DNA of 64,000 nt. Origin: a virus. Shown one piece after another: positions 1-64,000 of this stretch. The first letter of the stretch is position 1, and every line of letters begins with the position of its first letter. The stretch spans positions 1 through 64,000 of IMG/VR virus record IMGVR_UViG_3300020147_000065; one strand, 5' to 3'. The translations under genes were made by a program, and so were the position numbers. The notes beneath the pieces were generated by a model. That model was not told the origin of the DNA, did not search any database, and was given only the letters and a program-made list of their open reading frames with translations.

Positions 1-57
1 GTCTGGACGGACGACACTATTTTCTGCGATTGGTCGCGCGGTGACCCGTGGGACTAA
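1..57 (+). CDS. C-terminal end of an upstream gene (partial)
   Basis: Frame 1 is open from the window edge and stops at TAA 55-57, giving 18 residues that end in the acidic and aromatic tail DPWD. It contains the first copy of the dispersed CCCGTGG core (45-51). The gene cannot be identified from this fragment. An 11-C tract and a promoter follow directly. Confidence 0.45.
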   Translation, partial: VWTDDTIFCDWSRGDPWD

Positions 58-60
58 TTG

Positions 61-71
61 CCCCCCCCCCC
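61..71 (+). repeat. Poly-C tract (11 C)
   Basis: Eleven consecutive C lie between the end of the upstream gene and the promoter of the RuvB-like gene. Similar tracts of nine C or G occur at 3083-3091, 3817-3825 and 7636-7644; all four are intergenic and all are in the first 8 kb. Confidence 0.9.
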
Positions 72-82
72 TCGGACAACAC

Positions 83-111
83 TTGACACGATAGGTAAAA
101 AACGATAAAAT
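83..111 (+). promoter_or_regulatory. Sigma70-type promoter for the RuvB-like gene
   Basis: TTGACA at 83-88, a 17-bp spacer, then TAAAAT at 106-111. The ATG at 122 lies 10 nt after the -10 box, so the transcript would carry at most a few leader bases and no Shine-Dalgarno sequence. Confidence 0.75.
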
Positions 112-121
112 ATATATTGCT

Positions 122-1075
122 ATGATTTTCGACAAGATGATTGGACAAGAACAAGCCAAAGATTTACTCCAATTCTATCTTGAGGCGAAAGATAAACTTG
201 GTATTTTCCCTAATATGCTGATGTTGGCACCAAAGGGAACGGGAAAAACTTATTTAGCTGAGTTATTGGGCGAAGCCTTAGAAAAGCCCTTTATTAAAAT
301 CAATGCAGCTTCTATCAAATCTTTCGATTCACTTGTGCATAAAGTCTTTGAAAAGTTTGAAGGTGAGGAATACACCCTTTTCATTGATGAAATTCACAAA
401 TTAAAGAAAGGTTCTTCAACTATTGATGGGCTGCTGACTGTGCTTGACACGAAAAGTAGCCATGTAACAGAGTTGACGCATGAGGATAGAAAAATTATAT
501 TTGACTTCCGAAAGTTTACATTTCTTGCCTCAACGACAGAAAAACAGTTGGTGTTTGAGCCGTTCTTAGACAGATTGCAACATATAACTTTGGTCGCGTA
601 TTCTCCCGAAGAAATAGGGAAAATTATTCGCTTCCATACACCCGACTTGTTTCTTACTCAGGATGCGGTTGATTTTCTCTTGCCTTATTGTCGGGGTAAT
701 GCTCGGCAAGCATGGCACATCGCACAAAACCTGATTAAGTTTGCCGCAGTAAATGATTTAAAGACTGTGGACAAAGACGCAGCCGTTGCTTTTACGGACA
801 AACTGCATATGCTGGAATTTGGTGTTACATTAGAAGAGTTTAGAGTGTTAAGGCTTATTGCAGAAGAAACAAAAGGTGTTACACTAACAACCTTAACATC
901 TCGCACCGATTACACCAAAGGCTCACAGCAAGACATTGAAAAATTCTTGTTGCGTCTTGGTTTAATTACCAACGAAAACTCTTTGCGTAAGGTAACACAA
1001 AAGGGTAAAGACTACATCACAAGGAACTTAAAATATGCCACGCCCAAAAGGGGCAGTCAATCTGCCCAAAGTTGA
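122..1075 (+). CDS. RuvB-like AAA+ ATPase
   Basis: This 317-residue protein is close to RuvB in length. Walker A is APKGTGKT at residues 36-43 and Walker B is FIDEIH at about 87-92. A RuvB-like stretch follows (FLDRLQHITLVAYSPEEIGK), then a sensor-2-like GNARQ and a C-terminal winged-helix-like region. In bacteria RuvB is the hexameric motor for Holliday junction branch migration, working with RuvA. No RuvA is visible here, so the protein may act alone, for example as a phage recombination or replication ATPase. The gene appears leaderless. Its 3' end overlaps the next gene by 41 nt. Confidence 0.8.
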   Translation: MIFDKMIGQEQAKDLLQFYLEAKDKLGIFPNMLMLAPKGTGKTYLAELLGEALEKPFIKINAASIKSFDSLVHKVFEKFEGEEYTLFIDEIHKLKKGSSTIDGLLTVLDTKSSHVTELTHEDRKIIFDFRKFTFLASTTEKQLVFEPFLDRLQHITLVAYSPEEIGKIIRFHTPDLFLTQDAVDFLLPYCRGNARQAWHIAQNLIKFAAVNDLKTVDKDAAVAFTDKLHMLEFGVTLEEFRVLRLIAEETKGVTLTTLTSRTDYTKGSQQDIEKFLLRLGLITNENSLRKVTQKGKDYITRNLKYATPKRGSQSAQS

Positions 1076-1295
1076 GTTTGTCCCATTGGAAGCCATTATG
1101 ATAGGTCGCACACCCGATGCACTTATCCCAGTGGATAGGGACTTTGCTAAAGCTGTCATGCTTGTTTACAACGCGACTAAAAACGGTCAAGATTTAACTG
1201 CTGACGTGCTTAATCAAATCGAAGAGGACGAAGAGGATAACGACCTCGCCGGAATGGAGATAAAGTATTTTGGAAAAAAGGGGGAAGAAACGTAA
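1035..1295 (+). CDS. Hypothetical protein, acidic C-terminus
   Basis: An 86-residue protein starting with a basic MPRPKG stretch and ending with an acidic segment (EEDEEDND). It overlaps the RuvB-like gene by 41 nt in another frame, so the two are probably translated from one mRNA. No family recognised. The overlap is longer than usual here; a later start is possible. Confidence 0.55.
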   Translation: MPRPKGAVNLPKVEFVPLEAIMIGRTPDALIPVDRDFAKAVMLVYNATKNGQDLTADVLNQIEEDEEDNDLAGMEIKYFGKKGEET

Positions 1296-1303
1296 TAAAA
1301 CCC

Positions 1304-1332
1304 TTTACAAACCTATCCCCACATGATATAAT
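1304..1332 (+). promoter_or_regulatory. Sigma70-type promoter
   Basis: TTTACA at 1304-1309, 17-bp spacer, TATAAT at 1327-1332. It precedes the 41-residue membrane protein, which has its own ribosome binding site (GAAAGGA), so this transcript carries a short leader. Confidence 0.75.
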
Positions 1333-1357
1333 TTAAAGGGATAAAGAAAGGAACAAT

Positions 1358-1483
1358 ATGATTGGATTGATACTCGCTTTTATTGGTTTTGTTTGGTGCC
1401 TGTCGTTGAATAAAGACTTCGTAGTTCCTACACCAGTTGGCGTAGTTATTGGATTCATTCTATTGTTACTGGGGTTACAATGA
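1358..1483 (+). CDS. 41-residue membrane microprotein
   Basis: ATG follows a good ribosome binding site (AAAGGA). The product is almost entirely hydrophobic: two short hydrophobic segments separated by a small polar turn (LNKDF). Its stop overlaps the next ATG (ATGA), so translation is probably coupled. No family recognised. Confidence 0.65.
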   Translation: MIGLILAFIGFVWCLSLNKDFVVPTPVGVVIGFILLLLGLQ

Positions 1484-1683
1484 GCATCACAGACGCTTTA
1501 GAAGCAATCCGTGAAGAGAACAAAGCGGCTCGGCCTGTATCTTGGAAAAGTAAAGGTCGGGCCGTAATCTTCATAGAACTTACACAGCAGTTTGAACTTT
1601 TTGGAGACACTAACTTTTCTGCTTCCGAATGGGACTTTCTGGCTCCGTGGGAAGTAATAGAACTTGATGAGGTTTTTGCATGA
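1480..1683 (+). CDS. Small DUF2829/Tad2-like protein (tentative)
   Basis: A 67-residue protein. The N-terminus (DALEAIREENKAARPVSW) and the C-terminal segment (SEWDFLAPWEVIE) follow the pattern of DUF2829/Tad2 proteins, where an ALEALKxGKKVxRxxW helix and a DxxAxDW motif bracket a beta core. Known Tad2 proteins sequester the signal molecule of Thoeris defence. This one is shorter (67 versus about 85-90 residues) and lacks an exact DxxAxDW, so the assignment is tentative. It overlaps both neighbours by 4 nt. Confidence 0.4.
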   Translation: MSITDALEAIREENKAARPVSWKSKGRAVIFIELTQQFELFGDTNFSASEWDFLAPWEVIELDEVFA

Positions 1684-2348
1684 ACACACAAAAAGCACAA
1701 GAGGCCGTAAAGGACTTTGGCCCTAAAGAAGTCCAGCACTATATTCCTTACTGGGAAGCCATTACACCAAAGACAGACGAAGAAGTTTTTAGACGTTGGC
1801 TGTTCGCTTATCTTTCTATACATACCACATGGGAATCGAACGTGCGCGGATACGAAATGCTCAAAGATTTATCATGGTGGAACGATAAGCAGATGCTACT
1901 TGATAAGTTAATCCTTTCCAAGTGCGGTATGCAAAATGCCAGACAGAAATATATATGGCAATTCCGCGAACAATTTGAAAAGAATCCGTCCTATTATGGT
2001 AAGATTTCTGATTCGTGGATTAAGACAAGAAACAAGCTGACAGAAGAATGTCATGGTATCGGTATTACTAAGGTTTCATTTGTCTTGGAAATGTGCCACC
2101 CGTTAGATGCCCAAGTGGTTTGCCTTGATACTCATTTATTACAACTTTATGAGATTACAGGCACAAAAACCAAAGCACAGGTGCAAACCTATCACGACGC
2201 AGAAGAACATTGGTTGAACATGAGTAACGGAAAGGGTATCGCTCCATATATCCTGCGCTCGGCTTTTTGGGACAAGAAACAAGGGTATGAGGATAATGAC
2301 TATTGGGCGTATGTATTTACGCCCAATGGGAAACCAACCACGGGCTGA
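1680..2348 (+). CDS. HhH-GPD-type DNA glycosylase-like protein
   Basis: A 222-residue protein. The central segment CHGIGITKVSFVLEM resembles the helix-hairpin-helix of HhH-GPD base-excision glycosylases. It is followed by QVVCLDTHLLQLY, where the Asp is placed like the catalytic Asp of that superfamily. Such enzymes remove damaged bases such as 8-oxoguanine. No Fe-S cysteine cluster is seen. The gene overlaps the previous one by 4 nt, and a copy of the dispersed CCACGGG core lies at its 3' end (2338-2344). Confidence 0.5.
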   Translation: MNTQKAQEAVKDFGPKEVQHYIPYWEAITPKTDEEVFRRWLFAYLSIHTTWESNVRGYEMLKDLSWWNDKQMLLDKLILSKCGMQNARQKYIWQFREQFEKNPSYYGKISDSWIKTRNKLTEECHGIGITKVSFVLEMCHPLDAQVVCLDTHLLQLYEITGTKTKAQVQTYHDAEEHWLNMSNGKGIAPYILRSAFWDKKQGYEDNDYWAYVFTPNGKPTTG

Positions 2349-2363
2349 AAGGTCTTAACTCTT

Positions 2364-2624
2364 ATGGAAATCTACAAGGTCGTTATGACAGTTCATTCGG
2401 ATGCTGCCGGTCAACACAACTTCGTGGTTAAAACCGCGCAAAGTGGAGACATTGCTGCATCCTTTTTTAATGAAGTATTACTCGACCCAGATTTACATAT
2501 AGATGACGACGAAAAGGCATCAGCCCTGTCAATCCTTGACCCGCAAGACCGTTATGTTATCTGGATAAATCTTAACGAGTTTAACGGTGAGCCTTTTCTG
2601 GTGTTAGGTGATTATAGAGCCTGA
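2364..2624 (+). CDS. Hypothetical protein
   Basis: An 86-residue acidic, soluble protein. AAAGG lies about 10 nt upstream of the ATG. Its TGA overlaps the next ATG (TGATG). Gene order and overlap support translation; no family is recognised. Confidence 0.6.
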   Translation: MEIYKVVMTVHSDAAGQHNFVVKTAQSGDIAASFFNEVLLDPDLHIDDDEKASALSILDPQDRYVIWINLNEFNGEPFLVLGDYRA

Positions 2625-2806
2625 TGGACAACCGCACACTAACTTGTGATCAAGCCAGAGAACTTCAATTTCAGATTAGAGAGAATCTACGTTTCTACGA
2701 AGACACAGGTAATCTTGAATATCTTGAAAACGCATATCGGCACACCACGGAATTAAGGCTTCTGCTAGGTAATAGAGTTGCCGTCGAAAAGAGGAATTTA
2801 CAGTGA
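2624..2806 (+). CDS. Hypothetical protein, helical
   Basis: A 60-residue protein rich in Arg, Glu and Leu, probably all helical. Start and stop overlap both neighbours by 1-4 nt, which indicates translational coupling. Function unknown. Confidence 0.6.
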   Translation: MDNRTLTCDQARELQFQIRENLRFYEDTGNLEYLENAYRHTTELRLLLGNRVAVEKRNLQ

Positions 2807-3051
2807 CCTTAATTATTGCTTTGTTTACAGTCGTGTTTGTCTTTCTATTTTTATATTTCCCTTTACTTTCATTCTATTCTCTTGTAATGTATGCTGGTTA
2901 TTACCACCTACAACTACATTTCTTCCCCCAGTGGCCGGAAATAGAATGGTTTACTTTCTTTTGGGTAATCATAATGATTTATATGACCGGCAGATTTATT
3001 GCAGCTATGTTTGGGAAGGAAAACGTGACGATCACTCGCTTTCTAAGGTAA
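2803..3051 (+). CDS. Small membrane protein, 82 residues
   Basis: Starts with GTG that overlaps the previous stop (GTGA). Residues 1-30 are a strongly hydrophobic segment and residues about 45-70 form a second, amphipathic one. The C-terminus is basic (VTITRFLR). A strong intrinsic terminator follows immediately, so this is the last gene of the operon. Function unknown. Confidence 0.6.
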   Translation: MTLIIALFTVVFVFLFLYFPLLSFYSLVMYAGYYHLQLHFFPQWPEIEWFTFFWVIIMIYMTGRFIAAMFGKENVTITRFLR

Positions 3052-3078
3052 AAGGACGCTCTTCGGGGCGTCCTTTTC
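3050..3078 (+). terminator. Intrinsic terminator
   Basis: A perfect 10-bp stem, AAAAGGACGC with GCGTCCTTTT, encloses an 8-nt loop containing TTCG. The T run forms part of the 3' arm. It ends the 1.3-3.05 kb operon. Confidence 0.9.
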
Positions 3079-3082
3079 CTTG

Positions 3083-3120
3083 CCCCCCCCCTTGCTCACC
3101 TTCATTTTAATTGATATAAT
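3083..3120 (+). promoter_or_regulatory. Poly-C tract plus promoter
   Basis: Nine C (3083-3091) are directly followed by TTGCTC (3092-3097), a 17-bp spacer and TATAAT (3115-3120). ATG 3127 is 6 nt after the -10 box, so the mRNA is predicted to be leaderless. The arrangement C9-TTGC-17-TATAAT repeats at 3817-3854. Confidence 0.75.
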
Positions 3121-3126
3121 CTAAGT

Positions 3127-3372
3127 ATGAAAATCAAATTCGAACAAACAACATTTGGTGAATTAAAAAGCGGAGATTGGTTTAGTTTATCCGCTCTAAT
3201 AAGAACTATCCCACAAGGTTTACCTACTATGGGTAATGTAAAACTTGCTAAAGAAGGTATTGCAGCAAAAGAGAGTGAGAGAATGGGGCCGTTTAATGTG
3301 GTTTCATTTGATGGCCGATTCAGGACTTTTCGAGACGATGAAAAGGTCTATAAATTGACTTTGGAGAAATAA
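3127..3372 (+). CDS. Hypothetical protein, leaderless
   Basis: An 81-residue protein with no Shine-Dalgarno sequence; the -10 box ends 6 nt before the ATG. Last base of the stop is the first base of the next ATG (TAATG). Soluble, mixed charge, no known motif. Confidence 0.6.
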   Translation: MKIKFEQTTFGELKSGDWFSLSALIRTIPQGLPTMGNVKLAKEGIAAKESERMGPFNVVSFDGRFRTFRDDEKVYKLTLEK

Positions 3373-3809
3373 TGTATCCACATAATACTCTAACTAAAAT
3401 TCCTAAACCCGAACCACCCGATTACGAAAAGAGCACAGGTCAGCTTGGTGGTAAACTCGAAGAATTTAATCCTATTCATCGCCGCTTTCCAGGCCCATAT
3501 AAACGTAAGGTAGAGTTTAGTGCTCTACGTTTTCCAGGTTATCCACACTACCACGTTAAACTCAAAGAGGAACACAATACTGTTTTTAGTGTAGATGATG
3601 CAGGGAATCGTTATTGGGTAAATCCGTGGAATGACCCCGAAGGCGAGGGTAAAATCTTTCAGTGGAAAAAGACGGCTTCTTTGCGTCGTGCTCACTTTTG
3701 GGCAAAGCTCAAATTCGCAAAAGAGTTCGACCCTGAGACTCACGAACTCGTTTTTGAAGATAGAGCTTTACAGGCTCGTGTAAACAGACTATTAAGACAA
3801 GGCGATTAA
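3372..3809 (+). CDS. Hypothetical protein
   Basis: A 145-residue basic protein with a proline-rich N-terminus (KIPKPEPPDY), aromatic-rich middle (PHYHV, RYWVNPW) and a helical C-terminus. Coupled to the previous gene by TAATG. The first residues (HNTLTKIP) reappear in a 19-residue ORF at 7656-7715. Function unknown. Confidence 0.6.
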   Translation: MYPHNTLTKIPKPEPPDYEKSTGQLGGKLEEFNPIHRRFPGPYKRKVEFSALRFPGYPHYHVKLKEEHNTVFSVDDAGNRYWVNPWNDPEGEGKIFQWKKTASLRRAHFWAKLKFAKEFDPETHELVFEDRALQARVNRLLRQGD

Positions 3810-3816
3810 TAGTCTG

Positions 3817-3854
3817 CCCCCCCCCTTGCGCACCAACCTCGACTACGATATAAT
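3817..3854 (+). promoter_or_regulatory. Poly-C tract plus promoter
   Basis: Nine C (3817-3825), TTGCGC (3826-3831), 17-bp spacer, TATAAT (3849-3854). ATG 3862 is 7 nt downstream, so a leaderless transcript is predicted. The layout matches 3083-3120 closely. Confidence 0.75.
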
Positions 3855-3861
3855 TTATTCC

Positions 3862-4416
3862 ATGAGCGAACAAAAGACCACTAACTTTAAGGCCGGTGAG
3901 GACGTAATTGTTTACAGCGATTTCCTCAACCAAAGGCGACCACTGGGAAAAGCCATGCTCGACGAGCGTTTAGGCGATTACCCCACAAAGAACCAATGGG
4001 CACTCGCACAGTGGCGAGTGCGATTCTATGACGAACGCGGCAACTTGGAAACAGACGACGATAAAAAGCCTGTCTTTTCTACCATGCCGATTCTTGAAGT
4101 TGGCAAGCCAAACGAGAATCGCCCACAATCTGAGGACTATTCGCAATATGGAGCGAAGCCCGAAGCTGACGAAACTGGCGAAGTTGTTGAAAAGAAAAAG
4201 CCGGAGAAGAAAGCAGCCCCATCAACCGGCAGTCGTGGACGTGGACGCCCCGAAGTCCCAATGAATGAAATCAAGGCCCGTAACATTGTGCGACAACTCA
4301 AAGATAAAAAGCGCGATGGGCGACTTGATGAAGCTGTGGACTACCTTTTAAATGAGTGTCCAAAGGCCGCAAAATTCGTAGAAAAATACCTTGAATACCT
4401 TGACGGCAGCTTCTAA
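3862..4416 (+). CDS. AT-hook-containing hypothetical protein
   Basis: 184 residues. ATG 3862 is chosen because an in-frame upstream codon at 3826 lies inside the promoter. The middle is acidic then Lys/Pro-rich, and contains SRGRGRPE, an AT-hook-like core (RGRP) expected to bind the minor groove of AT-rich DNA. The C-terminal 60 residues look helical. A DNA-binding role is an inference from that motif. The start appears leaderless. Confidence 0.55.
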   Translation: MSEQKTTNFKAGEDVIVYSDFLNQRRPLGKAMLDERLGDYPTKNQWALAQWRVRFYDERGNLETDDDKKPVFSTMPILEVGKPNENRPQSEDYSQYGAKPEADETGEVVEKKKPEKKAAPSTGSRGRGRPEVPMNEIKARNIVRQLKDKKRDGRLDEAVDYLLNECPKAAKFVEKYLEYLDGSF

Positions 4417-4428
4417 TCTTGGTATAAT
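4400..4428 (+). promoter_or_regulatory. Promoter for rIIA-like gene
   Basis: TTGACG at 4400-4405 lies inside the end of the upstream gene. A 17-bp spacer and TATAAT at 4423-4428 follow, with TGG just before the -10 box as in an extended -10. The rIIA-like ATG at 4465 has its own AGGAG. Confidence 0.75.
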
Positions 4429-4464
4429 TTAATTGTCACATTGAAAGGAATTTAGGAGAAAACA

Positions 4465-6636
4465 ATGAGTATTCCCATCGCTGAAAAAGAGATTGTTGTG
4501 CTGTCCAACATGGACTTTGAGAGTGCCGAAATGGGCATTGCAGAAGAAGATGTGCCGACTATCATCGCTATTCTGCGCGACAAACTTTATCGCAACAAAG
4601 AACGTGCAATCGTGCGCGAATATAGCACCAATGCGCGGGACGCAATGATTGAGTGCGATAATGGTAGTAATCCGTTTGAGGTTTGGCTACCCACGCGGTT
4701 AGACCCTGTTTTCAAAGTGCGCGACTATGGCACAGGTTTATCGGAAACTGCAATTAACCAAATCTTTCGTTTCTTGGGTAAGTCCACGAAGCGCGACAGC
4801 AATTTGGTAAACGGTCAGCTTGGCATCGGTGCGAAGTCCGGTCTTGCTCTTGCGAACCAGTTTAACGTAACGTCCTATGTGGATGGACAAGTGACCTTTT
4901 ACGTTGTTTTGAATGACCCATCGCGCAAAGGTCGCATTGATAAAATTGCAGGGCCATTACCTACTGATGAACCTAACGGCGTTTTAATCGAAGTGCCTAT
5001 CCCTGCTGCCAGCATCGAAAAAATGCACCAAGAGGCTTCGTTTGTTTACAAGTATTTCGATTTGAAACCAACGATTCACGGTTTAGACGAAAGCAAATAT
5101 CCTTTAACCCGTCCTAAACCAGTGTTGGAAGGTAAGACTTGGCGAATTGTGGGCGGCGAATCGGTTGCCATTATGGGCAACGTGGCCTATCCTATCGGTT
5201 CTGACTTCATCGTGCCGGAAGTTCACGGTGAAGAAGGCGAAAAGTGGAAGCAGTTTTTGAGTGCCGGTGTTGAGATTGACTTTCCTATCGGCTCAATCGA
5301 ATTTGCCCCATCCCGCGAAGAACTGAGCTACAACGAACATACTATCAATGTTTTAATTGATACAATCAAGTCGGCTATCAAGGAAGCTGCCGACCTGATT
5401 ACTGACAAACTGAAAAACGCGCCTAACCGTTGGGAAGCCATGTGTTTAGTTTCAGCGTTGCAAGGTGAGTTAGGTGAGTTTGGCCGTAATCTCAAATCTG
5501 TTATTGGTAAAATCCAGTGGCAAGGAAAAGAGGTAGGCAATACAATTCACGTTGGCTATAATCACAATGCCGCAACTTCGGGTTGGATGGTGCGCGAGTA
5601 TCAGAACAACACCTATACAAACCGTTTCTCTCACACCGGCAATCCTTCAAGCCTTTATGCTTCGCATAAAACACTCTTGATTGAGATTGACGATAAGAAC
5701 GGCAAAGCGCAACCGGCGAAGATGAAGTATTACTGTGAGCAGAACGGCTATGAGCGTGTATATTTGCTCTCTTTCACTTCGGCAACTGCGCGGCAACTGT
5801 TTTATAAGTCGCACTTAGAAGATATTCCTGTAATGATGCAAACGGCTTTGCCGAAAGCGCCGCCATCAAGCAGTGGTTCGGGTGGAAGCGGCCCCGTAAA
5901 CCCAAAGCATAGCTTACAGGTATTCACTTTCAACTATTCGACAAGTAGCACCGCAAGCGAATCATGGGAGCAGGAAACCGTTGATGCTGTGAACGGTAAA
6001 GGCTACTACGTTGTTATTGACCGTTTCAACGTGCAAAAGGAACACGGCACCGAACTTTACCCTAAAGACTACCTTGATACTTTGGAGTTCGCACACAAGT
6101 TGCTCGGCTTCAACTGGAAAAAGGAAACCATTATTGGTGTCAAGCGCAGTTTCTTTGACAATAAGAAACTGGGTAAGAACTGGAAACCGTTGTTTGAATA
6201 TCTGCGCGATGCTGCTAAAAAGGTGCTGGAAAAGCAAAAGCAGTTTCAGGTGGCTATTGACTACTCAGAATATATGACGCATAGGGCACAGACGTTTGAG
6301 TGCTTTCAAAAAGAGTTAGTCAATCTACAATATCCTGATGAAGCGATGGGCACTTATTTGGCCGCAGCACAAGAGGCGTATTTCCGCCACGATAAAGTGA
6401 CGAAGGGCAAGTTAAACGAGGCCAAAACCCTGTTTGATAAAATCGGCTACCCGCTTCACTACACTTACACGCCGACTTATTTGTTTTCTGACGGTGCCGA
6501 AAAGATTACAGAAAGTTACCCGCTTATGGGCGTAGTCGGAACGGGTTATTACTCGCATGGCTACGCTCAAAACGTGGAGAAGTTTATCCACTATATCAAC
6601 TTGTGCGATGCCGAAACGGTGTCCAAACGTCTGTAA
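4465..6636 (+). CDS. rIIA: rIIA-like protein (GHKL ATPase domain)
   Basis: 723 residues, near the size of T4 rIIA. The N-terminal region carries GHKL ATPase landmarks: an N-box-like REYSTNARDAMIE, VRDYGTGLSE, and NGQLGIGAKSGLALANQF as ATP lid. A Ser/Gly-rich linker lies around residue 470. AGGAG precedes the ATG. Immediately downstream is an rIIB-like gene, the T4 order. In T4, rIIA and rIIB are membrane-associated, affect lysis timing and protect against Rex exclusion; the biochemical role is unsettled. Confidence 0.85.
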   Translation: MSIPIAEKEIVVLSNMDFESAEMGIAEEDVPTIIAILRDKLYRNKERAIVREYSTNARDAMIECDNGSNPFEVWLPTRLDPVFKVRDYGTGLSETAINQIFRFLGKSTKRDSNLVNGQLGIGAKSGLALANQFNVTSYVDGQVTFYVVLNDPSRKGRIDKIAGPLPTDEPNGVLIEVPIPAASIEKMHQEASFVYKYFDLKPTIHGLDESKYPLTRPKPVLEGKTWRIVGGESVAIMGNVAYPIGSDFIVPEVHGEEGEKWKQFLSAGVEIDFPIGSIEFAPSREELSYNEHTINVLIDTIKSAIKEAADLITDKLKNAPNRWEAMCLVSALQGELGEFGRNLKSVIGKIQWQGKEVGNTIHVGYNHNAATSGWMVREYQNNTYTNRFSHTGNPSSLYASHKTLLIEIDDKNGKAQPAKMKYYCEQNGYERVYLLSFTSATARQLFYKSHLEDIPVMMQTALPKAPPSSSGSGGSGPVNPKHSLQVFTFNYSTSSTASESWEQETVDAVNGKGYYVVIDRFNVQKEHGTELYPKDYLDTLEFAHKLLGFNWKKETIIGVKRSFFDNKKLGKNWKPLFEYLRDAAKKVLEKQKQFQVAIDYSEYMTHRAQTFECFQKELVNLQYPDEAMGTYLAAAQEAYFRHDKVTKGKLNEAKTLFDKIGYPLHYTYTPTYLFSDGAEKITESYPLMGVVGTGYYSHGYAQNVEKFIHYINLCDAETVSKRL

Positions 6637-6644
6637 TTAGTAGA

Positions 6645-6682
6645 GGGCTACCCTTGACAGGGTAGCCCGAAACTGGTATAAT
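6645..6682 (+). promoter_or_regulatory. Inverted repeat with -35 hexamer as its loop; rIIB promoter
   Basis: Arms GGGCTACCC (6645-6653) and GGGTAGCCC (6660-6668) are perfect 9-bp complements. The 6-nt loop is exactly TTGACA. A 17-bp spacer leads to TATAAT (6677-6682). The repeat may end the rIIA transcript, act as an operator, or both; no T run follows the stem. Confidence 0.8.
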
Positions 6683-6700
6683 TTCAGTTAGGAGAAAACA

Positions 6701-7579
6701 ATGGAACAATTACCTTGCATCTATTCACCGGATAAATCCGCAACCGTGTTTTTGGGCAGCAAAGCTGTAACGGTTGTGGCCGGACAACCGCACTTCCGCG
6801 AAGTGCAGGACGCGATTATCGCGCAGGACTGGGAAGCTGTAGCCCGTTTGGTGGACGTTATCACTTCGATTAAAGCCTATTTAGTTAAAGACGGCGATTT
6901 CGAGATTTCCCGCGAAGAAATAAAATACCGCAACGAACCTGTTAAGGGTGTTATCGCTGACCGTATTTTGAGCTTCATGGAAAAGGGTTATCCTTCGGCT
7001 CCGCTTATCGAATTTCTGCGTAATTTAATGAGCAATCCGTCTTTCAACTCGCGTAATCAGCTTTACACGTTCTTAGAGCGTTGGAATCTGCCTATTACAC
7101 CAAACGGCAACTTCTTGGCTTACAAAGCCGTTCGCAATGACTACATGAGCATTGCTTCTGACCGCAATACCGGCGAACACGTTGATAACTCGATTGGTCG
7201 CGTCGTAGTTATGGACAGGGCAAAGATTGACGATAACCCGAAAAATCACTGCTCTGCCGGTTTACACGCCGGAGCCTTACAATACGTCCGTTGGTATGGT
7301 GGCATTTCTCACGGTGGAGCGATTGAAGGCGGAAACCGCGCAATCATCGTAGAGATTAACCCTGCTGACGTGGTTAGCGTTCCTAACGACCATGACTGCC
7401 AAAAGATGCGCGTCTGCAAGTATAAGGTGATTGGTGACTACATTGGCGAATTGCCTACCGATTACACCGACGCTGCCGTTTATGACGGTTATGAGGACGG
7501 TGACGAGGGCGACAGCTACGACGAGGACGATTATTGTCCTGATTGTGGCGAACCTTACGAAATCTGCAACTGTGACTAA
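6701..7579 (+). CDS. rIIB: rIIB-like protein
   Basis: 292 residues. The central part matches the rIIB family pattern: FLERWNLPITPNGNFLAYKA, then VDNSIGRVVVM, then HCSAGLHAGALQYV. The C-terminus is very acidic and ends in a cysteine-rich CPDCGEPYEICNC, probably a zinc ribbon that T4 rIIB lacks. AGGAG precedes the ATG. It lies directly after rIIA under its own promoter. Confidence 0.85.
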   Translation: MEQLPCIYSPDKSATVFLGSKAVTVVAGQPHFREVQDAIIAQDWEAVARLVDVITSIKAYLVKDGDFEISREEIKYRNEPVKGVIADRILSFMEKGYPSAPLIEFLRNLMSNPSFNSRNQLYTFLERWNLPITPNGNFLAYKAVRNDYMSIASDRNTGEHVDNSIGRVVVMDRAKIDDNPKNHCSAGLHAGALQYVRWYGGISHGGAIEGGNRAIIVEINPADVVSVPNDHDCQKMRVCKYKVIGDYIGELPTDYTDAAVYDGYEDGDEGDSYDEDDYCPDCGEPYEICNCD

Positions 7580-7600
7580 ATTCCTGTGTGACAAGAAACT

Positions 7601-7625
7601 GGGGAGCCTTCGGGCTTCCCTTTTT
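7601..7625 (+). terminator. Intrinsic terminator
   Basis: GGGGAGCC and GGCTTCCC pair (one G-U) around a TTCG loop, followed by TTTTT. It ends the rIIB transcript. Confidence 0.85.
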
Positions 7626-7635
7626 CTGCGCACGA

Positions 7636-7715
7636 GGGGGGGGGCAGACAGGAAAATGCAAACACACCACAATACTCTAAATAAACTACCCCACATTACT
7701 TTTTCAACTATTTAG
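7636..7715 (+). other. Poly-G tract and 19-codon ORF
   Basis: Nine G (7636-7644) flanked by sequence that on the minus strand reads GTCTG-C9, like 3813-3825. An ORF 7656-7715 begins MQTHHNTLNKLP, similar to the start of the gene at 3372 (HNTLTKIP). It may be the remnant of a partial duplication. The remainder of the 7580-7778 gap shows no other clear feature. Confidence 0.35.
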
Positions 7716-7778
7716 CCCCAAAACATTGGAAGATGACGTTGCCGGGTAAACCGGACAAAAATAAAAAAGAGAAATACG

Positions 7779-8246
7779 ATGGCGAGACAACTATATCTGG
7801 TCTGTGACCAATGCAAACGAAAGAGCCTGGAATTTCAAGCGATCAACTGGATCGAGACGCGTTTAGCGGGGATTAATGCTATTACCACTGATATGGCACC
7901 CGTGGATGGTTTGTTCTGTAGTAGTGATTGTGTTGTGCGTTATTTTATCGCCAACCACGGGGCTAAGGCTACGAACCCATTCGATGACGAAGACGGTATC
8001 ACAGAAGTTGAAAAGGAAAAGGCCGCTACGCGTGAGGCTGCGCGGCCTAACCCTGTATTCGGCCCATTATTAAAGGTTGAGCATGGGGTAGCTTCTACTT
8101 CTGATGTTCCTCCCGAACTACAGAAGCGTTACAATGCTGACGGTACCCCAGCCGAAACAGGAGCAGGTTATGCTTTCCCATCCGGTGGTAAGCCAACGGG
8201 CGCTAACCTCGATAAACAACTCAATCCAAAGGACTGGTTAGAATGA
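7779..8246 (+). CDS. Zinc-ribbon-like hypothetical protein
   Basis: 155 residues. N-terminal VCDQC and, about 40 residues later, FCSSDCVVRYF give a CxxC...CxxxC pattern typical of a small zinc-binding domain. The C-terminal half is Pro/Ala-rich and probably disordered. Shorter proteins with a similar Cys pattern occur at 11517 and 16434. Two copies of the dispersed CCACGGG core (7899 and 7955, opposite orientations) lie inside. It overlaps the next ATG by 4 nt. Confidence 0.6.
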   Translation: MARQLYLVCDQCKRKSLEFQAINWIETRLAGINAITTDMAPVDGLFCSSDCVVRYFIANHGAKATNPFDDEDGITEVEKEKAATREAARPNPVFGPLLKVEHGVASTSDVPPELQKRYNADGTPAETGAGYAFPSGGKPTGANLDKQLNPKDWLE

Positions 8247-8449
8247 GTGAGCTAAGCGAATCCGCGCAATATAAATTGGGCCGGCATCATGCTTTAATTA
8301 AATCGGCCCCACGTTCTGCTAACAAAAGTTACATGGAGGGCTACAATAGTGTCCCTGTTTACGTAGCCCCACCATTCAAACCCAAACCAATTGAACCAGA
8401 CAAAGACGGGGAGTACCCCGGACTATTTAGCCACTGGCTGGAGGATTAA
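8243..8449 (+). CDS. Hypothetical protein, member of a duplicated pair
   Basis: 68 residues. The segment LGRHHALIKSAPRS..YMEGYN resembles SGRYDALQGFMTPRN..YLKGF of the gene at 8901. Each is followed by a roughly 142-145 residue gene of a second related family, so the two-gene unit looks duplicated. Start overlaps the previous stop; its last base overlaps the next ATG. Confidence 0.55.
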   Translation: MSELSESAQYKLGRHHALIKSAPRSANKSYMEGYNSVPVYVAPPFKPKPIEPDKDGEYPGLFSHWLED

Positions 8450-8886
8450 TGAACGAAGATACATATCCATTGAGAGCTAAGATTATTGATACGTTTCATG
8501 GAGCTAATGGAACAATCCACGGGAATGGACAACATCAGGTAACCCGTGACGACATGTATGCCCGGTTAAAAGAGCGGGGCTTTACTATTTACACGGTCCG
8601 CGGTTTCATGCCGCGGACCTACGAGGTAGGCGGAACAACGGATGAAGTAACTGCGAATGTTGCCATCAAGGGAAACCTTGAGAAACAATATTTTACAGTA
8701 AACGAAGCCAGAGAATTCCAGGCATTCGTGGCCAGTAACTATCCGCCCTACGTCTACTTCAACGATGATGGTCCCTGGACAAAATACCCATCGAGTGATA
8801 CAAAGGGAGTCAACCCCTGGCACAAACAGTATGTACCGGTCACTTATATGGAAGAAGGCGTGGCCGGGGAAACCGGTCAGAAATAA
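8449..8886 (+). CDS. Hypothetical protein, member of a duplicated pair
   Basis: 145 residues; MYARLKERGFTIYTVRGF resembles MEERLKKEGFFVEEVEGF of the gene at 9073, and both have YPSxD near the C-terminus. Soluble, no recognised family. A perfect 9-bp hairpin (GGTCCGCGG, CCGCGGACC) lies at 8595-8619. Confidence 0.55.
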   Translation: MNEDTYPLRAKIIDTFHGANGTIHGNGQHQVTRDDMYARLKERGFTIYTVRGFMPRTYEVGGTTDEVTANVAIKGNLEKQYFTVNEAREFQAFVASNYPPYVYFNDDGPWTKYPSSDTKGVNPWHKQYVPVTYMEEGVAGETGQK

Positions 8887-8900
8887 AAAGGAAAGATACA

Positions 8901-9086
8901 ATGGGTGAAAGTAAAGACAGAGAGAACAAAGCAATTGATTCAGGTCGTTATGATGCTTTACAGGGTTTTATGACACCACGCAACACTGATCCCGAATACC
9001 TCAAGGGATTTCGAGAGATTCGTGATGGAGCTACAACAGCCGGAGAAGCTTTAAAGAAAGAGAGACAATCTAATGGGACAATTTGA
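8901..9086 (+). CDS. Hypothetical protein, paralogue of the 8243 gene
   Basis: 61 residues, preceded by AAAGGA. Similar in pattern to the 68-residue protein at 8243. Overlaps the next gene by 14 nt. Confidence 0.5.
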   Translation: MGESKDRENKAIDSGRYDALQGFMTPRNTDPEYLKGFREIRDGATTAGEALKKERQSNGTI

Positions 9087-9501
9087 TGATTCGATTTTAA
9101 TAAATCCAGGGATCAACCCTTACGCTGAATATAATGGCCATCGTGTGAGATTTTCTACGATGGAAGAACGTCTCAAGAAAGAAGGCTTCTTTGTGGAAGA
9201 GGTCGAGGGGTTCACCGACGAGAACATGCAACCGCTGCCAGGTGATTCCGGTATGTGGAAGACCAAACGTAAGGTGGCTGTTGATCCGATGGCCACAGTC
9301 TATTGTGGACCCTTCACTGAGAATACCATCGGAGCTTACGAATTCCATACGCGCAGATGGTACTGGATCGAGGTCTACTTCAGTCGTGTTGCCGACAAGT
9401 ATCCCAGCGAGGATGTTGGTAACCAATCGTGGGAAGAGCCTCATGATCTAACCCTCACAGGGAAAGAAGTCCTCGTGGAAGAAACTCCCCAGGACGCGTA
9501 A
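9073..9501 (+). CDS. Hypothetical protein, paralogue of the 8449 gene
   Basis: 142 residues, with AAAGAGAG upstream of the ATG. Shares the N-terminal RLKxxGF pattern and YPSxD motif with the 8449 product. Function unknown. After it the gene density drops sharply until 11.5 kb. Confidence 0.55.
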   Translation: MGQFDDSILINPGINPYAEYNGHRVRFSTMEERLKKEGFFVEEVEGFTDENMQPLPGDSGMWKTKRKVAVDPMATVYCGPFTENTIGAYEFHTRRWYWIEVYFSRVADKYPSEDVGNQSWEEPHDLTLTGKEVLVEETPQDA

Positions 9502-9528
9502 TTTATTGGCGAATACGTAGTATTCCCT

Positions 9529-9683
9529 TGGAAGAGGGGTTGGCGGCACCATCAGGATAGGAATATGAACGAAATTGACTTTTTTATGTTCGTTGACAAT
9601 CTCGATGATGTCTCTGACTTCCTCTTTTCGAAGAAATTATGGAAGAGGGCGCGGCGGCGTAAGCAGGATAGGAATAGGGATAA
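9529..9683 (+). repeat. Imperfect direct repeat
   Basis: The string TGGAAGAGGG...GGCGGC...CAGGATAGGAATA occurs at about 9530-9564 and again at about 9640-9680. The first copy supplies the ribosome binding site of the 57-residue ORF at 9565; the second lies within it. Confidence 0.55.
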
Positions 9684-9738
9684 GTTATACATACATAGGG
9701 ATAACTCGCCATCCGCGGGTGATAAAATCCAAAATTAA
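9565..9738 (+). CDS. 57-residue protein with LWKR motif
   Basis: AGGATAGGA precedes the ATG. The N-terminal half is acidic and hydrophobic (IDFFMFVDNLDDVSDFL); the second half is very basic (KKLWKRARRRKQDRNRDK). LWK[KR] recurs near the C-termini of the small proteins at 9915 and 10119. Coding status is inferred from the ribosome site and neighbours. Confidence 0.4.
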   Translation: MNEIDFFMFVDNLDDVSDFLFSKKLWKRARRRKQDRNRDKLYIHRDNSPSAGDKIQN

Positions 9739-9820
9739 TGTCGGAAATATCCTATTATGTCGGAAATAGGCGAAACCCAGTTTTCGAACCTCTCCCTATT
9801 AATAAGGAATTACTTCTCAC

Positions 9821-9884
9821 CGGCAGCAGTAGGTCAACAGACCGAATGCTGCCTCTTGACAGATACATCTACATGCAGTATAAT
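9821..9884 (+). promoter_or_regulatory. Hairpin followed by promoter
   Basis: GGCAGCA (9822-9828) and TGCTGCC (9848-9854) pair, with a nested GGTC-AACA-GACC. Directly after come TTGACA (9856-9861), a 17-bp spacer and TATAAT (9879-9884). Nothing else is seen in the 9739-9820 gap. The order hairpin then -35 box recurs at 57 and 59.4 kb. Confidence 0.7.
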
Positions 9885-9914
9885 TATCCATGACGATGAT
9901 TTAAGGATAGAATT

Positions 9915-10100
9915 ATGTTCGCTGTAGACTTACATCTGGACGAGGAGGGTTTCCCTTATGTCGGTACTTTTGATCTTGACCCCGATCTCATTTACTGGCA
10001 CGAGGTTCTCCCGAACGATTTCATGCGCGTTCGGCTTTCAGGAGCCGAACGTACCCTCGTGTTAAAGCATGATTCTTTATGGAAGAGATATTTTAAATGA
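9915..10100 (+). CDS. 61-residue hypothetical protein
   Basis: AAGGATAG precedes the ATG and a clear promoter lies upstream. N-terminal half acidic, C-terminal half basic, ending HDSLWKRYFK. A perfect 9-bp hairpin (CGTTCGGCT, AGCCGAACG) lies at 10029-10052. Function unknown. Confidence 0.55.
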   Translation: MFAVDLHLDEEGFPYVGTFDLDPDLIYWHEVLPNDFMRVRLSGAERTLVLKHDSLWKRYFK

Positions 10101-10118
10101 AAGGGAGGGTGATTACCC

Positions 10119-10271
10119 GTGGATAGCAGAGTAAGACGAGCCTACGTATTGTACCATGACGGACAATTCAGGATGAACTGCATGTTGAACCTCGGATTAG
10201 GTAAGCACAAGCAGTTGACTCCTCAACTCTTGTGGAAGAAGGCATGGCATGTCGCAAGATTATCTGGTTAA
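10119..10271 (+). CDS. 50-residue basic protein (GTG start)
   Basis: GTG follows a strong AGGGAGG. The product is basic and ends QLLWKKAWHVARLSG, sharing LWK[KR] with its two upstream neighbours. The GTG lies inside a copy of the dispersed motif (CCCGTGGATAGC). The stop overlaps the next ATG (TAATG). Confidence 0.45.
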   Translation: MDSRVRRAYVLYHDGQFRMNCMLNLGLGKHKQLTPQLLWKKAWHVARLSG

Positions 10272-10393
10272 TGGAACGTAACCACCGGTTATCTCGTATG
10301 AGTAGCCGGTGGTTTCACTTTACGGCAAAATCAGGGGGTAATAGCCCTGTGCGCGACAGCAAGGGTCCACTATGGTTACCTTTATGGTATTAG
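10271..10393 (+). CDS. 40-residue hypothetical protein, coupled
   Basis: Starts at an ATG overlapping the previous stop. The product is basic and aromatic (SRWFHF, PLWLPLWY). A 9-bp inverted repeat (AACCACCGG 10280-10288, CCGGTGGTT 10306-10314) lies within it and could instead be a terminator of the previous gene, so coding status is uncertain. Confidence 0.35.
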   Translation: MERNHRLSRMSSRWFHFTAKSGGNSPVRDSKGPLWLPLWY

Positions 10394-10450
10394 AGGTACC
10401 GGGCAGAGCTTTGGAGAGACAAAGTTACAAATTCGAAATGATCCTGTGAA
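10373..10450 (+). CDS. Possible 25-residue peptide
   Basis: ATG with AAGGGT about 7 nt upstream; the ORF ends at TGA 10448-10450, at the base of a terminator. Very short; listed because ribosome site, ORF and terminator are correctly ordered. Confidence 0.25.
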
Positions 10451-10478
10451 CTCCCTGGAATCCAGCGGAGTTGTTTTT
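10449..10478 (+). terminator. Intrinsic terminator
   Basis: AACTCC-CTGG pairs with CCAG-C-GGAGTT (one bulged C) around AAT, followed by G and TTTTT. It ends the transcript that starts at the 9856 promoter. Confidence 0.75.
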
Positions 10479-10838
10479 GTCTGATTTTTTGGGTACTTGG
10501 GAAAGAGTTGTGTGTTCTGTTATAGAATATGTAGGTTATGATATGATTTACCCCGTGGATAGCCCAAAAATTGATGATTCCAGAGCAAAAATCGAATGAA
10601 TTGACTATAATACCATGAATAGAAAGAGAAAAAGTAGGGTCAAATCATTGGAAGAAGGCGTTAGCTGGTAAATTTTGTCAAAAATAGGAAGTTAGAATAC
10701 GAATTTTTTAATAGTGTGTAGTGAGTTGAGTGGAAAATTGTAAAAATGGGGTGTCTCTCTCGCTTCTATGCCTATTAAATCCCATATTCTCACCTTTGAA
10801 ACCCAAAATCTAACCTTTGAAACCCAAAACAAACCAAA
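10479..10838 (+). other. Low-coding stretch
   Basis: No ORF above 18 codons with good support. It holds one perfect copy of the dispersed motif (CCCCGTGGATAGC near 10551), an AT-rich segment with a TATAAT at 10606 but no matching -35, and a TGGAAGAAGGCGTTAGCTGG stretch resembling LWKKA-coding sequence at 10230, possibly a gene remnant. A 17-bp direct repeat lies at its 3' end. Confidence 0.5.
10792..10829 (+). repeat. Two 17-bp direct repeats
   Basis: ACCTTTGAAACCCAAAA occurs at 10792-10808 and 10813-10829, spaced by 21 bp (two helical turns), directly upstream of the membrane microprotein run. It could be a binding site for a regulator. Confidence 0.7.
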
Positions 10839-10970
10839 ATGTCATTCTTCAAAAAGCCCAAAACCGAAGGTATTTTCATCGCAATCTGCCTATTATCCCT
10901 ACTTTTACCCGGATTACTCTTTCTTCTTTACTTATTTTACTCTATTCTACTTGGAAAACGTACTCTATAA
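10839..10970 (+). CDS. 43-residue membrane microprotein
   Basis: Short basic N-terminus (SFFKKPKTE), then one long hydrophobic segment of about 27 residues, then a basic tail (GKRTL). This fits a single-span inner-membrane peptide. No ribosome binding site is evident. First of six consecutive tiny ORFs. Confidence 0.5.
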   Translation: MSFFKKPKTEGIFIAICLLSLLLPGLLFLLYLFYSILLGKRTL

Positions 10971-10977
10971 TAAAACA

Positions 10978-11061
10978 ATGGCAACTATGGTAATAGTTGC
11001 TGGAATGATCTATGGGGTCCTCCACACTTTCGTGGAACCACCCGTCCCGAAGAGAGTGTAA
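10978..11061 (+). CDS. 27-residue microprotein
   Basis: ATG 8 nt after the previous stop. Hydrophobic N-terminal half (MATMVIVAGMIYGVL), then Pro-rich and basic tail. A longer 97-codon frame beginning at 10768 contains it, but that frame's N-terminal part overlaps the better-supported membrane ORF at 10839. Confidence 0.4.
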   Translation: MATMVIVAGMIYGVLHTFVEPPVPKRV

Positions 11062-11067
11062 CCACCT

Positions 11068-11139
11068 ATGTTTCTTAATATAGTACTATTGGTAGTATTC
11101 TTTGTTCTCTTTAAAATTAGCAAACCACGGGGGAGGTAA
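11068..11139 (+). CDS. 23-residue membrane microprotein
   Basis: MFLNIVLLVVFFVLF hydrophobic core followed by a basic KISKPRGR tail. The C-terminal codons are formed by a CCACGGGGG copy of the dispersed motif, which also supplies GGGAGG, the ribosome binding site of the next ORF. Confidence 0.4.
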   Translation: MFLNIVLLVVFFVLFKISKPRGR

Positions 11140-11142
11140 TTC

Positions 11143-11238
11143 ATGAGGTTAGCCAAGGCCTTCATCACGCGTTGGCCTTTCATGTTCATGTGTCTCGTTG
11201 CTTTAGCATCCTACTTACTGAGTAAATTATTTCAATGA
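11143..11238 (+). CDS. 31-residue membrane microprotein
   Basis: Strong GGGGAGG precedes the ATG. Basic N-terminus (MRLAKAFITRW) then one hydrophobic segment. Its stop overlaps the next ATG (ATGA). Confidence 0.5.
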   Translation: MRLAKAFITRWPFMFMCLVALASYLLSKLFQ

Positions 11239-11348
11239 TAAAACCACTACCACCAGGAATATTACTCCTCAGATGGTTAATCTTAGTATTCTTCTTCCTA
11301 ACCTTATTAGTACTGATAGAGGAAGATGTTCTTAAATTATTCAGCTAA
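11235..11348 (+). CDS. 37-residue membrane microprotein
   Basis: Overlaps the previous ORF by 4 nt. A hydrophobic span (LILVFFFLTLLVLI) sits between a proline-rich N-terminus and an acidic C-terminus. The stop abuts GCTAACCACGGG, a perfect copy of the dispersed motif. Confidence 0.5.
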   Translation: MIKPLPPGILLLRWLILVFFFLTLLVLIEEDVLKLFS

Positions 11349-11360
11349 CCACGGGTAAAA

Positions 11361-11441
11361 ATGAAATTCATCATTGGAATCATCATATTAGCTTTTATTA
11401 ACTTTTACTTTGGTGATGATAAACGGCCAGACCTGAAGTAA
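11361..11441 (+). CDS. 26-residue membrane microprotein
   Basis: MKFIIGIIILAFINFYF hydrophobic span and a charged tail (GDDKRPDLK). Last of the run; a hairpin follows within 10 nt. Confidence 0.45.
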   Translation: MKFIIGIIILAFINFYFGDDKRPDLK

Positions 11442-11449
11442 TTTCTTTT

Positions 11450-11490
11450 AGCTGCACGACGGTCTTTTGGGACCGTCTCCAGCTTTCCTT
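11450..11490 (+). terminator. Probable terminator
   Basis: GACGGTC (11458-11464) pairs with GACCGTC (11471-11477) around TTTTGG, with outer AGCTG/CAGCT pairing, followed by a pyrimidine-rich TTTCCTTT. It closes the microprotein run. Confidence 0.65.
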
Positions 11491-11516
11491 TGTCTGTAAG
11501 GTTGGTGGTGATTCCT

Positions 11517-11708
11517 ATGATCTTCGGATATGTGGTCTGCGACAACTGCCATAAGAAGGAGCACATTAGCAACACTAACGGATGGTTAATTCTAAAGCCT
11601 GAGCTAAATGACCGACTTGAGCAGATTACGCCGCAAAAAGACTTTTGTGGTTACTCCTGCCTTGGGGCCTATGCCCGTAAAAAGACGGAGGAAGTACGTC
11701 AAGATTGA
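11517..11708 (+). CDS. Small zinc-ribbon protein
   Basis: 63 residues from ATG 11517; GTG or TTG starts up to 27 nt upstream are possible. VCDNCHKK and FCGYSCLGAY give CxxC...CxxxC as in the proteins at 7779 and 16434, so these are probably paralogues. Likely a zinc-binding adaptor of unknown partner. Confidence 0.55.
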   Translation: MIFGYVVCDNCHKKEHISNTNGWLILKPELNDRLEQITPQKDFCGYSCLGAYARKKTEEVRQD

Positions 11709-11711
11709 CAT

Positions 11712-12059
11712 ATGTATCAAATTAATTCCCAATCGAACGAAGGACTATGTACACTCGAATTTAGATTCCGTGTGCTTCCGGCCAAACCAAAGAATCCTAT
11801 GGGTTCTAATTGTTTACTCGGTATTGAATGCCATGTACTCGATGTTAGCGACAGTCAATACACAGGTTACCCCGTGGGTGGGTTATCCCTCATTGGTGGC
11901 CAGGGTTGGGCTGACGATTACGACAAGGCGAGACAAGATGCCCTCGCCCAGGCTCTCGAACTCATTGATCCGAAGTACCGTAGCAAACAAATCCATGCTG
12001 ACGCGTGGACAACCTACGTCAAAGAATACGGTTTATCTTCAGGAACAAGAAAGGTATGA
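11712..12059 (+). CDS. Hypothetical protein
   Basis: 115 residues, soluble. The pattern YDKARQDALAQALELI near the C-terminus looks helical. It contains a copy of the dispersed motif (11871). Stop overlaps the next ATG (ATGA). Function unknown. Confidence 0.6.
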   Translation: MYQINSQSNEGLCTLEFRFRVLPAKPKNPMGSNCLLGIECHVLDVSDSQYTGYPVGGLSLIGGQGWADDYDKARQDALAQALELIDPKYRSKQIHADAWTTYVKEYGLSSGTRKV

Positions 12060-12232
12060 AACACGAAAAGAAGATGGTCTGTCGTCAATGTGGTAAAATC
12101 TTCCCACTTCAAAGAACGATGGATTGGGTCCACCCTCGTATAGAAGGTGAGAAAATATCAGGTGTATGCCCTGATTGTAATAGGAAAAGGATTGAATACG
12201 ATGAGCGAACCGGTAACATTAACCCTCGATGA
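12056..12232 (+). CDS. Zinc-ribbon protein, 58 residues
   Basis: ATG 12056 overlaps the previous stop; an earlier in-frame ATG at 12005 would overlap much more. VCRQCGKIF and VCPDCNRK form a CxxC...CxxC zinc knuckle pair; the protein is basic. Confidence 0.55.
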   Translation: MKHEKKMVCRQCGKIFPLQRTMDWVHPRIEGEKISGVCPDCNRKRIEYDERTGNINPR

Positions 12233-12488
12233 GATTGTAAGCAAAATCTTCGAAAACAATGACACAGCATTAAATGCTTATTTGGCCGCACACGGGGCAG
12301 ACGAATACACTATTCGCCGCTTTAAACCTGTGTACGAACCAAGTAAAGAACGACCTGAGAAGATCATTGATCGTGTGGCCATTGTTCCCAACGAAGATTT
12401 TCTGGCCGTCATTGACCTTAGTTTCGATGAGCTAACTGAGAAAAAGTATCAGACTATCGAAATGACAACCAACATCAATTACAAATGA
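12201..12488 (+). CDS. Hypothetical protein
   Basis: 95 residues from ATG 12201 with AGGA upstream. Overlaps the zinc-ribbon gene by 32 nt. The YTIRRFKP...DRVAIVPNED stretch is loosely like the 8449/9073 family (YTVRGFMP...ANVAIKG). Function unknown. Confidence 0.55.
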   Translation: MSEPVTLTLDEIVSKIFENNDTALNAYLAAHGADEYTIRRFKPVYEPSKERPEKIIDRVAIVPNEDFLAVIDLSFDELTEKKYQTIEMTTNINYK

Positions 12489-12513
12489 GCGTGAAGATAT
12501 TACGGAAAAGAAA

Positions 12514-12699
12514 GTGATGTGTAAGGTTGCCACACCAGATGGCGATTTTATTCCTTATGAAATTTATCGAATGGAAGATGACGGTAATGGTAATTTCAAG
12601 GTTATAACTAATTTTGAAGGTAAAACCATTGTCGCACACGTCAGACAACTTCAATTTGATAAATACTTTACCACATATGACGAAAGGGAGATAACATGA
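12514..12699 (+). CDS. Hypothetical protein
   Basis: 61 residues, preceded by AAAGAAAG. Beta-rich small protein (VATPDGDFIPYEIYRMEDDG). The stop codon lies in the loop of the terminator. Confidence 0.55.
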   Translation: MMCKVATPDGDFIPYEIYRMEDDGNGNFKVITNFEGKTIVAHVRQLQFDKYFTTYDEREIT

Positions 12700-12712
12700 G
12701 TTATCTCCCTTT
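12683..12712. terminator. Bidirectional terminator between convergent genes
   Basis: Perfect 13-bp arms AAAGGGAGATAAC and GTTATCTCCCTTT around ATGA. It works for both strands, as the plus-strand operon and the minus-strand cluster converge here. Confidence 0.9.
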
Positions 12713-12716
12713 CTGC

Positions 12717-12806
12717 TTACTTGCGTCCGCCAGCCTTCTTACCAGAAGAGGTATTAACCATCTTGTAATAAGAGCCTGAACGCTTGGAATTTGTTACCTT
12801 CGCCAT
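12717..12806 (-). CDS. 29-residue basic protein
   Basis: AAGGAG lies 8 nt before the ATG. The product (MAKVTNSKRSGSYYKMVNTS..) is rich in Lys, Arg, Ser and Gly, ending KKAGGRK. It could be a small nucleic-acid-binding peptide. Not described in any family I recognise. Confidence 0.5.
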   Translation of the reverse strand: MAKVTNSKRSGSYYKMVNTSSGKKAGGRK

Positions 12807-12834
12807 TTGCTGTTCTCCTTGTTGTGTGGGTCGT

Positions 12835-13014
12835 TTAGCTGCCGCCTTCTACGTGAGACGGATCAGACTTCCAGTTAGGTGACTGGATATTGGAATGACT
12901 CTTCTGAGACATCGAAGTAATCGGTGCGGTGCCCAGAGGCTTTGCAGGACGAATAGGTTGGTTGCTCAGGGTTGGAGCCTTTTTGGGACTCGTTGAAATA
13001 ATCTTTTTGGCCAT
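12835..13014 (-). CDS. 59-residue low-complexity protein
   Basis: Strong GGAGGT upstream. Starts MAKKIISTSPKKAP; rich in Ser, Pro, Lys and Thr and probably disordered. Lies between the GIY-YIG gene and the 29-residue protein on the same strand. Confidence 0.5.
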   Translation of the reverse strand: MAKKIISTSPKKAPTLSNQPIRPAKPLGTAPITSMSQKSHSNIQSPNWKSDPSHVEGGS

Positions 13015-13066
13015 TTAATGAGGTACCTCCGCGATTTTAAACGTATATGTTAGTACCCATGTTCCC

Positions 13067-13810
13067 CTAAACGTCTTTCCATGTTCGAAATTCCATAATA
13101 GACTGAATCGTGCTTCGTGCCACATTGAAGCGGTGGGCTAATTTACCGTAAGAAACAGTTCCTTTAAGGCCGCGAATTACCTGCACATCTTCGCGCGAGA
13201 GAATAGCTGCCGGTTTCTTTTCATTAAGAGTCTTACGAATAGCTTCTTTCTGCTGTTCTGATACTGCTCGACCCCGTCGCTGCTCTGACCATAGTTTCCT
13301 GGTTTCTGGGCTTGGTTTTCTTCCAAGATTATTAAGTCTCATTTGCTCAATATGCTGCGGTGAAAGTTTCCGACCTCTTAGAGGACTTGGGCGACCTTTC
13401 TGGGTCATACTTCTCTTTAAATTAGAGTCGGGTGTGGTGAAATTCAGAGCACCATATCTCTCTAACATAGTTCGATTTCTTTGGGCTATAGATTCGGGTG
13501 ATCTTTTTACTCCTAATGCAGTTGCTACAACTTCAACACAGATATTCAATTCAGGTTTAAGTTCGTTAACGTAAAATTGTTCTCTGTTAATTAAATCGTT
13601 TGTTTCTTCAAGTATAGAAAACTCAAACGCTTGTTCTCCGTACTTATTCCAAGAATTTTGTAATTTCTTGTTACAGTGGTTACCTTTTTTCAACGCATTG
13701 ATGTGTTGTTTCCATCGAATTTCTATTTGAATAGAACTACCAATGTAGAACTTACCATTGACCTTGTTCGTTATCTGGTATATTCCAGATTTGTGGATTT
13801 TATTACCCAT
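13067..13810 (-). CDS. GIY-YIG homing endonuclease
   Basis: 247 residues. N-terminal GIYQITN and KFYIGSS give the GIY and YIG motifs; R27-like and E residues follow in RWKQH and NREQFY. The middle holds NUMOD-type DNA-binding repeats (SPESIAQRN, LSPQHIEQMR, SPETRKLWSEQ) and the C-terminus an HTH-like VSYGKLAHRFNVARSTIQ. AGGAGAAG precedes ATG 13810; an earlier in-frame ATG exists at 13858. Such enzymes cut a target site and spread their own gene. Confidence 0.9.
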   Translation of the reverse strand: MGNKIHKSGIYQITNKVNGKFYIGSSIQIEIRWKQHINALKKGNHCNKKLQNSWNKYGEQAFEFSILEETNDLINREQFYVNELKPELNICVEVVATALGVKRSPESIAQRNRTMLERYGALNFTTPDSNLKRSMTQKGRPSPLRGRKLSPQHIEQMRLNNLGRKPSPETRKLWSEQRRGRAVSEQQKEAIRKTLNEKKPAAILSREDVQVIRGLKGTVSYGKLAHRFNVARSTIQSIMEFRTWKDV

Positions 13811-14795
13811 GACTTCTTCTCCTAATTCTAAACCAACATTTGGTATAATGTGCACCACATTCGGTGGTGCTCCATACGTACATCTTCAGTTGGCGATCCG
13901 CCGAAAATTTTTCGGAAAGGTCCCTATGGCGATTATAGATGATTGTTCCTATCAGAGTAAAATTTTGATGAAGCTCTGCGAACATTACGATGCCTATTTT
14001 CTTTCCGGTAACGAACGCCTCGGCCACCTGCAAGGCGACCTTCAGGCTCATCGTCTGGGCCTCGAATGGGCAAAATATCTCGGTTTGGAATACCTCGTAA
14101 AAATTTCCAGACGTTGTGTGCCCCTTTTTGACTGGACTGGTGCCTTTATAAAAACCGTTGAGGATACCGGACACCTTCCAACTTATGCGGGTACTGACAA
14201 TTATTTTATGTACCCACTACGCTCCGAATGCTGGGCCATGAATGTAGAGGAATGGTATCCAATTAAAGATGAAATTTTAGGTGTAGCAAAAGAAGCGGCT
14301 GAATATACTCTTCATCGTCATGCGGTCAGGCTCGGTAACATTGGCCCTGATTGGGGCCTCTGTGCTGAAAATCGTAGAGTGCGTAAAGAGGGAGTTCTGT
14401 GGCACGAAAATACTACTCTGGAAGAATACGCTGCCGCAGCAAATCAATTTGGTTTAAAATATACCGCAGAAGATTTCGATAATGTAAATGGTGGACTCGG
14501 ACTGGGAAATGAGAAATGGCGTCATTCGGTACCGGGAAGTGTGCTTCCGTGTCCAGGAAAAGAAACTCGCCCTGAACAAACTATTCGAAAATTAGAACAA
14601 AACAGAGTAGGACAGAATATTTCCGTACCAAAGGCTAAAAAATCTAAGCGAATTGAGACATGGCCACCAGTTAAAGAAAGGATTATCATTCCCAAATCAA
14701 CTCGTAGAGGGGAAGAAGCGCCTATTCCACAACCGCGTCCATCTACTGGTGCGACGGTCAAACCAATTAATACCGACTATATTCACGGTGACTAA
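13809..14795 (+). CDS. Glycosyltransferase-like protein (GT-A type)
   Basis: 328 residues from ATG 13809; ATG 13848 is an alternative. The N-terminal FGIMCTTFGG..YVHLQLAIRR..VPMAIIDDCS resembles the nucleotide-sugar fold of GT-A enzymes; a NERLGHLQGD segment follows. The last 80 residues are basic, Pro-rich and probably disordered. Its start codon shares CATG with the divergent endonuclease gene. The stop overlaps the next ATG. Which sugar is moved cannot be told. Confidence 0.55.
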   Translation: MTSSPNSKPTFGIMCTTFGGAPYVHLQLAIRRKFFGKVPMAIIDDCSYQSKILMKLCEHYDAYFLSGNERLGHLQGDLQAHRLGLEWAKYLGLEYLVKISRRCVPLFDWTGAFIKTVEDTGHLPTYAGTDNYFMYPLRSECWAMNVEEWYPIKDEILGVAKEAAEYTLHRHAVRLGNIGPDWGLCAENRRVRKEGVLWHENTTLEEYAAAANQFGLKYTAEDFDNVNGGLGLGNEKWRHSVPGSVLPCPGKETRPEQTIRKLEQNRVGQNISVPKAKKSKRIETWPPVKERIIIPKSTRRGEEAPIPQPRPSTGATVKPINTDYIHGD

Positions 14796-15616
14796 TGTTT
14801 TTTGTTACACAACCAATTTTTATTCCTGCGGCAGACAAAGCACAGAGGTATATTGATTCCATCACCTCATTAGGTGAATACATGCGAAAGTATTATCCAA
14901 CTGATCGCCGTATTAGCTTCGCCTTCGGAGGATGGTGTTTTGATGATGAATTTTGGGGAGTAGCAGCAGCCACCATTAAAGAGTACTTTCCTGATGCTCC
15001 CTGTGTTAGATATAAAGAAAATAAAGGTAAAGCAGTTATCATCAACGATCTTTCCAGACAGTTTCTTTATGATAATCCTTACCTTATCTCCGTGGATAGC
15101 GATATTTTATTTCCTTTCTACACACCATACATGTTTGATAGACTGGATATAATGTTTCAGATGTCTCAGAAGATAAGAAAAACACCACCTGGAGTGATAG
15201 GGCTTAAACAGGATGAGAATGGTGTTCACTATCAGTCTGTTTATAGTAATCAATATGAGTATGAGACGGCCATCCACGGGGTAAATTATCGTGAGAGGTT
15301 CGTGTGGCCCAATATCCGTGGAGGCATTGGTGGCGGATGCCTTTTAATCAACGCTGAGTTATGGAAGAAGATTGGTGGATACAGAGTAATGGGAGTTTAC
15401 TCGTCTGATGACGGTAAACTCCTGTTGGATGCTCGTAATAACGGTTATTCTATACAGGTTTCTGACTCCATTTCTATTATTCATCCCATAGAAGATGATC
15501 CGACTTATGGTGTATGGAAGCGTAGAGTGTGTCAGGCTACTACTCGAACTGGTGTGAAGGCTGATATTACACAACAAATTAAAGAAGCTGATGATTTTTG
15601 GGCACGTAGACGTTGA
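14795..15616 (+). CDS. Glycosyltransferase family 2-like protein
   Basis: 273 residues. LISVDSDILFPF supplies the acidic metal-binding motif, GGIGGGCLLINAELWKKIGGY is the typical acceptor-side segment, and a conserved His occurs in SIIHPI. Cytoplasmic, no membrane span. It begins the fibre region and probably modifies phage proteins or host glycans. Confidence 0.75.
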   Translation: MFFVTQPIFIPAADKAQRYIDSITSLGEYMRKYYPTDRRISFAFGGWCFDDEFWGVAAATIKEYFPDAPCVRYKENKGKAVIINDLSRQFLYDNPYLISVDSDILFPFYTPYMFDRLDIMFQMSQKIRKTPPGVIGLKQDENGVHYQSVYSNQYEYETAIHGVNYRERFVWPNIRGGIGGGCLLINAELWKKIGGYRVMGVYSSDDGKLLLDARNNGYSIQVSDSISIIHPIEDDPTYGVWKRRVCQATTRTGVKADITQQIKEADDFWARRR

Positions 15617-15641
15617 CTTACGTGCTCATTTTTGTTATACT
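15602..15641 (+). promoter_or_regulatory. Terminator hairpin with the next promoter's -35 in its loop
   Basis: GCACGTA (15602-15608) and TACGTGC (15619-15625) pair; the 10-nt loop ends with TTGACT (15613-15618). TCATTTTTG follows the stem, as in a terminator. A 17-bp spacer leads to TATACT (15636-15641). Confidence 0.75.
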
Positions 15642-15660
15642 GTACGTGAGGTACACAAAC

Positions 15661-16434
15661 ATGATATTGATTGAAACAAACAACACCTTCTTTGCTGTGG
15701 CACATGAGGACGATGGGATTTTCAAACCAGATCGCCGCCCCATCATTTTAAATGAGCCTGGACCAACTGCAAAAGCTATCAAACATCTTAAAGATGCGGG
15801 AGCAGACTCTTATTTAAGCTCTACTGGTAAGTTTGGTAATAAAAACATACAAAAACCACAACCACCCTCTCCCTACAATGATGTCAGGGTTGGTGTGGAA
15901 GAAGAAAATCCAGATCAGCTACGTTTAAAACTTCTTGAAGAGAATCCTGGTATTAACTCTGACGCTGACTTTCTTCCTCACCCTGATGAATTACGTGCTC
16001 AGGCTCTTGATCTCGTTTTGAGTGGAATGGCGGCTGCAACCGGAACTCCTGTTGAACACGTAAGAGAAAACTTTAACAAAAGTCTCTACAGAAAAGATGA
16101 GAAGCAAAGTTTGATTGAGGCATCTGAAAGGATCGTCAACAAATTAAAGAATAATCCTGAAGAAGCCAGGAAATTCCTGACTTCTCTTCGACCAAAAGAG
16201 GCCCCTTACCGACCAAACAGAAAGCGTAAAGATTTACTGAAAGCTGGTCTTGCGGCTCCTGAATACATGAGTAAGCCTGTTTCTACATTTGCTACTCGTT
16301 TAGAGGGTTACCTACCACGGGGTATTTATATTACAGACCCAGAGGAAAAAGTCACCCATGAAGTGAGTGATGATGTGAAGTTAGCGAAAGCTGTTCTCGG
16401 ATTGAACTCAAAATATAAGGTGAGATTAGGATAA
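15661..16434 (+). CDS. Hypothetical structural-region protein
   Basis: 257 residues from ATG 15661, which has GTGAGG upstream and lies downstream of the promoter; the longer frame from 15613 begins inside the promoter. Charged, largely helical, with a disordered Pro-rich linker (QKPQPPSPY). No family recognised. Stop overlaps next ATG. Confidence 0.6.
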   Translation: MILIETNNTFFAVAHEDDGIFKPDRRPIILNEPGPTAKAIKHLKDAGADSYLSSTGKFGNKNIQKPQPPSPYNDVRVGVEEENPDQLRLKLLEENPGINSDADFLPHPDELRAQALDLVLSGMAAATGTPVEHVRENFNKSLYRKDEKQSLIEASERIVNKLKNNPEEARKFLTSLRPKEAPYRPNRKRKDLLKAGLAAPEYMSKPVSTFATRLEGYLPRGIYITDPEEKVTHEVSDDVKLAKAVLGLNSKYKVRLG

Positions 16435-16673
16435 TGCCGAAAACAATTGAATACAAATGTGAAGTTTGTGGAAAGAGAACGTCGGCCTTTGACCTTGAGG
16501 GTCAAGACTCGACGCAAATTTGGCTGCTCCTAACCGAAGAAGTTGTCATGCCTTATTATGAATATGCTGCTCCACCGATCAGAAAACGTCTGTCGGGTAT
16601 TTATTGCTCCCCAGCCTGTCTGGTTTCGTGTGTAGCACCGGAAATAAGGGTAGTTGATCTTGATGACAAGTAA
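16434..16673 (+). CDS. Zinc-ribbon protein
   Basis: 79 residues. KCEVCGKRT and YCSPACLVSC give CxxC...CxxxC, as in the 7779 and 11517 products, and the spacing is similar. Overlaps both neighbours by 1-11 nt. Function unknown. Confidence 0.6.
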   Translation: MPKTIEYKCEVCGKRTSAFDLEGQDSTQIWLLLTEEVVMPYYEYAAPPIRKRLSGIYCSPACLVSCVAPEIRVVDLDDK

Positions 16674-16884
16674 ATTTATAGTTATTTATCTTGATGATAC
16701 CTACTTCTGTGTGGCCACACAAAAAGAGTACATCGAGAGATTCGAAAAAGGACTGGGTGTTTATAAAAAGTCAGAACCAAACTCTGTTAATGCGAGACAC
16801 ATGAGAATGGCAATGGAATATTCTTCATGGATATGGAGATTGTTTTATACCGAGGCTTTACCATATAAAGGTTACTATTACTAA
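16663..16884 (+). CDS. Hypothetical protein
   Basis: 73 residues from ATG 16663. N-terminal KFIVIYLDDTYFCVATQKEY resembles LIETNNTFFAVAHEDD of the 15661 product, hinting at a shared small domain. Aromatic-rich C-terminus. Confidence 0.5.
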   Translation: MTSKFIVIYLDDTYFCVATQKEYIERFEKGLGVYKKSEPNSVNARHMRMAMEYSSWIWRLFYTEALPYKGYYY

Positions 16885-16926
16885 GGAACTCGAAGGTAAG
16901 CTAAGCCTTCTTACTTTACGAACTAT

Positions 16927-16955
16927 TCCCTTTGCCAAGAAGGGAGCTTTTATTT
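16927..16955 (+). terminator. Probable terminator
   Basis: TCCCTT and AAGGGA pair around TGCCAAG, followed by GCTTTTATTT. It lies just before the ribosome binding site of the next gene. Confidence 0.5.
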
Positions 16956-16969
16956 AGGAGAAAACAAAA

Positions 16970-17611
16970 ATGGCAAACAGAGTTTGGGTTGGTACTACGA
17001 GTACGGCCTATAATACCACAACCAACTGGCAGGGTGGAACAGTTCCCGTAAACGGTGATTCTGTAACTGTAGCGGCTGCGGCTGTCAACGACCTTGTTCT
17101 AAACCCAGGTACAGCATTATCCCTGGCTTCTATTGCTAACGAAGTCCCCGCTAACCCTATTCGTGGTTATAAGAAAGTACACCTTGGTAGCGATGCTTCT
17201 GGTGTTGCTTCTGTAGGTAAGGTAACCGTTACCGGAGACGCTAAGGCTAACTTTGGTAATGTATCAAACTTTGAAGTAGATGGTGATATGACCGCACCCG
17301 CCGAGGCTTCATTCCTCGACGGTAAGGTAGACGGTAAGCTAACTCTTGAAGTTATAGCTGATGTTTCTGAACTGACACTTGCAGAAGACCCTGATCTTAA
17401 TATCAAATCAACTGTTGGTGCCGGTGATGAACTTGAAGGTACAGTGTCTCTTGGAGAGGACGCTGTTAAACCAGGCTCTATTATCTCTGATGAGCGTCAG
17501 GCCATGCTTGATGCTATGGATGAGGGACTGGCCACAGGTAGTGTTCGGGGCACATTCCGCGTTGATCGTGGTAAAGTAGTCCCACGCAGCCAGTTCTTAA
17601 CATCACAATAA
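16970..17611 (+). CDS. Virion structural protein (fibre/decoration-like)
   Basis: 213 residues. The N-terminal WVGTTSTAYNTTTNWQGGTV followed by PVNGDSVTV is the NWxGGxxPxxGDxV pattern seen in many phage structural and fibre proteins. The rest is Ala, Gly, Val and Asp-rich with a beta character. AGGAG precedes the ATG, and an intrinsic terminator follows, so it is probably expressed strongly as a single unit. Confidence 0.65.
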   Translation: MANRVWVGTTSTAYNTTTNWQGGTVPVNGDSVTVAAAAVNDLVLNPGTALSLASIANEVPANPIRGYKKVHLGSDASGVASVGKVTVTGDAKANFGNVSNFEVDGDMTAPAEASFLDGKVDGKLTLEVIADVSELTLAEDPDLNIKSTVGAGDELEGTVSLGEDAVKPGSIISDERQAMLDAMDEGLATGSVRGTFRVDRGKVVPRSQFLTSQ

Positions 17612-17628
17612 AAATTGGTATTGATAAT

Positions 17629-17662
17629 GAGGGGCAAGTCTTTTGGCTTGCCCCTCTTTTTT
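17629..17662 (+). terminator. Intrinsic terminator
   Basis: GAGGGGCAAG and CTTGCCCCTC pair around TCTTTTGG, followed by TTTTTT. Confidence 0.95.
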
Positions 17663-17746
17663 GGGTACAAAAAGAATCTCGATGCATTTTGCTTCGTTAG
17701 GAAATACAGGATACCGACTAAACGGTACAACAAAGGAACAATAAAA

Positions 17747-18055
17747 ATGAACCCACTAGATTACCTCTCTCCTGAACAAGGAAAAAACTTGTACAATCAA
17801 TACGTCCAGCAGGACGCGGCAGAAGTAGTTAACTACAGCCGAGTATTGTCCAAGGCAAAGACCAAATTAACTGTAACAGAAGCTCAGCAAGCTGCCAATC
17901 AAGACGCTAAGAAAGTCAAGTTCTATGAACAGGCTGTCGCAGAATGCCTAAATGAAATTAGCAATGCCGAACTTCGTTTAGAACAGGCAAAAGCTTTCTT
18001 AGAAACAAGTGTTTCTGAAATGAATTCTGCTTTCCCACCTGAAGCTGGAGAATAA
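17747..18055 (+). CDS. Coiled-coil hypothetical protein
   Basis: 102 residues from ATG 17747 with AAGGA upstream. Long helical, Gln/Ala/Glu-rich sequence with no Gly in the middle, consistent with a coiled coil. Lies directly before the first tail fibre; it may be a fibre-associated or assembly protein. Confidence 0.6.
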   Translation: MNPLDYLSPEQGKNLYNQYVQQDAAEVVNYSRVLSKAKTKLTVTEAQQAANQDAKKVKFYEQAVAECLNEISNAELRLEQAKAFLETSVSEMNSAFPPEAGE

Positions 18056-18060
18056 AATAA

Positions 18061-20040
18061 ATGCCTGATGTAGCTTATGTTCCATTTTCCTTAGCGGAAC
18101 TTTCTGATGATGTTGAACTAACCCCGGTAGTTTCTACCGGGGATTTGTTGATGTTTGGATTAGAAGGTAAGTGGAGGAATCTGGAACATGGGCCTGAAGG
18201 TTATATTTTAACTTCCCACGGGGATAACGAAGAGCTTAGTTGGGAGCCTCCTGCTATCCCAACATCTTTAAACAACGGTGGCGGCAGTGTCGCTGTGAAC
18301 TTATCGGGTGCCATTACGCTGACTCCTGCGAGTGGGCAGCCCATTTCTCTCATCAATAACGATGTTGGTTTTTTTGTTGATGCTGACAATGAAATTCGCG
18401 TTATGAATGCGTCTCGAACAGGCTGGCGAAATCTCACGTTCGGCGGATTCTACGCATACAACAGTGCAACGGTCTCAGGTGGGTTTCGGGCAGGTCAGGC
18501 AGTCGTTGCCAACACGGCGTTATCCGTTACGCCTGGCGCTGTGCTTCACGTTGTCAACTCTGACGCTTCTCAGCCTGTCCTAAGGCTCGATTGCGCTCTT
18601 GGTCAAAGCGCGAATGCGTTCGAGGTGCGCGATAGTGACCGTGTAATTAAAGCCTCGATAGACGCAAGCGGCACGATAAGAGCAGCGCAGAGCGAGTTTG
18701 CTGGTGCAGCGACTTTGGGCTATTACGGAAGCACTGATTTTGCTAAATTCCAGCACGTCGGCGCGAACACGTATGGGCTATTGCAAGGCGTAGATGGCGC
18801 AACGTATCTCAACGCAGCGGCAGGGCGATCTATTCATTTTCGCATTGACAACTCGGAAAAAATGACGATGGACTCGAACGGCAACCTGAGCGCGGCGAGT
18901 GCAACGATAGGCGATAACACGTTAATGTTGGGCGGACAAGGCGGAGTTCAATTGATTGTCCGTAGGAGTTCTGCGGACATTGTTGCTTTCGGCAGAAACG
19001 CATTTCTTGCTCCATTTCTCGCTCTTGCCTCTAACGCGCTCGTTACGTGGGGAGGCACCGCCAACTCTGTTAATGCAATTCCTGACACGGATATTCATCG
19101 TGCTTCGGCTGGTGTTGTCGGTATTGGAGACGGTGCAGGAGGACTCGGCAACCTGAGCGCAGCGGGTGCGACGTTTAACACAGGTGGAAGCATAAAGATT
19201 GCCGGGTTGCCGGGTGTTGAATCATCGTATGGCGCATTGTGGATGGCCCAAGGCTCACCTTCTGGCTCTAATTACGCGCTGACAGGTAGTGCGAACGAAA
19301 CGATTTTGAACGCGACGAATATTATTTACCTGCGGCTCAATAATGGAATTAAAGGGACTCTTGACTCAACGGGATTGGCCCTAAGCGGCAACCTGAGCGC
19401 AAATCAGGGGAACTTTGGTGGCCTCATTCAGAATCAGAACGGAATCTATTGGAATAACTTTGCTGGTCTTGGGCTAACTACTACAGCCGGAGTGCCGGGA
19501 CGATTGATTCTGGAAAGTGCAACGGCAGCCGTTGCACTTGGAGGGATAACGGGCGCTTACCCAATGCTCAAGCGCAACGGCACCGGCATAGATTTCCGAC
19601 TGGCTGACGATTCGGCCTACGCCAATATCGCAGTGGCGGGGCTTGATGTTGAAGGCCGCTTCAATGACGAAATCAGTGTGCGTGGCACGGGTAAAATCCA
19701 TCATTCGGGTGGAGCTTTCTATATTGATGATGCGACGCATGATTTAGCTCTACAAGTTGGAAGCGTTGGAAGCGTTGGAATTGGTATATATAATCCGAGT
19801 GAGAAGTTGCACGTAGATGGAAATATATTATCTACGGGTGGAATTACTTCATCAACTAGAATTTCGATTTATAATGGTGGTATAGAACAAGCTTACTTTG
19901 ATGACAGCGGTAACTTGGGAATTACCGGCGCAATAAAATCTTCTCTTGCTGATTCAGCACCCGGTGATCCTACTGTTCCAGTTGCCTGGAAAGTCGAATA
20001 CGTTGATGGTGTTCCTTACAAACGCCCTTTATATCTTTAA
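18061..20040 (+). CDS. Tail fibre protein, mosaic
   Basis: 659 residues. Residues 1-40 (VAYVPFSLAELSDDVELT..) match the N-terminus of the collagen-like fibre at 20765, so this is probably a shared attachment domain. The middle is a repetitive beta-rich shaft with three copies of GNLSA (DNA GGCAACCTGAGCGC at 18880, 19147, 19387). The C-terminal VGIGIYNPSEKLHVDGNI is a common fibre/adhesin motif. The DNA from about 18.4 to 19.75 kb is visibly GC-richer than its surroundings, suggesting a swapped-in shaft. A 9-bp hairpin lies 61 nt after the start. Confidence 0.8.
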   Translation: MPDVAYVPFSLAELSDDVELTPVVSTGDLLMFGLEGKWRNLEHGPEGYILTSHGDNEELSWEPPAIPTSLNNGGGSVAVNLSGAITLTPASGQPISLINNDVGFFVDADNEIRVMNASRTGWRNLTFGGFYAYNSATVSGGFRAGQAVVANTALSVTPGAVLHVVNSDASQPVLRLDCALGQSANAFEVRDSDRVIKASIDASGTIRAAQSEFAGAATLGYYGSTDFAKFQHVGANTYGLLQGVDGATYLNAAAGRSIHFRIDNSEKMTMDSNGNLSAASATIGDNTLMLGGQGGVQLIVRRSSADIVAFGRNAFLAPFLALASNALVTWGGTANSVNAIPDTDIHRASAGVVGIGDGAGGLGNLSAAGATFNTGGSIKIAGLPGVESSYGALWMAQGSPSGSNYALTGSANETILNATNIIYLRLNNGIKGTLDSTGLALSGNLSANQGNFGGLIQNQNGIYWNNFAGLGLTTTAGVPGRLILESATAAVALGGITGAYPMLKRNGTGIDFRLADDSAYANIAVAGLDVEGRFNDEISVRGTGKIHHSGGAFYIDDATHDLALQVGSVGSVGIGIYNPSEKLHVDGNILSTGGITSSTRISIYNGGIEQAYFDDSGNLGITGAIKSSLADSAPGDPTVPVAWKVEYVDGVPYKRPLYL

Positions 20041-20044
20041 TACC

Positions 20045-20761
20045 ATGAGTTACACACGAATTTTTACAATTGATGCGCACCCACTCGCTGAATTAACAGC
20101 ACAGTTGGTAGATAAGGATGGCTCCCTTTCAGGGGGAGCCATCCCTTTCTCTTCTTTCAATTTACTTAATAGCTCAGCAAAAGTAAATAATTATGCGGTA
20201 GAGGTTACGGTACCGGATGATTTTACTGGTGCTTTGCTTATAAATAATTCTTTAAATGAAAGAACATCTTCTATCTCTATAAACAAAGATATATCAACTT
20301 TGTTGAATTCTATCAAGAGTAAAACTGATAGTATCGTGGACGGAAGAGTTACAGTATTGTCCTCAATTTTACAGGATGATGGTGTAGTTAACGTATTTAG
20401 ATATGACACCTGGAATCTCAACATGTCTAATCTGGGTAACCTCAGTGATAAAGTTGTAATTTTTTCTCTGGCTAACTCTAATCCAACTGACACTAAACCG
20501 TATTTATTAATACGGAGTGACACAGGATTGGAAATGATTAAAGGAAAGGTCACAACCGAAGAAGAAAAAAGTTTAGGTTCTGTAACCTTATTAGATGAAA
20601 CCAATGGACGTATTGGAATAAGAGTTGATGAATCTATCACAAGTCAGCTAACCACGGGGAGATTCATGTGGAGTGTAAAATCTTCTGAGAACGATGACAT
20701 TCAAACACTTGCTTATGGAGACTTTAAAATCATAAAAGAAATTTCCAGAGTCATAGTATAA
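20045..20761 (+). CDS. Baseplate/fibre-associated protein
   Basis: 238 residues from ATG 20045. The C-terminal half (FRYDTWNLNMSNLGNLSDK..RSDTGLEMI) resembles the RGDTW-type domain of phage baseplate upper proteins. Located between two fibres. An 11-bp perfect hairpin (GGATGGCTCCC, GGGAGCCATCC) lies 71 nt after the start. Confidence 0.5.
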   Translation: MSYTRIFTIDAHPLAELTAQLVDKDGSLSGGAIPFSSFNLLNSSAKVNNYAVEVTVPDDFTGALLINNSLNERTSSISINKDISTLLNSIKSKTDSIVDGRVTVLSSILQDDGVVNVFRYDTWNLNMSNLGNLSDKVVIFSLANSNPTDTKPYLLIRSDTGLEMIKGKVTTEEEKSLGSVTLLDETNGRIGIRVDESITSQLTTGRFMWSVKSSENDDIQTLAYGDFKIIKEISRVIV

Positions 20762-20764
20762 GAG

Positions 20765-22846
20765 GTGAGTTCTATAGCCGATCTAGTTTATGTTCCTTTT
20801 GCTCTTAAAGAGTTAAAGGAAGATGTTAATATAACAAACCCTGCTCCTGGTGATACCTTACAACGTAGTGCTGAAGGTAAATGGATAAACACACCTATGG
20901 AGCAATTAACTGGTGCCCAAGGACCGCAAGGTGCTCAGGGATCGGCTGGTGCTCAGGGGCCGCAAGGCTCTGCTGGTGCTCAGGGGCCGCAGGGTTATGA
21001 AGGTATAGCTGGAACACAGGGGCCGCAAGGCACACAAGGAAGACAAGGCTTTCAAGGTGTGCAGGGTGCAGTTGGTACACAGGGTACTCAGGGTATAGCC
21101 GGTGCGCAAGGTGCAACTGGTTCACAAGGTACTCAGGGAGTTCAGGGTACTCAGGGTACTCAGGGTACTCAGGGAAGACAAGGATTCCAAGGTGTGCAAG
21201 GCACACAAGGAGTACAGGGTGCCGTAGGTGTACAAGGCCCACAAGGTATAACTGGTTCTCAAGGAGAAACTGGACCACAGGGTACTCAGGGTAGTCGTGG
21301 TTATCAAGGATACCAAGGTTATCAGGGAGCCGCAGGTGCTCAAGGTGTGCAAGGTGCTGTTGGTGTAGCAGGAGATACTGGTCCACAGGGTGCTCAAGGT
21401 TCAACTGGTGCGACCGGAGCGCAAGGTCCACAGGGAACACAGGGTTCTACCGGCGCTCAGGGAACTGCTGGAATTACTGGCCCACAAGGTGTGCAGGGTG
21501 CTGCTGGAACACAAGGTCCACAAGGTTATCAAGGTGCGACCGGGGCCGGAACTCAGGGACCACAAGGTGTGCAAGGTTCTCAGGGTGTTCCCGGTGAAAG
21601 CGCGGATATTGGTGCGCAAGGTCCGCAGGGTGCGACTGGACCACAAGGTGTACAGGGTGCGACTGGACAAGGATTTAACATTGCTAAATCTTATGCATCT
21701 GTTGCCGCCCTAACTGCGGATACTAATCCTTCTGATATACTACCTGGTGAGTTTGCGATTATCTTATCCACGGTTGATGATCCAGACAACTCTAAGTTAT
21801 ATCTCTGGGACGGCGAAGATTATATTTATACCTCTGATCTTTCGGGTGCGGCAGGTATTACCGGACCACAGGGTACACAGGGAGCTACCGGAGCACAGGG
21901 TGTGCAGGGTTCTCAAGGTGTAGCCGGTGCGACTGGTCCACAAGGGGATGCCGGTGAAGCCGGTGCTGCTGGACCACAGGGTGCAGCGGGGGCACAGGGA
22001 CCGCAAGGAACTGCTGGTGCAGCCGGAGAAGCTGGTGAAGCTGGTGCCCAAGGTCCACAAGGATTTCAGGGCGCTGCCGGTGCTCAGGGAGCTACCGGAG
22101 CGCAAGGTTCTGCCGGAGCTACCGGAGCACAGGGACCACAGGGAGACGTTGGTGCTCAAGGATCAACTGGTGCTCAGGGTGCTGCGGGGGCGCAGGGCAC
22201 ACAAGGTGTAGCCGGAGCGCAGGGCGCAGCCGGAGCCGAAGGTCCGCAAGGTAATCAGGGGGCACAAGGTCCACAAGGTTATCAGGGTAGCCAAGGTGTT
22301 GCCGGTGCTCAGGGTCCGCAGGGAACACAAGGTTATCAGGGACTTACTGGTGAAGGAACACAGGGTCCGCAGGGAACACAGGGTCCGCAAGGCGCGTCAG
22401 GTGGAGGAGCAGGTGGAACGGGTGCGTCCATCTCTGTTGTTCAGAATAGTCATGGTTTCGCGGTTGGCGATGTTGTTCGTTTGAGTGGGTCAGCAACATA
22501 CACAAAAGCTTTAGCTGATTCCGCAGCAAACGCTGAAGTAGCGGGTATTGTTTCGGCTGTTGCAGATTCTAACAATTTTACTCTGAGTCTTGTCGGACAG
22601 GTAACCGGTCTAACTGGTCTTTCGGCAGAAACGCTTTACTTTCTGAGTCCAACGGTGGCCGGTGCTATGACATCTACCGAACCAACAGTCACCGGTCAAA
22701 TTAGTAAACCTGTATTTTTGGCAGACACAACAACATCAGGTTTTGTTATCACACAAATGCGCGGATACATTATATCAGATACCGGTGGTGCTGTAGGAGG
22801 ATCATCGGTGGGCGGTAATATTTATCTGAGTCGCAACTTCATTTAA
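20765..22846 (+). CDS. Collagen-like tail fibre
   Basis: 693 residues from GTG 20765. Residues about 4-45 repeat the attachment domain of the 18061 fibre. Two collagen-like blocks of Gly-X-Y triplets (mostly GPQ, GAQ, GTQ) follow, separated near residues 300-360 by a globular insert (YASVAALTADTNPSDILPGE). The C-terminal 130 residues form a head domain (SHGFAVGDVVRLSG..) also present in the 24000 product. Gly-X-Gln repeats form trimeric triple helices in phage fibres. Short 9-bp tandem repeats (GGTACTCAG near 21139-21176) make its length potentially variable. Confidence 0.9.
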   Translation: MSSIADLVYVPFALKELKEDVNITNPAPGDTLQRSAEGKWINTPMEQLTGAQGPQGAQGSAGAQGPQGSAGAQGPQGYEGIAGTQGPQGTQGRQGFQGVQGAVGTQGTQGIAGAQGATGSQGTQGVQGTQGTQGTQGRQGFQGVQGTQGVQGAVGVQGPQGITGSQGETGPQGTQGSRGYQGYQGYQGAAGAQGVQGAVGVAGDTGPQGAQGSTGATGAQGPQGTQGSTGAQGTAGITGPQGVQGAAGTQGPQGYQGATGAGTQGPQGVQGSQGVPGESADIGAQGPQGATGPQGVQGATGQGFNIAKSYASVAALTADTNPSDILPGEFAIILSTVDDPDNSKLYLWDGEDYIYTSDLSGAAGITGPQGTQGATGAQGVQGSQGVAGATGPQGDAGEAGAAGPQGAAGAQGPQGTAGAAGEAGEAGAQGPQGFQGAAGAQGATGAQGSAGATGAQGPQGDVGAQGSTGAQGAAGAQGTQGVAGAQGAAGAEGPQGNQGAQGPQGYQGSQGVAGAQGPQGTQGYQGLTGEGTQGPQGTQGPQGASGGGAGGTGASISVVQNSHGFAVGDVVRLSGSATYTKALADSAANAEVAGIVSAVADSNNFTLSLVGQVTGLTGLSAETLYFLSPTVAGAMTSTEPTVTGQISKPVFLADTTTSGFVITQMRGYIISDTGGAVGGSSVGGNIYLSRNFI

Positions 22847-22856
22847 GGTATTTATT

Positions 22857-23252
22857 ATGGCAAATGAACCCAATTTCGTAGCAACACCTCGTAACGCAAT
22901 AGCACAGGTTAGCGCGGCAAATACCGCTCGTGATGGCACGGGCACTGTTGTCACAGTTTTTACAGCGGGTGCCTCTGGTTCTCGTATAGATCGCATTACC
23001 ATCGAGGCTGTGGCAACAACAACGGCAGGAATGATTCGTCTTTTTGTTAATGACGGTAGTAATTCCCGTTTATGGCGTGAAGTATCTGTTTCAGCGATTA
23101 CGCCCAGTGGAACGGTGGCAACTTTTACAACTGAAATCAACAGTAGTAATAGTGCTTTACCTTTGCTTATTTTACCAAATGGCTACTCGTTACGTGCCTC
23201 AACACATAACGCGGAGACATTTAATATTATAGCAGAGGGTGGAGATTTTTAA
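22857..23252 (+). CDS. Structural/adhesion protein
   Basis: 131 residues, Ala, Thr and Ser-rich, beta-type (FVATPRNAIAQVSAANTARD..). Proteins of this type occur beside fibres in many phages. Last base overlaps the next ATG. Confidence 0.5.
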   Translation: MANEPNFVATPRNAIAQVSAANTARDGTGTVVTVFTAGASGSRIDRITIEAVATTTAGMIRLFVNDGSNSRLWREVSVSAITPSGTVATFTTEINSSNSALPLLILPNGYSLRASTHNAETFNIIAEGGDF

Positions 23253-23977
23253 TGAGCAACGGGCTTTTTGGTTTTCCCAGTGGAGCGGCAACTCAAAACA
23301 GAGGTTTTACTAAACCTACCGCGGGTAGTCGTCTGAATCCATCACACAGCTTGGCTTCTGGATTAAGAGCACGTTACCTTTTTAATGAATCGGGTGTAGT
23401 AATTCAGGATTATTCGGCCAACTGTTATCATCTTACACTTTCTGGTGACTGGAAAAGAGTTCAAACTCCAGAAGGTATGGCTGTTAACTTTATTAAAGCG
23501 ACCGGTAAAAAAGGTAATGCGTTCGTTGCAAGTAATCTTGGTATCACCAACACCTTTACGTTGTGGTGTCGCTTCAAAGTAACCGCATTAAATGCGGCTG
23601 GTGCGTTAATGAAACTCGGAGCTAATAATGATGGAATCGGATTTGGTATTGGGGACACCACAATGGATGCAGCAGGTAATAAATTAGTTGCACTTGCTGA
23701 AAATGTAGTGTGGCATCCAACGACCGTGACCATTACTACGGAGTATTTAAATATCGCCCTTACAGCCAACACAATTTATAACCGCGATGTTATAGCTAAA
23801 ACCAGTGTTTATTTTTCTAATCCCGGCAACCTGTTTAGTGTCGGTGGATACACTGCGATTGGTGCAGTAGAACGTTACCTTGATTGCATTGTTCAATCCG
23901 TGGGCGTATGGAACAGAGCTTTAACGGCAAATGAATTGGGGTTATTAGAGAACAACCCATATTGTGATTTTGCATAA
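23252..23977 (+). CDS. LamG/concanavalin-like lectin domain protein
   Basis: 241 residues. GLRARYLFNESG..VIQDYSANCYHL and the terminal VGVWNRALTANELGLL..NP match the first and last strands of LamG-type jelly-roll domains. Expected to bind host surface glycans as part of the adsorption apparatus. Confidence 0.75.
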   Translation: MSNGLFGFPSGAATQNRGFTKPTAGSRLNPSHSLASGLRARYLFNESGVVIQDYSANCYHLTLSGDWKRVQTPEGMAVNFIKATGKKGNAFVASNLGITNTFTLWCRFKVTALNAAGALMKLGANNDGIGFGIGDTTMDAAGNKLVALAENVVWHPTTVTITTEYLNIALTANTIYNRDVIAKTSVYFSNPGNLFSVGGYTAIGAVERYLDCIVQSVGVWNRALTANELGLLENNPYCDFA

Positions 23978-23999
23978 GACTCACGCAGGAGAATGTTAA

Positions 24000-25130
24000 A
24001 TGGCAAACAGTGTATTACCGGGATTAGCATATCAAGGACCACAGGGTGTTCAGGGTGTTCAGGGTGTTCAGGGAGCACAAGGATACCAGGGAGCACAAGG
24101 ATACCAGGGAGCTACCGGATCAGGTGCTCAGGGACCGCAAGGTGTTCAGGGACCACAGGGGGCTGACGGCGGCGGTGGAGGCGGAAGTGGTAGTGGTGAC
24201 AGCCTTACCATTAATGTCTCACAGACAGCCCACGGTTTTGCTGTTGGTGATCTTGTAAGACACAACGGAACAACTTATGTAAAAGCACAGGCTGACAGTG
24301 CAACAAATGCTAACGTCGCAGGTATGGTTAAAACTGTAACCGACGCTAATAACTTTGTACTTACATTGCCCGGCTCTTATATAACTGGTTTGTCTGGTCT
24401 GACAGCAGGAGAGACATACTTTCTCTCACCGTCATCTGCCGGAGCGATGACGGCTACCGAGCCTTCAACAACTGGACAGATAAGAAAAGTTGTTCTCATT
24501 GCGACCAGCACAACAGCCGGTATTCTTCAATCAGACATTGGCTTTTTGTTACAAACAGCAGTAGCTTATGAGACCACGGTTGCTCCCGGTAAATTTAGAA
24601 CCAGTGGTGCCGTAGTTCAGTTTGGTATTCCCGGCAGAAGTCCAGCGGCGGCGGCTACAACTTTTGCTTTCACAGCCAACCGAATTTATTATGAACCAAT
24701 TATGGTAGAAGATACCATAACACTTGATAGAATTATCGCTGAGGTTACAACATTAATTACATCTTCCACAATTCGTCTTGGTATTTACAATGCTGACGAA
24801 AACTGGCAGCCCACTACTCTTGTATTAGATGCTGGAACCATTGATTCTGCCACCACGGGAGTAAAGACAATTACAATCAACCAGATTCTAACTCGTGGAC
24901 GTTATCTACTTGCGTTGCATAGTGGACATGCACCAACTGTTCGAGCATTGTTGATGGCTGGTTCAATTACTGGACCAATTGCCCCCGCTGTGGGTACTAA
25001 CTCCAATATAGTTCAACTATATAAAGCAAGTCAGGCGTATGCTGCTTATGCTTCCAGTGGAGTTCAATGGGATACAGCAGTGGCAGCCAACACAGCATTT
25101 AGACATGCGGCAATGTTGAGGTGGACATAA
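24000..25130 (+). CDS. Short collagen-like fibre with shared head domain
   Basis: 376 residues. A short collagen-like block (residues about 11-55) ends in a Gly-rich linker, then the AHGFAVGDLVRHNG head domain shared with the 20765 fibre, then a beta-rich C-terminal domain. Its stop overlaps the next ATG (TAATG). Tandem GGTGTTCAG units at about 24045-24071 encode repeated triplets. Confidence 0.85.
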   Translation: MANSVLPGLAYQGPQGVQGVQGVQGAQGYQGAQGYQGATGSGAQGPQGVQGPQGADGGGGGGSGSGDSLTINVSQTAHGFAVGDLVRHNGTTYVKAQADSATNANVAGMVKTVTDANNFVLTLPGSYITGLSGLTAGETYFLSPSSAGAMTATEPSTTGQIRKVVLIATSTTAGILQSDIGFLLQTAVAYETTVAPGKFRTSGAVVQFGIPGRSPAAAATTFAFTANRIYYEPIMVEDTITLDRIIAEVTTLITSSTIRLGIYNADENWQPTTLVLDAGTIDSATTGVKTITINQILTRGRYLLALHSGHAPTVRALLMAGSITGPIAPAVGTNSNIVQLYKASQAYAAYASSGVQWDTAVAANTAFRHAAMLRWT

Positions 25131-25438
25131 TGAATAAGAGATACAACGAAGAGTATGGAATTGGAGGATTTAATCCTTCTCTTCCTGATAATAATCTTGT
25201 GAGTAGGGAAGAAATTCCCTACTCATGGGAGGAAATTCGAGAATTAAGAGAGCCACTTCTTGTGGAAGCGGATATTCTTATTAATCGTGCAACTGATTTG
25301 TCACTCACCGCGGGTAATGTGAATGCAGATTATCTGAAAGCTTTAAGCGAATATCGCATGGCCCTAAGAGACATCACAAAAACATACGAAAATCCCAACG
25401 ATGTTGAGTGGCCCGTTAAGCCGGAGGTAATAGTTTAA
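25130..25438 (+). CDS. Tail fibre assembly/chaperone-like protein
   Basis: 102 residues from ATG 25130. SWEEIRELREPLLVEADILI and YRMALRDITKTYENPNDVEW-P follow the W..xR..RdxLL..sD and YRqaLRDi....WP pattern of phage tail-fibre assembly proteins. It lies between two fibres and overlaps both by 1 nt. A 10-bp hairpin with GAAA loop lies 71 nt after the start. Confidence 0.65.
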   Translation: MNKRYNEEYGIGGFNPSLPDNNLVSREEIPYSWEEIRELREPLLVEADILINRATDLSLTAGNVNADYLKALSEYRMALRDITKTYENPNDVEWPVKPEVIV

Positions 25439-26289
25439 TGGCAACTACCGCACTAACACAATCAAATATACGCGGACCACAGGGAACACAAGGCTTTCAG
25501 GGTAATCAGGGAACACAAGGTGTGCAAGGCACCCAAGGATTTCAAGGTAACCAAGGATTTCAAGGATTCCAAGGTAACCAAGGCACTCAGGGAGTGCAGG
25601 GACCACAACCTTCTTTAAACGGCACCTCTACTACTTCCATATTAATGGGTAACGGCACGAAAGTGTTCACAACTCAAGCTAACCTTGCATGGAGTAATGG
25701 ATATAGAATTCGAGTATCACAAACTTCTGATCCATCAGCAAACTACATGGAAGGAGTTGTCTCTTCTTATTCCGATACAACATTAACTGTTACAATAGAT
25801 TATGTTGTAGGAAGCGGAACACTAAGTGATTGGAGCTTTGCTCTTGCGGGAGAAAGAGGCGCTCAGGGAGCAGCCGGAGCAACAGGAGCACAGGGAAGTG
25901 GAGGAGCAGGAACAATGTCTCGTGCAAGCGTAGTTGTTACAACGGCTTCACTTGCTGATCTTGCTACTGAAAATGCTGCGCCCACAATTGCAAAGACCGC
26001 ACTATTACTTTCCGTCCAAACTGATCGTGCGGCATGGGTAAGAGTTTATAATTCGGCGGCGGCTCGGACAGCCGACGCCTCACGTTCAATTGCTGACGAC
26101 CCCGTGGCAAGCAGTGGAGTAGTAGCTGAAATAATTACCACCGGAGCCGAGACAATCAATCTTGCACCACCATATGAAATTTATAGCGCAGAGGCGGTCC
26201 CCTCTGCTAATCTATCTGTCGCTATTCAGAACAGAAGTGGTAGCACATCAACGGTCCAAGTAACATTCACCTATCTGGTATTGGAGTAA
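25438..26289 (+). CDS. Collagen-like fibre protein
   Basis: 283 residues. Residues about 12-58 are Gly-X-Gln collagen triplets; a beta domain and a second short collagen stretch (ERGAQGAAGATGAQG) follow, then a C-terminal beta domain (ADLATENAAPTIAKTALLL..). Confidence 0.8.
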   Translation: MATTALTQSNIRGPQGTQGFQGNQGTQGVQGTQGFQGNQGFQGFQGNQGTQGVQGPQPSLNGTSTTSILMGNGTKVFTTQANLAWSNGYRIRVSQTSDPSANYMEGVVSSYSDTTLTVTIDYVVGSGTLSDWSFALAGERGAQGAAGATGAQGSGGAGTMSRASVVVTTASLADLATENAAPTIAKTALLLSVQTDRAAWVRVYNSAAARTADASRSIADDPVASSGVVAEIITTGAETINLAPPYEIYSAEAVPSANLSVAIQNRSGSTSTVQVTFTYLVLE

Positions 26290-26290
26290 A

Positions 26291-27181
26291 ATGGCAACAG
26301 CAAGTAATACACTCAACCTGGGTATCTCCACCGACGCGGCGTTTCGTGCTTGGGCATCTGTCATATCTACTCGTCTTGGGGATATGGGACTTGTGAAGTT
26401 AGTTATCTCTGGTGAGATTGATATGGGTACAGTTACTAAACCAAACCCAAGCACAAGTAACTGGCCGTATGATGGTTTTGAGTCTAAGGGTTTTCAAATC
26501 TGGAGACTCGATGATGCTTTACAAGCAGCATATCCTGTGTATTTAAAAATTGAATATGGTGGTCAGCAAATCAACACTCCCTGGTGGACTGAATATGGTG
26601 CCGCTCTTAGACTTACATTAGGTAGAGGTTACAGTGGAACAGATTTAACAAATGCAACTGCAAGTAAGGTCGTTTATAGTTATCCCCATGCATCAACTGA
26701 ATGTCGTTTTAGCGGCTCGACTTCTCGATTTGCAGCATTAATCGGTAATATATTTTTCGCATTCGAAAGAATAAAAGATTATGCTGGAAATGATACAGGT
26801 ATCGGAGCCTCAATCATAGGGGATAGTTATCATGCCGTGGATGGCTCCACAGTATATGGCATAGATTACAAATGGCAGATGACTCTATTAAGCTCCGGTA
26901 GTAATCCACCAACCGAAAGTCGGTGGGGAGTTTTGCTTCCAACTACTGCCGATGGTGTGATAAACACAGAGAGTCATGGTTACACTGTCCATCCTTTTAC
27001 ACCGAGACAAGAACACGCATTATTAAATGCGCTTGTCTTCTTTACTGGTAACCTTGTTTCTGGAACTGAATATGATATTTCTGTGTCGGGTAAGAGTAGA
27101 CATTATTTGTTCGTAGGAGAACATAATTATATTACTACTATACGACCAACTGAAGTATCGCTTGCAATGCGCTGGGAGTAA
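26291..27181 (+). CDS. Tail protein (fibre tip-like)
   Basis: 296 residues. The N-terminal LNLGISTDAAFRAWASVIST is a pattern common at the start of phage fibre or minor tail proteins. Aromatic, Gly and Ser-rich, no transmembrane span. One nt after the previous stop. Confidence 0.55.
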   Translation: MATASNTLNLGISTDAAFRAWASVISTRLGDMGLVKLVISGEIDMGTVTKPNPSTSNWPYDGFESKGFQIWRLDDALQAAYPVYLKIEYGGQQINTPWWTEYGAALRLTLGRGYSGTDLTNATASKVVYSYPHASTECRFSGSTSRFAALIGNIFFAFERIKDYAGNDTGIGASIIGDSYHAVDGSTVYGIDYKWQMTLLSSGSNPPTESRWGVLLPTTADGVINTESHGYTVHPFTPRQEHALLNALVFFTGNLVSGTEYDISVSGKSRHYLFVGEHNYITTIRPTEVSLAMRWE

Positions 27182-27183
27182 CT

Positions 27184-27927
27184 ATGATTCCATATATTTT
27201 TAATTTTATTCATCTGGGCGACAAGAAACTTAGCCTCGAAAAAAGAGCTTACATCCAAAGTTTTAAAGACACTAATCCTAATGCAGAGATAAAGGTGTGG
27301 TCTAATGCTGATGTTCAAGCTCTTACATTGCCTGAATCATTCTATAAAGAAGAAGATTTCCGTGCGAAGAGTGACGTTCTTCGTTATTGGATTTTAGCCA
27401 ACCACGGGGGAATCTATTGCGACACGGACGTAATCTCTTTAAATTCATGGGAAGAATGGCTTCAAGGCAAAGAAGTTTTTGTAGCCCAGTATGATGTCGG
27501 ACGACTTGCACTTACCAATGCTATCATGGGTGCAGCTCCGGGTAACGCATTCTTTCCAAAACTTGTTGATATGCTACCCGGTGCTGAAGTAATCTTTCGT
27601 AATGGTGGTTATCTACAGAGAGTCGGTTCTCATTTGATTGACCTTTTGCTTGCTACTGGTAAATACCCCGAAGTCCATCGAATTGAACCGGACAAAACTT
27701 GTTCGTTGACACTTGCAGAAAGAGCCAAGGGTGTTATACCAAATCTCATTAAACTCAAGGAAGAAGGCGCTCTTTGCGTTCACCTTTGGGCAACTGCCGG
27801 AGATCAACCAAGTATAGCTAAAACCTATCCTGCTCTGGCAAATGCTATGTTAAATGCTTTGGGTCATGACCACATATTCTTTGGTGAAGACCCAGACCTT
27901 CTACCAGAACCAAGGAACAATAAATGA
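27184..27927 (+). CDS. GT32-like glycosyltransferase
   Basis: 247 residues. IPYIFNFIHLGDK..LSLEKRAYI at the N-terminus and KSDVLRYWILANHGGIYCDT with DTDV are hallmarks of the DXD sugar-transferase family related to Och1/capsular GTs. The ANHGG codons are a copy of the dispersed DNA motif (27412). Location among fibre genes suggests a role in glycosylating them. Overlaps next gene by 4 nt. Confidence 0.85.
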   Translation: MIPYIFNFIHLGDKKLSLEKRAYIQSFKDTNPNAEIKVWSNADVQALTLPESFYKEEDFRAKSDVLRYWILANHGGIYCDTDVISLNSWEEWLQGKEVFVAQYDVGRLALTNAIMGAAPGNAFFPKLVDMLPGAEVIFRNGGYLQRVGSHLIDLLLATGKYPEVHRIEPDKTCSLTLAERAKGVIPNLIKLKEEGALCVHLWATAGDQPSIAKTYPALANAMLNALGHDHIFFGEDPDLLPEPRNNK

Positions 27928-28331
27928 ATGTTAATGTAACCTTTCAGAACACACAAGCATCATATGAGTGGCCGGGTTTTACATGGAGACTTAATAGAGT
28001 CACAGGCTCCAGTTGTGAAGGTTACACCACTGAGGTCGCTGCCACCAGTACTACTCCCAACGGTTTCGCAGTAACATTACCCTCTGGTCTTGCTGCCGCA
28101 GACCACGGTACTACTCAGGTTGCTGTGGTTACCCCGCCAACTTCGGGTGATATTAACTACTATTATTTCCTTGAAGTATGGGCAGCTATTGATTCTGGTT
28201 ATGGTGATCCAAACTATGATCGCTGGATGAACAGTGCATCACCTTTTCAAGTACTCGTTCTTGATAGTGTTGATGCCGGAATGAGGACACGACCAATGAG
28301 AGGTGCTGTCTGGCCTCGTAATATACGTTGA
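27924..28331 (+). CDS. Structural-region hypothetical protein
   Basis: 135 residues, Thr, Ser and Gly-rich with aromatic clusters (YEWPGFTW, NYYYFLEVW), probably beta-rich. Ends inside the following promoter/inverted repeat region. Confidence 0.5.
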   Translation: MNVNVTFQNTQASYEWPGFTWRLNRVTGSSCEGYTTEVAATSTTPNGFAVTLPSGLAAADHGTTQVAVVTPPTSGDINYYYFLEVWAAIDSGYGDPNYDRWMNSASPFQVLVLDSVDAGMRTRPMRGAVWPRNIR

Positions 28332-28366
28332 CGAAATGAGGAATTTGTGCTATACTAATTCCTCAT
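28328..28366 (+). promoter_or_regulatory. Promoter with -10 box in the loop of an inverted repeat
   Basis: TTGACG (28328-28333), 17-bp spacer, TATACT (28351-28356). ATGAGGAATT (28336-28345) and AATTCCTCAT (28357-28366) are perfect 10-bp arms; the 11-nt loop includes the -10 box. It may be terminator, operator or both. Confidence 0.75.
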
Positions 28367-28386
28367 TCCATTTTGATCGGAGTCTT

Positions 28387-29652
28387 ATGTTGTTTTCTAT
28401 TTTTACCCCCACTAATCGCCCGGACTATCTTCTTGAACTATATGAAAGTCTTTTAGCACAAAAGTACACCAACTGGGAGTGGATTATTGTTCCCAACGGT
28501 GGTTGTCGTATTCCTGATGTGATTCTGGAGAATAAGAAAGTTATTGTGCGTGAACCAGGCGTACCAAATTCTAATATCGGTGCTCTAAAGAGATTTGCGT
28601 GTTCCCTTGCCTCTGGAGACATTCTCGTTGAGGTAGATCATGATGACATGCTTTTACCAAACTGTTTGGATGAATTAAATTACTGGTTCAATAGACCGGA
28701 AAATTATGGTTTTGTCTATTCAGACAATTTAGTTCTCTCTGATAACTTTATACCATTTAATTCCGCATTTGGTTGGACACATGATAAAATTACCCTAAAT
28801 GATTACAAACAGGGTAGTGGATTAACTTCAACGGAATGCATTCGAATGCATTCCTTCGAGCCATCCGCGGCATCAATGGCTTTTATATGGTATGCTCCCG
28901 ACCACGTAAGAGCTTGGAGAAAAAACGTATATTGGCAGATTGGTGGACATAATGCTGAGATGGATGTATTAGACGATCATGAATTGTTGATACGTACTTA
29001 TTTGCATACTCCGATGGCCAAGACAATGAATCCTCTCTACATCTACCGGCATACGGGTCACAACACATCAATGAGTTCTGAAAAGAATGCAAAGATACAG
29101 AAAGGTACTGTTGAATTATTTCACACCTACGGGTTTGATCTCGTACAACGCGAAGCCGATCTCCGCGGTTTGAGAAAGCTTGATCTTGGTGGTGGATTTA
29201 ATGCCCCAAGAGGCTACGAAACAGTTGATCTCGTTAATGGAGACATTACATGCGACCTGAATGAGCCTTGGCCGTTTGAAGATGGTAGTGTTGGAGTTCT
29301 ACGTGCCCATCATATCTTCGAGCATCTAAAGAATCCTTTATTCACAATGCAGGAAGCACATAGAGTACTTGCAGATGGTGGTTGGTTAATGGTTGAAGTG
29401 CCATCCACGGATGGTAGGGGAGCATGGTGTGATCCCACGCATGTTTCTTACTGGAATCAGGTAAGTTTTTTCTACTATACTCGTGCTGAACAAGCGGGGT
29501 ATATTTATAATGATACCGCCAAATTTCAGGAATTCAGATTGGAAACGCGTTATCCAAACCCCTATTTCGAAGCCAATCACATTCCATGCGTAACATTTTG
29601 GGGTAGAGCAATAAAATCTAATGAGCGACGACCTCATTTAATTCAGGTGTAA
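28387..29652 (+). CDS. GT2 glycosyltransferase fused to SAM methyltransferase
   Basis: 421 residues from ATG 28387 (GGAG upstream; downstream of the promoter). Residues 1-250 are GT2: FTPTNRPDYLLELYESL at the start, VEVDHDDMLLP as metal site. Residues about 265-400 are a class I methyltransferase-like domain: RKLDLGGG, then AHHIFEHLKNP and EAHRVLADGGWLMVEVP. The fusion suggests transfer of a sugar followed by its methylation. Confidence 0.8.
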   Translation: MLFSIFTPTNRPDYLLELYESLLAQKYTNWEWIIVPNGGCRIPDVILENKKVIVREPGVPNSNIGALKRFACSLASGDILVEVDHDDMLLPNCLDELNYWFNRPENYGFVYSDNLVLSDNFIPFNSAFGWTHDKITLNDYKQGSGLTSTECIRMHSFEPSAASMAFIWYAPDHVRAWRKNVYWQIGGHNAEMDVLDDHELLIRTYLHTPMAKTMNPLYIYRHTGHNTSMSSEKNAKIQKGTVELFHTYGFDLVQREADLRGLRKLDLGGGFNAPRGYETVDLVNGDITCDLNEPWPFEDGSVGVLRAHHIFEHLKNPLFTMQEAHRVLADGGWLMVEVPSTDGRGAWCDPTHVSYWNQVSFFYYTRAEQAGYIYNDTAKFQEFRLETRYPNPYFEANHIPCVTFWGRAIKSNERRPHLIQV

Positions 29653-29654
29653 GC

Positions 29655-30497
29655 ATGAAATATACTAAAACCATTTCCTTAAATCTCGGAGCAGTTAACG
29701 CTGGTTTGACTTTGGAAGCCCAACCTGTTGATCAGACTGGTGCTGATTCCGGCGATCCAATTGACACTGGCTTTGTTGAACTATTCCCTGGTAACTATCT
29801 ATGGACAGGTGAATTGGAAGAAACACTCCGTGGTGCGGTTAAGTTCAAGAACATGGACACGGGCCAGTTTTATGGTGCCGTAGCCGTTGAACCTAATCCG
29901 GTTAGTGGTTTTGGTCCTTATGTGGTCACGATACTCGTAAAGAGTCTTACATCAGGATTACCTATTGCGAACGCCTCAGTACGTTTATTTAATGATACAG
30001 AGGACGTAAGCAAGACTACAGGTGTTGATGGATTAGTTTCATTAAATGTGAAATCCGGTACATTCAAACGTATAGTTAGTGCAGGTGGATTTGTAACTGT
30101 ATCTGACGAGGTTGATGTTGTAGGAGACGAGGAATTATCTGACGTATCTCTTTCAATCCAATCAATTCCTGTTGTTGAAACAGAAGGTATGACCATTGTC
30201 ACCTGTCTTGCTTCTGATTTTGGTAAACCACAAAAGAATGTGAAGTTTGTTTTGAGTTTCGAAGATAAGAGTAAGAACTTCGTTAACGGTGTATTTCAAC
30301 CTGATAAAGAACAGGAAGGTTATACAAATGCTAATGGTAGAGCCGAACTTCAAGTTTGGCCAAGCTATGTTCTTCAAGACAATGATTTTGAACCGGCAAC
30401 ATATGCCGCCTACGTGGATGGCACCTTTATAGGTAGAGTACTTGTTCCATCAGGTGGAGGAAATCTTTCTGATTTAATTATAGCGGAAGATGATTAA
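29655..30497 (+). CDS. Structural protein with carboxypeptidase-regulatory-like domain
   Basis: 280 residues. SGLPIANASVRLFND..TTGVDGLVSLNV matches the small beta-sandwich (CarboxypepD_reg/Big-like) domains used in phage virion proteins; a second GYTNANGRAELQV copy follows. Last gene of the fibre operon; a terminator follows. Confidence 0.6.
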   Translation: MKYTKTISLNLGAVNAGLTLEAQPVDQTGADSGDPIDTGFVELFPGNYLWTGELEETLRGAVKFKNMDTGQFYGAVAVEPNPVSGFGPYVVTILVKSLTSGLPIANASVRLFNDTEDVSKTTGVDGLVSLNVKSGTFKRIVSAGGFVTVSDEVDVVGDEELSDVSLSIQSIPVVETEGMTIVTCLASDFGKPQKNVKFVLSFEDKSKNFVNGVFQPDKEQEGYTNANGRAELQVWPSYVLQDNDFEPATYAAYVDGTFIGRVLVPSGGGNLSDLIIAEDD

Positions 30498-30499
30498 CG

Positions 30500-30528
30500 A
30501 AAAGGCCATGCTTTATGCATGGCCTTTT
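30500..30528. terminator. Bidirectional terminator
   Basis: Arms AAAAGGCCATGC and GCATGGCCTTTT around TTTAT, lying between convergent genes. Confidence 0.9.
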
Positions 30529-30530
30529 CC

Positions 30531-30908
30531 TTAGATTATTGTCGGTGGATATTGATGCATTGGAAGGAGACGCCCAGGAATCAATTCTCCTGTTTCAGTG
30601 TCGTAATAGTTTAACGCAGGATAAATTTCTGAGGGGCGTCTTCTCACTAAACAAGGACCACTCATAGTTTTCACCGTCATGGTCACACAATCTGGAGTAA
30701 CAAATTCGATTCGCCCTATGAAGACATTGTTACCATCCCTAAATTCAGCCACATAACCTTTCTTAGCTGATTTAAACCAGAACGCATTAAATCGCCTGAT
30801 CTTTTCTTTGTATTCTTTCTTTTCCTTTCCACAGCAATAAAGTCTATGGGAAAGTAATACAATACAAATCAGACCCATAATAATTAAAAGAGTTAAACCC
30901 CTGTCCAT
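30531..30908 (-). CDS. Membrane-anchored hypothetical protein
   Basis: 125 residues. One N-terminal hydrophobic span (LLIIMGLICIVLL), then a basic juxtamembrane segment and a soluble beta domain (YVAEFRDGNNVFIGRIEFVTP). Probably faces the cytoplasm or periplasm as a single-span protein. Function unknown. Confidence 0.6.
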   Translation of the reverse strand: MDRGLTLLIIMGLICIVLLSHRLYCCGKEKKEYKEKIRRFNAFWFKSAKKGYVAEFRDGNNVFIGRIEFVTPDCVTMTVKTMSGPCLVRRRPSEIYPALNYYDTETGELIPGRLLPMHQYPPTII

Positions 30909-30938
30909 TTTAGGCTCCTACATATTCTCTTTTCCCTG

Positions 30939-31505
30939 TCAAAGTGGTTTAAGTGCAAAGGTCATTTGCATTTCTGGCTTTACGATGTTACCACGAATAA
31001 TTAAAAAGCTTCCGCCCCATAAAACAGGACGAAGTTCTCCGTGTAATCCAAGTAAAGCTCTGTCTGGCCCGGCTACTTTGAGAAATTCTTGAAGCTCTGA
31101 TTCAGTAAATTCTTTTACTTCCGCTTCTCCGCTTTCCCCTGCCATAACTACGAAATATTTATCGTTGGGATTATTTTCCCTGCGTTGACGCTGCGGAGGA
31201 CGTTCGTAATAAACGTCTTCAACCTGAGAATTAGTTGCCTCTATCCATTCTTCTTCTGGAATGGCTACAGGTTCCTGGGCCTGTGCTGCTGCAAGCTGCT
31301 CAGGCGGTGGGGGTGGAATGTCTTCTTCCATGCGACGCGGAGAACGAGAAAGAAATGATCTCGCATCTTTTGGTCCATCATCGGGTACCGCAACACCTAT
31401 CGGTCTTCGGCCCCTTCCCATATAAGGAGCCTGTTGTTGTTCCAGTGGATGACCTATTGGTTGCTGGGTTCGCATATCTCTTGGGCCTCGTGTTCGGCTA
31501 CTCAT
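30939..31505 (-). CDS. Hypothetical protein, disordered N-terminus
   Basis: 188 residues. Residues 1-110 are Pro, Arg and Gln-rich with a PPPPPE run; residues 110-188 look folded (KYFVVMAGESGEAEVKEFTE). Overlaps the upstream gene by 4 nt. Confidence 0.55.
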   Translation of the reverse strand: MSSRTRGPRDMRTQQPIGHPLEQQQAPYMGRGRRPIGVAVPDDGPKDARSFLSRSPRRMEEDIPPPPPEQLAAAQAQEPVAIPEEEWIEATNSQVEDVYYERPPQRQRRENNPNDKYFVVMAGESGEAEVKEFTESELQEFLKVAGPDRALLGLHGELRPVLWGGSFLIIRGNIVKPEMQMTFALKPL

Positions 31506-31771
31506 TTGTTACCTCCTGCGAAAAATCGAGAGAAGGCATCCATAAATTCAGCACCGTCCACAGAACCAGTAGTTGCCTTTATACGGGCTTTTACGGTTGG
31601 TATTTTAACTCGTAAAAGCATATCAGATAAAACCACTATCGGGCGTCTCTGTGATTTAATTTCACCATTCTCCACGTTTCTAACGTCTACAAAGGTGTCA
31701 AGTTCGGTGTAGATAACTACATCTTCATTGGGACTATCAAGAAGTTGTCGTGCTAACTCATGTGCTTTCAT
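31502..31771 (-). CDS. Hypothetical protein
   Basis: 89 residues; begins MKAHELARQLLDSPNEDVVIYT, a start pattern of small regulatory-type phage proteins. TAATG junction with the upstream membrane microprotein. Confidence 0.6.
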   Translation of the reverse strand: MKAHELARQLLDSPNEDVVIYTELDTFVDVRNVENGEIKSQRRPIVVLSDMLLRVKIPTVKARIKATTGSVDGAEFMDAFSRFFAGGNK

Positions 31772-31938
31772 TATCTTCCTCCAATTGCGCTACCAATAAA
31801 CCATAGTAAAATACCTAAAATAAGACCGTTGATCTTAATGTCCAAATCTTCCTTACTACTCATAAGGGTAGCACAAAGGATTATAAGTGCCAGAACACGG
31901 AATATAACAAACAGGCTTACCGTAATAAGTTCTACCAT
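31771..31938 (-). CDS. 55-residue membrane protein
   Basis: Two hydrophobic spans (LITVSLFVIFRVLALIILCA and INGLILGILLWFIGSAIG) separated by a charged loop (SSKEDLDIK). The st end GGAGG supplies the ribosome site of the next gene, whose ATG overlaps this stop. Another of the phage's many membrane microproteins. Confidence 0.6.
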   Translation of the reverse strand: MVELITVSLFVIFRVLALIILCATLMSSKEDLDIKINGLILGILLWFIGSAIGGR

Positions 31939-32600
31939 AAGTCTTCACCTTCTTTCGGTGTAATCACGGGTGCTTCCTTGGCTGTTGGTTCAATAAGACG
32001 GTAACGCTGTCGTAAACCTGGCTTCTGTTCCTCTTTACTTACTTGTAACGGAACATCAAAATTCCACATAAATGGTGGAAGAGGATTAAGTTCATGGGCA
32101 ACTCGTGTATGAATTTTACCAAACTTGGTATCTACGAGATTGCGCTCAAGAACAGAAGACTTTTCCCATCCTATTAGGTACACAGTCTGTGGCTCGTCTG
32201 GATAAGCAAGAGCTAAAACATAAATGCGATTAGGATGCATATCAATAGGTCGAACAAATAGTTTATAATCCAGAATGTTCATTTTCCTGTTACGCATGAA
32301 GGATGCCTTAATATCTACGTTACTACCAGTTACATCAGCACCGTTATCGCCTAACCACGGGGTTTTATTAATCTCTTCACGACGAGTAAAGTATTCGTCG
32401 GCAGACCCACGTAACCAAATACAACCGGCCCACTCACCGAGTTGGCCGATTAGCTGGTCTTCTGCATTGGTTTTCTTTTGTTCAGCCCGGTCTTTGATCT
32501 TCGAGCCATAGCAGAGGTTTGCTGCCTCTGCATTGGCTTTAATTAATTCAAAGTCATCGCCTGGGATGTCAAGGATTAAGATGTCTTCTTCTCTAATCAT
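31932..32600 (-). CDS. PD-(D/E)XK-type nuclease-like protein
   Basis: 222 residues. GQLGEWAGCIWL, then GDNGADVTGSNVDIKASF, give an acidic..DxK arrangement typical of restriction-endonuclease-fold nucleases, followed by a hydrophobic strand (YVLALAYPD). C-terminus acidic with a terminal DLW. Function (repair, anti-host or self-modification) unknown. A 7-bp hairpin lies 69 nt after the start. Confidence 0.55.
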   Translation of the reverse strand: MIREEDILILDIPGDDFELIKANAEAANLCYGSKIKDRAEQKKTNAEDQLIGQLGEWAGCIWLRGSADEYFTRREEINKTPWLGDNGADVTGSNVDIKASFMRNRKMNILDYKLFVRPIDMHPNRIYVLALAYPDEPQTVYLIGWEKSSVLERNLVDTKFGKIHTRVAHELNPLPPFMWNFDVPLQVSKEEQKPGLRQRYRLIEPTAKEAPVITPKEGEDLW

Positions 32601-33208
32601 GGTGAAATATCTGAATCAGGTCGGTTGATTCTCTCTTTATTCTTTGTCATCTCTACTGGGTCCCCGTGGATGGCATAAACAATTAGTTTCTTTAGTTCGT
32701 TTATACATTCAGTACAGTAAATCCCACCTAATATAGAAGGTTGTAGCTCTGAATAAGCATTATGTAGTTCTCTACCCCACATCATGACGCGTTTACCACA
32801 TTTGTCACAACATCTACTACGAAAAGTGTTCGCACTGTTACCAACAGGGAATTGTTTGTTGAATGCCCGTCTTACTTTCTCCATCTCAACAGCTTCTCGA
32901 TGGATTGTTTCACAATTAAAAGCTTCTGTTTCGCTATCGTATTGCTGATTACATTCACCACATTCCCACTTCTCTATTTTCTTCGGCATTATCCTTCTAC
33001 CTTTCGATTCATAGCATTTTATCTCACAATTGACAGCATCTTCACAGAGATCGTAACTACTACCACAAATGTGACACAGATACTTTTCAATGGGAGGATA
33101 GCTTGGTCGCTTATGTTCAGGCCAAGTATTAACTCTATCTACCGTTCTGGCTACAAATAGCCAGAACTGTCGGTTTTCTTCTGTGGATAGATTCATTCCG
33201 AATTTCAT
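32597..33208 (-). CDS. Multi-zinc-finger protein
   Basis: 203 residues from ATG 33208, which overlaps the upstream stop (ATGA). Four Cys clusters: CHICGSSYDLC, CGECNQQY, CCDKCGKR and YCTECINEL; the last pair resembles the phage's small zinc-ribbon family. Probably a nucleic-acid-binding or scaffold protein. A 10-bp hairpin lies 41 nt after the start. Confidence 0.55.
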   Translation of the reverse strand: MKFGMNLSTEENRQFWLFVARTVDRVNTWPEHKRPSYPPIEKYLCHICGSSYDLCEDAVNCEIKCYESKGRRIMPKKIEKWECGECNQQYDSETEAFNCETIHREAVEMEKVRRAFNKQFPVGNSANTFRSRCCDKCGKRVMMWGRELHNAYSELQPSILGGIYCTECINELKKLIVYAIHGDPVEMTKNKERINRPDSDISP

Positions 33209-33927
33209 ACGTAACCTCTGGCCAGAATTTCGGCCCACCTATCGAGATAAGCGTCAGCATATAAGTCGGGATAAATACTATAAGCACCCAGCGCGGGGAA
33301 GTCGTTTACTTCGATAAGAACTGTGTTAGTTCTTAGCTTGGTCTGGATTACACCCACATCAAGTCCGTAAGCAATAGGTGAATCTTTATAAGCCGCCATC
33401 ATATCACGTATGATTTTCCAGTTTGGTGTTGCTTCTGGATTACCTTTGTAGAAAGAGAAGCCGATTGCATCATTATTATGTACAAATACTCTGTACTCGG
33501 CATCAAAATGAACCACATCTGATTTCCAGACCATACTATCTATAAATTCATTTCGTAGTGCTGGTGAAAAGTATCTGTTTTCTTTGGCTTCGAATTGCTT
33601 CGTGACAACAGGTTTAATGAAGCATTTTTCTTCTGGTTTTATATCCCTTAATTTTACCTGCTTTATATTACGGGCAAACCACGGGTGCAAAGACTCTGGA
33701 TAATCCAGATAATTGAGTTTGATTTCGCTGTTGCGAAGATAACGATGCACGAAAGCAACACTGCCCGTTGCTACTTCATCAGGGAGAAGACCAAAATGAC
33801 CATCAGAGCTACGTCTCAACTGTGGAATAAAAGCGGTTTCGTTGCTCGCCATTCCGTTCATCAAAACGACGGCTTCTGGAAGCTTGGGAAGTTGATCGTT
33901 AAAACTTTCGATTAGCAGGGTAATCAT
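33205..33927 (-). CDS. ATP-grasp domain protein
   Basis: 240 residues from ATG 33927 (TTGGAG upstream). CFIKPVVTK..F, FDAEYRVFVHNNDAIG, and C-terminal LIEVNDFPALGAYSI follow the ATP-grasp layout: an ATP-binding Lys, an E/R core and the Mg-binding ExN motif. Such enzymes ligate a carboxylate to an amine or thiol. The substrate is unknown. Confidence 0.7.
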   Translation of the reverse strand: MITLLIESFNDQLPKLPEAVVLMNGMASNETAFIPQLRRSSDGHFGLLPDEVATGSVAFVHRYLRNSEIKLNYLDYPESLHPWFARNIKQVKLRDIKPEEKCFIKPVVTKQFEAKENRYFSPALRNEFIDSMVWKSDVVHFDAEYRVFVHNNDAIGFSFYKGNPEATPNWKIIRDMMAAYKDSPIAYGLDVGVIQTKLRTNTVLIEVNDFPALGAYSIYPDLYADAYLDRWAEILARGYV

Positions 33928-34163
33928 TGATTTCTCCAATCATCATTATCTTTTTCTTTGACTTCCTCAACGCGAAGCATCAACATCGCATAAGCTGTTT
34001 TCGCCTGAGAAGCTGCACACATAGCCGATAATGCATTAGCTTCTACCACTGTAATTAAACCAGTCTTGGAGTATTCTGTAGTGAGTTGAGCTACAGCGTC
34101 ATCCATGACTTTAGCTTGACGTAGTGCTTCTACTGTTTCAGGTCTAAATTCTTGTAACGGCAT
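33924..34163 (-). CDS. Hypothetical helical protein
   Basis: 79 residues, Ala-rich, all helical by composition. Overlaps both neighbours by 1-4 nt. Function unknown. Confidence 0.55.
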   Translation of the reverse strand: MPLQEFRPETVEALRQAKVMDDAVAQLTTEYSKTGLITVVEANALSAMCAASQAKTAYAMLMLRVEEVKEKDNDDWRNQ

Positions 34164-34516
34164 TATTTTTCCTTTACCAGTTCTCCATTGACGAATTTAC
34201 CAATTCTCTCTCCGTATTCATATGCGATGTCGTCATCGTCAACGGATACCCAGCCTTTATTTTTGGTACTAATCCACTCGTAAGCAATACCTTTAATATA
34301 CTCATCATCTGGAAGCCGTTTGGAACCCTCAATCATTTTGTCATGAGCAAGAGCCATAGCAAAACAACCAGCTAAAGAATTATCCCATGTGTATTTAGTT
34401 GTCATGTATGCACCCGTGGGTAGCACACATCGTACAATCATGGTCGGTTCTTTCACAGTTTTAGCATACCAACGTAAAAGAAAAGACCCCCAGAGGTCAA
34501 GTAATTTTCTTCGCAT
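34163..34516 (-). CDS. Hypothetical protein, leaderless
   Basis: 117 residues from ATG 34516. An in-frame start at 34564 would lie upstream of the promoter, so the downstream ATG, 6 nt after the -10 box, is preferred. Aromatic N-terminal helix (LWGSFLLRWYAK). Function unknown. Confidence 0.6.
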   Translation of the reverse strand: MRRKLLDLWGSFLLRWYAKTVKEPTMIVRCVLPTGAYMTTKYTWDNSLAGCFAMALAHDKMIEGSKRLPDDEYIKGIAYEWISTKNKGWVSVDDDDIAYEYGERIGKFVNGELVKEK

Positions 34517-34522
34517 AAGAAG

Positions 34523-34551
34523 ATTATACCAGTTCTGAGGGTCTGCGTCAA
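34523..34551 (-). promoter_or_regulatory. Minus-strand promoter
   Basis: On the minus strand TTGACG, 17-bp spacer, TATAAT, preceded by TGG (extended -10-like). The ATG is 6 nt after the -10 box, so the mRNA is leaderless. Confidence 0.8.
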
Positions 34552-34554
34552 GGG

Positions 34555-34764
34555 TCAGAGCCAATCGTTATCGTCGTCGAGGAAGTCATTCTTTACGGGT
34601 GAAGGAATAGAGGGAATTTCCTGAGTCTTCTTCTCTCTTTCCCTGATAGCCGCAGCAGAGAAATCATCGTCTGTCAATATGAGAAGAGGAATATCATCTA
34701 ATGATGACGGAAAAGTGTGTTTGACCCCTGGTTTGCACATAATCACAATCGAGGAGTCCGTCAT
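34555..34764 (-). CDS. Hypothetical protein with acidic C-terminal tip
   Basis: 69 residues from ATG 34764; ATGs at 34794 and 34893 are possible but would overlap the endonuclease gene by 101-200 nt. It ends FLDDDNDWL, an acidic tip plus aromatic residue like the partner-binding tail of single-strand-binding proteins. Function unknown. Confidence 0.5.
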   Translation of the reverse strand: MTDSSIVIMCKPGVKHTFPSSLDDIPLLILTDDDFSAAAIREREKKTQEIPSIPSPVKNDFLDDDNDWL

Positions 34765-35269
34765 TTTGATTCCCCATACTCCCTCCCGATTCATTATCGA
34801 ATTGGAGTATTTCAGTTTCACTTCGGCTATCTGACGATTGTAAGGAGTCGCGCAGATAGTTGGCTGCTTTACGGAGTCTTGTGGAGTTGTCATAAAAATT
34901 CCCTATTCCCAAATTACAACTTGAACATAGTAAACCGCGTACCTTACCTGTACTATGGTCATGGTCTACACATAGCTGCTTTTCGTGTTTTTGTGGTTTA
35001 AATCCACAGATGGCACAGGAATTATCCTGTGCCTCTAATAATTGTGTATATTCTTCTTCTGTAATTTGACATAGTGGTTCTCCAGGCTTTGTGCGAGAAC
35101 GTATTCGTCTATTAATTATTCTTATGCGGCTTTTGAGTATCTTGTTGCGCTCTCTTGCCTTATCTTCTTTACATTTCTTACAATATGTGTCGTAACCATC
35201 TGAGCTACTATTAGATTTATGGCACGTTAATGGTGTCTTTTCAATGTCGCAAATAGGACAATTAGGCAT
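34694..35269 (-). CDS. Endonuclease VII-like HNH endonuclease
   Basis: 191 residues. N-terminal CPICDIEK and YCKKCKEDKARERN zinc motifs, then the endonuclease VII core: NSCAICGFKPQ, CVDHDHSTGKVRGLLC and SCNLGIGNF. Phage enzymes of this type are Holliday-junction resolvases or free-standing homing nucleases. The last 50 residues overlap the next gene in another frame and look poorly conserved, suggesting run-on after insertion. Confidence 0.85.
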   Translation of the reverse strand: MPNCPICDIEKTPLTCHKSNSSSDGYDTYCKKCKEDKARERNKILKSRIRIINRRIRSRTKPGEPLCQITEEEYTQLLEAQDNSCAICGFKPQKHEKQLCVDHDHSTGKVRGLLCSSCNLGIGNFYDNSTRLRKAANYLRDSLQSSDSRSETEILQFDNESGGSMGNQNDGLLDCDYVQTRGQTHFSVIIR

Positions 35270-35326
35270 TGGGTGTCTCCTAAGACTGGTACTCTAAGGA
35301 GACACCCGCGACCACAAAGGTTCCAC

Positions 35327-35422
35327 TTAACTAATCATACTGGCATAAGGGTAGCGTTTAAAAGCGTTGGATAAAACCCTTCTGCGTTGCCAATTATACG
35401 CAATTCGCTTCAATATAGCCAT
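35327..35422 (-). CDS. 31-residue basic protein
   Basis: Strong GGGAGGT before the ATG. MAILKRIAYNWQRRRVLSNA is strongly basic and helical. Its ribosome site lies in the loop of a 9-bp inverted repeat (CATAACTAC, GTAGTTATG), which could control translation. Confidence 0.45.
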   Translation of the reverse strand: MAILKRIAYNWQRRRVLSNAFKRYPYASMIS

Positions 35423-35489
35423 AACTACCTCCCTTTTATGGCGATGTAGTTATGACGATTAATGTGTTTTTACGTGTTGTTTATTTCTT

Positions 35490-35518
35490 ATCTAACTTAT
35501 GTTATGTATAGTTGTCAA
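35490..35518 (-). promoter_or_regulatory. Possible minus-strand promoter
   Basis: TTGACA on the minus strand overlaps the stop of the sigma factor gene; at 17 bp the -10 candidate is TTAGAT, a weak match. It would drive the 31-residue protein and the endonuclease VII-like gene. Confidence 0.4.
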
Positions 35519-36033
35519 GAATAAACATATGCGCGTAATTTTCTTTCGACTTTTTCTCTGGCTCTCCATGAACGAGACTTAACTGTTCCAATAGGTACTT
35601 GTAACTTTGCTGCCGTTTCTTCAACATCCAGATTACCTAAGTAACGTGTAACAAGTATCCGTTGTGAAACAGGACTTAGGGTATCTATTACTTCACCGGC
35701 TAAAACTCTTAACTCCGCAGACTCTACAATCTCATGTGGTAAATCATCAGCAACATCAGTACACGCTGCTATGATTTTATCCATATTCTCACGGTAACGT
35801 AGTTTACGTCTGATAAGATCGCAGCAATAATTCCTTGCTACCGCTTTTACCCATTCACGCATCTTAGTTGTTTCTGTTACTGTATGACGGTTCAACCAAC
35901 AACGTAACAACACATCTTGTTCTGCGTCTTCTATGAAAGCAGGTTCATGTTTTAATATATAGCCGAGCATTAAGCGAACCACGGGTCTATAATCTGCGTA
36001 GTACGCTTCCATTTCTGTTAGCGTTTTTTGCAT
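35515..36033 (-). CDS. ECF-type sigma factor
   Basis: 172 residues, normal for group 4 sigma factors. Region 2: FIEDAEQDVLLRCWL and WVKAVARNYCCDLIRRK. Region 4: LSPVSQRILVTRYLGNLDVE followed by ETAAKLQVPIGTVKSRSWRA, the HTH for the -35 element. No region 1 or 3. It should redirect host RNA polymerase to a set of phage or host promoters different from the TTGACA/TATAAT set. No anti-sigma gene is recognised, though the gene immediately upstream (36018) is co-transcribed and overlaps it. Confidence 0.9.
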   Translation of the reverse strand: MQKTLTEMEAYYADYRPVVRLMLGYILKHEPAFIEDAEQDVLLRCWLNRHTVTETTKMREWVKAVARNYCCDLIRRKLRYRENMDKIIAACTDVADDLPHEIVESAELRVLAGEVIDTLSPVSQRILVTRYLGNLDVEETAAKLQVPIGTVKSRSWRAREKVERKLRAYVYS

Positions 36034-36374
36034 ATCACTTCCCCATCTACTGCAAAGTAGACTTCTTTAGTGAGGCGATCCTTGACTCTCTGATTAATTT
36101 CGATGGTATCTTGGGCGTGTTCCGCTGTCATCGAAGCAGCATACAAACGTTCAAATCCCAAGCGAACAAGTTCAGCCACCTGTTGTTCTGTTGCCTTTTC
36201 GGGTTCAGGAGAAGGTACCGGAAAAGATATTGCGGGGAATGGAAGGTCTTCTACATCAACAATATTTTCTTTTGGTAAAGGGGTTTTAAAGAGGAAGTGA
36301 GGGCGACTGACCTTCGAAAGGTCAGTCGCCACTGTTCTCCCCAGCGGTTTAGGAAAAGGGTATCTGCTGGACAT
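36018..36374 (-). CDS. Hypothetical protein upstream of sigma factor
   Basis: 118 residues from ATG 36374 (AGGAG 9 nt upstream). N-terminal half Pro-rich; C-terminal half helical (TEQQVAELVRLGFERLYAAS). Overlaps the sigma gene by 16 nt, so a regulatory partner role is conceivable but unproven. A 13-bp perfect hairpin with a CGA loop (36302-36330) lies 44 nt after the start. Confidence 0.55.
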   Translation of the reverse strand: MSSRYPFPKPLGRTVATDLSKVSRPHFLFKTPLPKENIVDVEDLPFPAISFPVPSPEPEKATEQQVAELVRLGFERLYAASMTAEHAQDTIEINQRVKDRLTKEVYFAVDGEVICKKR

Positions 36375-36594
36375 GAATTGCTGCTCCTGGTTTTGGAGTA
36401 TAACCAATAAGTTCAATAGCTAAATCGCCTTCTTCTGGCATTTTAGCACTGATTAGAATTTCACTTCGATCTGGACGAACTTTCTTGCGTCCAAAGGCCA
36501 TCACGTTTGTGCGAGGAGAGAAGATAACGAATATATCGTCTCCGTTTTCAAGCAAAGCTTTCTCTAAATAAGCTCTGGGGATTGAGACTTGCAT
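36349..36594 (-). CDS. Hypothetical protein
   Basis: 81 residues, beta-rich (DIFVIFSPRTNVMAFGRKKV). Overlaps both neighbours (26 and 47 nt). Function unknown. Confidence 0.5.
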   Translation of the reverse strand: MQVSIPRAYLEKALLENGDDIFVIFSPRTNVMAFGRKKVRPDRSEILISAKMPEEGDLAIELIGYTPKPGAAIHVQQIPFS

Positions 36595-36985
36595 AAGACT
36601 CCTGTGGTATATAGTGGTTGTGGACTTTATTTATATCTTCCACGCAAACCTGTGGTAGCTCAGAAACTACACTAAATAACTGTTCGGATTTACTTAGACG
36701 CTGTGGTACTTCACGATAACTCCAGAAAACGTAGTACTCGTCATCCACTGCATCTAATTCCATCCACCAACCGTCACCTACAACAACAAGGTCACAAGCT
36801 GGACCGGTGTAATTTGGGACGTAAGCTGTCTGAGGCAGCTTCATAAATTCATCCCAAGTCACACTAAACTTACCGTCTTTAGAGCCAATCCATTCAATAT
36901 CCTCTGGATTTTTGCAATTGGCGGCTAAATTATATTCGATTTCCTCAACCATATTTATGGTCGGTATTGATTTTTGGTCATTCAT
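36548..36985 (-). CDS. Hypothetical protein
   Basis: 145 residues, acidic, aromatic (GDGWWMELDAVDDEYYVFWS). First gene of the sigma-factor operon; a consensus promoter lies 19 nt upstream. The beta strand pattern suggests a small phage domain of unknown role. Confidence 0.55.
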   Translation of the reverse strand: MNDQKSIPTINMVEEIEYNLAANCKNPEDIEWIGSKDGKFSVTWDEFMKLPQTAYVPNYTGPACDLVVVGDGWWMELDAVDDEYYVFWSYREVPQRLSKSEQLFSVVSELPQVCVEDINKVHNHYIPQESYASLNPQSLFRESFA

Positions 36986-37003
36986 TTTTCATCACCAAGC
37001 TAA

Positions 37004-37032
37004 ATTATAGCAGATTCCAGCTATGTCGTCAA
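37004..37032 (-). promoter_or_regulatory. Promoter of the sigma-factor operon
   Basis: TTGACG, 17-bp spacer, TATAAT on the minus strand. The sigma factor is thus transcribed from a housekeeping-type promoter, as expected for an early regulator. Confidence 0.85.
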
Positions 37033-37085
37033 GTCCTGACAAACCTGAGAATGAGTTATGCGTATGAAGATGAGGAGGAAGCACC

Positions 37086-37307
37086 ATGATTATCAAAATT
37101 GATGGCAAACTTGTTTGTGGAATTTGCTTCATGGATGCTGAATTGGTGGAAAGCGGGTGTGGGCGATCCGACTGCCCTTACCGAGATGGTGCAAACGATG
37201 AAGTGTGTCATTTATGCGGGAAACCCATGAAAGAACACAACGATGTTGCTTGTCGGGAAGAGGTAAGGGAGGATAGAAATGGAGAACAATACTACGGGGT
37301 TAATTAG
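37086..37307 (+). CDS. Cysteine-rich zinc-binding protein
   Basis: 73 residues; GGAGG upstream. Eight Cys in three groups (CGICF; SGCGRSDCPY; CHLCGKP..ACR), suggesting two zinc sites. Overlaps the protease gene by 29 nt and is probably co-translated with it. Confidence 0.6.
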   Translation: MIIKIDGKLVCGICFMDAELVESGCGRSDCPYRDGANDEVCHLCGKPMKEHNDVACREEVREDRNGEQYYGVN

Positions 37308-38052
37308 TCGCGGTTTAGGCCGACGTGTTCCTCCCGATTGGGAACACGTAAATAATTTTCCTCTTCGTGCTTTAGGTCGTAGCACCATTGCTAATGTCGA
37401 ATCAACTTTAATTCTACCTACGTGGGTTGCAGAACACGATCAGGGAAGTGAAGGCGCGTGTGTTGGTTTTGGCACATCTATGATGTTAGCTATAATCAAC
37501 GAGAATCAGTGCCGAAATCAGGGGGCACAGGGTGTAAATATCCGATATAACCCCTGGTGGCTATGGAATCAGGCAAAGATGCGTGATCCCTTCGCTGACA
37601 CCAATCCTGGCGACCACAATGGTACTACCGTTCGTGCAGCCTGTGAAGTGTTGCGCGATCTCGGACACGTACTCTGGAACATCGAGAATCCAACTTGTGT
37701 AGATAACTGCACACCAGACCTCAACTTTGGTGTATCTGCCTTCCGCTGGGCTACATCTGTTGATGAAGTCCGAACCGCTATTGGAACCAACTCACCTCTT
37801 TCTATTGGTGTAAACTGGTATTCAGGATTTGATAGTCCTGAAGAAAAGAATGGTGAAGCCTGGATTACCTCTTTTGGTTATCAGCGTGGTGGACACTGTG
37901 TTTGTGTCTATGCTGCCTCAGATAAGAGACAGGCTATTGGTTTTGTTAACTCATGGGGTAGAAACTACCCACGGTTGACATGGGTTAGCTATGCTGACTT
38001 TGATAGGCTAATTAGGGAAGAAGGGGAAATCGCGGTCGTGACAGACCGATGA
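37279..38052 (+). CDS. Papain-like (C1-family) cysteine protease
   Basis: 257 residues, the size of a mature papain domain plus a short N-terminal extension. The active site is complete: oxyanion Gln55 and Cys61 in DQGSEGACVGFG, His206 in RGGHCVCVY, Asn224 in FVNSWG. No signal peptide or long inhibitory propeptide is seen, so it should act in the cytoplasm or in the virion. Targets could be host defence proteins or phage structural precursors. It lies alone with the zinc protein between two minus-strand blocks. A 9-bp hairpin lies 44 nt after the start. Confidence 0.85.
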   Translation: MENNTTGLISRGLGRRVPPDWEHVNNFPLRALGRSTIANVESTLILPTWVAEHDQGSEGACVGFGTSMMLAIINENQCRNQGAQGVNIRYNPWWLWNQAKMRDPFADTNPGDHNGTTVRAACEVLRDLGHVLWNIENPTCVDNCTPDLNFGVSAFRWATSVDEVRTAIGTNSPLSIGVNWYSGFDSPEEKNGEAWITSFGYQRGGHCVCVYAASDKRQAIGFVNSWGRNYPRLTWVSYADFDRLIREEGEIAVVTDR

Positions 38053-38078
38053 TCGGTAATTATTGCAACTTGTAAAGT

Positions 38079-38112
38079 AAACCTCCGTCAGATAAAGACG
38101 GAGGTTTCTTTT
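38079..38112 (+). terminator. Intrinsic terminator overlapping a ribosome binding site
   Basis: Arms AAACCTCCGTC and GACGGAGGTTT around AGATAAA, then CTTTT. The 3' arm contains GGAGG, the only Shine-Dalgarno candidate for the HNH gene at 38113. Confidence 0.85.
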
Positions 38113-38871
38113 ATGAAAAAGAAATGCACACGATGTGGTATCGAAAAACACGAAGACGAGTTCAGGAAAGCGAAGGGTTATAAGAATGGAATTTACAGTC
38201 AATGTAAACTCTGCGAAAAGGAAAAATTAGAAGAATGGCGAAAAGCCAATCCTGATAAGTTCAAAGCACAACAAAAAAGAACAGACCGAAATAAAAACAA
38301 TGAGAAGGCTGCGCGTTATCGAGAAACACATAGAGAGAAGGTAAACGAAGCCGCCAAAGAGCGACGTAAGGAAAATTCAGGAAAAGAAAAGCCTGAAATC
38401 AAAGAGTTAAAATGCACTTCCTGTGGTCACACTAAAGAAGCATCAAAACATTTCTTTAAGGATAAAAGCACAGCAACAGGGTATAAGTTCATTTGTAAAG
38501 ATTGCTACAAAGACACTGACTATTATAAGAACCGCAAGAAAACTAATAATCGAACTCCGGCTTCTCGTGAATCAAAGAATAAATGGAAGAAAAGAAATCC
38601 TGAGAAGGTTAGACAGGATACCAGAGACAGACGTTTATTCCGTAGGGTCGGTAGAGATAAAGAGGCATTAGAATATGCTAAAGTACTACGTAATGATCCT
38701 TGTTCCTATTGTGGTAAACCTGGGCCGTCCACGGTGGATCATATAATCCCAGTATCTAAAGGTGGAACAAATGATATTTCCAATTTGACTGCTGCTTGTG
38801 CTGACTGCAATTCATTAAAACACAATAAGGACGTGTTAACTTTCATGTTACAAAGAGTAACTGATAGATAA
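38113..38871 (+). CDS. HNH endonuclease
   Basis: 252 residues. N-terminal CTRCG..KLCEKEK and central CTSCG..CKDCYKD zinc-knuckle segments; C-terminal HNH core CSYCGKPG, VDHIIPVSKGGTNDISNL, ACADCNSLK. Very Lys-rich, like free-standing phage HNH genes. Its ribosome site is inside the preceding terminator, so expression is expected to be low unless read-through occurs. Confidence 0.9.
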   Translation: MKKKCTRCGIEKHEDEFRKAKGYKNGIYSQCKLCEKEKLEEWRKANPDKFKAQQKRTDRNKNNEKAARYRETHREKVNEAAKERRKENSGKEKPEIKELKCTSCGHTKEASKHFFKDKSTATGYKFICKDCYKDTDYYKNRKKTNNRTPASRESKNKWKKRNPEKVRQDTRDRRLFRRVGRDKEALEYAKVLRNDPCSYCGKPGPSTVDHIIPVSKGGTNDISNLTAACADCNSLKHNKDVLTFMLQRVTDR

Positions 38872-38873
38872 GG

Positions 38874-38902
38874 AAAAGGGAAGCTTTTAAAGCTTCCCTT
38901 TT
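38874..38902. terminator. Bidirectional terminator
   Basis: Near-perfect palindrome: AAAAGGGAAGCTTT, one T, AAAGCTTCCCTTTT. It separates convergent genes. Confidence 0.9.
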
Positions 38903-38903
38903 C

Positions 38904-39125
38904 TCATTCCTTACCATGTTTTTTAAAGTATTCCCGTTTCTTAACAGAAATCCGAGCCTCGATTTGATCAGCCACAGTATCTCTTCCTCGTTCACGAAAT
39001 GCATCAGCCAATCTCTGAGCAAGCAATAAGACGGAATCCGGTTCGGTCGAATTAACGGCAAGGTCAACCCATTGTACTAAACCGTTTTCTAATTGTTCTG
39101 TTGTATAAGGTTTTGGATCAGCCAT
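38904..39125 (-). CDS. Hypothetical helical protein
   Basis: 73 residues, helical and charged. Starts 8 nt inside the upstream gene. Function unknown. Confidence 0.55.
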   Translation of the reverse strand: MADPKPYTTEQLENGLVQWVDLAVNSTEPDSVLLLAQRLADAFRERGRDTVADQIEARISVKKREYFKKHGKE

Positions 39126-39321
39126 TATTATCCTCGTGTTTTTGCCAAGACAGATAAATCAAATCATGAATCTTTGCAGCCATAATCTCAGCATCCCCAA
39201 GAGTAACACTACTTGGGAGATTCACCCAAAGGAAATTGTTAATTTGTTCTTTTAAATCCTCTGGTATTTCCTCTGGTAATAATGTAAATCCAACTTGTGG
39301 AAATGTGTTTTCTTCAACCAT
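39118..39321 (-). CDS. Hypothetical protein
   Basis: 67 residues from ATG 39321; AAGGAGG lies 5 nt upstream (an ATG at 39324 is too close to it). Soluble, acidic. It overlaps the end of the frameshifted reading frame of the upstream gene. Confidence 0.55.
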   Translation of the reverse strand: MVEENTFPQVGFTLLPEEIPEDLKEQINNFLWVNLPSSVTLGDAEIMAAKIHDLIYLSWQKHEDNNG

Positions 39322-39651
39322 CATATCCTCCTTCAATCTCAACTTCTCTGGTGCCATATGATATAAAAGGTTTCATACCTTCTTTTCTATCGTATTTCTC
39401 TATCAGGTCATGAACATTTGTACCAAAGAAAATTGTTTCTTTTAAACGAAGAATTCTTTTAAAAAACCAGATTCGTTTTTGCTGTTCGTAATAACGTGTC
39501 GCGTAAGCCTCTCTTGAAAAGCATCAAGATAAACATCATAGTGATTACCAGTCAGCCTGTATAAGGCGCAAGCCACGGGGCACGATTGTGCTGATTTGGG
39601 GCGACCTTTATCAATATCTTCCTGTGTCACGGTTAAACAAAAACTTGACAT
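39314..39651 (-). CDS. Paralogue of the 40490 gene, joined by a -1 frameshift
   Basis: The zero frame (39442-39651) encodes 69 residues and stops. Just before the stop, TTT TTA AAA contains T TTA AAA in phase (39463-39457), a canonical X XXY YYZ slippery heptamer. A -1 slip continues for 47 codons to TGA at 39314, giving 112 residues. The zero frame (EDIDKGRP..CPVACALYRL..YDVYLDAF) matches the N-terminal half of the 40490 product ([27 protein letters not shown]), and the -1 frame (DLIEKYDRKEGM..REVEIE) matches its C-terminal half ([17 protein letters not shown]). It is either programmed frameshifting or a recent frameshift mutation. Confidence 0.6.
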
Positions 39652-39653
39652 AA

Positions 39654-40493
39654 TTAAATTCCTAATGGTGGTTTGGGAATACTAAACCCGGCTGCGGTTC
39701 GATGACCGCCGCCTCCCCTTTTCTTAGCAATCAAGCTTACGTCTACATCACCGGATTTAGAAGAACGCATGGAGAAAACTCTCTTGTCTTCAGTATCAAA
39801 ATACATCACAACAAACGGGTAATCATTAGCCAGAGCATCACCAATTTCACTTATCATGTTAGTAGCATTGATGCAGGGCACCCGATAGCCATCTAACTCA
39901 ATCATTGGTAGCTTCCTACGCATAATAGTACCAATTTGCTGCTGTTGATAGCGCAGGATAGCCTCACCATCATTAGCCAGTTGATCCAAACCAAAACCAT
40001 TTAAATAACTATCCCAGTTGGATTGTAGCATCGGCATTGATTTGAGTCCAGCAGACAATTCACGGCTGCGTAATAACTCAAACTTCCAGAGATCATAATC
40101 CTCAATGTATTTTAAGAATAAAGGTACAGGTTCGAACTCAAAGAAATACTTCCATGCTAAGACGGCACCCGAATGATTCATATCAAAAACGATGTCATCA
40201 CTTATAAGGTCTTTAAGGTTTTCCTCTGCTGTTTTGTGATGGTCAATGACAACAACCCAATCAGCCTTCTCTTGCATATCTTCGATGACGGCCCGTGGAA
40301 AGCTAAAATCAACCATGATGATGTTGTCACCCGGCTCTACAGATAATGGTTCATCACCATATTGACTTGCAATGAACTCAACATTATTTCTAACAAAGTC
40401 AAAGTTGTAGTCACGAAGTAGCCAACGACGCACAACCATCATTCCCGCAAATCCGTCTGCACAACAACCATGATAATAAACAACGTATCTCAT
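39654..40493 (-). CDS. DHH-family phosphoesterase
   Basis: 279 residues. CCADGFAGMMVV (DHH motif I-like), IIMVDFSFP, VIDHHKTAEEN (DHH) and C-terminal GGGGHRTAAGFSIP (DHHA1) are all present. Relatives are RecJ-type exonucleases, oligoribonucleases (NrnA) and cyclic-dinucleotide phosphodiesterases. The short length suits NrnA/oligonucleotide or signalling-nucleotide hydrolysis, possibly counter-defence. Confidence 0.85.
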   Translation of the reverse strand: MRYVVYYHGCCADGFAGMMVVRRWLLRDYNFDFVRNNVEFIASQYGDEPLSVEPGDNIIMVDFSFPRAVIEDMQEKADWVVVIDHHKTAEENLKDLISDDIVFDMNHSGAVLAWKYFFEFEPVPLFLKYIEDYDLWKFELLRSRELSAGLKSMPMLQSNWDSYLNGFGLDQLANDGEAILRYQQQQIGTIMRRKLPMIELDGYRVPCINATNMISEIGDALANDYPFVVMYFDTEDKRVFSMRSSKSGDVDVSLIAKKRGGGGHRTAAGFSIPKPPLGI

Positions 40494-40780
40494 TTCACAG
40501 TCTCCACTTCTATTTCAAAGCAACCCACGGACATTCTTCTACCTTTATCGAACCGTTCAATGTCGGTGGCAAGAGGTTTTGGAATTTCACATACTTTAGT
40601 TCCTGTGAACGAATTATCTGAACCCATCCAAAAATCCTCAGCAGGATATACTTGCCAACTACCACCTAATGTTCTATTAAGTGCTTTAGCTACCGGACAA
40701 CATTCGGAATCACCTGGTACGGCATGAAGAATGTCACCAGGAGTAATAGAAACTTTAACTTTTTCTCTGGTCACTTTCAT
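40490..40780 (-). CDS. Hypothetical protein (CPVAxAL family)
   Basis: 96 residues. [20 protein letters not shown] followed by KALNRT, then WQVYPAED, then [17 protein letters not shown]. The 39651 gene encodes the same pattern split over two frames. Proteins with this pattern are widespread in phages but I know no function. Overlaps both neighbours by 4 nt. Confidence 0.65.
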
Positions 40781-41370
40781 TTCCTATTTCCTTTCAGAAG
40801 TTCAAGGTATTTCTCATCTTGTAGCTCTTTCAACATGTTACAGAATAAGACACCTTGTTCAATAGCGTCGTCAAGTGCCTTGTGTGTATGACGATGACCT
40901 TTACCAAACCATCGGTTTGGCATATTCTTTTTGATAGACTGTCTGTAAGGTGTACCCATCATCGCCATCGCAAAGCTTTTGATGTCGAGAGCCGACCACG
41001 AGAAGGGGCTACGGCCAGCAAATCGAATCATATACCAATACATGAATAGAAAGTCAAAACCAGCAGGGTAGGCGACAAATACTGGCTTGTATTCTTTAAA
41101 GCTTTCTATCCATTCAACATACCGTGTCATAGCATATTTAGGATCAGCAGGGTCTTCTCTACATGCTGCCCATGCTTCCGGTTGTGTCTCCCACCACTTC
41201 ATCGTGTCAGGATCGCCTTGCGCATCAGGCAGTGTTTTGAGATTCATTTCAAAACATGCCAACATACTCCCATCCTCAGTAAAAGCAGCCGACGCAAAAG
41301 AAAGCATCGAGTGTGGACCAGGAATCTTTCCGTCAGTCTCTATATCTGTCGAAAAGTAAAGTTCTTTCAT
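40777..41370 (-). CDS. DEDD-type 3'-5' exonuclease
   Basis: 197 residues. ExoI: STDIETDG; Exo[16 protein letters not shown]; Exo[16 protein letters not shown], i.e. the DEDDh pattern of RNase T / DnaQ-like exonucleases. Acts on single-stranded DNA or RNA ends. Confidence 0.8.
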
Positions 41371-41738
41371 AAAAATTCCTCATTTCGTTTCTTGCGTCGT
41401 TCGAGGTTACGCGCTGTGCCGGATTTCTCTCGACCAGGACGTACCCATGCAATATCGTAATCGGATGCCGCAGTCATGGCGGCATCCTTAGCAGTTTGTG
41501 AAGGATACTCACCACGGGTGGGAAATCCTGCATTGTTTCTCGGCGTCTGGTGGGTGTGATAAATTATTGCATGACCACATAGAGCCTTAATTAGATACTG
41601 GGCCATTTTATCGGCCCCGGCAGCATCACCAATAACAAATGTATGATGAAGGGTGATCGCATCATTTATCTGGTCACAGTAATGCTGCTCAAATTCTTCC
41701 TGGGTCAGGTCTAAATGACCACTAACAAAAGCTATCAC
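41367..41738 (-). CDS. SLOG-family (YspA/DUF2493-like) nucleotide-binding protein
   Basis: 123 residues. [28 protein letters not shown] and [20 protein letters not shown] are the Rossmann-like strand and GxAxGAD motifs of SLOG proteins, which bind or cleave nucleotide-derived ligands. C-terminus [19 protein letters not shown] is typical. SLOG domains occur in defence and counter-defence. Confidence 0.7.
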
Positions 41739-41941
41739 TCAATTTCCTTTCTCATTATTAGATAGCCAAACGCTATGAATACATTTAACATGGCCCATAG
41801 CGAGAACAAGAATGATAGCTCGAATCGCAACATAAGGCGGGTAAACAAATCAATATTTGCGGTTCTGACTACATATTCAAAGGTGGCCACGGGGGATAAA
41901 ATAAAAACAGCCAGAAGAAGTTGAAGAACTAAACTTTTCAT
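41735..41941 (-). CDS. Small membrane protein
   Basis: 68 residues with two hydrophobic spans (LVLQLLLAVFILSPVATF and LSFLFSLWAMLNVFIAFGYL). Overlaps both neighbours by 4 nt. Function unknown. Confidence 0.6.
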   Translation of the reverse strand: MKSLVLQLLLAVFILSPVATFEYVVRTANIDLFTRLMLRFELSFLFSLWAMLNVFIAFGYLIMRKEIE

Positions 41942-42441
41942 AATTCATCCGCCAGACTTTTGATCCACTCGTAATCATCCTGAGTATAACCAAAACGCTC
42001 TTTGTTTATCTCGATTGATTTGTAGATGTCTCCAGTGATATGTTTGCGACAGGCCGCTCTCCAGTCACAGACCATTTCAATTCTATCTAATGCACACATT
42101 CTATTGTATGCCTGTCCATCCTCAATATCTTCATCTTTTAAAAGGTAATATTGAGGATGGTGTGAATTGTGAGCATAATGATGAACAAGAGATTTAGCAA
42201 CACTTCCAAGTGATTCTTTGTATGCATCAGAACCATAATCCGACTCCCGTGGATAGCTTGTACGTGCAAATGCTTCTGCTTCTACCCATTGATACTTACT
42301 CATATCATGCATTATAGCTCTCCACATTAGCTTTGCACAAACTCGTGTCATGTAATAGACAACCCAAAACTTATGTATTGTAGTTTGATACTGGGTTACC
42401 ACATAACCTTTCCACGGGAATGATTTTAGATTCTCCACCAC
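41938..42441 (-). CDS. DUF5662-like HD-type protein
   Basis: 167 residues. RAIMHDMSKYQWVEAEAF, then VHHYAHNSHHPQYY, then DRIEMVCDWRAACR, match the HD..SK / HxxxNxHHP / EMxxDWxAA layout of DUF5662. The His/Asp arrangement suggests a metal-dependent phosphohydrolase. Overlaps neighbours on both sides. Confidence 0.7.
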   Translation of the reverse strand: MVENLKSFPWKGYVVTQYQTTIHKFWVVYYMTRVCAKLMWRAIMHDMSKYQWVEAEAFARTSYPRESDYGSDAYKESLGSVAKSLVHHYAHNSHHPQYYLLKDEDIEDGQAYNRMCALDRIEMVCDWRAACRKHITGDIYKSIEINKERFGYTQDDYEWIKSLADEL

Positions 42442-42956
42442 GGTTTACTCACTTTCTTTTCTTTGTCTTTTTCGTCCAGTTCTGCTTTGGCTGCTCTACG
42501 TCTGGTTTCTTCCTCTGCTTCAAGCTGATACTCACGATATTTTGACATCGTGTATCTTTCATCTTCAAGGAAAGATACATAGCTTAGTAAATCATATACA
42601 GAACGGTTCTGGTCCATGTAAAGAAATGCTTCATTATAGAAATGGTCATATCCTGCTCGTGGAAAATAAGCGAATAAGGTTTTTCTTTCGCCGTGAGGGC
42701 AAACTTCAAACTTTCGTCCTTCGTAAGTGAAAGCTACCGATCTATCCTCGGATTTATATCGAGTTACCTCTTCCAATTCTCTCGCATTGAACTTTGCGTT
42801 TTCGAGAAATGTCTCAAAGGAAATCTCATAAAAAATTTTATTAAAAGACTGCCAACAGGTATGCTTAACAGCTAATTCATTATCTTTATAAGCCTTTTCT
42901 TTGTTGGCAAAGGCCCACTGGTCAATAGGTCTTTCGTTAATTGATTCATCAGTCAT
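42426..42956 (-). CDS. Hypothetical protein
   Basis: 176 residues, charged, with a Lys/Glu-rich coiled-coil C-terminus (EAEEETRRRAAKAELDEKDK). No family recognised. Confidence 0.55.
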   Translation of the reverse strand: MTDESINERPIDQWAFANKEKAYKDNELAVKHTCWQSFNKIFYEISFETFLENAKFNARELEEVTRYKSEDRSVAFTYEGRKFEVCPHGERKTLFAYFPRAGYDHFYNEAFLYMDQNRSVYDLLSYVSFLEDERYTMSKYREYQLEAEEETRRRAAKAELDEKDKEKKVSKPWWRI

Positions 42957-43539
42957 AACGAACTATACCCCCTTCTCCACCTAAACGAGCAATATAAAAC
43001 GGTGCGCTGGTGGTCATACAGTGCTTATTAGCCGCCTTGAGTGCGTTAAGCATTGTAGCTACTGGTGGGCAACCAATTTGATAAGTTGCGGCGAGGGCGC
43101 CCATCATAAAATCCTGACCGGAAGCATCCGCCCAGTATTCGGTAATCTCATCTACGTCAAACTCTTTATCAATCACAAAGAGTTTGTCACGATAACCTAA
43201 CATGAAGATAGTGTTGCTGCCACCCACGCGGTTACGCATCTCAGCCAAAGCACCATGATCTTCAAGTAAATCTCTAAAAACAGGCAACCATTCAGCCACG
43301 ATAAATTCTTCTACACCCATATTATCTGGATGCTTTACCTGACCGATTACATGCTTCCAGATTGCTGCTGCTCTCCCGTGGCCAGCATAAGCCACGAGCA
43401 TTTCATCTTTTTGTTCGGGACCATTTTTATGGATGAACAACTTACCTGCTACGGTTGAAATCATTGCTTCATCAGTAATAGCAGAGTCAGCACCCATTAC
43501 TATTCCGGTTGTGGTCACCATTCCTGCAATTAAACTCAT
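42949..43539 (-). CDS. Proteasome-beta/HslV-like Ntn hydrolase
   Basis: 196 residues from ATG 43539 (ATG 43542 is closer to GGGAG). MSLIAGMVTTTGIVMGADSA, KLFIHKNG, MLVAYAGHGRAAAI and ASGQDFMMGALAATYQIG follow the proteasome beta-subunit layout. After Met removal the N-terminal residue would be Ser, aligned with the catalytic Thr1 of HslV. Such phage proteins may be peptidases or amidases. Its promoter is embedded in a terminator hairpin. Confidence 0.7.
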   Translation of the reverse strand: MSLIAGMVTTTGIVMGADSAITDEAMISTVAGKLFIHKNGPEQKDEMLVAYAGHGRAAAIWKHVIGQVKHPDNMGVEEFIVAEWLPVFRDLLEDHGALAEMRNRVGGSNTIFMLGYRDKLFVIDKEFDVDEITEYWADASGQDFMMGALAATYQIGCPPVATMLNALKAANKHCMTTSAPFYIARLGGEGGIVRYD

Positions 43540-43560
43540 CATTTTCTCCCATCAAGACAG

Positions 43561-43599
43561 ATTATACAGCAAAAAGGGGAGGCTGTCAAGCCTCCCCTT
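43561..43599 (-). promoter_or_regulatory. Terminator hairpin whose loop is the -35 hexamer
   Basis: AAGGGGAGGC and GCCTCCCCTT are perfect 10-bp arms. The loop, read on the minus strand, is exactly TTGACA, and TTTTT follows the stem as in a terminator for the 43602 gene. A 17-bp spacer then leads to TATAAT (43566-43561) for the Ntn hydrolase gene. Confidence 0.85.
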
Positions 43600-43601
43600 C
43601 C

Positions 43602-44168
43602 TCAGTGTACGTCACTTGTTGGACGTTTCCCAAATGTTCTAACCACATGGTCAAGACTCGCTTCGTATTCTTTAACCTCTTCTTCCTTCTTGCGTGTAAC
43701 AATTCCACAAACAATCATTGCGGCAAACGCAGAAGTCATAAGGTCAAGCGCGAGGCTCGGACCAATTGAAGGAAAATGAGAATCAAGATGACTTAAAATG
43801 ACTCCTGTTTGATTCTTTAGAATCCCAGCACATTGAGCGGTTGTGTAACTTTTCCATAGGTAAGCTCTTTGTGGAATAACATTGTGAGAAAATTGTCTCA
43901 ATGTTTCTTCATCTTGCTCCAACCTAAGTGCCCTGTAAGCGATTGCAGCCACTTTCCTAAAGGCACATAGCGCACGATGATCGCCAGCAAACTTAACCCA
44001 AAGAAGGCAACTCTCTTCCGCGTAGACATTTGCCATAACCATATAGTCCGCAAGCGTCTTAGAAGAACCGTCAGTTCGGTCGCCGCCAAGTGCATTCTGA
44101 TATTCGATTTCATCCGTGACGGCATCTAAAATCTCCTCAATTAGAGCACCGTATTCATTCTGGCTCAT
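43602..44168 (-). CDS. Hypothetical protein with C-terminal membrane span
   Basis: 188 residues from ATG 44168. Helical soluble part, then a hydrophobic segment (ALDLMTSAFAAMIVCGIV) and a charged tail. Segments such as EIEYQNALGGDRTDGSSKTL and FRKVAAIAYRALR resemble phage-carried helical domains of unknown role. Confidence 0.5.
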   Translation of the reverse strand: MSQNEYGALIEEILDAVTDEIEYQNALGGDRTDGSSKTLADYMVMANVYAEESCLLWVKFAGDHRALCAFRKVAAIAYRALRLEQDEETLRQFSHNVIPQRAYLWKSYTTAQCAGILKNQTGVILSHLDSHFPSIGPSLALDLMTSAFAAMIVCGIVTRKKEEEVKEYEASLDHVVRTFGKRPTSDVH

Positions 44169-45048
44169 CGGTGGACTCTCCCTTCTTCTGCGCAATTTCA
44201 CGCGCAATACATTGTTGATTCCAGGCAGAGGTAGGATAACTTTTCATAAAGTCACCATCTGCCTCACTGGTTTTCTTCATGAAAGCAAAGTAAGCAGCAT
44301 GGACGCGCTGAGGAGGTGTTAACACCGCGGTTTGCTCAATGAGTCCAGAACTCAGTGCAGCATCCATGATTTCTTCTTCGGTAAGAGTAAGATTACTTTC
44401 ATTTGGATTACCTTCAAGAGCATCAATAATATCAGAAAGATACTTTACTCTATCTTGACCATTGAAAGATGCCATATCATAAGCACGTTTAGCAAGTTCA
44501 TTTGAGGCTTCCGCTGTCCACAGGATTTCGGGATCATATCCCTTCAACCATCTTTGTATAAACTTGGAAGTATCAGCAATAATAGATTCGTAGGCTTCAG
44601 CCTCAGCTTTACCAATACGATTACTCATTTTGAATCCTTTGTCAGACAACTTGATTGTTTGCCAGCGTACTCGGCCCTCCTGAATACACCGTTTAATTTT
44701 TCTCTCGGTGGGCGTCAGTTGAGCGTTGCCGGTTTTCACGTCAACAAAAACAATCTCATTAATATCAGCATCATTTTCCCTGGCCGCGCTCATTCCATCA
44801 ATAACTACGTAATCGAATGGGCTACCAAAATGTTTACAATCTGAACCTAACCACGGCCAACCCTGCATAACAGGACCCATTTCTTCCCATAGTTGACCTT
44901 TAACTACATAGCGTTGCTTGTTCAAGGCATCAGCTATTTTCTTTTTCAGTTCCTTATCCCACTTTTTATCTATGAGCCATTTAACGAGGAGGCCAGTCAA
45001 AGTAGCGGTAACAAGGATACTTGCGCCTAAGATTATGTAAGATACCAT
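44155..45048 (-). CDS. Membrane-anchored Holliday-resolvase-related nuclease
   Basis: 297 residues. One N-terminal span (YIILGASILVTATLTGLLV) and a helix lead to GQLWEEMGPVM, FGSPFDYVVIDG, IVFVDVKTGNAQLTPTERKI and GRVRWQTIKL. This is the arrangement of the endonuclease family distantly related to archaeal Holliday junction resolvases (PF10107-type), with D..(D/E)xK in DYVV..VDVK. Membrane anchoring is typical for this family. The C-terminal 150 residues are helical and unassigned. Confidence 0.75.
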   Translation of the reverse strand: MVSYIILGASILVTATLTGLLVKWLIDKKWDKELKKKIADALNKQRYVVKGQLWEEMGPVMQGWPWLGSDCKHFGSPFDYVVIDGMSAARENDADINEIVFVDVKTGNAQLTPTERKIKRCIQEGRVRWQTIKLSDKGFKMSNRIGKAEAEAYESIIADTSKFIQRWLKGYDPEILWTAEASNELAKRAYDMASFNGQDRVKYLSDIIDALEGNPNESNLTLTEEEIMDAALSSGLIEQTAVLTPPQRVHAAYFAFMKKTSEADGDFMKSYPTSAWNQQCIAREIAQKKGESTDEPE

Positions 45049-45157
45049 TTTCTATTTCCCTTTTAGGGTTGTAACCCATCCTCTGGCCCAGCCTTGAGAT
45101 GGCTGGGCCAATTACTACAAAGTATAACACAAGTAGCAGGACGATTACAAGTACCAT
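44981..45157 (-). CDS. Possible 58-residue membrane microprotein
   Basis: MVLVIVLLLVLYFVVIGPAI is one strong hydrophobic span; a basic tail follows, overlapping the nuclease gene by 68 nt. It fills the otherwise empty 45049-45157 interval. A 10-bp inverted repeat (TGGCCCAGCC, GGCTGGGCCA; 45084-45110) lies within it. Confidence 0.4.
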   Translation of the reverse strand: MVLVIVLLLVLYFVVIGPAISRLGQRMGYNPKREIENGILHNLRRKYPCYRYFDWPPR

Positions 45158-45178
45158 TTTAGAAGTGACTCTTACAGA

Positions 45179-45277
45179 TTATGCAACCATAACTAAAACC
45201 CAATGCAACAGGACAATTAGAAGGACAGCAGCAACGGCTGCGGCCCCAGCTAATTTAAAGAAGTTTCTTCTGTTCAT
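45179..45277 (-). CDS. 32-residue Tat-signal-like membrane peptide
   Basis: MNRRNFFKLAGAAAVAAVLL has a twin-arginine RRxFFK motif followed by a long hydrophobic segment to the C-terminus. It looks like an isolated Tat signal/anchor. The upstream neighbour starts with a very similar NRREFL motif. Confidence 0.5.
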   Translation of the reverse strand: MNRRNFFKLAGAAAVAAVLLIVLLHWVLVMVA

Positions 45278-45830
45278 TTTTCTCATCCAATCTATCACAA
45301 TGAGCAACAAGAATAGTAAACACAGATAACATTTTCTGTTGCTTGTTTAACTCCGAACCTTTAGGTGCAATAAACATTTGATATGCGCGTTGTTTTATTG
45401 TCTCATGAGTAACAGAAATACCATAAGGATATAGTGCTCTTGTGTTTCCAATCAAGCCAGAAATAATATTCTGGGCAACTCTTTCCCGTGGATAGCCTGT
45501 GTCGTCTGACATATCAACAATCATATTCCAGCAGGAATCAGCCATACCTGAAGCTTCTTCTTTCGGGAATTTATATGCAGTAGCAAGAAGGCTGTAAAAA
45601 ATACCTTTTGTTTTAACATCCAAAGGAATATCTTTATATACCTCTGGATGCAATGCCATTAAAAAGCACTGCTCGGCGGTTAAACCTAAAACTTCTTCCG
45701 TTTGAGGTAATGGTTTTGGTTTATCTCTTTCTGCATTCTGTTCTTCAAGATATTTAATACCTTGATTCATTGGTAATGCTAAGAAGGTTGTTAGCATTGT
45801 TGATTTTGTGAGAAACTCTCTTCTATTCAT
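45255..45830 (-). CDS. Tat-signal protein, function unknown
   Basis: 191 residues. N-terminus MNRREFLTKSTMLTTFLALP is a twin-arginine signal. The rest is soluble and helical, with KPLPQTEEVLGL just after the signal. KPLPxxEEV also follows the Tat signal of the 46661 product. Exported folded protein or membrane-anchored; target unknown. Overlaps both neighbours. Confidence 0.6.
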   Translation of the reverse strand: MNRREFLTKSTMLTTFLALPMNQGIKYLEEQNAERDKPKPLPQTEEVLGLTAEQCFLMALHPEVYKDIPLDVKTKGIFYSLLATAYKFPKEEASGMADSCWNMIVDMSDDTGYPRERVAQNIISGLIGNTRALYPYGISVTHETIKQRAYQMFIAPKGSELNKQQKMLSVFTILVAHCDRLDEKNEQKKLL

Positions 45831-46035
45831 TATCTCTCCTCATTTCACCCACCGCTAAAGAAACTGCAAACCAAAAGACAACTAAGATAGTTGCACAGCT
45901 AATTACCGAACCAATCTGATTCACAACATCTTTAGTTTGTCCGTAATACACATAAAATGCGTAAGCAGAATAGATGATAGACAAACTAATCATCAAAATC
46001 GACAAAGTCGCTAATATTTTACGTAACATTATCAT
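45823..46035 (-). CDS. Small membrane protein
   Basis: 70 residues, two spans (LATLSILMISLSIIYSAYAF and SVISCATILVVFWFAVSLAV). Between a Tat-signal gene and a HAD phosphatase gene, overlapping both by 4-8 nt. Confidence 0.6.
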   Translation of the reverse strand: MIMLRKILATLSILMISLSIIYSAYAFYVYYGQTKDVVNQIGSVISCATILVVFWFAVSLAVGEMRRDNE

Positions 46036-46511
46036 CCTTTCTGTAACTCAAACAAGTCAACTATCTCTTGCACCTTTTCTAAAGTTAAACCTTGTTGGGG
46101 ATCAGTCCTGACAAGATTGGTAACTTTACCACCTAATTGTTCATCCGACATATCATCAACTACAACGAATTGATTGATATGTTTATGTTCAATGTAGGTT
46201 TTGATTTGTTTATCTCGTCCAGCAAGTGCTTCATCAGAACACGTATGACCGATTAGCTTACCACGGGCATTGGCTCCCGCAATCAAAAGAATATATTCAA
46301 ATCCTTTAAGGCTGACATCGCAGCCGAGAATCATATATCTCCATGCAGAGCTAAGGACAATTCGCATTTCAGGGATTTTCTCGAAAAGCACATTGAGATT
46401 TTCTATGCAGTCTTGTCTTAATCCACAGTAACCATTCGGCCACCTTTCGTGACCATTTAGAACGCCGTCGCAGTCGAGAAACAGGATAGGTATGTTCGTC
46501 AGTCTTTGCAT
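46032..46511 (-). CDS. HAD-superfamily phosphatase (Swiss-army-knife RNA-repair type)
   Basis: 159 residues. Motif I ILFLDCDGVLN, motif II RIVLSSAWR, a GRDKQIKTYI segment, and motif IV VVVDDMSDE. This order is that of small HAD domains found in RNA repair and polynucleotide phosphatase contexts. AAGG precedes the ATG. Confidence 0.75.
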   Translation of the reverse strand: MQRLTNIPILFLDCDGVLNGHERWPNGYCGLRQDCIENLNVLFEKIPEMRIVLSSAWRYMILGCDVSLKGFEYILLIAGANARGKLIGHTCSDEALAGRDKQIKTYIEHKHINQFVVVDDMSDEQLGGKVTNLVRTDPQQGLTLEKVQEIVDLFELQKG

Positions 46512-46578
46512 TTTTTCGTACCTTATAAGGGAAATGACATTCTTCCCATTCTTTAATTGTTGGTGGTGGACACGGCAT
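46369..46578 (-). CDS. Possible small protein overlapping the HAD gene
   Basis: 69 codons whose ATG overlaps the upstream stop (TGATG). Only the first ~22 codons are outside the HAD gene; the overlapped part is very basic and may be chance. Listed with low confidence. Confidence 0.25.
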   Translation of the reverse strand: MPCPPPTIKEWEECHFPYKVRKNAKTDEHTYPVSRLRRRSKWSRKVAEWLLWIKTRLHRKSQCAFRENP

Positions 46579-46673
46579 CAGGATACCACCTTAATTAACC
46601 ATGTGGCTAATAAAAAACCAAGAATCAAACCACCAAGGAAAGCGCAGAAAACTATTCCTGTCAAGTTGGCCAC
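46578..46673 (-). CDS. 31-residue membrane microprotein (GTG start)
   Basis: GTG at 46673 lies inside the end of the Tat-signal gene. LTGIVFCAFLGGLILGFLLA is a clear single span with a Gly-rich face. Same general type as the 11-kb membrane microproteins. Confidence 0.45.
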   Translation of the reverse strand: MANLTGIVFCAFLGGLILGFLLATWLIKVVS

Positions 46674-47284
46674 CAACCCATGAAAATAATACCAATTTCC
46701 GCGTCTGACTCCAGTAAATTCTTGCGGACTCGATTGATTATCGGACAACCATAATTTTCAAGTTTAGGATCGAAGTGTGGGGTGTAAATATCGAGTCCGG
46801 TTATGATAACCCCAGGTTGAAGCATATCAAAGGCTTCAAGTAGATTATCACCAAAAACTTTAGTGTGTAACCGAGCACCATCAATATTCCAGGTGTCACG
46901 CATGATCTGATAGTCAACAATTTTACCATATTCATCGTGGATTTCTCGTAAATCCTGCTGATGCTCTGGATTCATTTCTGAGAAGAAATATTTTGTACCA
47001 TTAATATCTATTACTAATGGAAACTGTTGATTAGCTAAACCTTTTACGGGATTATGGCGAGGAGATAGTTTATCAGGAATTATTTGTGGAGGTTGAGTGA
47101 CCTCTGATACTTCTTCAATGTCATCTTCCAATTCCCATTCATCATCAGATAAATCTAATTCCTCTACCTCTTCAACAGAGGGAAGAGGCTTCAAAGCCTC
47201 TTCCGCATCGCTTATTTTAGCCGCCACTAAAGTAGCAGGAATAATCCCAAAAAGTCGTAAGAATCCACGTCTATTGATATTCAT
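46661..47284 (-). CDS. Tat-signal protein, function unknown
   Basis: 207 residues. MNINRRGFLRLFGIIPATLV is a twin-arginine signal; ALKPLPSVEEVEEL follows, then an acidic stretch and a soluble domain (PLVIDINGTKYFFSE). Likely exported or anchored outside the inner membrane. No enzyme family recognised. Confidence 0.6.
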   Translation of the reverse strand: MNINRRGFLRLFGIIPATLVAAKISDAEEALKPLPSVEEVEELDLSDDEWELEDDIEEVSEVTQPPQIIPDKLSPRHNPVKGLANQQFPLVIDINGTKYFFSEMNPEHQQDLREIHDEYGKIVDYQIMRDTWNIDGARLHTKVFGDNLLEAFDMLQPGVIITGLDIYTPHFDPKLENYGCPIINRVRKNLLESDAEIGIIFMGWWPT

Positions 47285-47742
47285 TATGGTCCCTGTAAAA
47301 TTGGCGTTGGGTCATTCAATGCACTTACCGAATAAGTAAACATGTCATTATGGCCCTTCGCGTGTTCGATTGCCATTGGGATCAACCATTTGAGGTTGGG
47401 AACGGTTGGTTCTTTCTCTAAATTGGAAACTTCGATGAATGTAATCTTTTCATCGGTTAACGTCTCAAATTTATTCCAATCCTCTCTGACAACATAAAAG
47501 AAATATAATTCGGTTCCATGAGGAAAGTCTAATTTCATCAAGGGTTTCCATTCATCCCAGGGAATATTTAAACCACATTCCTCACGAACCTCTCTGGCTA
47601 CGGCATCAACAGCAAACTCGAAAGGTTCAATCTTGCCACCAATCCCATTTAATAAACCGGCTTGCCACGCCGGGCGATTCTTCTCCACCAGAGTTACTGC
47701 CTGTAATTCTGGTGAGAAGATAAATCCTACAACATACCGCAT
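47284..47742 (-). CDS. Nudix hydrolase
   Basis: 152 residues. The Nudix box GGKIEPFEFAVDAVAREVRE followed by ECG is complete (GX5EX7REUXEEXG). Hydrolyses a nucleoside diphosphate-linked compound; candidates include dNTPs, NAD-type molecules or RNA caps. Overlaps the nucleotidyltransferase gene by 16 nt. Confidence 0.9.
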   Translation of the reverse strand: MRYVVGFIFSPELQAVTLVEKNRPAWQAGLLNGIGGKIEPFEFAVDAVAREVREECGLNIPWDEWKPLMKLDFPHGTELYFFYVVREDWNKFETLTDEKITFIEVSNLEKEPTVPNLKWLIPMAIEHAKGHNDMFTYSVSALNDPTPILQGP

Positions 47743-48497
47743 AAATCCTCCTTCATTGCTACCTGATAACGAGCCTTATTGATGAACGGAGTATAAGCAC
47801 TCAATAAAATGTTGTTAGCCAATTCATCATCAAACTTACGATCCATAAATTGAGATTCTTTAAATGCTTCATCAAACTTCTCGTAAGCATTTTCCATCAT
47901 TGTTTTTACTTCTTCTGGTTTAAAAGTAAGAGGGTTACACTTTAAATTCCAACAGATGTTCATGTGTCTCTTTGGTTTAACTGTGAATACCCCCGTGGTT
48001 AGCAGGTTAATAGCAGATTCCGAAAGTCGCATGACGTGATAAGCTGGTTTGTTAGCATATCCATATTTTGAAATCATTTCTGCTCTTGCTTTACCTTCTT
48101 CGGCTTTTCCACTCGCGTTAAAAACAGCCTGGATTTGATTTCTTAGATAACCATCAAACCCACCAGCAACCTTTCTAACATCTGTCAACCTTTCCCGATT
48201 GCGACGAACGACATCGAATAACGGTGTTGTTACCTCAAAAGCATCGTCCGGTGCCCATAGTGCTTCGAGAGCAGGTGTTGCTCCACCTTTTATTTTGGTA
48301 AGAAACTCACGAAGTTCAGAGTAATCTACATCCACCTCGCTGTTTTGCTTAACAAGATGTTTGTTTTGAGTATGTTCTATACCAAGTATTTTTGAAATTT
48401 CAGTATTGAGAAAAACACCACGTTCATCAATATCTGACTCAGGAGTAGCAAGACCATATAAATAGCTACCCCCTCGAAATTTAGCCAAGATAATCAT
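47727..48497 (-). CDS. Predicted nucleotidyltransferase (RlaP-like)
   Basis: 256 residues. N-terminal RGGSYLYGLATPESDIDERG is the GS..G..xSDxD motif of pol-beta-fold transferases; VDVDYSELREFL carries the third carboxylate. C-terminal region is helical. Phages often carry this type; the acceptor may be RNA or protein. Confidence 0.8.
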   Translation of the reverse strand: MIILAKFRGGSYLYGLATPESDIDERGVFLNTEISKILGIEHTQNKHLVKQNSEVDVDYSELREFLTKIKGGATPALEALWAPDDAFEVTTPLFDVVRRNRERLTDVRKVAGGFDGYLRNQIQAVFNASGKAEEGKARAEMISKYGYANKPAYHVMRLSESAINLLTTGVFTVKPKRHMNICWNLKCNPLTFKPEEVKTMMENAYEKFDEAFKESQFMDRKFDDELANNILLSAYTPFINKARYQVAMKEDLCGML

Positions 48498-48927
48498 TAT
48501 TAATCTTCTCCCTTATTTTCTTCTTATTGATACTCCATCCGTGTGCATCAAGATAATCAAGAGCAAGAGTAACATCAAGAACTCGTAAAAAATTGGCAGT
48601 AAATAGATACCACACAAGACCGAATACCACAGTGGTTTGAAACAATTCATTTCCACTGTGGCATCCTATCATATCAGCAGCTTGAAGTAAATGAATGACT
48701 CCAAACGCCAAAAACAACCATATAAACATGAAGAATGGAAATGTATTTTCATCACACATTCCAACCCACGGTTTAAAGCAACGAGCCTGAATATATGTTA
48801 GCCAGGAAGACTTGTCAATTTTATTCCTTGCTGACTCAAGCGACTTAACCATCAACTTCTCACGATTAGAGCAACCTACTTTCCTACCCAATAAGGCGCT
48901 CATACCGCTATGTGGAACGTAACGCAT
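48481..48927 (-). CDS. Membrane hypothetical protein
   Basis: 148 residues with two hydrophobic segments (FPFFMFIWLFLAFGVIHLL and FQTTVVFGLVWYLFTANFL) flanked by soluble ends. A G-rich GGGGGGACGAC precedes the ATG. Function unknown. Confidence 0.55.
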   Translation of the reverse strand: MRYVPHSGMSALLGRKVGCSNREKLMVKSLESARNKIDKSSWLTYIQARCFKPWVGMCDENTFPFFMFIWLFLAFGVIHLLQAADMIGCHSGNELFQTTVVFGLVWYLFTANFLRVLDVTLALDYLDAHGWSINKKKIREKINNDYLG

Positions 48928-48991
48928 GTCGTCCCCCCGTTTACTTCAATTTGCTTATATGACTATTTTGGTTTAGTAGCGTTCGACATCA

Positions 48992-49903
48992 TTACAAATC
49001 AGTATCGTCTGGTCGCTCCAAAGCTTCGCCAACTACTAACACTCCAGCAAAACCTTTTTCCTCGCACCATTGCTCAACCCTTGGCCATGTTGGTTGGTCG
49101 GCTCCTACTGGGCCGACCAGTTTAGCAAGTTGCATATCTGAATAATGGTAAAGATACATTCGGCGCTTTACTTCGGCAGGGAGAGAACATAACTCCTCAA
49201 CCGAAGCATGAACCAAACCCTTACCTTCAAACTGGCAATCGTGTAGGATAACGATGTTTTGTTCAGAAGCAAAAGCGACAATTAACGCCGGATCGAATTG
49301 AGTATCTCCACTGATGAACAATTCCTCATTCACTAAGAGTCCAGAAGACCACATATAATACTGAGACATTTTAGCCAAACCACGGGGTGGTGGTCCACCT
49401 GGTGTATGCTTGGTCTGAAATGCAAGAAGTTTAAACCCTTCCCATTCAATTCCGTAACATTCACGATAACTGGTAGGGTCACATTCCTGTCGCTCCATTC
49501 TAATTATCTCAGCGTAATCATCCAGATTGAGATAAGGAAATTCTGCTTTGTAAAGACCACCCTTCAAAGTTTCTTCCCAGAGAGGAGTAAGAATTGGTTC
49601 AGGAGCGAGAAGCTTGACACGCTTCTTCGCCATATAACGGGCAGCAAACAATACCTCACCAAAGCCATAGCAGTGGTCAGGATGTGTATGTGTAATGTAA
49701 TATGCATCGAAATCAGCGATGTTGATTCCATCGGACTTCAGCGCGTCAGGAACATTGGCACCACAATCCACCAGAATTGTCTTACCGTGGTAAGCCAGGA
49801 TAAAACTGCTGTTGGTCTGAGACGCGAACGCACTGCCGACGCCCACCGGAGTCACGATGAGTCGGTCTTCGCTATCAATGCGAATCTGCTCTAAAGTATT
49901 CAT
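48992..49903 (-). CDS. Metallo-beta-lactamase-fold hydrolase (RNase Z/phosphodiesterase-like)
   Basis: 303 residues from ATG 49903; an in-frame start at 49987 would lie upstream of the promoter. THTHPDHCYGF gives His72, His74, Asp76 and His77; LFISGDTQFD supplies the bridging Asp and LYHYSD the last His. The layout suits RNase Z or cyclic-nucleotide phosphodiesterase relatives. The start is essentially leaderless. Confidence 0.8.
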   Translation of the reverse strand: MNTLEQIRIDSEDRLIVTPVGVGSAFASQTNSSFILAYHGKTILVDCGANVPDALKSDGINIADFDAYYITHTHPDHCYGFGEVLFAARYMAKKRVKLLAPEPILTPLWEETLKGGLYKAEFPYLNLDDYAEIIRMERQECDPTSYRECYGIEWEGFKLLAFQTKHTPGGPPPRGLAKMSQYYMWSSGLLVNEELFISGDTQFDPALIVAFASEQNIVILHDCQFEGKGLVHASVEELCSLPAEVKRRMYLYHYSDMQLAKLVGPVGADQPTWPRVEQWCEEKGFAGVLVVGEALERPDDTDL

Positions 49904-49913
49904 CTTGGTTGTA

Positions 49914-49942
49914 ATTATACACGAACCCAAGAGGTATGTCAA
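49914..49942 (-). promoter_or_regulatory. Minus-strand promoter of the metallo-beta-lactamase gene
   Basis: TTGACA, 17-bp spacer, TATAAT on the minus strand; perfect consensus. The -35 end abuts the start region of the divergent methyltransferase gene. Confidence 0.9.
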
Positions 49943-49945
49943 GAC

Positions 49946-50524
49946 ATGGAGAAAAGAATTCCTGAAGTCTCTGATGCAAGAGCACATTGTCCCAATCCGG
50001 GGGCATGGAATTGTTATGATGGTATGTCTTCGGAAATCGAAGTCATTGATTTTTTAGGCGCTCTAACACGCTTAATCAAACCCCAGCTTATCGTTGAAAC
50101 CGGCACTTTTCATGGGAGAAGTACACTCTCTATGGCAATGGCACTTAGAGAAAACGGATTCGGAAGGCTCTACTCGCTTGATGTTGATCCAGAAAGCATT
50201 AAAATTGCCTCAGAAAGATGTCAAGATTATCCCGAAGCTGAAATTTTACAGCGTTCATCGCTCGATTATGAACCAGTTGGAAAAATTAATCTTCTTTTTT
50301 GTGACAGTGAATTACATCTGAGAGCAACAGAGATACTACATTTTCTCCCGTGGATGGATGAAAGAAGTATCATAGCTGTGCATGACACAGGTAATCATCG
50401 CCCAAGACCACTCAACGATCTTGAAAAGCTAAGAAACGATGGTGTTGCTAACCTGATTCACTTCGACACACCTCGTGGCTTATCTCTTTTACAACTAAGA
50501 CCGGGTTACGGAGGAAGAAAATAA
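49946..50524 (+). CDS. Class I SAM-dependent methyltransferase
   Basis: 192 residues. IVETGTFHGRSTLSMAMAL (motif I) and RLYSLDVDPESIKIASERC (motif II), then LLFCDSELHLRA and IAVHDTG, as in the Methyltransf_24 type. Substrate unknown. A strong terminator follows. No clear plus-strand promoter found. Confidence 0.8.
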   Translation: MEKRIPEVSDARAHCPNPGAWNCYDGMSSEIEVIDFLGALTRLIKPQLIVETGTFHGRSTLSMAMALRENGFGRLYSLDVDPESIKIASERCQDYPEAEILQRSSLDYEPVGKINLLFCDSELHLRATEILHFLPWMDERSIIAVHDTGNHRPRPLNDLEKLRNDGVANLIHFDTPRGLSLLQLRPGYGGRK

Positions 50525-50557
50525 AAAAGCCCCGCAGGGTTGCTCTGCGGGGCTTTT
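50525..50557 (+). terminator. Strong intrinsic terminator
   Basis: Perfect 13-bp arms AAAAGCCCCGCAG and CTGCGGGGCTTTT around GGTTGCT. Confidence 0.95.
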
Positions 50558-50585
50558 GGTTCGAAGGACACCGGGCCTGGGGATT

Positions 50586-50792
50586 ATGGCCTTTTACTTT
50601 GGTGTGAACCTTGAGGACGGATTTTGTTATATGAGGCTAACTCGGCAACCAACAAAGAGTAAACATCGTTGCTGTCTTCACCGCCTCAAATTCCAGAATC
50701 AAAAAAGTCACACTGGTTCCAATCTAAACCTGAGAGTCTTGAGTCAAAAATCTTCGTCACTTGCCACAAATCTCCAAACTTTGCACAATTAG
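50586..50792 (+). CDS. Possible 68-residue protein
   Basis: ATG 50586 with GGGG upstream. N-terminus MAFYFGVNLEDGFCYMRL looks folded, but the rest is basic, Ser/Gln/Leu-rich and of low quality. May be spurious or a remnant. Confidence 0.3.
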   Translation: MAFYFGVNLEDGFCYMRLTRQPTKSKHRCCLHRLKFQNQKSHTGSNLNLRVLSQKSSSLATNLQTLHN

Positions 50793-50849
50793 TCACATGT
50801 GTTGTTAATGAGTGTTAAACTTATGGAGAAACTAAGAAAGGGAAGAAGA

Positions 50850-51587
50850 ATGAATTTCAGAGAAGCTAAGAAGATATGCGTGAATATCACCGCTTCCTAT
50901 GAAGGTACTGGATACGACAGAGTTGTAGGTAACTTCGATGGGCAAGGTTTCACGTTCGGACTCTTTGGTTTTTGCTTAGGACAAGGCTCCCTTCAGAGCC
51001 TTGTGCGAAAGATGCATAACAAGAATCCAGAGAAATTTAGTAACGCTTGTACAGTTTTTGTACCTCACTACGGAAAGCACATGAATTTGGCTGCTACATT
51101 GCTTGAGGCGTGTACTCTGTCACCCTCTCAAGCTGTAGAATGGGCTAAAGACAGGCAAAAGAATAACGTCCCCGACCCCCAGTGGAAGGCGGTATTTTCA
51201 AATTTAGGTAACATATCTGAGTTCAGAGAAGTTCAGATAGAAGCGGTTCAACCACGCTTCATTAGGGCCAGAGACTACTGTGTGAAATATAAGATGCCCA
51301 CAGTTCGTGCTCTGGCTTTGTTCTTTGACTGCACCATTCAACAAGGGAGTCTTAAAGCTGCAACCACCGCAAAGATAGCATTTCGATCTCTATCAGCCAA
51401 AAATTACAAAGAGCGAATGACAATCATCGCTCAAGAGATGGCTAATCAGGCTAACCCTAAGTGGAGACAAGATGTTCTTTCTCGTAGGATGGCGATAGTT
51501 CGTGGTTGGGGTACCGTCCACGGGAGACAGTATTTCCTTGATCGTGAATTTGATTTGTCAGATTCGGAGGTAGATTTCAATGGATAA
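50850..51587 (+). CDS. Endolysin-like peptidoglycan hydrolase (lysozyme-like fold)
   Basis: 245 residues from ATG 50850 (GGGAAGAAG upstream; ATG 50799 possible). NITASYEGTGYDRVVGNFDG followed by QGFTFGLFGF and LGQGSLQSLVRKM resemble the NFDGQGLSFG..LGQGTLQPLL signature of chitosanase/lysozyme-like phage endolysins; the Glu in SYEG is the likely catalytic acid. No signal peptide, so a holin would be needed. A 9-bp hairpin lies at 50981-51004. Confidence 0.6.
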   Translation: MNFREAKKICVNITASYEGTGYDRVVGNFDGQGFTFGLFGFCLGQGSLQSLVRKMHNKNPEKFSNACTVFVPHYGKHMNLAATLLEACTLSPSQAVEWAKDRQKNNVPDPQWKAVFSNLGNISEFREVQIEAVQPRFIRARDYCVKYKMPTVRALALFFDCTIQQGSLKAATTAKIAFRSLSAKNYKERMTIIAQEMANQANPKWRQDVLSRRMAIVRGWGTVHGRQYFLDREFDLSDSEVDFNG

Positions 51588-51900
51588 ATGGATTGGTTTA
51601 GCGAAAGAGGCGGAATCAAGACTGATGAATACGCCTGAATTTTTAGACGAACTCTGGCTTTGTTCATATACATTTCTCGCTTTGGTATCTTTACTAGCCA
51701 ATGAAGCTGGGATTGTGAAGCATGACAGTTGGACTGCCGATTTGCTAACAAACCCTGACCTAAAATTTGGCCCGGAATGGCCATACACCAGAGAAGATAT
51801 GAGTCGAGCAGTGTTGGTGCGCGAACGTGCTGCCCGAATTAATCAGGAATGGCTTCGATTCTGTGAAAAGAACGAACTAACTAATTTGGTTGACCTCTAA
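51580..51900 (+). CDS. Hypothetical protein
   Basis: 106 residues, helical, soluble; overlaps the endolysin-like gene by 8 nt, so possibly part of the lysis region. Function unknown. Confidence 0.55.
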   Translation: MDKWIGLAKEAESRLMNTPEFLDELWLCSYTFLALVSLLANEAGIVKHDSWTADLLTNPDLKFGPEWPYTREDMSRAVLVRERAARINQEWLRFCEKNELTNLVDL

Positions 51901-51903
51901 CCC

Positions 51904-51932
51904 TTGACGCAGGATGGCAGAAATGCTATAAT
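51904..51932 (+). promoter_or_regulatory. Promoter of the holin-like gene
   Basis: TTGACG, 17-bp spacer, TATAAT. ATG 51940 follows after 7 nt, so a leaderless mRNA is expected. Confidence 0.8.
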
Positions 51933-51939
51933 GCTGAAT

Positions 51940-52248
51940 ATGAACGAATTAGCTTTGACTTGCTTGATTTTATTTATCATGGGTGCATTGTGGGTTATTT
52001 TCAATACATTGCTTCAATACTTCGTGCTCAAAAAAGAGACACTTGGTATATTTTTAGTGGCTATATTGATTGGTTATATGTGGCCAGGAATTGCTTTTAT
52101 GTCTGTGAGTACCGTATTCACCAAAGGGGCGGACACGATTAGTGTACTTTTTATGTCCTTTGCTTTAGGTTATGCTTTCGCTATGGTAGCGGTACAAAAA
52201 ATTAATCTTGATAAAACGGTAGAGGTTCCCCGTGATCGTCGCTCTTAA
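51940..52248 (+). CDS. Membrane protein, holin candidate
   Basis: 102 residues from ATG 51940; the longer frame from 51904 begins in the promoter. Three hydrophobic spans (LTCLILFIMGALWVIF, LGIFLVAILIGYMWPGIAF, ISVLFMSFALGYAFAMVAV) and a basic tail. Size and topology suit a class I holin, and it lies next to the endolysin-like gene; this is inference from position. Confidence 0.45.
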   Translation: MNELALTCLILFIMGALWVIFNTLLQYFVLKKETLGIFLVAILIGYMWPGIAFMSVSTVFTKGADTISVLFMSFALGYAFAMVAVQKINLDKTVEVPRDRRS

Positions 52249-52669
52249 ACATCCTGATGGTGATTACCTGTTGTTCGACGATCCTTCGGGATCGTCGGAC
52301 GGTAAGACATATCAACACAAGGACAAAATAAAAGCTGCCGGTGGCAAATGGGACGGCACCCGATGGAGAGTCCCAAGCGTCGAGAAATTATCCTTTGTGG
52401 AGAAGTTGTTCGACGTGGAAGTATCAGCCTTCTGTCATATGCCACCACAGGATTATGTTGCAACTGCTTCTGAGGTAAAAAAGAAATCTTTGAAGCTAAC
52501 ATGTTGGGGTTGCGAAAAGAAGCCTAACAAAGGCTTCGTTAAAATAGTGAAGGTTATAGGTGAATCGGTAATTCTCCGACCTGACAATCCACCACAAGAA
52601 GTCAAGCCGGAACCAGAGGATGACTTTCTAACCTCTGATTCACCAAAAGAGTCTGTAGATTTGTGGTAA
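52232..52669 (+). CDS. DUF5710-like domain protein
   Basis: 145 residues from GTG 52232 (GAGG upstream). KDKIKAAGGKWDGTRWRVP matches the (A)GGxWDgtxxxWxvP motif of DUF5710-like modules found in DNA-processing proteins. A CWGCEKKP zinc-knuckle half follows, and the C-terminus is acidic ending DLW. A 9-bp hairpin with TTCG loop lies 44 nt after the start. Confidence 0.5.
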   Translation: MIVALKHPDGDYLLFDDPSGSSDGKTYQHKDKIKAAGGKWDGTRWRVPSVEKLSFVEKLFDVEVSAFCHMPPQDYVATASEVKKKSLKLTCWGCEKKPNKGFVKIVKVIGESVILRPDNPPQEVKPEPEDDFLTSDSPKESVDLW

Positions 52670-52680
52670 AGGGTGATCCT

Positions 52681-52965
52681 ATGAAACTGAAAGTTTGGCA
52701 ACCAATTGACCTTGAAGTAAACTGCACACCTGAAGAATTTGTTGATCTCATTGCTGAGATTAGAGATCAATGGGATATTGGACCAGAAGAACCAATTTCT
52801 TTCTCTGATGTTCTTACTTATGGAGCAAAACTTGGCTATGTTACTAATTGTCCACCGGGTTTCTTCATAATGGACAAAGAATTTAAAGGTGTAGCCACAG
52901 AGGAAGAGTTGATTGAGGCCCACGCACTTGATAGGCTCGTGGGAGGTAATCTGCGGCTATGCTAA
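52681..52965 (+). CDS. Hypothetical protein
   Basis: 94 residues from ATG 52681. N-terminal half resembles a small helical acidic domain (TPEEFVDLIAEIRDQWDIGP). Overlaps the PAS phosphatase gene by 7 nt and may be its partner; unproven. Confidence 0.55.
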   Translation: MKLKVWQPIDLEVNCTPEEFVDLIAEIRDQWDIGPEEPISFSDVLTYGAKLGYVTNCPPGFFIMDKEFKGVATEEELIEAHALDRLVGGNLRLC

Positions 52966-54530
52966 AAGGCACCGAATACGTTGGAATTACAGAAAGAAAA
53001 TGGGGCGAGGTAGCGCAAGCATACCTCGCCTCTATTGTTGAATCCTCCAGTGATGCCATCTTTTCTACATCAAAAGATGGGGTAATTACCACATGGAATG
53101 CTGCCGCACAGCAAATTTTTGGTTATAGTAACCATGAAATTTTAGGTTATCCTGTATCATCCATCATTCCAGAGGGTCATCATATTAATCTGGAAGACAT
53201 TTACGGTGAAATAGTCAATGAAAACAAATCTGTAAGTTATGAATCCTTCATAATGCACAAAAACAAAACTCTTGTGCCAGTATGGATAACTCTATCACCA
53301 ATACGTGATGTTCACGGTAGTATAATTGGTGTCTCTGGTATTGTTCGTGATATGAGCCATCAAAAGAAACTGGAATCAGCTATCGCGGCTATTCACAGAA
53401 CCTTTCAACTGGCTCTATCGGCTTCACCTGACGCTATTTTAATTACAAATCAAGATGGCTGCATCACATACTGGAATGATGGTGCTGCTAATCTATTTGG
53501 TTACCAAGAAAAGGATATTCTTGGCCGACCTGTGAGCCAACTATTACCAAAAGAAACCGCAAGTAAATATGAAGGATGTATCAATAAGATGCTTGATAGC
53601 GGCTTCCCTGATGGAAGCCGCAAAATGGTTGAGATAACGGCCAAAAAGAAAGATGATACATTCTTTCCGGCTGAGGCTTCAATAGCTGTTCTTGATACTG
53701 AGTACGGTAGGCTTTGCTGTGCAATTATTCGTGATATAACAGATCGCTTGAGACAGGAAGAAAAGCTTGTTAAGACTAACGAGGAGATGCAAACCAACTT
53801 AATTCTTGCCCGAAAGGTTCAAGAAGCATTGCTTCCATCCGCCGAAGTTAAACATGAACGTTTTAAATCTTTGACAGTAGCATCAAAATATATTCCTGCT
53901 TCCGACCTTGGAGGGGATTTCTTTGTTTGCCTACCAGTTAAACAAGACACCTTAGGTATCTTTGTTGGTGATGTAATGGGTCACGGAGTTCGTTCTGCCC
54001 TTCTTACTTCAATGCTTTATGCTCTTGTTGAAGAACTTAGTCCAGAAGAAAAAGACCCTTCAATTTTCATGACTCACCTTAATCGTAGCTTCACTCATAT
54101 CATGGAGAAGACCAGTTGTAATATCTTTGCGTCTGGAGTATATGCTCAATTAAATACTACAAACAATATTGCCACAGTAGTAAGTGCTGGGCATCCTGCG
54201 CCGGTAAGGGTTTCAAAAGATGGTAAGGCTGTCTTCCTACGACCATCAGATAATTCTCCTGCTCTCGGTTTAATTAATGATTGGGTATATGGTGGATTAT
54301 CTATAAATTATGAACCTGGTGATAAATTTGTCTTTTACACAGACGGATTAACCGAAGTTGATCCCTCCCGTGGTAAGATTCTCCCTGATGTTGGTTTATT
54401 GGAGTTAATCTCGACCAATGCTAACTTAAAAGCATCTGCATTACTCGAAAGATTACTGGAAGTCTCCAACAAAATGTCTTCTAATGATGAGAGACACGAT
54501 GATATTTGCCTTCTGGCTGTAGAAACTTAG
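52959..54530 (+). CDS. PAS-PAS-PP2C phosphatase (RsbU/SpoIIE-like)
   Basis: 523 residues. PAS 1 at about 20-130 (SSSDAIFSTSKDGVITTWNA..AAQQIFGYSNHEILG) with a PAC-like GVSGIVRDMS, PAS 2 at about 145-255 (ASPDAILITNQDG..FGYQEKDILGRP), a coiled linker, then a PP2C domain at about 285-523: LARKVQEALLP, ASDLGGDFFVC, FVGDVMGHGVRSALL, SAGHPAPV, FYTDGLTEV, DDICLLAVE. The metal-binding Asp residues are present. In bacteria such phosphatases dephosphorylate anti-anti-sigma factors in response to a signal. No membrane span. A 9-bp hairpin lies 45 nt after the start. Confidence 0.9.
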   Translation: MLKGTEYVGITERKWGEVAQAYLASIVESSSDAIFSTSKDGVITTWNAAAQQIFGYSNHEILGYPVSSIIPEGHHINLEDIYGEIVNENKSVSYESFIMHKNKTLVPVWITLSPIRDVHGSIIGVSGIVRDMSHQKKLESAIAAIHRTFQLALSASPDAILITNQDGCITYWNDGAANLFGYQEKDILGRPVSQLLPKETASKYEGCINKMLDSGFPDGSRKMVEITAKKKDDTFFPAEASIAVLDTEYGRLCCAIIRDITDRLRQEEKLVKTNEEMQTNLILARKVQEALLPSAEVKHERFKSLTVASKYIPASDLGGDFFVCLPVKQDTLGIFVGDVMGHGVRSALLTSMLYALVEELSPEEKDPSIFMTHLNRSFTHIMEKTSCNIFASGVYAQLNTTNNIATVVSAGHPAPVRVSKDGKAVFLRPSDNSPALGLINDWVYGGLSINYEPGDKFVFYTDGLTEVDPSRGKILPDVGLLELISTNANLKASALLERLLEVSNKMSSNDERHDDICLLAVET

Positions 54531-54559
54531 GAAATTTTAAGAATTTTTCCGAAAACCTC

Positions 54560-54588
54560 TTGACAAACGGGAACGAGTGGTGTACAAT
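54560..54588 (+). promoter_or_regulatory. Promoter of the RHH fusion gene
   Basis: TTGACA, 17-bp spacer, TACAAT. Leader of about 10 nt without a clear Shine-Dalgarno sequence before ATG 54605. Confidence 0.75.
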
Positions 54589-54604
54589 ATACATCAATAC
54601 GGCT

Positions 54605-55756
54605 ATGAAACGCACAAACATCTACCTTTCAGACGACCAAAACCGCGAATTAGAAATTCTTGCGAAAGCAGGAGTCTCTTCTGCGGAACATGTCCGCCGC
54701 GCGGTGGATGCTTATCTGCAAAGGCCACACATCAGGAGACAATTAGAAATGTCAACAACAGGCGCAACGCGCACCATCCCGTCCCGTCAATCGGCTCAAT
54801 TAGGCCCACTGACCGTTGTTTTCCATCGTACCATTCGTGTACCACAGGGAAACACTCCGTCCTCTTTACCACCAAGTCGTGGTACTTTTCCTGTCTACAA
54901 GGTTTCTGATCTGGGTTCACTTGCTCTTCCACAGTGGGATCGTGAAGGTTACGTGATTCCTATCAAGGAAACCGAAGCAATGTGGATGGCATTCTCATGT
55001 GCATGGGACAAGCAACCCGTTGCTGTCGCCATCGGTGCTGGTGGAATCAACGCTGTCTCTGGTGAGAAGATGAGCAGGAAGCTTCAAGAGGATGGATATT
55101 TAGTAACTCCACCTCAACCCTGGCTTGATGGGTTTAAGTCACCAGATGGTCATGTTTATCAGTTTGTGGGAACAGAACATAAGGGCGGCGAAGGTCATAC
55201 CGTAGCCGAACAGATTATCGGTGAAGAGTCGGTTTCTGGCGGTCTTGCTTTCTCTGTTTATGAAGCAAAGGAGGGCGCCATTGTTGTTCCCAAACCCTCA
55301 ACACATCTTGAATGCTTTACTATGTCTATGGATAGTGACATTAAAAGTTTCTCTCCGGCAGCAGCATCTTTATCTTCGTCTCCAAGACGTATGAGAATGA
55401 TGCGTGGTAATGAATACAGTCAACCAGACGTTCAGAAATGTGCAACGCGTGGGCCTGTGGAAATGGGTCTTGGACGTGGTGGAGCTATCGAACAGAAGGT
55501 TTATCCTGATCCTCACGGATTATCCGCGTGGAAGGCCGAACCATCTGCTGTTGCTGTAGTATATCTTATTAGTGAACGTGAGTTTAATGCTCTTCTTGGG
55601 CTACCCACGGGTGACGTTGCTTCTACAGACAATACTTCTGGACCATACTTCAAAACTCAGGATAAACATCTTGCCGACACAGAAGGCAGCGAGAAATTCG
55701 AGAAAGTCAAAGCTGTTCCAGTCGGTGCGAAAGCTAAGCTCTTTCCGGGTGACTAA
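54605..55756 (+). CDS. RHH-domain protein fused to a conserved bacterial domain
   Basis: 383 residues from ATG 54605; the longer frame from 54506 runs through the promoter. Residues 1-45 (MKRTNIYLSDDQNRELEILA..VRRAVDAYL) are a ribbon-helix-helix DNA-binding domain. Residues about 75-235 (VFHRTIRVP..FPVYKVSDLG..MWMAFS..QPWLDGF..GHTVAEQIIGEE) resemble an uncharacterised family found in Actinobacteria and other bacteria. The rest is a repetitive C-terminal extension. Its own promoter and the DNA-binding domain suggest autoregulation. Confidence 0.65.
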   Translation: MKRTNIYLSDDQNRELEILAKAGVSSAEHVRRAVDAYLQRPHIRRQLEMSTTGATRTIPSRQSAQLGPLTVVFHRTIRVPQGNTPSSLPPSRGTFPVYKVSDLGSLALPQWDREGYVIPIKETEAMWMAFSCAWDKQPVAVAIGAGGINAVSGEKMSRKLQEDGYLVTPPQPWLDGFKSPDGHVYQFVGTEHKGGEGHTVAEQIIGEESVSGGLAFSVYEAKEGAIVVPKPSTHLECFTMSMDSDIKSFSPAAASLSSSPRRMRMMRGNEYSQPDVQKCATRGPVEMGLGRGGAIEQKVYPDPHGLSAWKAEPSAVAVVYLISEREFNALLGLPTGDVASTDNTSGPYFKTQDKHLADTEGSEKFEKVKAVPVGAKAKLFPGD

Positions 55757-55791
55757 ATGATAGTCGAAATAAACGTGGTCATCAAAAATAC

Positions 55792-56049
55792 TTGTTTGTT
55801 CGATGTAATAATTGCGGATTTCAAGTACCAATAGGGTTAATGACCAAATATTTCGCTTTTGACTTCAAAATACTCGACGAAGATGGTAGTCCACCACCAC
55901 TACCCGAACAACAAGAACACTTCTGTGGCAACGGCTATGGATGTGCTGAAAAAGAAAACCTCCCCGTCAAGGGAGGTTTTCTTATTTTGTCTGGTGCTTG
56001 TCATGCCATCGTGCGTCAGAACCCTATATTGAAAGCACAGGGGTTATAA
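55792..56049 (+). CDS. Zinc-motif ORF crossing a terminator
   Basis: 85 codons from TTG 55792; the frame is open a further 13 codons upstream but has no usual start. Cys residues CNNCGF and HFCGNGYGC suggest a zinc ribbon. Codons 55-65 read through the terminator at 55955-55980, so the 3' part may not be expressed. Confidence 0.4.
   Translation: MFVRCNNCGFQVPIGLMTKYFAFDFKILDEDGSPPPLPEQQEHFCGNGYGCAEKENLPVKGGFLILSGACHAIVRQNPILKAQGL
55955..55985 (+). terminator. Intrinsic terminator
   Basis: AAAACCTCCC and GGGAGGTTTT around CGTCAA, followed by CTTATTTTG. Confidence 0.85.
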
Positions 56050-56050
56050 T

Positions 56051-56494
56051 ATGACCATAAAAGAAAATATTATGGTGCGTTGGGAGTTACTCAAAGCGGT
56101 ACACCGTCGCGCTCTGATTTCTGATACATTTTCTACCGAGTGCTGGATAGCGTGGTTAATTATTTTGGTAGGATTATCAGTAATCTTAATTCCTAATTTA
56201 TTTTCACCAAGCTTCTGGCTTATGGAGATTATTCTCAAGATACCGAGATGGTTATGGGGAAGTCTCCTGATATACACTGGCTATAAGTCACTTATAGCCT
56301 TGACTGAAGAAAATACAACAAGAGCAAGGCACGATGCTACACGCTTCGGACTTAGAGTTGGCGTTTTCTTCACAGGAATGACTCTCTTTTCAGCATTTGC
56401 TGGCAATATAGGGCTTGGGTTGGTTGTGTTTCCCTTTTATGCATTCCAACAACTTATGATGTTATGGAGGTTCGCCGGAAAATTTAACACGTAA
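56051..56494 (+). CDS. Membrane protein
   Basis: 147 residues with about four spans (WIAWLIILVGLSVILIP, LWGSLLIYTGYKSLIA, VGVFFTGMTLFSAFA, LGLVVFPFYAFQQLMMLW). Possible alternative lysis or membrane-modifying protein; no family recognised. Confidence 0.6.
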   Translation: MTIKENIMVRWELLKAVHRRALISDTFSTECWIAWLIILVGLSVILIPNLFSPSFWLMEIILKIPRWLWGSLLIYTGYKSLIALTEENTTRARHDATRFGLRVGVFFTGMTLFSAFAGNIGLGLVVFPFYAFQQLMMLWRFAGKFNT

Positions 56495-56509
56495 TAGGAG
56501 TAAACGTCT

Positions 56510-56986
56510 ATGCCTCCTGAGAATTTAGAACAGGGCATTAGCCCCCTGAGCGTTGCTCTTTCTATTCTTACAACACTCATAATCTCAATGCTTGCTCCTA
56601 TTGCGGTCGAATATTTTAAGAACCGCTTGGCAAAGGATACCGATGACGAGAAGGAGGAGAAGACCGATGAAGAAATAGAGCACGAACACGAAATTAAAGC
56701 GATTCGTCTCGAATTTCAAAATAGGATTCTTCTCGACAAAGCTGAAAGACTCGCTCAGAAAACAAAACGAGTAATTTGGTTCGTCCGTAGTCAAGACCCC
56801 GCTCTTGATTACATCCTGGCCGATCTTGAAGCAGAAATGGCTTCGCTTGGTTTCAGCCCTGATCCGGCTAAAGCGTCGGTTACAGAGCGAATCTATGAAC
56901 CACAAGGTGCCCCATTACAAGTGCCGCCTATCAGAGAAACACCTGAGCGTTCTCTGCGACCACCACCAGACAACTCACCTTCTTAA
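56510..56986 (+). CDS. Single-span protein with coiled coil
   Basis: 158 residues; GGAG upstream. N-terminal span (LSVALSILTTLIISMLAPIA), then a long acidic/basic coiled coil (DEKEEKTDEEIEHEHEIKAI) and a Pro-rich tail. The layout recalls inner-membrane spanin or adaptor proteins, but the assignment is uncertain. Confidence 0.5.
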   Translation: MPPENLEQGISPLSVALSILTTLIISMLAPIAVEYFKNRLAKDTDDEKEEKTDEEIEHEHEIKAIRLEFQNRILLDKAERLAQKTKRVIWFVRSQDPALDYILADLEAEMASLGFSPDPAKASVTERIYEPQGAPLQVPPIRETPERSLRPPPDNSPS

Positions 56987-56988
56987 AT

Positions 56989-57063
56989 AACGTCCTGTTT
57001 GTGGAAAATACCCAAACAGGACGTTCTTTTTAGCTTGACAAAAAGCCCGGAAACCGCTATAAT
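56989..57063 (+). promoter_or_regulatory. Terminator followed directly by a promoter
   Basis: AACGTCCTGTTTG (56989-57001) and CAAACAGGACGTT (57013-57025) form a 13-bp stem followed by CTTTTT. TTGACA starts at 57035; 17-bp spacer; TATAAT 57058-57063. ATG 57071 is 7 nt downstream (leaderless). Confidence 0.9.
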
Positions 57064-57070
57064 TTAATAC

Positions 57071-57349
57071 ATGATCGAGATTAGATTCAGAGACTACCCC
57101 GAAGATAACTTCGATTCTTTTTATGATTTCCCCACAAAAACGGAAGCCATCAGTTGGTGGAATACGTTCTTAGCTGAGAAAAAAGAATCTGGAGCAGAAG
57201 TTACTGTCTTCAAGGAGTGGCCCGAAGATGAAGATACCCTAAAGTCTTTGGGTTTAAATTCTCCCACCTTTGGTGGCGAGTTTATGAAAGGGTATTGTAT
57301 AACCGGAGGAGAAAAGGCATTATGGGTGCTAATACTGTCATTACAGTAG
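57071..57349 (+). CDS. Hypothetical protein, leaderless
   Basis: 92 residues, acidic and aromatic, beginning MIEIRFRDYPEDNFDSFYDF. No Shine-Dalgarno; ATG 7 nt after TATAAT. It overlaps the helicase gene by 28 nt. Confidence 0.6.
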   Translation: MIEIRFRDYPEDNFDSFYDFPTKTEAISWWNTFLAEKKESGAEVTVFKEWPEDEDTLKSLGLNSPTFGGEFMKGYCITGGEKALWVLILSLQ

Positions 57350-58806
57350 AAGAGCGAGATAAAGAACGAGTAATATCTAACTTAGCAGTGGAAAGCGGAA
57401 GCCTCGCACTGTCAATGATGTATGAAGAATGTGCAGATGCGGCTGTAGAAAAATTAACGCCAGAAGATTTTTATTGGCCTCATCACCAAGTTATTTTCGA
57501 TGTAATTCGTGACCTATTTAAACAGAACAGACACATTGACCACAACATCGTCTCAGATGAACTTCAAAAGCGAGGAAAATTAGAAGAAGCTAAAGGAAAA
57601 GTATATGTTTCCAACCTTGTAGACCTTGCCCCAGCTAAAGAAGCTACTGATGAATACATTAAAGCTATCCAGGGGTGGTCTTTACTCCGAGAGATTGACG
57701 AAGGTGCGCGAGAAACACACTCAAGGATTACACTTGGATACCTGAGTGATCCACTTGAGGCTATTAACCAGTTGGGTACAAGACTTGATAAAGCTACAAC
57801 TCGTCTTCGTCGCGCTAAGGTTGAGACAGTTGCTTCTATATGTGATGAAATTCTTGGAGACATTGCTCGCGCAATGGCTACAGGAATTGACGAGTCTGGT
57901 ATTCCTACCGGATTTGAAGGCTTCGATGATTTGACCGGTGGTGTGCAACCAGGTGAAAACCTTGTAGTTGCTGCCCGTACATCAGTTGGTAAAACAGCAT
58001 TCGTTCTTCAGATGGCAGCACAGATTGCCATCAACCAAAAGAAACCAGCATTAATCTTCTCTCTGGAAATGCCTAAGAAGAAATTAATGTTTCGTTTGAT
58101 TTGCTCTTATGCCAAAGTGAACTCACGCGATGCTCGTCGAGGTAAGATTACTCAAGAGCAATACGATAAGATGCAGGAAGCAGCTAAAATGCTTAGTGAA
58201 TGCCCTCTTCTTATTGATGATAACACATCTGCCACATTAATTGAGATGATGGCAGCTACCAAAAAATTGATTAGGGATCACGGAGAACTCGGTTGTGTTG
58301 TAATTGACAACCTCCCTTTGGTTTCTCCGACAAACCCAGGTGCAGATGGTCATGTGCAGACAGCGGAACTAAGCCGTGGACTAAACCGTTTCTGTATGGA
58401 TGTAGGAGTACCGTTGGTAACGGTTACTCAGCTTAACCGAGCAACAGAAGAAAAGACGGATAAAAAACCAACTTTATCTAACATCGCCGGTTCTGACTGT
58501 GTGGCACGAGATGCGGCTACTGTGGCATTGTTATGGCGACCAGAATACTACGACGACAAGGTTGCCAAGACACAGCAACAGGAGCGTTACGTCAACGCGA
58601 AACGAGAAGAACAAAGACAGTTGATTACGCCTCAACCTTTGGTAGTGCCTGAACAAAAAACTGTTGTAATTGTAGATAAACAACGCAATGGCCCAACGGG
58701 AACATTTAACCTGTGGTTTGATATGAACTGCTCGTATTTCTCAGACAAGCCAACAATGGAGAGTTTCAGTTACACTGACGATAAGCGCAACGACTTCTTT
58801 GACTGA
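57322..58806 (+). CDS. dnaB: DnaB-like replicative helicase
   Basis: 494 residues from ATG 57322 (GGAGGAG upstream). N-terminal DnaB domain (AVESGSLALSMMYEE..DFYWPHHQVIFDVI), linker, then the RecA-like domain: IPTGFEGFDDLTGGVQPG, Walker A AARTSVGKTA (217-226), Walker B CVVIDNLPLV, and TVTQLNRATEEKTDKKPTLS. Length and order match bacterial DnaB. Unwinds the phage replication fork. No helicase loader is recognised in the window. Confidence 0.95.
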   Translation: MGANTVITVEERDKERVISNLAVESGSLALSMMYEECADAAVEKLTPEDFYWPHHQVIFDVIRDLFKQNRHIDHNIVSDELQKRGKLEEAKGKVYVSNLVDLAPAKEATDEYIKAIQGWSLLREIDEGARETHSRITLGYLSDPLEAINQLGTRLDKATTRLRRAKVETVASICDEILGDIARAMATGIDESGIPTGFEGFDDLTGGVQPGENLVVAARTSVGKTAFVLQMAAQIAINQKKPALIFSLEMPKKKLMFRLICSYAKVNSRDARRGKITQEQYDKMQEAAKMLSECPLLIDDNTSATLIEMMAATKKLIRDHGELGCVVIDNLPLVSPTNPGADGHVQTAELSRGLNRFCMDVGVPLVTVTQLNRATEEKTDKKPTLSNIAGSDCVARDAATVALLWRPEYYDDKVAKTQQQERYVNAKREEQRQLITPQPLVVPEQKTVVIVDKQRNGPTGTFNLWFDMNCSYFSDKPTMESFSYTDDKRNDFFD

Positions 58807-58817
58807 GGAGAAAACAA

Positions 58818-59414
58818 ATGGAATTAGTACTGGTTTTGTTTCGGTTCATGGATACCGACTCACGCGTAACTCATGAGGCAGGGGATTATCTCTACTACAA
58901 TGATAAAGTTATGCAAATTCGCGCGGATGCAAGTGGCATCCGAAAACTTATAGTTCGACTAAAAGACGGTAATAAGGTTGTTCTTGAGACACGAGGTACT
59001 CGTGTCGTTAATTACAAGCCTGGCGAGTGGGAAGAGCATGTTAAGTCAATTGCTTCTGATGCGTTCGCTGCTCACCGTGAAGAGAATGAGGAACAGGCTC
59101 AGAACGTAGAGAGCCGTGTTCAGGAACAGCTTCAGGTAGCCCTGAGTGCTGAACCAGACCCCGTAGAAGTTCTGGTCGAAGACGAAGTAGCTGTAGTAGC
59201 TCCCAGCTTTGGTCCATCAAACGTAGATACTACGAATGAATCCAAGCCGGACGAATTACTCTCTGCTCCATCTCCTGTACCCGCAGGTGATGATGTAGTC
59301 GAACCAGAGACAACTGAAGAATCGCAATCCACGGAGGAATCAAAAGCTGACGAAGCTCCGGTTCCAGTAAGTGAAGCGGCCTTCGGCGGAAGACGCAAGC
59401 AACCGCGCAATTAA
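58818..59414 (+). CDS. Hypothetical protein, acidic disordered C-terminus
   Basis: 198 residues; GGAGAAAA upstream. Residues 1-75 form a small beta domain (RVTHEAGDYLYYNDKVMQIR); residues 90-198 are Glu, Pro, Ser and Ala-rich, probably disordered. Follows the helicase by 11 nt. Confidence 0.55.
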   Translation: MELVLVLFRFMDTDSRVTHEAGDYLYYNDKVMQIRADASGIRKLIVRLKDGNKVVLETRGTRVVNYKPGEWEEHVKSIASDAFAAHREENEEQAQNVESRVQEQLQVALSAEPDPVEVLVEDEVAVVAPSFGPSNVDTTNESKPDELLSAPSPVPAGDDVVEPETTEESQSTEESKADEAPVPVSEAAFGGRRKQPRN

Positions 59415-59420
59415 CCAATA

Positions 59421-59479
59421 AAGGGCCAGGAGATTTTCTTCTCCTGGCCCTTGACTTTTAGTGTGTATGTTGGTATAAT
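59421..59479 (+). promoter_or_regulatory. Terminator hairpin abutting a promoter
   Basis: AAGGGCCAGGAG and CTCCTGGCCCTT form a 12-bp stem around ATTTTCTT. The last two T of the stem start TTGACT (59451-59456); 17-bp spacer with TGG; TATAAT (59474-59479). Confidence 0.9.
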
Positions 59480-59514
59480 TTACTGTAGCTTTATAAATAA
59501 GGAGTCCATTTCAA

Positions 59515-60150
59515 ATGGCAAAAGCAGCAGTAGCACAGGCAGAGGATAACTCTGCAACCCCTGAAAAAGTCAAGCGTAACCACGGCCAGGAATTTAAAGA
59601 GGCAGCCGGTGACGTAGCAAAACAGCTTGAAATTATTGACGATTTCGTAGCAAACGTAATGCGTAAAGGTGAAGATTACGGTATCATTCCTGGTACAAAT
59701 AAACCTTCTCTTTACAAAGGTGGAGCAGAAAAGCTTTTAGGCTTGCTCGACGCGACTCCTCGATTCGAAATCCTCGAATACATCTTCGATCCCGATAAAG
59801 TTGTTACCACTCTTGAGTGGGATAATGCAACTAAAACAAAGAAACCAAAAGAAAGTAGAGTCGGTTTAGCTTCTTTTACTTTTAAGTGCGTCCTCGTGGA
59901 TGGCGACGAAAAAGAACTTGGTTCAGGCTTTGGTCATTGTAATTCCCTTGAAGGGAAGTATGCCAAACAAGGTGCAGTAAACGTAGCTAACACTGCGTTG
60001 AAAATGTCGAAGAAACGTTCATTGGTGGACGCCATTCTAACAGCTACTCGTATTTCTGGTCAGTTCACGCAGGACGTGGAAGACATGGACTTGGGTGGAG
60101 GTAGTAGTGGAGGAGGACGAAAGCCTTCCAGCGACGATTTTGAACTCTAA
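59515..60150 (+). CDS. Phage ssDNA-binding/annealing-type protein (tentative)
   Basis: 211 residues; AAGGAG upstream. DYGIIPGTNKPSLYKGGAEK and ANTALKMSKKRSLVDAILTA followed by TRISGQFTQDVED are a recognisable phage family often near recombination genes. The C-terminus is Gly-rich and ends in the acidic tip SSDDFEL, as in single-strand-binding proteins. Exact biochemistry unknown. Confidence 0.55.
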   Translation: MAKAAVAQAEDNSATPEKVKRNHGQEFKEAAGDVAKQLEIIDDFVANVMRKGEDYGIIPGTNKPSLYKGGAEKLLGLLDATPRFEILEYIFDPDKVVTTLEWDNATKTKKPKESRVGLASFTFKCVLVDGDEKELGSGFGHCNSLEGKYAKQGAVNVANTALKMSKKRSLVDAILTATRISGQFTQDVEDMDLGGGSSGGGRKPSSDDFEL

Positions 60151-60160
60151 CCGAAGGAGA

Positions 60161-60185
60161 AAAGGGGGCTTCGGCCCCCTTTTTT
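60161..60185 (+). terminator. Intrinsic terminator with TTCG loop
   Basis: AAAGGGGGC and GCCCCCTTT around TTCG, then TTT. The ATG of the next gene is at 60189, and its only Shine-Dalgarno candidate (AAGGAG, 60154-60159) is on the other side of the hairpin. Confidence 0.9.
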
Positions 60186-60188
60186 GTT

Positions 60189-60728
60189 ATGATTGACCTC
60201 TTTACTGGTGCCGGTAAATGGCACCCTTACAGCAAACTTCTTGCTGAAATGGTAGGTTCAGCTACAGCCTCCATATTCCTACAATCCGTGATAGAGAAGT
60301 GGGATAATTTTAAAGAACCATTCTACTGGTTCGATGAGCCAACTGCACATAAAAACTACGTTCGTAATCGAAGTTGGAGAGAAAACCTGGGCTTTCATGA
60401 AGAAGACCTAATGCTGGCACTCTCTAAGGTTGGCACTAAGATAACAGAAAAGAGGCCGCGTAATTTAATTATCTCTGATAACACGGCGGCTTTCACACCT
60501 AAACGTAAACTTTTAAATGCTCCTCACCTTGTCTTATACCGATGGGACTCAGGTAAGAAGTTGATGTGGTATGAATTGAATGTCAGCTTGTTAGAGTCGG
60601 CATTGTCAACGCACGTAATGGCTCTCCATTCACTCTGCTTGACCACACCTAACTTTGAATTACGAGAACAAGAGCGTTTGAACAAACTTAGAGAAGAACA
60701 TCCCGACTGGTTTGAGGGGAAAAAGTAG
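60189..60728 (+). CDS. Hypothetical protein
   Basis: 179 residues, aromatic and charged (WHPYSKLLAEMVGSATASIF, FYWFDEPTAHKNY). No family recognised. Start lies 4 nt after the T run of the terminator, so expression depends on read-through or on a ribosome site bridged by the hairpin. Confidence 0.55.
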   Translation: MIDLFTGAGKWHPYSKLLAEMVGSATASIFLQSVIEKWDNFKEPFYWFDEPTAHKNYVRNRSWRENLGFHEEDLMLALSKVGTKITEKRPRNLIISDNTAAFTPKRKLLNAPHLVLYRWDSGKKLMWYELNVSLLESALSTHVMALHSLCLTTPNFELREQERLNKLREEHPDWFEGKK

Positions 60729-60735
60729 GTGCCAC

Positions 60736-61002
60736 ATGGCAGTAGACAGACATAATCTCTCATTCAAAGAAAAGGATTGGAAAGAACTGAATGGTGTAGC
60801 CAATTCTTACAAACTTGAACTGAGTGCATTTCTACGCGCAGTACTATTTCTTTTTCGTGATCACAAAGATGTAATTAAACCTTTATTGGTGGAGATTATT
60901 GATAAACATCGAAGTGAAATAGTGTTGAGTCGTGGTAGAAAAAACAAACCGCTCCCTCTTGACTTTAGTGGTCTTGAGGGTATTTTTGGAGCAAACAAAT
61001 GA
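60736..61002 (+). CDS. Ribbon-helix-helix-like small protein
   Basis: 88 residues from ATG 60736 (TAGGTG upstream). RHNLSFKEKDWKELNGVANS followed by YKLELSAFLRAVL has the strand-helix-helix pattern of Arc/MetJ DNA-binding proteins. Overlaps the next gene by 4 nt. Confidence 0.5.
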   Translation: MAVDRHNLSFKEKDWKELNGVANSYKLELSAFLRAVLFLFRDHKDVIKPLLVEIIDKHRSEIVLSRGRKNKPLPLDFSGLEGIFGANK

Positions 61003-61382
61003 AAATTTTAGCAATCGAATACGAAAGAAAAGTGGGCGATGAAACAATTCGCGTTCAAGCGGAAGTCACAGGTGATGAAACACCTGAACAGGCTTATTTT
61101 GGTGTCCGTGATTGGGTTTCTGATAGAGTAAAGGAAACCGAGACACATGAGCAGCAGCGAGTTGCTCAACAAGAAGAAGAACAACGGAAAGCCGAGGAAG
61201 CTGCCAAACGTGAGGAGTTAAAAACCAAAGCCGCACAAACACTTGCAGAGTTAAAGGCTTCTGGATTTAATGAAGAAGATATTGCTGCCATCGTAGCAGC
61301 GCAAGCGGCTGTAGCTGCTTCCGAGGCCGCACCAGAACCTCAGAATAGTTCACTACCAGGTCAAGAAACAACTGAACTTTAA
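60999..61382 (+). CDS. Coiled-coil hypothetical protein
   Basis: 127 residues: a 45-residue N-terminal beta domain (MKILAIEYERKVGDETIRV), a Glu/Gln/Lys coiled coil, an Ala-rich helix and a Pro/Ser tail. Function unknown. Confidence 0.55.
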   Translation: MKILAIEYERKVGDETIRVQAEVTGDETPEQAYFGVRDWVSDRVKETETHEQQRVAQQEEEQRKAEEAAKREELKTKAAQTLAELKASGFNEEDIAAIVAAQAAVAASEAAPEPQNSSLPGQETTEL

Positions 61383-61393
61383 GGAAAATAATA

Positions 61394-62323
61394 ATGGCAT
61401 TTAATGCAACAGTGATAGCTGACTCTATCAATCCCCGTGGTGTGCGTATGATTACGATGGAATTAACCTTTCCACGGGTTGTATTAGCCGAGTTCAACAC
61501 CCACAGGGCTTTCTCTCGTAACGCTGCATCTTCCCGTGCTATCCCGGTCGAAAAGATGATTCAGCGTGTTCTCGATGATCCTTTTATTCCTGTCTTCCAG
61601 AAGAATAAAAAGGGTATGCAATCAACCGAACCTCTCTCCGTTGAAGAGACTGTGGCCGCTACCTCTATTTGGCTACGGCAGCGCGATGATGCTGTCGCTG
61701 CGGTTAGAAAACTCATTGGTAAATACGAGGTAAACGAACGCGGGGAACATTGGAGTAATCCATGGAAAGATGGAATCACCCTCGACGTTCATAAACAATT
61801 CGCCAACCGTCTGCTTGAGCCGTGGATGTGGACGACTGATATTGTGACGTTTACGGACGTTGCAAATTACGCTAATCTGCGCTTTTCCCCACATGCCGAG
61901 CCTTCGATGGCTCGGATTACCGAGATGGGCCTTGAGCAGATTGCTTTATCTGTTCCAAAGAAACTTCGCAAAGGTCAATGGCATTTACCCTTGATTTTTG
62001 AGGAAGACTATGATATGCTTAGGAAAGAGCAGATCACTTTCGACGATTTAATTAAAATTTCTGTGGGCCGATGTGCCAGAGTTTCTTACTTGACACACGA
62101 TGGCCGGAGAGATTTACAGGCAGACATTGATTTACACGACCGATTACTCGCTAACGGACATATGTCTCCATTCGAGCATCAAGGTCGTGCAATGAACTCT
62201 AAAGTGAAGCGTTCTGGAAATCTTGTTGGCTTCGAACAGTACCGTAAGATGCTTCCTAACGAAAACAGAACGTATTTCAAATGTACTCTACCAAGTGGTC
62301 GTGAATTAATTTTGGAGAGATAA
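61394..62323 (+). CDS. thyX: FAD-dependent thymidylate synthase (ThyX)
   Basis: 309 residues. AEFNTHRAFSRNAASSRAIP is a variant of the ThyX signature (RHRX7S: Arg replaced by Thr at the first position). HKQFANRLLEPWMWTTDIVTF and SPFEHQGRAM are also typical. Makes dTMP from dUMP with folate and FADH2 for phage DNA synthesis. AAGGA precedes the ATG. Two copies of the dispersed motif lie within the first 85 nt. Confidence 0.9.
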   Translation: MAFNATVIADSINPRGVRMITMELTFPRVVLAEFNTHRAFSRNAASSRAIPVEKMIQRVLDDPFIPVFQKNKKGMQSTEPLSVEETVAATSIWLRQRDDAVAAVRKLIGKYEVNERGEHWSNPWKDGITLDVHKQFANRLLEPWMWTTDIVTFTDVANYANLRFSPHAEPSMARITEMGLEQIALSVPKKLRKGQWHLPLIFEEDYDMLRKEQITFDDLIKISVGRCARVSYLTHDGRRDLQADIDLHDRLLANGHMSPFEHQGRAMNSKVKRSGNLVGFEQYRKMLPNENRTYFKCTLPSGRELILER

Positions 62324-62324
62324 A

Positions 62325-63038
62325 ATGCCCTATTATGAAAAGGCACCTCTGCGCTTAAAGGCAGAGCAATTTCGATTTATTGATGGACCAGACGGCGACG
62401 AAACTCGCCGTCTGGCTCAATCACTTGGACTCATACAACGATATGAGGTTTATCGTGATGGAGACTTTATTGATAACTCTTCACCTTGGGAAGTCCAGAC
62501 ACTTGAAGGTTGGGTTACGGTAAACGATGGTGACTATGTTATCATTGGTATAGAGGGTGAAAAGTATCCTCGTAGCGAAGAAGATTTTCAAAAGAATTAC
62601 ACAAAGGTTGAGGGTGAAGAGAACTTATATGAACGTAAGCCCATATGTGTAAAAGCTTTCCAGTGGTGGAAGAATGGAGATCATCCAGAGGATGAGTCGG
62701 AGCTAATTACTGGTTCTGATGGTGAAATGTTTCTTAGTGAAGGTAAGATAGTCAGACGATTTAATCATCCTAACATTTCATCGCAAGAAAAGTGTGAAGT
62801 TTGTGATCACGTAATGGGTAATCATGGTTGGATTGATAGGGGTGAAAACGGTTTACGTGTTTGCCCAGGTGATATGATTATCCAAACTTACGGTGAAGAA
62901 CCTTATCCATGCAAGCCGCGGATTTTCATAAAAACATATTACCTACTTACGTTTGAACAATTTCCGAAGCCTGTGGGAGAAGATGAAGATGAATTTGGAA
63001 CAGAAGGGCCGATTAGTAGTGAAGCATCTGAGGCATGA
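62325..63038 (+). CDS. Phage protein with two GDY-GE repeats
   Basis: 237 residues. WVTVNDGDYVIIGIEGEKYP..EDFQKNY and CPGDMIIQTYGEEPYPC..IFIKTY are two copies of the small phage domain in which GD(Y/M)hhxxxxGExYP is followed by hFxxxY. Between them is a CEVC zinc half. An 11-bp hairpin lies 63 nt after the start. Confidence 0.6.
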   Translation: MPYYEKAPLRLKAEQFRFIDGPDGDETRRLAQSLGLIQRYEVYRDGDFIDNSSPWEVQTLEGWVTVNDGDYVIIGIEGEKYPRSEEDFQKNYTKVEGEENLYERKPICVKAFQWWKNGDHPEDESELITGSDGEMFLSEGKIVRRFNHPNISSQEKCEVCDHVMGNHGWIDRGENGLRVCPGDMIIQTYGEEPYPCKPRIFIKTYYLLTFEQFPKPVGEDEDEFGTEGPISSEASEA

Positions 63039-63564
63039 CCCTCATTCTCTTGGATTTAATTCTCTTTTAACCGGTGGCTATCTCCCCGTGGATAGCTTAT
63101 TAAATTCTATCTGGAAATACAAGGGTGTACGTATAACCAGAGATGAATTAAACGAGATCGTCGAAACCAATAACAAACAACGTCTTTCCTATGATACAAC
63201 TGGTACTCTAATCAGAGCAAACCAGGGGCACAGTATTCCTGTGGACTTGCAGTTGACTCCTGAGACTCCACCGGCTGTACTATATCATGGTACAGATGAA
63301 AAATATGTTGACTCAATTAATGAGACTGGTATATACAAGAGTTCTCGTCATGCCGTTCATTTATCCGAAGATGTACATACCGCAGGTAAAGTAGGCGCTC
63401 GTCACAGCGGAAACCCATATGTTCTTGGGGTAGATGCCGAGCAAATGTATAAAGACGGATACTTGTTCTACAAATCAGAAAATGGCGTGTGGCTTACTGA
63501 TTTTGTGCCACAGGGATATTTACTAAGAGAGGAACATGGATATGAACCGATTCGATTTTATTGA
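62989..63564 (+). CDS. kptA: RNA 2'-phosphotransferase (KptA/Tpt1 family)
   Basis: 191 residues from ATG 62989 (GGGAG upstream). VKHLRHDPHSLGF, YLPVDSLLNSI, IVETNNKQRLSYD, IRANQGHSIPVD, VLYHGTDEKY, HAVHLSEDVHTAGKVGARHS and NGVWLTDFVPQGYL cover the full family signature, including the Arg-His-Arg residues. The enzyme removes a 2'-phosphate from RNA using NAD+, or ADP-ribosylates RNA ends. It points to RNA repair or RNA end modification. Overlaps the upstream gene by 50 nt. Confidence 0.9.
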   Translation: MNLEQKGRLVVKHLRHDPHSLGFNSLLTGGYLPVDSLLNSIWKYKGVRITRDELNEIVETNNKQRLSYDTTGTLIRANQGHSIPVDLQLTPETPPAVLYHGTDEKYVDSINETGIYKSSRHAVHLSEDVHTAGKVGARHSGNPYVLGVDAEQMYKDGYLFYKSENGVWLTDFVPQGYLLREEHGYEPIRFY

Positions 63565-63802
63565 GAGGATCGAACGTGAACAATTTAGGGCCGTATTATA
63601 CCTCAGAAACAATACTCGTCATAACTTCCATGTGATCGCCAAAAAGGATGAATCTGTGGTAGTTGGTGATGAAATTGAATATGAACCATACTGTTTTAAT
63701 TTTGGTTATTTTGTGAAAAAGGTGACAGAAGATGAAGAGGAAATAGCTCGACTCAAAGCTCTTGGGACGCGACGCTCACATTGCGGCTCTGAGAGCAGGT
63801 AA
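63542..63802 (+). CDS. Hypothetical protein
   Basis: 86 residues from ATG 63542 (GAGAGGA upstream). Acidic small protein, beta then helix (FNFGYFVKKVTEDEEEIARL). Overlaps the KptA gene by 23 nt and precedes a peptidase-like gene. Confidence 0.5.
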   Translation: MNRFDFIERIEREQFRAVLYLRNNTRHNFHVIAKKDESVVVGDEIEYEPYCFNFGYFVKKVTEDEEEIARLKALGTRRSHCGSESR

Positions 63803-63806
63803 AACA

Positions 63807-64000
63807 GTGAGTTTCCGTGAAGGCGGAAACTCTATGACACCACGGATTAAACATAGACAGAAGTGTACTTATACACCCGTGGTTGGCCCCAGCGACGTGA
63901 AGAAAGGTGATGCTGTCTTTTGTAAGGTAGGACACCGATACTTCACACACTTGATTACAGCAATCAAGGGAGATCAATATCAAATCAGCAACAACCACGG
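63807..64000 (+). CDS. S24/S26-like peptidase or LexA-fold protein (partial)
   Basis: Starts at GTG 63807 (AGG 7 nt upstream) or TTG 63762 and runs off the window. SFREGGNSMTPRIKH and SDVKKGDAVFCKVGHRYFTH match the Ser-nucleophile GxSMxP motif and the KGDxV strand of signal peptidase/LexA-type folds. The catalytic Lys would lie beyond the window. The sequence ends inside another copy of the dispersed motif. Confidence 0.6.
   Translation, partial: MSFREGGNSMTPRIKHRQKCTYTPVVGPSDVKKGDAVFCKVGHRYFTHLITAIKGDQYQISNNH

Follow-up and report, generated by a model that had tools for sequence, protein, structure and literature searches.

The phage genome and its recurrent site

The window analysed here, a stretch of 64,000 nucleotides, covers the first 64 kb of a virus record of 221,108 bases. 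The same sequence stands at both ends of this record, except that a C run differs in length, so the record is probably near complete. The phage encodes rIIA/rIIB, a clamp loader, a DnaB helicase and a collagen-like tail fibre, and an ECF-type sigma factor gene lies at 35515-36033 (-) of the window. Also within the window are a gene for a PAS-PAS-SpoIIE phosphatase (52959-54530) and a GIY-YIG endonuclease gene (13067-13858, minus strand), which is placed on the strand opposite its neighbours and is probably mobile. Together with the phosphatase, GGDEF, CHASE3, PP2C, PARP and macro domains encoded elsewhere in the record make up an unusual load of signalling genes, and the large terminase (L013:2183-4855, minus strand) has an apparent intein-like insert. 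Among the 36 tRNAs of the record, ARAGORN reports two with stop anticodons, cta and tca (L016:4926-4998 and L016:12482-12555), which may be suppressor tRNAs. Several short sequences are strongly avoided throughout the record, namely AGATCT (2 copies versus 142 expected), AGATCC, CAGCTG, CCATGG and GTGCAC, suggesting restriction pressure from the host.

No near DNA match to the first 45 kb of the window was present in the phage collection, and searches of IMG/VR by capsid, terminase, helicase, RNR and promoter patterns returned no close relative. The capsid protein shares 25% identity with capsids of mycobacteriophages, and the terminase is distantly similar to those of several phages, among them Streptomyces phages.

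The top 7-mer outlier of the window is CCACGGG, with 41 copies (23 on the plus strand, 18 on the minus strand) versus 3.9 expected under an order-2 Markov model. The preliminary description of this DNA had counted the same 41 copies, against about 3 expected, together with about 13 exact copies of a longer form; we find exactly 13 copies of the 12-mer GCYAWCCACGGG, at all the positions it quoted but one (27412, where the core is actually at 27402). Two of its three single-mismatch copies do carry one mismatch (15089 and 26834), whereas the third (44846) carries two, and the stretch from 18.4 to 19.75 kb is free of the motif, as it had said. The enrichment continues over the complete record, with 138 cores versus 15.2 expected and 36 exact 12-mers versus none for the reversed control; 12-mers with a single mismatch number 17 in the window, and the reversed control gives none.

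The strongest flanking base is a C at -4, present in 128 of the 138 cores (93%) and at a frequency well below this for most one-base-changed cores, so the real core is C-N3-CCACGGG, our working definition of a site (128 in the record). Partial preferences for H at -3, A at -2 and G at -5 and +7 give an extended form of 12-13 bases, GC-H-A-N-CCACGGG-G; the site sequence is also written out as GCTAACCACGGGG, and its consensus GCHANCCACGGGG, which reads CCCCGTGGNTDGC on the opposite strand, is not palindromic. The record holds 63 near matches besides the 128 exact sites, and weak copies with one change, mostly at the last G, share the C, G and A context. Counted together, exact and near copies amount to one site per about 2-2.3 kb on each strand. 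With promoter copies removed, the flanks are otherwise without clear signal as far as 100 bases from the site. The motif most likely belongs to the class of protein-binding sites, and we infer that a protein binds it and that the phage encodes that protein. In the distant relatives that could be reached, the motif is absent or occurs as single copies; variants in two distant terminase relatives (L034 and L058), CCACGGG without the C at -4, were no clear outlier and were rejected. A literature search on the bare motif returned only noise.

On the plus strand of the window, sites lie at 2334-2344, 7951-7961 (exact 12-mer 7950-7961), 8513-8523, 11121-11131 (intergenic), 11345-11355 (12-mer 11344-11355), 15270-15280 (12-mer 15269-15280), 16311-16321, 18212-18222, 20648-20658 (12-mer 20647-20658), 27398-27408 (12-mer 27397-27408), 32351-32361, 33675-33685, 35975-35985 (within the sigma factor gene), 39569-39579 (intergenic), 41508-41518, 42408-42418, 46257-46267, 49376-49386, 51514-51524, 55601-55611 and 61468-61478. 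On the minus strand, they lie at 7899-7909 (an inverted pair with 7951), 10116-10126 (12-mer 10116-10127), 10552-10562 (12-mer 10552-10563), 11871-11881, 26101-26111, 32663-32673 (12-mer 32663-32674), 34413-34423, 40292-40302, 42246-42256 (12-mer 42246-42257), 43375-43385, 45485-45495 (12-mer 45485-45496), 47992-48002 (12-mer 47992-48003), 50347-50357, 54367-54377, 61434-61444 (an inverted pair with 61468), 63085-63095 (12-mer 63085-63096) and 63876-63886 (12-mer 63876-63887).

Selection at the DNA level

Called genes contain 81 of the 128 sites. Synonymous codon resampling and within-gene shuffling left means of 3.3 and 5.2 genic copies (maxima 8 and 11 in 100 runs), and the reversed motif occurs 3 times in called genes. 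Read in six frames, the proteome offers 191 peptide windows able to encode the site, of which 81 (42%) are occupied; occupancy varies between 27 and 64% by frame, and all six frames are used. The shuffles and the occupancy of compatible windows place selection at the DNA level, in agreement with the preliminary description, and a protein-level explanation was rejected on six-frame use and the synonymous shuffles. A simple script made the gene calls, which may contain small errors at gene edges, but such errors cannot cause a contrast of 81 versus 3-5. A signal at the RNA level was also rejected, the sense-strand bias of the size expected for it being absent.

Promoter copies and spacing along each strand

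About 90 promoters in the genome have the form TGCCCCCCCCC-TTGC-N17-TATAAT. Their C runs, 7-11 long, sit directly upstream of the -35 TTGC and often just after a strong hairpin, and the start codon follows about 5-8 bases past the -10 box (leaderless), so that a unit is a small single-gene cassette of hairpin, C tract, promoter and gene. Such C-tract promoters occur at 155-193 kb of the record (L013-L015) and at 61, 3083 and 3817 of the window; the pattern was not found in IMG/VR.

The motif fills the -35/-10 spacer of at least 17 promoters, some with a C tract and some lacking one, and its sense strand reads CCCGTGG. Of a strict set of 110 promoters, 13 (~12%) carry the site, 12 of them with the motif aligned and one with it reversed (207808), and the orientation tracks the gene on both strands of the genome; promoter spacers that lack the motif have no G/C strand asymmetry (GGG/CCC). 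Because these copies keep a fixed orientation, at least part of the function is tied to transcription. Away from promoters, 61 copies point in the direction of the gene and 40 in the opposite direction. The preliminary description, which saw no clear orientation bias, is thus borne out for the non-promoter copies but not for the promoter copies or for the strand-specific exclusion described below. A promoter element of a phage sigma factor was tried as an explanation and rejected: there is no fixed-distance second element, the flanks are free of information, and late genes lack an upstream copy.

Neighbouring sites alternate in orientation in 84 of 128 cases (permutation mean 63.6, p = 0.00025), and they do so because close pairs in the same orientation are deficient. 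Exact sites form 2 same-orientation pairs within 300 bp (11.1 expected) and 16 within 1 kb (36.9 expected), whereas pairs in opposite orientation, at 10 (11.0 expected) and 40 (36.6 expected), occur at about the expected numbers. With the 128 exact and 63 near sites taken together, same-orientation pairs number 3 at 0-250 bp and 11 at 250-500 bp (20.5 expected in each), versus 21 and 19 in opposite orientation (20.6 expected in each), and the joint same-orientation curve starts at 0.15 below 250 bp and climbs smoothly to reach 1 near 1.5 kb. Label permutation gave p = 0.00025 with the exact sites alone and 0 of 20,000 when all sites were included. The statistic arose in exploration, and the near-match sites, which played no part in its discovery, serve as an internal replication: paired with exact sites within 300 bp, they give 3 same-orientation pairs (10.8 expected) and 15 opposite ones (11.1 expected). 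The same/opposite ratio of the motif is 0.52 against a median of 1.13 for control 7-mers, ranking 1 of 31 frequent 7-mers. Regular spacing of all sites pooled was not significant.

The exclusion is seen on both strands and in all four regions of the genome, including the late block that is transcribed one way. Its limitation to the same orientation implies directional reading of the site, one strand at a time, and suggests a reader that moves along a single DNA strand; orientation-free binding of the nucleoid type is contradicted by it. Reports of over-represented phage motifs usually take the form of lists; here the spatial statistics indicate one-strand reading with a range of ~1 kb. Counts of same- versus opposite-orientation pairs and the occupancy of codon-compatible windows are applicable to any genome.

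Deletion between short direct repeats depends on distance, and instability of this kind could by itself remove same-direction copies and leave a spacing that carries no functional meaning. We find this account barely credible, because longer TGCCCCCCCCCTTGC promoter repeats stand in the same direction a few hundred bases apart over 155-193 kb of the same genome, and it is already contradicted by control 7-mers of similar number, which lack such a depletion.

A directional site and its competing readings

We tentatively propose, at somewhat less than even likelihood, that the motif is an asymmetric recognition site for a protein working directionally, and on one strand at a time, on the phage's own DNA, its likeliest use being in replication or recombination. 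On each strand one copy per about 2.3 kb would suffice, and any further copy pointing the same way within ~1 kb would not be maintained. Exclusion on both strands and in all regions, the one-way late block among them, is what a strand process independent of transcription is expected to give, and the non-promoter copies are little related to gene direction. Such a transaction explains the strand symmetry, the independence from transcription and the exclusion; it does not explain the promoter orientation, since models of replication or recombination do not predict gene-oriented promoter copies (12:1 in the strict set). Some of the sites also came to occupy promoter spacers, and a protein bound there would act on the promoter. 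In its most specific form, which is possible though doubtful, the proposal describes a phage-specific 13-base landmark, independent of genes, that is read by a replication or recombination enzyme of the phage, the same protein being recruited into promoter spacers. If confirmed, this would be a new directional signal of the phage, serving replication, recombination or polymerase blocking, and its mechanism could be tested directly by means of the sites.

Besides the DnaB helicase, the phage encodes RecA and two different Prim-Pol enzymes (PF09250, E = 7.6e-34 and 4.6e-21), g100 at 67849-68850 (L009:3849-4850) and g142 at 96238-97722 (L010:12238-13722). The latter has a C-terminal winged HTH and is the best candidate for a binder of the replication type; it has no tblastn match in the phage collection. 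One option is that these enzymes serve lagging-strand or restart priming, in which case g142 or g100 would make primers at CCCCGTGG in a single-strand-specific manner. The Prim-Pol of phage NrS-1 recognises long template sites and GTGG and starts at the base 5' of the site (PMC8718748). The two systems would share strand-specific recognition before synthesis, and GTGG, efficient for NrS-1, is present in our motif as C-GTGG; however, NrS-1 sites are 8 nt or GTG, and the part of that report drawn on here describes no 13-base site used genome-wide on both strands (PMC8718748). The parallel with GTG-reading Prim-Pols is weak, because in near-match copies the positions where GTG should be fixed accept changes, while the fourth base does not.

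A second option is a Chi-like signal for a translocating recombination enzyme. Like Chi and other directional genome motifs, the site is asymmetric, apparently strand-read, over-represented and tolerated in coding sequence, and the same-orientation exclusion is indirectly consistent with directional use; unlike Chi, it is longer and more specific, and it is seen here in one phage only, without a link to a host. Were the reader instead a RecBCD/AddAB-type enzyme of the host, the phage would have accumulated the motif for protection or recombination. A directional, strand-specific site that is redundant at short range and fitted into coding sequence would suit this idea, which is nonetheless unlikely: known Chi sites are 5-8 bp, shorter than this one, and the promoter orientation is left without explanation. 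Strand-specific nicks occur in the virion DNA of T5-like or phiKMV-like phages, and nick sites would likewise account for a bipartite asymmetric sequence and per-strand exclusion. They are very improbable here, as opposite-strand sites separated by 34-63 bp are as frequent as chance predicts (4 observed versus 3.7 expected within 100 bp) although paired nicks risk breaks. The preliminary description had also raised DNA modification, which gained no support, no DNA methyltransferase domain being among the Pfam matches listed for the scanned proteins (part of the genes).

The main competitor is a role in transcription control, which we consider doubtful, in which a monomeric DNA-binding protein of the phage would block RNA polymerase that starts at promoters holding a site in their spacer, and at sites within genes would stop polymerase arriving from one side. 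Any further site behind the first would be shadowed and decay, giving per-strand exclusion. Such an orientation-dependent block explains the exclusion and the promoter copies, with their fixed register and an orientation that follows the gene on both strands. It does not explain the neutral orientation of the genic copies, whose 61:40 split is slightly the wrong way, nor the small share of promoters with a site, by which the early region of single-gene cassettes cannot be silenced; and exclusion is equal on the sense and antisense strands of the late block. On balance, we slightly prefer a strand-specific replication or recombination site to the roadblock. The best candidate for a binder of the transcription type is g263 (196182-196688), predicted by self-alignment to have two tandem HTH repeats, with weak matches to HTH families, an arrangement that in principle would let a monomer read a bipartite asymmetric site. 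It is the genome's best match to the Bxb1 repressor HTH (BLASTP E of just 0.004, calculated for the single comparison), and its single-sequence fold (mean pLDDT 51) is confident in the first HTH only.

Stoperators, which the preliminary description had suggested, are known from the Cluster A mycobacteriophages L5, Bxb1 and TipsytheTRex (PMC9283540, PMC6550527). The motif shares with them its asymmetry, a length of ~13 bp, a similar density (28 in 50 kb for Bxb1, 128 in 221 kb here) and the copies at promoters; the distribution features that we measured in Bxb1 by the same methods are not shared. In Bxb1, 27 of 28 sites have one orientation to transcription, 5 of 28 are genic, and same-orientation sites cluster, whereas here only the promoter subset is aligned with transcription, most copies are genic and same-orientation sites are repelled. 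We found no phmmer or tblastn match to Bxb1 gp69 (Rep), the one resemblance being the weak, HTH-only one of g263, no integrase (tyrosine or serine recombinase), and no ParA/ParB-type family among those listed for the scanned proteins (part of the genes). The motif may work partly like a stoperator, and we do not file it as one. Cluster O phages such as Corndog carry 17-bp inverted repeats with dyad symmetry, about one-third of them within coding regions (PMC4351075). As with those repeats, whose function is unknown, dozens of near-invariant copies are spread genome-wide (PMC4351075); unlike them, the motif described here is asymmetric and mostly genic.
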